Source: Clostridia bacterium (lineage in GTDB: Bacteria > Bacillota_E > RBS10-35 > JAJYVN01). Taken from it: a stretch of 12,787 bases of DNA. Shown one piece after another: positions 1 through 12,787 of this stretch; the first letter of the stretch is position 1; every line of letters begins with the position of its first letter. The stretch lies in the NCBI GenBank assembly GCA_027335515.1, contig DAHWHT010000219.1, positions 1 through 12,787 of the forward strand. Direction: 5' to 3'. The notes below the pieces were generated by a model that was given only the letters and a program-made list of their open reading frames with translations, was not told the origin of the DNA and searched no databases. A program made the translations under genes and the position numbers.

Positions 1-863
1 AGCATCGGCCATAGGATCAACCCAAAGAACACGGGGATGATGAATACAGCAATCGGCAGCAGAAGCATCAGCGCGGCCCGGCTCGCCTTTTCGAGAACTT
101 TCTCCACCCGGTTCCGCCGGACACCGGCCACCGATTTTAGCAGTTCCTCCGCGCTCTGCGCACCGTACTGTTGCTGCTTGATCAGCGTGCCAATGATTGC
201 ATCCGCGTCTGGATTATTGAGAACCGCCTGGGCCGCCCGCAAACCGTCGTCCATCTGCCCGCCAACGGCAGAAGTAAGTACCGCCGTCGAAAACGCCTCC
301 GCCACCGGACCAGGGAATCGTTCTTCCACCTGACCAACGGCGGTACGGAAATCCGCCCCGGCCTGCATCGCCATCGCCAGGTATTCACTGTAAGTCAGAA
401 TCTCCGACGCGATGCGCATCCGGCGCCTGGACAGGCGCGCCGAAAGCAGGAAGGCGGGAACCATGCCCGCGGCAAAAGCACCCCCCAGTACGGTCACCGG
501 AAGGTATGACGGTACAAACTCACCGATCCCCACACCGACCACCGCGCCGAGCCCAGCAAGTGGATAGGGGAGCATCTGCCACGCCCCGGGGCTCATTTGG
601 ATGCCTGACCACTTCAGCCGCTGCCCCAGGTTGCTGGGAACCTTCTTGTTCCGTCCGAGTTTGTTCACCCACTGCTCGGCTTGGCGCCGCAACTCCGCCA
701 GCCGCTCCTGAGGGAGGATCCCGACCCGGGTATCCGAGGCCGCCGAGTCTCCAGAAATCAACCTTTGCCCCCCTGGGCTGAATCCGCGCCCGGTGCTCAG
801 CGCCAGATACAACAGCAGACAGGCAATCCCGGTAAGTGCCGCCGCCAGTACGATGAAAGGCAA
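1..863 (-). CDS. tadC: TadC-like Tad pilus inner-membrane platform protein (3' end cut by window edge)
   Basis: Inner-membrane platform protein of the Tad (Flp) pilus/secretion machine. It pairs with TadB and the TadA ATPase. I translated 287 residues with no stop before the window edge. Hydrophobic segments lie at about 2-22, 98-117, 122-141 and 265-286, and the T2SSF-type domain covers about 150-275. The last helix (MLLLPIAVFIIPVFFG) has the Pro-rich form typical of TadC. The family is about 300 aa long, so only a few residues are missing. The TTG start at 863 follows the tadB stop directly. GGGGAGG at 872-878 lies 8 nt upstream, and no ATG or GTG is nearer. The gene is in the same reading frame as tadB, separated only by TGA. 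Confidence 0.88.
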   Translation of the reverse strand, partial: MPFIVLAAALTGIACLLLYLALSTGRGFSPGGQRLISGDSAASDTRVGILPQERLAELRRQAEQWVNKLGRNKKVPSNLGQRLKWSGIQMSPGAWQMLPYPLAGLGAVVGVGIGEFVPSYLPVTVLGGAFAAGMVPAFLLSARLSRRRMRIASEILTYSEYLAMAMQAGADFRTAVGQVEERFPGPVAEAFSTAVLTSAVGGQMDDGLRAAQAVLNNPDADAIIGTLIKQQQYGAQSAEELLKSVAGVRRNRVEKVLEKASRAALMLLLPIAVFIIPVFFGLILWPM

Positions 864-1814
864 TCACAGCACCTCCCCGAAGGCGTTGCGCAGGATTCCC
901 TGAGTAACGACATAGCCGATGATAAGCCACACCGCCATGCCCAGCAGTTCCAGTTGCCCGTGCGGAGTTTGGAACTTCTTCAGTGTCATGGGTGCCTGCA
1001 GGTGCATCCACACGTAGGCCAGCAACGGCGCGAAGAACAGTACCTTTCCCTGCATGCGCGCCGAAGCCACCGTGCTCCGCACCCGAGCCTCGGCGGTTCG
1101 GCGTTGGCGAATAAGCTCGGCCAGATTCGTCAGGTGGTCACCAAGATTGGCTCCCATCTCCAACGCGATCTGCAGCGAGGCCACAAGCATGCGCACGCTT
1201 GGTGCCCCGGGAACTCTGCCAGGCAATCGGCCCAGTGCCATATCCAGTGGTTCTCCGCTATCCACATCCCGGATCACCGTACGCAACTCTTCCCCCAGTG
1301 GCGCCGCGGCATCGCGCGCTGTATCGCGCAATGCGGTTTCCGGTGGAGCTCCTCCGTAAAGAGCCTGGATGAGGAACTGGCATGCGCTGGACACCTGCTC
1401 CTCAATGAGGGCCATGCGCCGATCAGCCTTGCGGCGCAGCAGCATACCGGGAACCAGCAACCCGGACGCTGCCGCCCCGACCACGATCACCGGCTGCCCC
1501 ACCAGCAACCAGGCAATCAGCGTCAATCCCGCGGACGCCAATGCCGCCGTGAGCAAGAGACGCAACAGCCCCTCATGTTCTCCCGCTTGCTGCTGCAGAG
1601 TGTCCAGGTACGAGAACGGCCAAGGTAACGGCGGCTCCTCATGCCGTCGCACCACCACACGCGTCGCCGTCTTCTTGGCGCCTCGGGTGGGTGCAGGCTC
1701 CGCCGCGTCCACAATCCCCTTTGCCCGCAACCTCCGCTCCTCTCGCGCCACCAGCAGCCAATAGGCCAGCAGCAGCACATCACACCCTGAAAGGAGCGCC
1801 ACCAGAGCAACCAA
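864..1814 (-). CDS. tadB: TadB-like Tad pilus inner-membrane platform protein
   Basis: Platform protein of the Tad machine, thought to transmit TadA ATPase motion to pilus assembly. It has 316 aa. A hydrophobic N-terminal helix (about 3-23) is followed by a basic/proline-rich linker. Two helices lie at about 85-127, the cytoplasmic T2SSF domain at about 138-258, and two C-terminal helices at about 258-306. The segment GANLGDHLTNLAELIRQRR (about 221-239) is typical of TadB. The TTG start is supported by AGGGGGG at 1822-1828, 7 nt upstream. The gene follows a 38-aa ORF by 12 bp and runs directly into tadC. Assignment as TadB rather than TadC rests on gene order and the longer N-terminal linker. 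Confidence 0.9.
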   Translation of the reverse strand: MVALVALLSGCDVLLLAYWLLVAREERRLRAKGIVDAAEPAPTRGAKKTATRVVVRRHEEPPLPWPFSYLDTLQQQAGEHEGLLRLLLTAALASAGLTLIAWLLVGQPVIVVGAAASGLLVPGMLLRRKADRRMALIEEQVSSACQFLIQALYGGAPPETALRDTARDAAAPLGEELRTVIRDVDSGEPLDMALGRLPGRVPGAPSVRMLVASLQIALEMGANLGDHLTNLAELIRQRRTAEARVRSTVASARMQGKVLFFAPLLAYVWMHLQAPMTLKKFQTPHGQLELLGMAVWLIIGYVVTQGILRNAFGEVL

Positions 1815-1826
1815 GCCAAGGCCCCC

Positions 1827-1943
1827 CTATAGATGCCATACGCCCGCCAACACCTGTCGGACCGCATAGGCGAGCAGCACACCGACCGTGACAATTACCG
1901 CCGCATTGCACACCATCAGAAGCGCACGTAGCCACGGCGCCAT
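1827..1943 (-). CDS. 38-aa single-helix membrane microprotein between tadA and tadB
   Basis: Unrecognised short ORF of 38 codons: ATG at 1941-1943, TAG at 1827-1829. It begins MAPWLRALL and has one hydrophobic helix at about residues 8-28, ending in AVRQVLAGVWHL. Positive charges flank the helix on both sides (R6, R29). AAGGGGG at 1950-1956 lies 6 nt before the ATG and is one of the best ribosome-binding sites in the window. The ORF fills the space between tadA (stop at 1956) and tadB (start at 1814) with 12-bp gaps on each side. No other gene fits there. It could be a small accessory subunit of the TadB/TadC platform or a leader peptide. It lacks a Flp-pilin-like processing site, so I do not call it the pilin. 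Confidence 0.68.
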   Translation of the reverse strand: MAPWLRALLMVCNAAVIVTVGVLLAYAVRQVLAGVWHL

Positions 1944-1949
1944 AAGATT

Positions 1950-1956
1950 CCCCCTT
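1950..1956 (-). promoter_or_regulatory. Ribosome-binding site of the 38-aa ORF
   Basis: AAGGGGG in mRNA sense, 6 nt before the ATG at 1943. It overlaps the last base of the tadA stop codon region. It is the main sequence evidence that the small ORF is translated. Confidence 0.7.
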
Positions 1957-3371
1957 CACACCGGGAGAGTGAGCAATTTCGCCCATGCCGGGGTGGCGCC
2001 GGTGGGCAGCAGACGTCGTTCTCGCCAGGTGTAAAGCGGTGTCACACGATAGCCCCCGTCCCCGTCCAAACCATCCAGGCTGGCCACCTCGCGCACCGCC
2101 CGCCGGCCTGTTCTGTCGTCCCGGTTGATCTGGATCAAGAGTTGCAGGGCGCAAAGATAATCGCGGCAAAGGCGCGCATCAAATCCAGTGCCACTACGCA
2201 GCAGCCCTTCGAGCCTCGGGAGAGCTGCCTCAGGGCTCGGCGCGTGGATGCTCGTCATCGATCCGGCATGCCCGGTGTTCACCGCCACAATGAACGCCGC
2301 TCCTTCGAGGGTGCGCACCTCGCCAACAACGATGATGTCCGGGCGCATGCGCAGCGTGGCCGCCACCAAGGCTTCCATACTGATCTCGCCAACGCCTTCG
2401 CTGTTCTTTCTCCGTGTCTGCAACCTGACGATGTTCGGCACGCAATCGGTCAGTTCCGCGACATCCTCCACTGTCACAATGCGAAAGCCCGGTCCGATGA
2501 GTTCCGGAATCAGACGCAGGTATGCGTCCATGACCGTTGTCTTGCCCGTACCGGTCGGCCCGATGAATACCATGGTGATGCGATTGCGCACGCAAAGGCG
2601 GAGGAACTTGCCGCAATCCATGTCCGGGTCATAAGGCGCGGCCGGAGCCTCGCTACCAAACAGTCCCAGTGCCACCTCGCGGCCGGGGACCACCCCTTGC
2701 TCTTCCAACTGAGTGGCGGTCGGTCGCTGTCCCGCCGGCTTGTGAACGCGGATGGTGACGGCAGTGCCCCGCAGACTGATTCCGTATCGCACCGCGTTGA
2801 GTCGGTTACCGTCAGGCAACAGGGTGTCCACGATCGGCTCGCGAAAGTTGAATGGCCGGCCCGCCTTTGCCGCCAGCCGCTCGACCAAGGACACGACGTC
2901 GTCATCACTGCGGAAACCCCTGACATCGACGCGTCGCATTTCACCCTTAGCTGAGACCCACACCTCGTCATATCGGTTGATCGCGATGTCCTCGACACCA
3001 GGAATGCTCAACAACGGGGTCAGCGGGCCATAGCCGCCTACGACAAATGACAGAATCTCTTGCAAGAGTTGGTCTCGCTGGAGAACGTGCGCCCGAGTAC
3101 CCAACACCTCTCGATTGAATATCTCGGTTGCCAATGCGGTCATGGCGCCGCCGTCCTCCTGGGACACCCCGCGGGACAGCGCCTCATCCGTGATCAGCTG
3201 GCGCACCCGCGCCAGAAACGCCACCTGCTGCTCTTCAGTCAACGCGTTCTTCGCAAGTAAGTCTTCGATTTGCCTGGATTGCGGAGCCGCCATCGCCGGG
3301 GCCGACGCCGCCCCTGGGGCCGACGGGGGTTGCGCTGGTCGCGGTCCCGCAAGGCGTGAGTTCAGGCCCAC
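1956..3371 (-). CDS. tadA: TadA/CpaF secretion ATPase
   Basis: Hexameric AAA-type ATPase (GspE/PulE superfamily, CpaF branch) that powers Tad pilus assembly from the cytoplasmic face. It has 471 aa. A Pro/Ala-rich N-terminus is followed by a helical region (about 32-105) and the N-terminal domain with YGPLTPLL (about 114-121). The ATPase core has Walker A GPTGTGKT (271-278), Asp box VTVEDVAEL (299-307), Walker B RPDIIVVGEVR (343-353) and His box TGHAGSMTSIHA (366-377). All catalytic elements look intact. The GTG start at 3371 has GGGGG at 3379-3383, 7 nt upstream. A 13-aa insert-like stretch around 236-250 (GLFGSEAPAAPYDPD) sits between the domains. It lies 30 bp after the tadZ stop. Confidence 0.96.
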   Translation of the reverse strand: MGLNSRLAGPRPAQPPSAPGAASAPAMAAPQSRQIEDLLAKNALTEEQQVAFLARVRQLITDEALSRGVSQEDGGAMTALATEIFNREVLGTRAHVLQRDQLLQEILSFVVGGYGPLTPLLSIPGVEDIAINRYDEVWVSAKGEMRRVDVRGFRSDDDVVSLVERLAAKAGRPFNFREPIVDTLLPDGNRLNAVRYGISLRGTAVTIRVHKPAGQRPTATQLEEQGVVPGREVALGLFGSEAPAAPYDPDMDCGKFLRLCVRNRITMVFIGPTGTGKTTVMDAYLRLIPELIGPGFRIVTVEDVAELTDCVPNIVRLQTRRKNSEGVGEISMEALVAATLRMRPDIIVVGEVRTLEGAAFIVAVNTGHAGSMTSIHAPSPEAALPRLEGLLRSGTGFDARLCRDYLCALQLLIQINRDDRTGRRAVREVASLDGLDGDGGYRVTPLYTWRERRLLPTGATPAWAKLLTLPV

Positions 3372-3401
3372 TCTGATTCCCCCGCTCTATGCATGTTCTG
3401 A

Positions 3402-4739
3402 CTAGAAGATTCCAAGGAAGCGCCGGCGCCGGCTTCGATTCATCTTCCCGCGTGACGCCTTCCCACGAGATGCCAAATTAAGGCCCAACTCCGGCAGCAC
3501 ACTCGCGGCCATCCGCCGCAACGCGATGCTCCAGGGACAATTGGGATCGGCCAGGATCGTCGCTTCCCCGTGCCCCCGTGTACGCAGCACCGCATCGTCC
3601 TCTGGCAGAATCACTGGACACGACCGGAATTCAGCCAACACCTCGTTCGCCTCTTCGACTGGAACCGGGCTCTGTTCGCGCATGCGGTTATGTACGATCC
3701 ATACTTTGCCAGGGTCCAGGCCACGCGCCACCATCTCGTGCAGGTATGTACGCGTAACCTTGAGGGTCGGGATATCCGGATTGGTGACCACCAGCACTTC
3801 CGTCGCCGACCTCAGCGCATCGAGCATGGGCGCCGTGAATCCAGCCGGGAGGTCGACCACCGTCACCGCGTGCATCAGGCGCAGCGTGCTCAGGATACAA
3901 TCGACGTGGACCGATTCCAGCAGGTCGTGATCATCCACAGACGTGGCGCCAAAGACCACATGCAGGCCGCTCTTCAACGTAGCCACCAGATGATCCGTCA
4001 CTCGCTGCGGATCCACCGGGGCACCGCCGGCTGGAACGTGTGGGATCCAATCAATAACCGTCGGATGAGGACGGACCCCCGGCCCGAACAGCAACTCCGA
4101 CGATTCCAGGCCGCGCTCGAAGTCCACGAACGCCGTTGGAATATCCGAGGTCGGATTGGTTTGCAGCAGCAGGGCAAGATTGACTCCCACCTGAGACTTC
4201 CCGGCCCCACCCTTGCCCCCGGCCACCGCGATCAGGCGCGGGGCCATCGCCATGCGCGAAATCCCACCGGACCGCGAGTCCCCGGCGTGCGCCGCAAGCT
4301 GCATCTCCACCTCGGATTCTCGCACCAGGACTGACGATACCACCTCGACCAGCGCCTCGGGCGTGAAGGGCCTGGTGATCACAGACTTGATGCCCTCAAC
4401 CACCGCGCTGTTGTGCAAGGCGACCAGGGCCGGTCCCGGATCTCCGCTGGCCAGGTAGAAATGCACCTTGGGCCAGCGCTTCGCCGCGCGCGCGGCCACC
4501 GCAAGCCCTGTCTCATTGCCCGCCAGGCCGTGATCCACCACCACGATCTTGATACCCATGCCCGGAATCGCTTCATCCATTTCATCTTCCGTGCCCACAC
4601 TCGTCCTGAACTTAATGTCCGGATGCGTACGGTAGGTGCTGAACACCTCCCTGCCCCATTCACTGTCCGTCGTATACAGCAGGGCATTCAACGCTGTTCC
4701 GAACCGTGCCCGGATCGGGCCCAGTGGAGCGGTCTCCAT
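3402..4739 (-). CDS. tadZ: TadZ/CpaE-type ParA/MinD-family ATPase with receiver-like N-terminus
   Basis: Localisation ATPase of the Tad machine, usually placing the pilus complex at a cell site. It has 445 aa from the ATG at 4739, which has a run of eight G (4745-4752) 5 nt upstream. An in-frame TTG at 4772 overlaps the cpaB stop but has a poorer site. Residues 15-140 resemble a receiver domain (VVVD at 66-69, TRPFTPEAL at 122-130, with R in place of the usual Lys). The ParA domain has an intact deviant Walker A GGKGGAGKS (174-182) and a Walker B-like VTVVDLPAG (292-300). The C-terminus is very basic and ends RRRRFLGIF, a possible membrane- or partner-binding tail. It belongs with cpaB and tadA on both sides. 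Confidence 0.93.
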   Translation of the reverse strand: METAPLGPIRARFGTALNALLYTTDSEWGREVFSTYRTHPDIKFRTSVGTEDEMDEAIPGMGIKIVVVDHGLAGNETGLAVAARAAKRWPKVHFYLASGDPGPALVALHNSAVVEGIKSVITRPFTPEALVEVVSSVLVRESEVEMQLAAHAGDSRSGGISRMAMAPRLIAVAGGKGGAGKSQVGVNLALLLQTNPTSDIPTAFVDFERGLESSELLFGPGVRPHPTVIDWIPHVPAGGAPVDPQRVTDHLVATLKSGLHVVFGATSVDDHDLLESVHVDCILSTLRLMHAVTVVDLPAGFTAPMLDALRSATEVLVVTNPDIPTLKVTRTYLHEMVARGLDPGKVWIVHNRMREQSPVPVEEANEVLAEFRSCPVILPEDDAVLRTRGHGEATILADPNCPWSIALRRMAASVLPELGLNLASRGKASRGKMNRSRRRRFLGIF

Positions 4740-4744
4740 CCAGT

Positions 4745-4752
4745 CCCCCCCC
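4745..4752 (-). promoter_or_regulatory. G8 ribosome-binding site setting the tadZ start
   Basis: Eight consecutive G in mRNA sense, 5 nt before the ATG at 4739. It favours this start over the TTG at 4772. If the upstream TTG were used, this homopolymer would lie inside the coding sequence. Confidence 0.55.
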
Positions 4753-4768
4753 GTCTCATCTCCAGGCT

Positions 4769-5731
4769 TCAACTCGCCGCCGTAGGGGCCACCGCTCCCG
4801 GCTGGGTCGCCGATGTAGCGGATGAATAGGTTGTACTCGGCGTTCCGCCGCCCCCCAGAAGGGCGGTCGTTGTCACCGTCCCAATCTTCAGCACCGAACC
4901 TCCCATCGGGTTGAGCGTCACCAGCAGGCTACCCGCCTGCTCGCTGAGCATGAGTCGTTCGACCTGTGCGGGGGTCAGCGCCAGTACCAGGATACCGGAC
5001 ACCGCTCCACTGACCGCGCCACCAGCCGCTCCACCCTGGCGTCCGAGCACCAGCACATGATTTGCGACACCGAACGCAACGGTGTTCTTCTGGCTGTCAT
5101 GGACCGTGCCAAACACCGTCACCCGGTCACCGGTGTGCACCAGCGCGAAACCATCTTGCTCATTGATCTGCAGCGTCACCGCCACTTCGTCCTGCACCCG
5201 GGCCAGATGCGCGACGGCGACGGCATATGCGGCGTCCGCATTCTGACCCGCCAACTGCTTTGCGGGTGGCACGGGCCCGATGGATACGCTGGCATGTGTC
5301 GTGGTGCCCTTCGGGATCGGCAGGCCGAGCTTCTTGATTGCCGCTGCGTCCCTTTGCACCTGAGCTTCGGCCGCCTGCCGGATCTCCATCAAGCGCGCAT
5401 CATAGGTGCTTGTCGCCGCCGTGACATTGGCCAGGTCGGCCGGCACGACCATCTCGCCCGGATAGAGGCCGTAGACGGTGTAGCGCCCAGTCAATGCGCC
5501 AACAAGCGTCCCATGGATGTAATCCACCTGTCCAAGTCGGCCCTTGGGTATAGTGGCCACCATCAGATCCGCGGCTGTGATCTTGGTCATCGGCGGCACT
5601 TGCTGGGCCGCTTCGACCACAGACACCGGCTTCAACTGCGCATTTAGTCCGAGCCATGCGATCAGAGCCGCGAGCAGAGCAACCAAGATCGCGACAAAGG
5701 CGATAACCAGCTGAGTGCGTTTCTTGGGCAT
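4769..5731 (-). CDS. cpaB: CpaB/RcpC-family Tad pilus assembly protein (SAF domain)
   Basis: Membrane-anchored, exported Tad assembly protein. It has 320 aa. The basic N-terminus MPKKRTQ is followed by one long membrane helix (about 8-29), then an SAF domain (about 34-105, with VPPMTKITAADLM and YPGEMVV), a helical/coiled insert (about 108-135), and an RcpC/CpaB domain (about 182-275, with VHTGDRVTVFGTV). The tail is Thr/Ser/Gly/Pro-rich (about 290-320). ATG at 5731 is chosen because AAAAGGGGGG (5738-5747) lies 6 nt upstream. A longer in-frame reading to 5836 would cross a strong hairpin and add a non-conserved basic extension. In diderms CpaB precedes the secretin CpaC. Here tadZ follows directly, as expected in a single-membrane cell. 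Confidence 0.92.
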   Translation of the reverse strand: MPKKRTQLVIAFVAILVALLAALIAWLGLNAQLKPVSVVEAAQQVPPMTKITAADLMVATIPKGRLGQVDYIHGTLVGALTGRYTVYGLYPGEMVVPADLANVTAATSTYDARLMEIRQAAEAQVQRDAAAIKKLGLPIPKGTTTHASVSIGPVPPAKQLAGQNADAAYAVAVAHLARVQDEVAVTLQINEQDGFALVHTGDRVTVFGTVHDSQKNTVAFGVANHVLVLGRQGGAAGGAVSGAVSGILVLALTPAQVERLMLSEQAGSLLVTLNPMGGSVLKIGTVTTTALLGGGGTPSTTYSSATSATQPGAVAPTAAS

Positions 5732-5737
5732 TTTGAG

Positions 5738-5747
5738 CCCCCCTTTT
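5738..5747 (-). promoter_or_regulatory. cpaB: Ribosome-binding site of cpaB
   Basis: AAAAGGGGGG in mRNA sense, 6 nt before the ATG at 5731. It begins only 5 nt after the 3' base of the 14-bp hairpin, so the hairpin could affect ribosome access. Confidence 0.7.
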
Positions 5748-5752
5748 GGCAC

Positions 5753-5786
5753 GCCTGATAGGCGGCGAGCTTGCCGCCTATCAGGC
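5753..5786 (-). other. 14-bp perfect hairpin in the cpaB leader
   Basis: Arms at 5753-5766 and 5773-5786 are perfect inverted repeats (GCCTGATAGGCGGC in mRNA sense) around the 6-nt loop AAGCTC. The hairpin starts 6 nt after the stop of the 40-aa ORF and ends 5 nt before the cpaB ribosome-binding site. No T-tract follows on the minus strand, so a classical intrinsic terminator is not supported. More likely roles are an mRNA stability or processing element separating the upstream block from the Tad block, an attenuator, or a protein-binding palindrome. Confidence 0.75.
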
Positions 5787-5792
5787 TTCCGA

Positions 5793-5915
5793 CTACTGGC
5801 TACGCTGGTTGATCGTGCGCACCACCGCCACCGCAAGGAGGATCACGCCGACCAAGGCAAGGAACACTCCAACCGAATGGTGCGTGTGAAAGAACACATG
5901 AATCCCGTGCCACAC
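5793..5915 (-). CDS. 40-aa His-rich single-helix membrane microprotein
   Basis: Unrecognised short ORF: GTG at 5913-5915, TAG at 5793-5795, 40 codons. The first 13 residues (MWHGIHVFFHTHH) hold five His. One hydrophobic helix follows (about 15-33, VGVFLALVGVILLAVAVV), then a short polar/basic tail RTINQRSQ. An AAGGTGA-like site spanning the end of the protease gene lies about 7 nt upstream, and the start lies 7 bp past that gene's stop at 5923. A second GTG (residue 7) would give a 34-aa form. The gap of roughly 190 bp between the protease and cpaB is explained by this ORF plus the hairpin. It could be a partner of the adjacent zinc protease or of the Tad machine. This is inference from position only. 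Confidence 0.58.
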   Translation of the reverse strand: MWHGIHVFFHTHHSVGVFLALVGVILLAVAVVRTINQRSQ

Positions 5916-5922
5916 TTTGCTT

Positions 5923-6471
5923 TCACCTTCCCGTCGCAGCAACGATTCCATCCGAGGTATCCCGAAAGCGGTTCGCGTGCGCCCCCAACACAGCGATCAG
6001 CATCAGCAGGTCAGCCGAGGACCCGATAACCATGAGCACCCATACCATCCAGCACAGTCCCCAGACTGCCGGAGCCACGGCACGCAACATCAGAAGCGTT
6101 GCGGGAATCACCACCTGCGGCGCCAACAGCACCGCGACCATGCCGGCCCGTGACACCTCTCCGTCGAGCCCGCACCAGAACGCCAGCGGCACCACACGCA
6201 ACACAAACCGAGTTCCGTAGCGCACTGGACCGCCACCCACCCAGCGTCCGACCCAGCCGTGAGACAGTTCATGAAGGACCAGAGCGGCCCCGAAGGCCAG
6301 CACAAACACCAGCGGTTCCAGAGGGCCGAAGGTTGCTCTGGTCTCAGACATGGCGGAAACAGATCGCTGTGGATCAGTCCAGATCAGCGCCGTCAGGAGG
6401 CAGAGTCCGCATACGATGGCCAGCACATGAAATCCCCTGCCCTGCCGGAGAACAACCCGGCCTCCTCGCAT
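5923..6471 (-). CDS. Membrane zinc metalloprotease, DUF3267/M50-like
   Basis: Putative intramembrane metalloprotease. It has 182 aa from the ATG at 6471. Hydrophobic segments lie at about 13-31, 51-69, 84-99, 109-130 and 135-152. The zinc motif HELSH (67-71) sits at the end of a helix (LAFGAALVLHELSHGWVG). A later Asp in GSSADLL (150-156, D154) could be the third ligand. The GEVSRAGMVAVLLAP segment (104-118) matches the R-x-x-x-V-x-L-A-P pattern of DUF3267 proteins. The start is uncertain: GGAAGAGG lies just before the ATG, an in-frame GTG is at 6489 next to an eight-G run, and a TTG at 6570 gives 215 aa. The substrate is unknown. The position next to Tad genes suggests processing of a Tad or envelope protein or of a regulator. 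Confidence 0.77.
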   Translation of the reverse strand: MRGGRVVLRQGRGFHVLAIVCGLCLLTALIWTDPQRSVSAMSETRATFGPLEPLVFVLAFGAALVLHELSHGWVGRWVGGGPVRYGTRFVLRVVPLAFWCGLDGEVSRAGMVAVLLAPQVVIPATLLMLRAVAPAVWGLCWMVWVLMVIGSSADLLMLIAVLGAHANRFRDTSDGIVAATGR

Positions 6472-6508
6472 CACCTCTTCCGTTTTCACCCCCCCCACTC
6501 TGCCCGGC

Positions 6509-6539
6509 ACTATACCGGCGGCTGCATCCCGATGCTCAA
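6509..6539 (-). promoter_or_regulatory. Weak promoter-like pair upstream of the protease gene
   Basis: TTGAGC (6534-6539) and TATAGT (6509-6514) in mRNA sense resemble -35 and -10 boxes, but the spacing of 19 nt is longer than usual. If real, transcription would start about 30 nt before the protease ATG at 6471. The roughly 120-bp gap between the TadZ-like gene and the protease start is otherwise unassigned. Confidence 0.2.
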
Positions 6540-6591
6540 GCCTCGGCTCCGCAACCGCCCGACCCACCAAAGCAGCCAGGAGCGCCGCTTT

Positions 6592-7998
6592 CTATGGAGG
6601 CGCAAGATTATTTCTCACGATCTCCACACGCACATCCGGGCACTCCGCAAGAACCGTCCGCTCCATGCGTTCCGCGGCCTCCTGCCCCAGCGTGTCCGGT
6701 CTTGTCACCACCACAACCGACCCCTGTCTTGCGGCCCAAGACACCCGCCCGTCGGCTCTCCCGGCGATGATCGGAGGCATACTTCCGAAGTCGATTACCG
6801 GCGATCCATTCGCACATGCGCGCAGTGCCCGCTCCAGATCCGCCACCTCCCGCGGCGTCGCACGATCATCACCCGCCGGTACGGCCACCCCCAGCGCTTC
6901 TGCCCACAACGCCCGGTCGTGATCAGTCAACGTGGACCCGCGTACAACTACAGAAGATAGGTTCCCGCCCGCCCCCAGGTGATCGAGCAGCCGGCGCGTC
7001 TCTTCCAGAACCCTACCTGGGCGGGCGTTGATTTCAACATCCGCCCCGGCCACGCCCCAGCGCACAGCCACATCACAACTGGCCGCCACCATTTGCGGCG
7101 ATCCAGACGGCTCAAAGGCCAGCAATAAAGCCTGCAGCCCGGAACGGATCTGCAGCACCGCTTCACGGTAGTGCCCCTGGCAGTGCCGCCACGAACGCGC
7201 CCGATCTTCTGGCACTAGAGTGCTCAGATGCCGGCCCAGCAGGTAATGAGCCATATGCGCGCGCTGAAAGTGGGCATCCACCAGCAGCACATCCCCGTCA
7301 TCCGCCCCTGTCAGCGCGTAGGCAATCGCGAAACCGGTGCAGCCACAGCCCGGCAGAGCACCAAAAAAACTGGTCACTCCGCGATGGAACGCCGGTACCG
7401 CCGCTCGCCAACTCTCCATGTCGGCCCCGGTCTGCTCCTTTGAGACTCGTACCTGTCTGCGTAAAACCGACTTGAGGACGCGTACCCGCTCAGGCGGCGG
7501 CGACGCCGCCGTCTGCTCCACTACCGGCTGCGGTGGCTCGTCCACCACCTTCTGGAGAGCCGTGCCCAGGTGACTGGTCAGCAGAGGCCGCGCATCCCCT
7601 GGTCGACGCAGCGCGCCGAGCCCGGCGAGCATACGTGGTGGCCGCCCGAGCACGGCAACAAGGGCGTCCGGGGTCAGTTCGTCGTCAAACAGGATGTCGT
7701 AGACTCCAAGCGCGACCGTTTTAACGAGGAGTTCCCGTACGCCGTCGTCCACCTGGTCGCGACGGCCGGGCAGATACACGACGCGCACGTCCGCCTGCCG
7801 GAGCGGCACAATGACCGAGAGGATACCCGCGTCCCCATCCGTCGCCAGGGAAGCGCCGACAACCGCCGCGTCCGCCTCCCGACCCGTCACGGCTGCGCCA
7901 TACGTGCATGCCTCCGCGTCATGTCCCGCAGCCTTGAGGGCATCCACCAGTTGGGCATTCAGTCCCAGGTTCCCACTCCCGACTGAAACCCGCACCAT
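6592..7998 (-). CDS. CpaE/TadZ-like ParA-superfamily protein with degenerate Walker A
   Basis: Second CpaE/TadZ-like protein of the cluster, 468 aa from the ATG at 7998 (AAAGGGG at 8003-8009; a TTG at 8022 has no good site). The N-terminal domain (about 1-125) is receiver-like, with YLPGRR (75-80) and GVYDILFDDELTPDAL (98-113), a pattern common in Firmicutes CpaE-type proteins. The middle is a Pro-rich linker. In the ParA fold the P-loop reads GALPGCGCTG (213-222), so both Lys of KGGxGKT are lost. VLLVDAHFQR (237-246) is a good match to the A' strand of the family, and SPVIDFGSMP (399-408) sits at Walker B. It is probably non-hydrolysing or atypical, with a scaffold or localisation role. It could equally serve the flagellum in a FlhG-like way. 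Confidence 0.82.
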   Translation of the reverse strand: MVRVSVGSGNLGLNAQLVDALKAAGHDAEACTYGAAVTGREADAAVVGASLATDGDAGILSVIVPLRQADVRVVYLPGRRDQVDDGVRELLVKTVALGVYDILFDDELTPDALVAVLGRPPRMLAGLGALRRPGDARPLLTSHLGTALQKVVDEPPQPVVEQTAASPPPERVRVLKSVLRRQVRVSKEQTGADMESWRAAVPAFHRGVTSFFGALPGCGCTGFAIAYALTGADDGDVLLVDAHFQRAHMAHYLLGRHLSTLVPEDRARSWRHCQGHYREAVLQIRSGLQALLLAFEPSGSPQMVAASCDVAVRWGVAGADVEINARPGRVLEETRRLLDHLGAGGNLSSVVVRGSTLTDHDRALWAEALGVAVPAGDDRATPREVADLERALRACANGSPVIDFGSMPPIIAGRADGRVSWAARQGSVVVVTRPDTLGQEAAERMERTVLAECPDVRVEIVRNNLAPP

Positions 7999-8058
7999 CT
8001 CGCCCCTTTCCAATGATTGCAAACTTCCATCGGTGCGCTTTCTGTGCTGTATCGCTCA

Positions 8059-8364
8059 TCAGGTGATCGGCGTCTGTAGGTGCAAGAGCATCTTCAGGAG
8101 AAAGTACCCGCCTATGTAGATCACCGCGGAACCGAACGCAATGCTCAGTCCGAACCGGCGCAGCCCCTTGACTCCCCCCGCAAGCCCCAGGAGATATGCG
8201 ATGCCTGCGACCACAAGACAGGCCGCGAACCCCTCTGGCCCCCAAACATGGAGGGCCATAAGCCCCTGCGCCTCCAACGTGTGGATCCGCGTCAGGAGAA
8301 CTAACGGATTGATAGCCACGACATTGTTCGGAGCGGCCGACCCAGTGACCGTCCCCGCTCTCAT
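8059..8364 (-). CDS. 101-aa two-helix membrane protein following fliE
   Basis: Not recognised with certainty. It is 101 aa from the ATG at 8364, which overlaps the fliE stop (ATGA), so translation is coupled. A polar N-terminal part (about 1-42) precedes two hydrophobic helices (about 44-64 and 72-91) joined by a short basic loop GGVKGLRRF (63-71). The layout of small size and paired helices with a basic turn recalls VirB2/TrbC-type proteins, but similarity is by shape only. In most flagellar operons fliF comes directly after fliE. Here this small protein takes that place, and it is far too short to be FliF. The longer reading frame running up to 8961 is not used because it would cover flgC and fliE. 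Confidence 0.75.
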   Translation of the reverse strand: MRAGTVTGSAAPNNVVAINPLVLLTRIHTLEAQGLMALHVWGPEGFAACLVVAGIAYLLGLAGGVKGLRRFGLSIAFGSAVIYIGGYFLLKMLLHLQTPIT

Positions 8365-8645
8365 GGAATCTGAGAGATGGTCTGGTACGACTTGATGGCC
8401 GCCTGCTGCGTCTGCACAGCCAGTTGCAGCGACAGGCCCGCCTTTTCCGCCGCGATCATCGCGGACGCCACGTTGGCGCTCTGCCCCGTGACCACGGCGT
8501 TGGTCGCCGCTGTCGCCTGCACCTGGAGCCCGTTCAGCTGGTTCAGCAGCCCCACGAATCCACCGGAACCGGCGACCGCACCTGCCGGGCCCGCTGGAGT
8601 AGGAGGCGCGGGCGGTGCCGGGTGCATGATCGCAACCAGGGCCAT
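8361..8645 (-). CDS. fliE: Flagellar hook-basal body protein FliE
   Basis: Small export-gate/rod junction protein linking the MS ring to the proximal rod. It has 94 aa. The N-terminal 30 residues are Pro/Ala/Gly-rich. The conserved C-terminal half is present: ASAMIAAEKAGLSLQLAVQT (60-79) followed by QQAAIKSYQTISQ (80-92), which matches the family pattern of an EKAxLSL helix and a terminal AYxEIM-like helix. The length is slightly below the usual 100-110 aa. The ATG at 8645 lies 20 bp after the flgC stop, with only a weak AAGG upstream. An ATG at 8627 is an alternative. It overlaps the next gene by 4 bp (ATGA). Confidence 0.87.
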   Translation of the reverse strand: MALVAIMHPAPPAPPTPAGPAGAVAGSGGFVGLLNQLNGLQVQATAATNAVVTGQSANVASAMIAAEKAGLSLQLAVQTQQAAIKSYQTISQIP

Positions 8646-8665
8646 GCGCCATCAGCCTTTCGGGG

Positions 8666-9049
8666 TCAGATTTGCAGCGCGGCCTGATTCTCGGCCTTCG
8701 CCGCCTGGAAGGTCGTCGCAGCCGCTTGGTACGCCCGCCCGGCGGCGAGCAGGTCCACCATCTGCACGGCCATGCTGACGTTGGATCCGGGGACGTAACC
8801 CGCCGCGTTGGCCCCGGCCACCCCCGGCGCGTAGACCAGTTTGGCCGGTGCCGCTGACGCCGCCACCCGGGCCACGGCAACACCTTGGACGGCACCACCC
8901 GCTCCATATATGGCCTGCAGCACCGGCTCAAGAGAGCGGTACGGGACGCCACCCACGTCATTCATATTGGCGAGGTTGTCCGCGACAAGGTTCATCCATT
9001 GCCGCTGAGCTGTCAGGCCCGTCGCCGCGGCATTCATCGCTTGGAACAG
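8666..9049 (-). CDS. flgC: Flagellar basal-body rod protein FlgC (probable CTG start)
   Basis: Proximal-rod subunit exported by the flagellar secretion system. The rod-protein N-terminal motif is present (AMNAAATGLTAQRQWMNLVA, residues 4-23, then DNLANMN). The C-terminal FlgC helix is also clear (GYVPGSNVSMAVQMVDLLAA, 84-103, then GRAYQAAATTFQAAK). The start is unusual. A perfect AGGAGG (9058-9063) sits 8 nt before the in-frame CTG at 9049. That gives MFQAMNAAATGL, which fits the family's MxxFxAMxIAASGL start. The next ATG (9037) is 20 nt from that site, and the only upstream ATG (9130) would overlap flgB by 68 bp. From CTG the protein has 127 aa, short for FlgC (about 135-150). Confidence 0.87.
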   Translation of the reverse strand: MFQAMNAAATGLTAQRQWMNLVADNLANMNDVGGVPYRSLEPVLQAIYGAGGAVQGVAVARVAASAAPAKLVYAPGVAGANAAGYVPGSNVSMAVQMVDLLAAGRAYQAAATTFQAAKAENQAALQI

Positions 9050-9057
9050 GGGAACCC

Positions 9058-9063
9058 CCTCCT
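9058..9063 (-). promoter_or_regulatory. flgC: Perfect AGGAGG ribosome-binding site pointing to a CTG start of flgC
   Basis: AGGAGG in mRNA sense, overlapping the flgB stop codon (9063-9065). It is 8 nt from the CTG at 9049 and 20 nt from the first downstream ATG (9037). No ATG, GTG or TTG lies at normal spacing in the flgC frame. Confidence 0.75.
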
Positions 9064-9395
9064 CAGACGACCGTCTGGCCGCCGATGGCGCCGGCGAGGC
9101 GCCCGTAGGCCATCTGTGCGAGTTTGGCATCCGCGGCGTACCACTGCTGCGTTTCCGCGGTCTGGGCCATCAGCACATCCAAGGAGACACCGTTACCGCC
9201 GGCCCCCTGCGTCAGGGGCATGGTCTCCACCGTGGCCGCCCCGCCCTGTAAGACGCTGGCCACGCCGGCCCCCACATTCAGGACCTGTGCCCTAAAGCCG
9301 GGGGTCGAAGCATTGGCCGCGTCCGCGGACAGAAGGCGTTGCTGCACAGAGAGGACATTGATTCCGGCATCGACCGGCGCGACCCCACCGAACAC
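9063..9395 (-). CDS. flgB: Flagellar basal-body rod protein FlgB
   Basis: Proximal-rod subunit, 110 aa. The N-terminal rod motif includes LSVQQRLLSADAANASTPGF (15-34), the equivalent of the usual NIANADTPGY. Near the C-terminus GNGVSLDVLMAQTAE (67-81) matches the FlgB GNNVDLDxEM block, followed by a final helix WYAADAKLAQMAYGRL. The protein is shorter than the usual 130 or more, mainly in the middle. The GTG start at 9395 is chosen because it lies one base after the pilZ stop, with GAGGGGG (9406-9412) upstream, and begins right at the conserved region. The longer frame to 9518 would overlap the pilZ gene by 120 bp. Confidence 0.88.
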   Translation of the reverse strand: MFGGVAPVDAGINVLSVQQRLLSADAANASTPGFRAQVLNVGAGVASVLQGGAATVETMPLTQGAGGNGVSLDVLMAQTAETQQWYAADAKLAQMAYGRLAGAIGGQTVV

Positions 9396-9396
9396 C

Positions 9397-9693
9397 TCAG
9401 AGTTTCCCCCTCGCCACCAGGGTGCGTAACTCCCACACGTCGCTGCGCTGTTCCCCGTTCTTGAAGAGAAACCGCATACCAGCCATAACCCCGCTGACCC
9501 ACACCGTCTCCACTTCATACGTCAAGAAGCCATCAGGGCTCGGAAGGTCGAGTCTGTGTCGCTGCCCTTTAGAAGTCTGGATTCCCCAGACCCGGACCCC
9601 GGTGGTGCTGATGTCCCATAATTGCGCGATGCGGCCATCAATCCTCACCGACACACGCCAGACGACTCGCAGCGAGTCCCGCAGATCTTCCAA
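9397..9693 (-). CDS. Single-domain PilZ protein (c-di-GMP receptor)
   Basis: Predicted cyclic-di-GMP receptor, 98 aa, essentially one PilZ domain. Both signature motifs are intact: RxxxR as RVVWR (9-13) and DxSxxG as DISTTG (27-32). A later AGMRF (71-75) matches the closing strand of the fold. It lacks the N-terminal YcgR domain of YcgR/MotI-type flagellar brakes. The TTG start at 9693 is supported by AAGGGGGGG (9700-9708), 6 nt upstream, which overlaps the motB stop. It lies between motB and flgB, so a role in tuning the stator, or in switching between swimming and Tad-mediated attachment, is a fair inference. The partner is unknown. Confidence 0.87.
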   Translation of the reverse strand: MEDLRDSLRVVWRVSVRIDGRIAQLWDISTTGVRVWGIQTSKGQRHRLDLPSPDGFLTYEVETVWVSGVMAGMRFLFKNGEQRSDVWELRTLVARGKL

Positions 9694-9699
9694 GCCTCA

Positions 9700-9708
9700 C
9701 CCCCCCTT
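9700..9708 (-). promoter_or_regulatory. Ribosome-binding site setting the pilZ TTG start
   Basis: AAGGGGGGG in mRNA sense, 6 nt before the TTG at 9693 and overlapping the motB TAA (9707-9709). It decides the TTG start, since no ATG or GTG is nearby. Confidence 0.65.
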
Positions 9709-10546
9709 ATTGCCAGCTTGGGATCTGCCCTTGCGGCATTGTATCCGGCCCGCCATCGTTGATTCCGGGCGGTGTCATATCGGTGATCACGATATCGACG
9801 CTTCTATTCTTTGCCAGATTGGACGGACTGTTGTTCGGCCACCTTGGGTGCCACTGGCCGAAACTAACGGCCTCCATATGATACGGGGAAACCCCCTGCG
9901 TCTCCGTTAAGAACCGCAAGACGTTGATCGCCCGCGCCCCGGCCAGTTCCCATGCGGTCTGATATTTTGTGGAGTATAACGGCAGGTTGTTTGTGTAACC
10001 TTGGACTTCCATCTCATACGGAACAGTACGCAGGACAGGAGCCACGATCTTCAGCACTTTTTCAAACGGTGAAAGAACGGTAGCTCTGGCCGACTGGAAG
10101 TACACATTGCTCCCGAAAGTGATGTCCACCTCGCTAGCCGTCGCCTTCACAGCCACCGCGCTGGGTGGCACATTTGCCCGATGCAGGTCCGCGGTAAGCG
10201 CGGAGGCGATCTGCTGCATCTGGTTTGACATGACCAGTTTTTGCGGTCCGGTTGTCTGCTTGGATTGCTGTTGGGGCGGGGCGACCACCTTGGACAACGG
10301 CGTCATGGTATTGGCCGACTTCTGCGTCAGGCCCATCGGCATCGGCGTGTGGAATGCCGCATGCATGGCCTCCACGATCAGCACATTGTTTGTTTTTGAC
10401 GATCCCTGCGCCATCGCGTACAGGATGATGAAGAACGCAAGAAGGAGGGTGATCATGTCGGAGTAGGTGAGGAGCCACCGATCCTCACCAGCGTTCCCGC
10501 TCTCCTGCTCATCCTCCACCACTTGTTCTTCACCCGCCGGCTGCAT
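9707..10546 (-). CDS. motB: MotB-like flagellar stator protein with altered OmpA-domain motif
   Basis: Stator subunit that conducts ions with MotA and anchors to peptidoglycan. It has 279 aa from the ATG at 10546, which overlaps the motA end by 17 bp. The TTG at 10606 would overlap by 77 bp. The single membrane helix RWLLTYSDMITLLLAFFIIL (23-42) keeps the ion-carrying Asp (D30). The OmpA-like domain spans about 140-255, with WELAGARA (199-206), whose Arg (R205) matches the conserved peptidoglycan-binding Arg. The usual GHTDN motif reads GYTNN (183-187), so the conserved peptidoglycan-contacting Asp is Asn, and NRRV reads NRSV (247-250). The Pro/Gln-rich linker (about 80-105) is ordinary. The ribosome-binding site is weak (GGGGGG 11 nt upstream). 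Confidence 0.92.
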   Translation of the reverse strand: MQPAGEEQVVEDEQESGNAGEDRWLLTYSDMITLLLAFFIILYAMAQGSSKTNNVLIVEAMHAAFHTPMPMGLTQKSANTMTPLSKVVAPPQQQSKQTTGPQKLVMSNQMQQIASALTADLHRANVPPSAVAVKATASEVDITFGSNVYFQSARATVLSPFEKVLKIVAPVLRTVPYEMEVQGYTNNLPLYSTKYQTAWELAGARAINVLRFLTETQGVSPYHMEAVSFGQWHPRWPNNSPSNLAKNRSVDIVITDMTPPGINDGGPDTMPQGQIPSWQ

Positions 10547-11375
10547 TTGCCGCCGCACCCCCCGCCGACGCAACGCCCCTGATCTCGTCCGCCTTTTTGG
10601 GATCAATGATCCGGTAGAGCCGCTGACGAATCTCGATCGGTCCGGATGCCCGCGAGATAAGGCTCACCGCCTCCACGAACAGCCGCTGCTGCCGGTCCCG
10701 TTCTTTGGATTTGGTCTTGAGCTTTTTGCCCAAAGGCAGCCAGAAGATGTTCGCCGAACTGATGCCATAGAACGTCCCCAGGAAAGCCGTGCTCACGGCT
10801 GCCCCCAAGGCGGTCGCGTCGCCGGAGGAGAGCTTGCCGAGCACATCAATCAGCCCCATAACTGTCGCGACAATACCGAAGGTCGGCGCGAACCCCCCCG
10901 CGGCCTCGAACACCTCGCTGGCGGATTTGGCTTGGAACTGCTCACTCCAGATCATGGAAAGGAGTTCTTGCCGCAGATCTTCGTCCTTGCGCCCGTTGGC
11001 CTTCTGCTGCAAGGCAAACCGCAAGAGGTGGTCAGGCTGCTTCTTAGCGTGTTCCTCGAGGGCCACTGGCCCTTCCTTTTTCGCCAGCACGTGCCACCTG
11101 CACACATCTTCCACGAATTGATACTCGTTAATAGTTTCCTGGCGCATCGCCAAGATTACGTGCCCTGGAATCTGCAGCATCCGCTTCAAACCCATGGACA
11201 CCATAGTCGCGCACAAAGAGCCGCCCACGACGATCAGCGCTGCCGTGGGGTCCAGAAGCCCCTGAATTGTCCCACCGCCCAAGAGATGCCCGGCGAGAAC
11301 GCATCCGGCCGCACCCAGTAGTCCAACGAGCACCCCGATGTCCACCAGCGTCCGCTTCCTTCCGCATGTCGCCAT
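10530..11375 (-). CDS. motA: MotA-like flagellar stator protein
   Basis: Ion-channel subunit of the stator (MotA/TolQ/ExbB superfamily), 281 aa. Four membrane helices are visible: about 10-30, 37-56, and the pair 158-178 and 192-215. FEAAGGFAPTFGIVATVMGL (155-174) contains the conserved Pro of helix 3. STAFLGTFYGISSANIFWLP (191-210) is helix 4 with its Pro. A cytoplasmic loop (about 60-150) and a basic C-terminal tail follow the family plan. The ATG at 11375 forms a TGATG junction with the flgG stop (11375-11377). A TTG just upstream (11378) is possible. No clear ribosome-binding site is present, so translation probably depends on reinitiation. Confidence 0.94.
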   Translation of the reverse strand: MATCGRKRTLVDIGVLVGLLGAAGCVLAGHLLGGGTIQGLLDPTAALIVVGGSLCATMVSMGLKRMLQIPGHVILAMRQETINEYQFVEDVCRWHVLAKKEGPVALEEHAKKQPDHLLRFALQQKANGRKDEDLRQELLSMIWSEQFQAKSASEVFEAAGGFAPTFGIVATVMGLIDVLGKLSSGDATALGAAVSTAFLGTFYGISSANIFWLPLGKKLKTKSKERDRQQRLFVEAVSLISRASGPIEIRQRLYRIIDPKKADEIRGVASAGGAAANAAGG

Positions 11376-12109
11376 CAAAGAGTAGCGACGGTGTTGGTGC
11401 TGGCGCTGATAGTCTCCAGGGCCTTGATGTTCCCCTGATAGGCCCGCTGGGCCCGCATCAGACCTATGGTCATATCGATCATCGAGACCTGACTGCTGTC
11501 CAACGCGCCGCTAACGATCCCCGATGGCGGCGGGATGCGGATCAGCGTGGGGAGGGCTGGAATCAGCGTCCCGGAAGGTCCAGACGAAACACCGCCCAAG
11601 TTTAGATCGGCGCCAGAAACATACCCCAGGATCTGCCCCGTCGCCTTCCCGCCAACCAGGATCGCCCCACCCGGGCCGATGTGGACGGCACCCTGTGTCG
11701 GCACCGTGATCGGCTTCCCCTGGGAGTTTAACACCAGGAGCCCGGTGCTCGTTGTGATCTGCCCCTGCGCGTCCCGCACAAACGCACCGTTGCGCGTCAG
11801 AGCCACCTTGCCGCCTGGCACCTGGACGGCGAAGAACCCCGGCCCCTTGATCGCGACATCCATGGGATTCCCCGTCTGCTGAATCTGGGACCCGCTGTTG
11901 ATCCGCACCATCGCGCCCAAACTCGCGCCGGCTCCCGTCGCTCCGGCCAGTGACTGCGCCGGCAGCGGGCGGACCGGCCCCTCGGTCACCACCGGATTCT
12001 CCTGGAGGTAGCCGGCCGATTGCAGATTGGCCAGGTTGTTCGCATACACACCAAGCATGGTTTGCGCGGTGCTGAGACCGCTGGCGCTCGCCGCCAACCC
12101 TTCCATCAT
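11375..12109 (-). CDS. flgG: FlgG-type flagellar basal-body rod protein
   Basis: Distal-rod subunit of the FlgF/FlgG family, 244 aa (family about 240-265). The N-terminal rod motif is GLAASASGLSTAQTMLGVYA (4-23) followed by NNLANLQSAGY (24-34). The middle has the family block NPMDVAIKGPGFFAVQ (81-96) and LTRNGAFVRDAQGQITT (104-120). The C-terminal rod helix includes MIDMTIGLMRAQRAYQGNIK (210-229). FlgG versus FlgF cannot be settled without alignment. I call it FlgG because it is the more complete second copy. The ATG at 12109 overlaps the preceding stop (ATGA), with AGGCGGGG upstream. Confidence 0.88.
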   Translation of the reverse strand: MMEGLAASASGLSTAQTMLGVYANNLANLQSAGYLQENPVVTEGPVRPLPAQSLAGATGAGASLGAMVRINSGSQIQQTGNPMDVAIKGPGFFAVQVPGGKVALTRNGAFVRDAQGQITTSTGLLVLNSQGKPITVPTQGAVHIGPGGAILVGGKATGQILGYVSGADLNLGGVSSGPSGTLIPALPTLIRIPPPSGIVSGALDSSQVSMIDMTIGLMRAQRAYQGNIKALETISASTNTVATL

Positions 12110-12372
12110 GACGCCCCGCCTCTTTCCTGGGCCAGTTTGACCAGCGCCTTCCCTCCGGCAACGAGTTCTTCCCGCTCCTCGGCGGATTCTGAGGCCAGTT
12201 CACCGATGGACTCGACCGCATCGCACAAATCCCCGGGCTTCCAGGCTCCGGCTGCGACCAGATGCCAACGATTACAATGCTCACAGCGAAACACGAGTAG
12301 AAAATCGTCGGTTGCCACCATCAGTTTTTCGTCCCCGTCTTTGAAGACAAAAGCGCGGACTGGCCCATCCAT
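12106..12372 (-). CDS. 88-aa unknown protein with a Cys/His cluster between two rod genes
   Basis: I do not recognise this protein. It has 88 aa and no signal peptide or membrane helix. The N-terminal half is beta-like, with a CEHC...H cluster (C30, H32, C33, H37, with C50 further on) that could bind a metal. The C-terminal half (about 52-84) is a charged helix rich in Glu and Ala. It is coupled on both sides: TGATG with the upstream rod gene, ATGA with flgG. AGGGAG lies 10 nt before the ATG. Sitting between two exported rod proteins, it may be a small cytoplasmic helper such as an export chaperone or a regulator. This is a guess from position. Confidence 0.78.
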   Translation of the reverse strand: MDGPVRAFVFKDGDEKLMVATDDFLLVFRCEHCNRWHLVAAGAWKPGDLCDAVESIGELASESAEEREELVAGGKALVKLAQERGGAS

Positions 12373-12787
12373 CAGCCAACAACTCCCTCCGCGGTCTTCG
12401 CCGCGCTGTTTTCAGCCTGCACCGCCTGGGCCGCCGCCGTAAGAGCGCGTTGGGAAGCGATCAATTCGACCGTTGTCTCCGCCAGACTCACGTTACTGCC
12501 AGCCACGTGACCGGGAAGGATCGTGGGCGCCGTCGCCCGAACCCCGCCCGTGAAGAGGCCCCCGCCCTGCGTAGTCATGACTCCGGTTGATGTCCACACC
12601 CCGACCGCGCCGACCACATTGCCGGTGGGACCGAGGATGCGGCCTCCCGTGACCATCCGCGCGCCAGGGGGGACCGTGATCTGGTTCCCGGCGGGGTCCA
12701 GAACCGGATCCCCGGCAGCCGACACGAGCAAGCCGGCCCCGCTGCGCAGGAAGTACCCGCTGCGCGTGTAGCGCACCCCGGCGGCGG
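12372..12787 (-). CDS. Flagellar rod protein of FlgF/FlgG family (5' part beyond window edge)
   Basis: The C-terminal 137 residues are present; the start lies outside the window. The visible part opens with GVRYTRSGYFLRSG, the family's GxRYTRxGxF block. A beta-rich region with GNQITVPPGA follows. The protein ends in the rod C-terminal helix GSNVSLAETTVELIASQRAL and then TAAAQAVQAENSAAKTAE. This pattern (SNVDLAxExxxLIxxQRA) is typical of FlgF and FlgG. An internal GTG at 12776 is not a real start, because the conserved block begins upstream of it. The stop overlaps the next gene (TGATG). Confidence 0.87.
   Translation of the reverse strand, partial: AAGVRYTRSGYFLRSGAGLLVSAAGDPVLDPAGNQITVPPGARMVTGGRILGPTGNVVGAVGVWTSTGVMTTQGGGLFTGGVRATAPTILPGHVAGSNVSLAETTVELIASQRALTAAAQAVQAENSAAKTAEGVVG

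What the first reader, a model, noticed from the sequence alone, without database searches (positions are those of the whole stretch)
1..12787. Flagellar rod/stator genes and a Tad pilus locus in one colinear run
Rod genes, motAB, a PilZ protein, flgB-flgC-fliE and then cpaB-tadZ-tadA-tadB-tadC are all on one strand with overlaps or short gaps. Flagellar and Tad systems are normally encoded in separate loci. The sequence shows the colinearity directly. That they form one regulated unit, or one machine, is inference. Joint control of swimming and surface attachment is the simplest reading.
Basis: partly seen in the sequence, partly recalled or inferred. Interest (0 to 1): 0.72.

Follow-up and report, generated by a model that had tools for sequence, protein, structure and literature searches.

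The report
Flagellar genes beside Tad pilus genes
In an uncharacterised bacterium, genes for the flagellar rod and motor run straight into genes for a sticky Tad pilus on the same strand; the neighbourhood is real and looks unusual, but nothing yet shows that the two machines are switched on together.

Summary
The colinearity is real. All genes lie on the minus strand: two FlgF/G-type rod genes, motA, motB, a PilZ-like gene, flgB, flgC and fliE, then a 2-TM protein, a 468-aa orphan, a DUF3267 metallopeptidase and a 40-aa TM ORF (about 2.6 kb that the finding does not name), then cpaB, tadZ, tadA, tadB and tadC. FliE, MotA, MotB, FlgC, TadA, TadB, TadC and CpaB pass Pfam cut-offs; FlgB, PilZ and TadZ rest on weaker scores plus motif or position. 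Gaps run from overlaps to 141 nt, and no terminator-like site lies at the flagellar/Tad border. However, a perfect 14-bp hairpin (z -4.3, no U-tract) lies in the 61-nt gap before cpaB, alone among six gaps folded. Codon usage does not separate the blocks. In flagellated Actinomycetota, 0 of 10 genomes with fliE and a TadA-type gene on one contig have them within 30 kb. I could neither read relatives' gene order nor extend the contig, so conserved synteny and co-transcription are untested. Most likely: two ordinary machines in a rearranged neighbourhood, with possible partial read-through. Joint swim/stick control is plausible but unproven.

The parts
12372..12785 (-). FlgF/FlgG-type rod protein, C-terminal part, cut by the window end
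   Evidence: PF06429 32.2 bits (cut-off 23); NCBIfam FlgF/G models below cut-off
12106..12372 (-). 88-aa ORF of unknown function between the two rod genes
   Evidence: no family over a cut-off; one unnamed PHROG at E 3e-4 over 20 residues; overlaps both neighbours
11375..12109 (-). FlgF/FlgG rod protein
   Evidence: PF22692 55 bits, PF06429 28.5 bits; TIGR03506 115.7 bits over its cut-off 70.25
10530..11375 (-). MotA stator protein
   Evidence: PF01618 75.4 bits, PF20560 33.6 bits
9707..10546 (-). MotB stator protein with plug and OmpA domain; start codon uncertain
   Evidence: PF13677 54 bits, PF00691 44.9 bits (on the ORF from 10606)
9397..9693 (-). PilZ-like small protein, possible c-di-GMP receptor
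   Evidence: PF07238 15.9 bits, under cut-off 22.5; RDSLR and DISTTG motifs
9063..9395 (-). FlgB-like rod protein
   Evidence: no Pfam match; TIGR01396 21.4 bits against cut-off 59.05, best model 23.1 bits against 142; position before flgC
8666..9037 (-). FlgC rod protein
   Evidence: PF06429 38.6 and PF00460 23.9 bits over cut-off; TIGR01395 94.3 against 102.1
8361..8645 (-). FliE
   Evidence: PF02049 54.7 bits, cut-off 22.4; TIGR00205 52.4 against cut-off 30
8059..8364 (-). 101-aa protein with two predicted membrane spans, no family
   Evidence: 4-nt overlap with fliE; crude hydropathy scan; no family over a cut-off; no match in plasmids at E 1
6592..7998 (-). 468-aa orphan protein; the first protein after the border
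   Evidence: no Pfam, NCBIfam or PHROG match and no meaningful PDB match; 2 proteins at E 0.001 among 7994 candidates: one identical, one 51%
5923..6489 (-). membrane metallopeptidase, HELSH motif
   Evidence: PF11667 DUF3267 40.3 bits, cut-off 27.1; HELSH
5793..5915 (-). 40-aa ORF with one membrane span, GTG start
   Evidence: Pfam matches only below cut-off; expression not shown
5753..5786 (.). perfect 14-bp inverted repeat, 6-nt loop, in the 61-nt gap before cpaB
   Evidence: searches (I3; -35.7 kcal/mol, z -4.32), no U-tract; both exact arms
4769..5731 (-). CpaB/RcpC
   Evidence: PF16976 35.5 bits, cut-off 28.8; TIGR03177 52 against 71
3402..4739 (-). TadZ/CpaE-type MinD-family ATPase
   Evidence: PDB MinD and 'site-determining protein' chains, best E 7e-12; MinD and CpaE-like NCBIfam models below cut-off; KGGAGKS; named TadZ by position
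1956..3371 (-). TadA/CpaF ATPase
   Evidence: PF00437 115.7 bits; PDB CpaF chains E 4e-72 with profile A1; Walker A GPTGTGKT
1827..1943 (-). 38-aa ORF with one membrane span
   Evidence: no Pfam match; expression not shown
864..1814 (-). TadB
   Evidence: PF00482 57.6 bits, cut-off 25.2; named TadB by order
3..863 (-). TadC, stop codon beyond the window
   Evidence: PF00482 33.6 bits, cut-off 25.2; frame open to the window end

Best explanation
This is a rearranged flagellar gene block (rod, stator, PilZ, fliE) with a Tad (type IVc) pilus assembly block placed directly behind fliE, on one strand. The genes encode two separate, ordinary machines. Inferred: the flagellar block is read as one coupled unit through fliE and the 2-TM protein, with some read-through across the 60-nt gap; the hairpin before cpaB caps or processes that transcript, so the Tad core is expressed at its own level. 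Inferred: the PilZ protein beside motAB senses c-di-GMP and acts on the motor; any link to the pilus would be indirect, by the shared neighbourhood.
For: Gene content. Overlaps and short gaps within each block; no terminator-like site in the 8059-7998 gap, and that gap folds no better than its shuffles (z +0.98). Of six gaps (the border and five on the Tad side) folded with shuffles, only the one before cpaB stands out (z -4.32; the next is 6489-6594, z -1.78). Codon usage not different between blocks: distance 3.31, permutation mean 3.23, 43% of 3000 permutations at or above it. PilZ motifs.
Against: No transcript or promoter evidence; 1 sigma-70-like site in the window against 2.3 in shuffles. 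The hairpin lacks a U-tract and may be an operator or a stability element instead. No relative's gene order could be read. The PilZ match is below its cut-off.
Confidence: 0.55

Rival explanations
1. One regulated unit: swimming and surface attachment genes are co-transcribed so that rod/stator parts and the Tad pilus are made together in the swim-to-stick switch.
For: Same strand, 60-nt border gap without a terminator-like site or notable fold, PilZ-like protein in the run.
Against: Hairpin before cpaB; no data on expression; no synteny in relatives read.
Confidence: 0.2
2. Chance neighbourhood: two independently controlled blocks brought together by rearrangement, with no functional tie.
For: The Tad side begins where fliF follows fliE in two annotated actinobacterial clusters, as a rearrangement would leave it; [quoted passage not shown]
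Against: No mobile-element family was matched by the proteins between the blocks; codon usage does not mark either block as foreign.
Confidence: 0.2
3. Assembly chimera joining two genomes or two places of one genome.
For: One contig; reads not available. No second record spanning the border was seen: the database rows give contig lengths, not contexts (MotA cluster, 4,914 bases; TadA cluster, up to 50,615 bases).
Against: No break in codon usage and no GC step at 8059-7998; both would miss a join within one genome or between similar genomes.
Confidence: 0.04
4. One hybrid machine built from flagellar rod and Tad parts.
For: Only the adjacency.
Against: Both sets match their usual families; no ORF matched families of both systems over a cut-off.
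Confidence: 0.01

Closest known systems
Tad / Flp (type IVc) pilus locus
   Same: CpaB, TadZ-type ATPase, TadA, TadB, TadC in a row on one strand
   Different: no flp pilin, prepilin peptidase or secretin matched within the window (they may lie outside it); preceded by a 468-aa orphan and a DUF3267 peptidase
Bacterial flagellar flgB-flgC-fliE block, e.g. Pseudarthrobacter plasmid pPA-B-2242 and an Arthrobacter sp. ERGS1:01 plasmid
   Same: flgB-flgC-fliE order; motA-motB pair
   Different: there fliE is followed by fliF and fliG, and motAB lie downstream of flgE; here motAB and a PilZ-like gene lie upstream of flgB and the Tad side follows fliE
PilZ motor-brake proteins (YcgR/MotI type; recalled)
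   Same: PilZ motifs, next to motAB
   Different: single small domain of 98 aa, below the Pfam cut-off; binding not tested

Membership tests
Tad (type IVc) pilus | TadA/CpaF-type ATPase with Walker A | tested here: met
   NCBIfam TIGR03819 is best by score but below its cut-off, 214 against 373 bits
Tad (type IVc) pilus | two single-domain T2SSF platform proteins, TadB and TadC, in tandem | tested here: met
   PF00482 in both; tandem single-domain genes as described in PMC6668835 (passages)
Tad (type IVc) pilus | TadZ, MinD-family ATPase | tested here: met
   MinD family at 4739-3402; TadZ by position only, since CpaE-like and MinD models stay below cut-off
Tad (type IVc) pilus | CpaB/RcpC | tested here: met
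   PF16976 over cut-off; TIGR03177 below cut-off
Tad (type IVc) pilus | Flp pilin, TadV peptidase | tested here: inconclusive
   no family match in the window; window ends inside tadC
Bacterial flagellum | rod and FliE proteins | tested here: met
   FliE, FlgC, FlgF/G over Pfam cut-off; FlgB weak
Bacterial flagellum | MotA/MotB stator | tested here: met
Bacterial flagellum | fliF, fliG, export apparatus, hook, flagellin | not testable with these tools
   not matched in the window; no genome held
PilZ c-di-GMP receptor | RxxxR and [DN]xSxxG motifs, Pfam PilZ | tested here: inconclusive
   motifs met, Pfam score 15.9 under 22.5
Single flagellar-Tad operon | one transcript across 8059-7998 and 5793-5731 | not testable with these tools
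   no transcript data; hairpin at 5753-5786
TadZ (for the orphan 7998-6592) | sequence similarity to TadZ/MinD ATPases and a canonical P-loop | tested here: not met
   hhalign with the window's TadZ: 11 columns, E 0.12; KGGxGK[TS] and GxxxxGx[TSC] absent; fold not testable, model pLDDT 38.7

The most novel reading that the evidence does not exclude
A deep, uncultured lineage keeps rod, stator, a c-di-GMP receptor and the whole Tad assembly line as one conserved cassette, with orphan proteins at the seam (2-TM protein, 468-aa protein, membrane peptidase) that couple the flagellar motor state to pilus assembly.
Probability: 0.1. Interest if true: 0.75.

Novelty: new variant of a known kind. Interest (0 to 1): 0.35.

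Why it matters
Surface sensing is thought to pass from the flagellar motor to pili, in part through second messengers (general knowledge). A genome that places the rod, stator, a PilZ-like protein and the Tad assembly genes side by side would give a compact system in which that coupling can be tested by transcript mapping and simple gene removals, if the linkage proves conserved.

Tried and rejected
Synteny in relatives could therefore not be read.

Lineage: of the 12 rows with an organism name among the 120 MotA hits listed (of 594; 8000 candidates scored), 9 are Bacillota by my reading of the names, at 32-36% identity and up to 165 bits. Flagellated Actinomycetota reach 154.6 bits, and Thermomicrobium roseum has the highest bit score among the 30 plasmid rows listed (34.9%, 136 bits). 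The phylum is left open. A search for a Bacillota genome to use as a centre (spore_IV_A in 396 relatives of G001, 0 hits) led nowhere.

Dropped readings: the orphan as a second TadZ; the 2-TM protein as a VirB2/TrbC-like pilin (a recalled resemblance; no family match); the two tiny TM ORFs as Flp pilins (no Flp motif seen by eye, no family over cut-off). Sigma-28-like promoters: 0 hits, 0.6 in shuffles; a relaxed sigma-70 scan: 2 hits, 2.6 in shuffles. Rfam: 0. The hairpin elsewhere: 0 in viral contigs. Annotated flagellar regions of Thermomicrobium roseum, Pseudarthrobacter and Arthrobacter list no Tad gene in 40.7 kb each, but PLSDB gene tables are incomplete and hold hypothetical proteins. 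Acetoanaerobium region: no annotation, not used.
Full report
What is there. The window carries 17 ORFs that I take as genes, plus two tiny ORFs, all on the minus strand. From the high-coordinate end: an FlgF/G-type C-terminus, an 88-aa ORF, FlgF/G, MotA, MotB, a PilZ-like protein, FlgB, FlgC and FliE; a 101-aa protein with two membrane spans; a 468-aa orphan; a DUF3267 metallopeptidase with an HELSH motif; a 40-aa TM ORF; CpaB, a TadZ-type ATPase, TadA, a 38-aa TM ORF, TadB and TadC, whose stop lies beyond the window. FliE, FlgC, both FlgF/G proteins, MotA, MotB, CpaB, TadA, TadB and TadC are over Pfam cut-offs. FlgB, PilZ and TadZ are weaker: FlgB has at most 23 bits in NCBIfam models and no Pfam match; PilZ has 15.9 bits against 22.5, but both recalled motifs are present; TadZ passes no family cut-off but matches MinD and 'site-determining protein' structures, best E 7e-12. 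TadA matches solved CpaF chains at E 4e-72 with an 8-row profile. Membrane spans come from a crude hydropathy scan that also flags one segment of TadA.

How tightly it is packed. Within the flagellar block the gaps are -1, -4, -1, -17, 13, 1, 25, 20 and -4 nt; the border gap is 60 nt; then 102, 7, 61, 29, 30, 141 and 0 nt. These depend on the start codons chosen. The terminator scan gave 9 sites against 8.1 in shuffles, none at the border gap or before cpaB. The sigma-70 scan gave 1 site against 2.3 and a sigma-28 scan 0 against 0.6. Such scans say little in an unknown phylum.

The Tad side has an internal feature. The 61-nt gap before cpaB holds a perfect 14-bp inverted repeat with a 6-nt loop at 5753-5786. 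It is one of four inverted repeats reported for the window at these settings, and the only one with a long perfect stem. Its RNA folds at -35.7 kcal/mol, z -4.3, with 0 of 200 shuffles as good. As a control I folded six gaps with shuffles: border gap z +0.98, 6489-6594 z -1.78, cpaB gap z -4.32, then -0.20, +0.57 and -0.14. No U-run follows the stem. It may be an RNA processing or stability element, a terminator without a U-tract, or an operator; I cannot tell which.

Are the blocks of one genome? Codon-usage distance between the blocks is 3.31, against a permutation mean of 3.23 (sd 0.54; 43% of 3000 at or above). GC shows no step at the border; it dips over the motA-motB-pilZ stretch, lowest in motB (56.8%). 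This fits a common genome but does not exclude a chimera of similar genomes.

Is the linkage unusual? The only control I could build is in Actinomycetota. FliE was found in 58 of 396 phylum genomes and in 8 of 150 relatives, together 65 distinct genomes; one of these matches (G503) is weak, 23.4 bits with a stop inside. A TadA-type match at E 1e-25 was found in 54 of the 65, at most 24 candidates per genome being scored. In 10 of these a match lies on the fliE contig; the nearest is 37.7 kb away and the other nine 167 kb to 1.8 Mb (positions typed). So 0 of 65 show the two within 30 kb on one contig, but the other 44 genomes with TadA have it on other contigs and may hide a link across contig ends. 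For the eight of the ten whose fliE contig I took as genome-sized, random placement would put about 0.1 genome within 10 kb, so zero means no tendency to linkage rather than avoidance. Three annotated flagellar regions on plasmids list no Tad gene in 40.7 kb each. In two of them fliF follows fliE directly; here the 2-TM protein and the Tad side start at that place. No control in Bacillota, to which 9 of the 12 organism-named MotA rows listed point, was possible.

The orphan. The search with the 468-aa protein gave two proteins: one identical, with '-' as source as the tool marks window-encoded proteins, and a 51% relative from JGI (7994 candidates scored). No family or meaningful structure match was found; the predicted model is too poor to use (pLDDT 38.7). 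By eye it has a VLLVD segment and a GxxPGxGxT-like stretch that recall a degenerate MinD/TadZ ATPase; the profile comparison and the P-loop patterns do not support that.

What it most likely does. Two known machines, encoded side by side. Shown: gene content, strand, spacing, hairpin. Inferred: partial read-through, separate tuning of the Tad core by the hairpin, c-di-GMP action of the PilZ-like protein on the motor. Not shown: any shared regulation.

Literature. Seven full-text searches listed 13, 8, 20 of 39, 20 of 117, 20 of 80, 17 and 3 papers. I saw titles and abstract starts; none of these describes a flagellar rod block adjoining a tad block. This is weak evidence, since most papers were not opened. 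Passages only were seen of PMC6668835, PMC11456536, PMC11974857 and PMC10284905. PMC6668835 describes tandem TadB/TadC, TadZ and frequent transfer of Tad systems. PMC11974857 reports a tad cluster that is repressed in Dinoroseobacter shibae phosphorelay mutants, in its comparison of CtrA regulons; so common control of flagella and Tad pili may not need a shared locus.

Verdict. Interest is moderate because conservation of the linkage is untested.

Noticed in passing
window 5753-5786: Perfect 14-bp hairpin without U-tract in the 61-nt gap before cpaB; the only one of six gaps that folds far better than its shuffles.
   Followed up: partly
window 6592-7998: 468-aa protein with no family and only one non-identical relative in the search; sits at the head of the Tad side.
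   Followed up: partly
window 5923-6489: DUF3267 membrane metallopeptidase (HELSH) on the pilus side, where no TadV-type peptidase was matched.
   Followed up: partly
window 1827-1943 and 5793-5915: Two ORFs of 38 and 40 aa, each with one strong membrane span: the first in the tadA-tadB gap, the second between the DUF3267 peptidase gene and cpaB.
   Followed up: partly
window 9200-11200: GC dips to about 57-61% over motA-motB-pilZ, lowest in motB at 56.8%.
   Followed up: no
   Followed up: no
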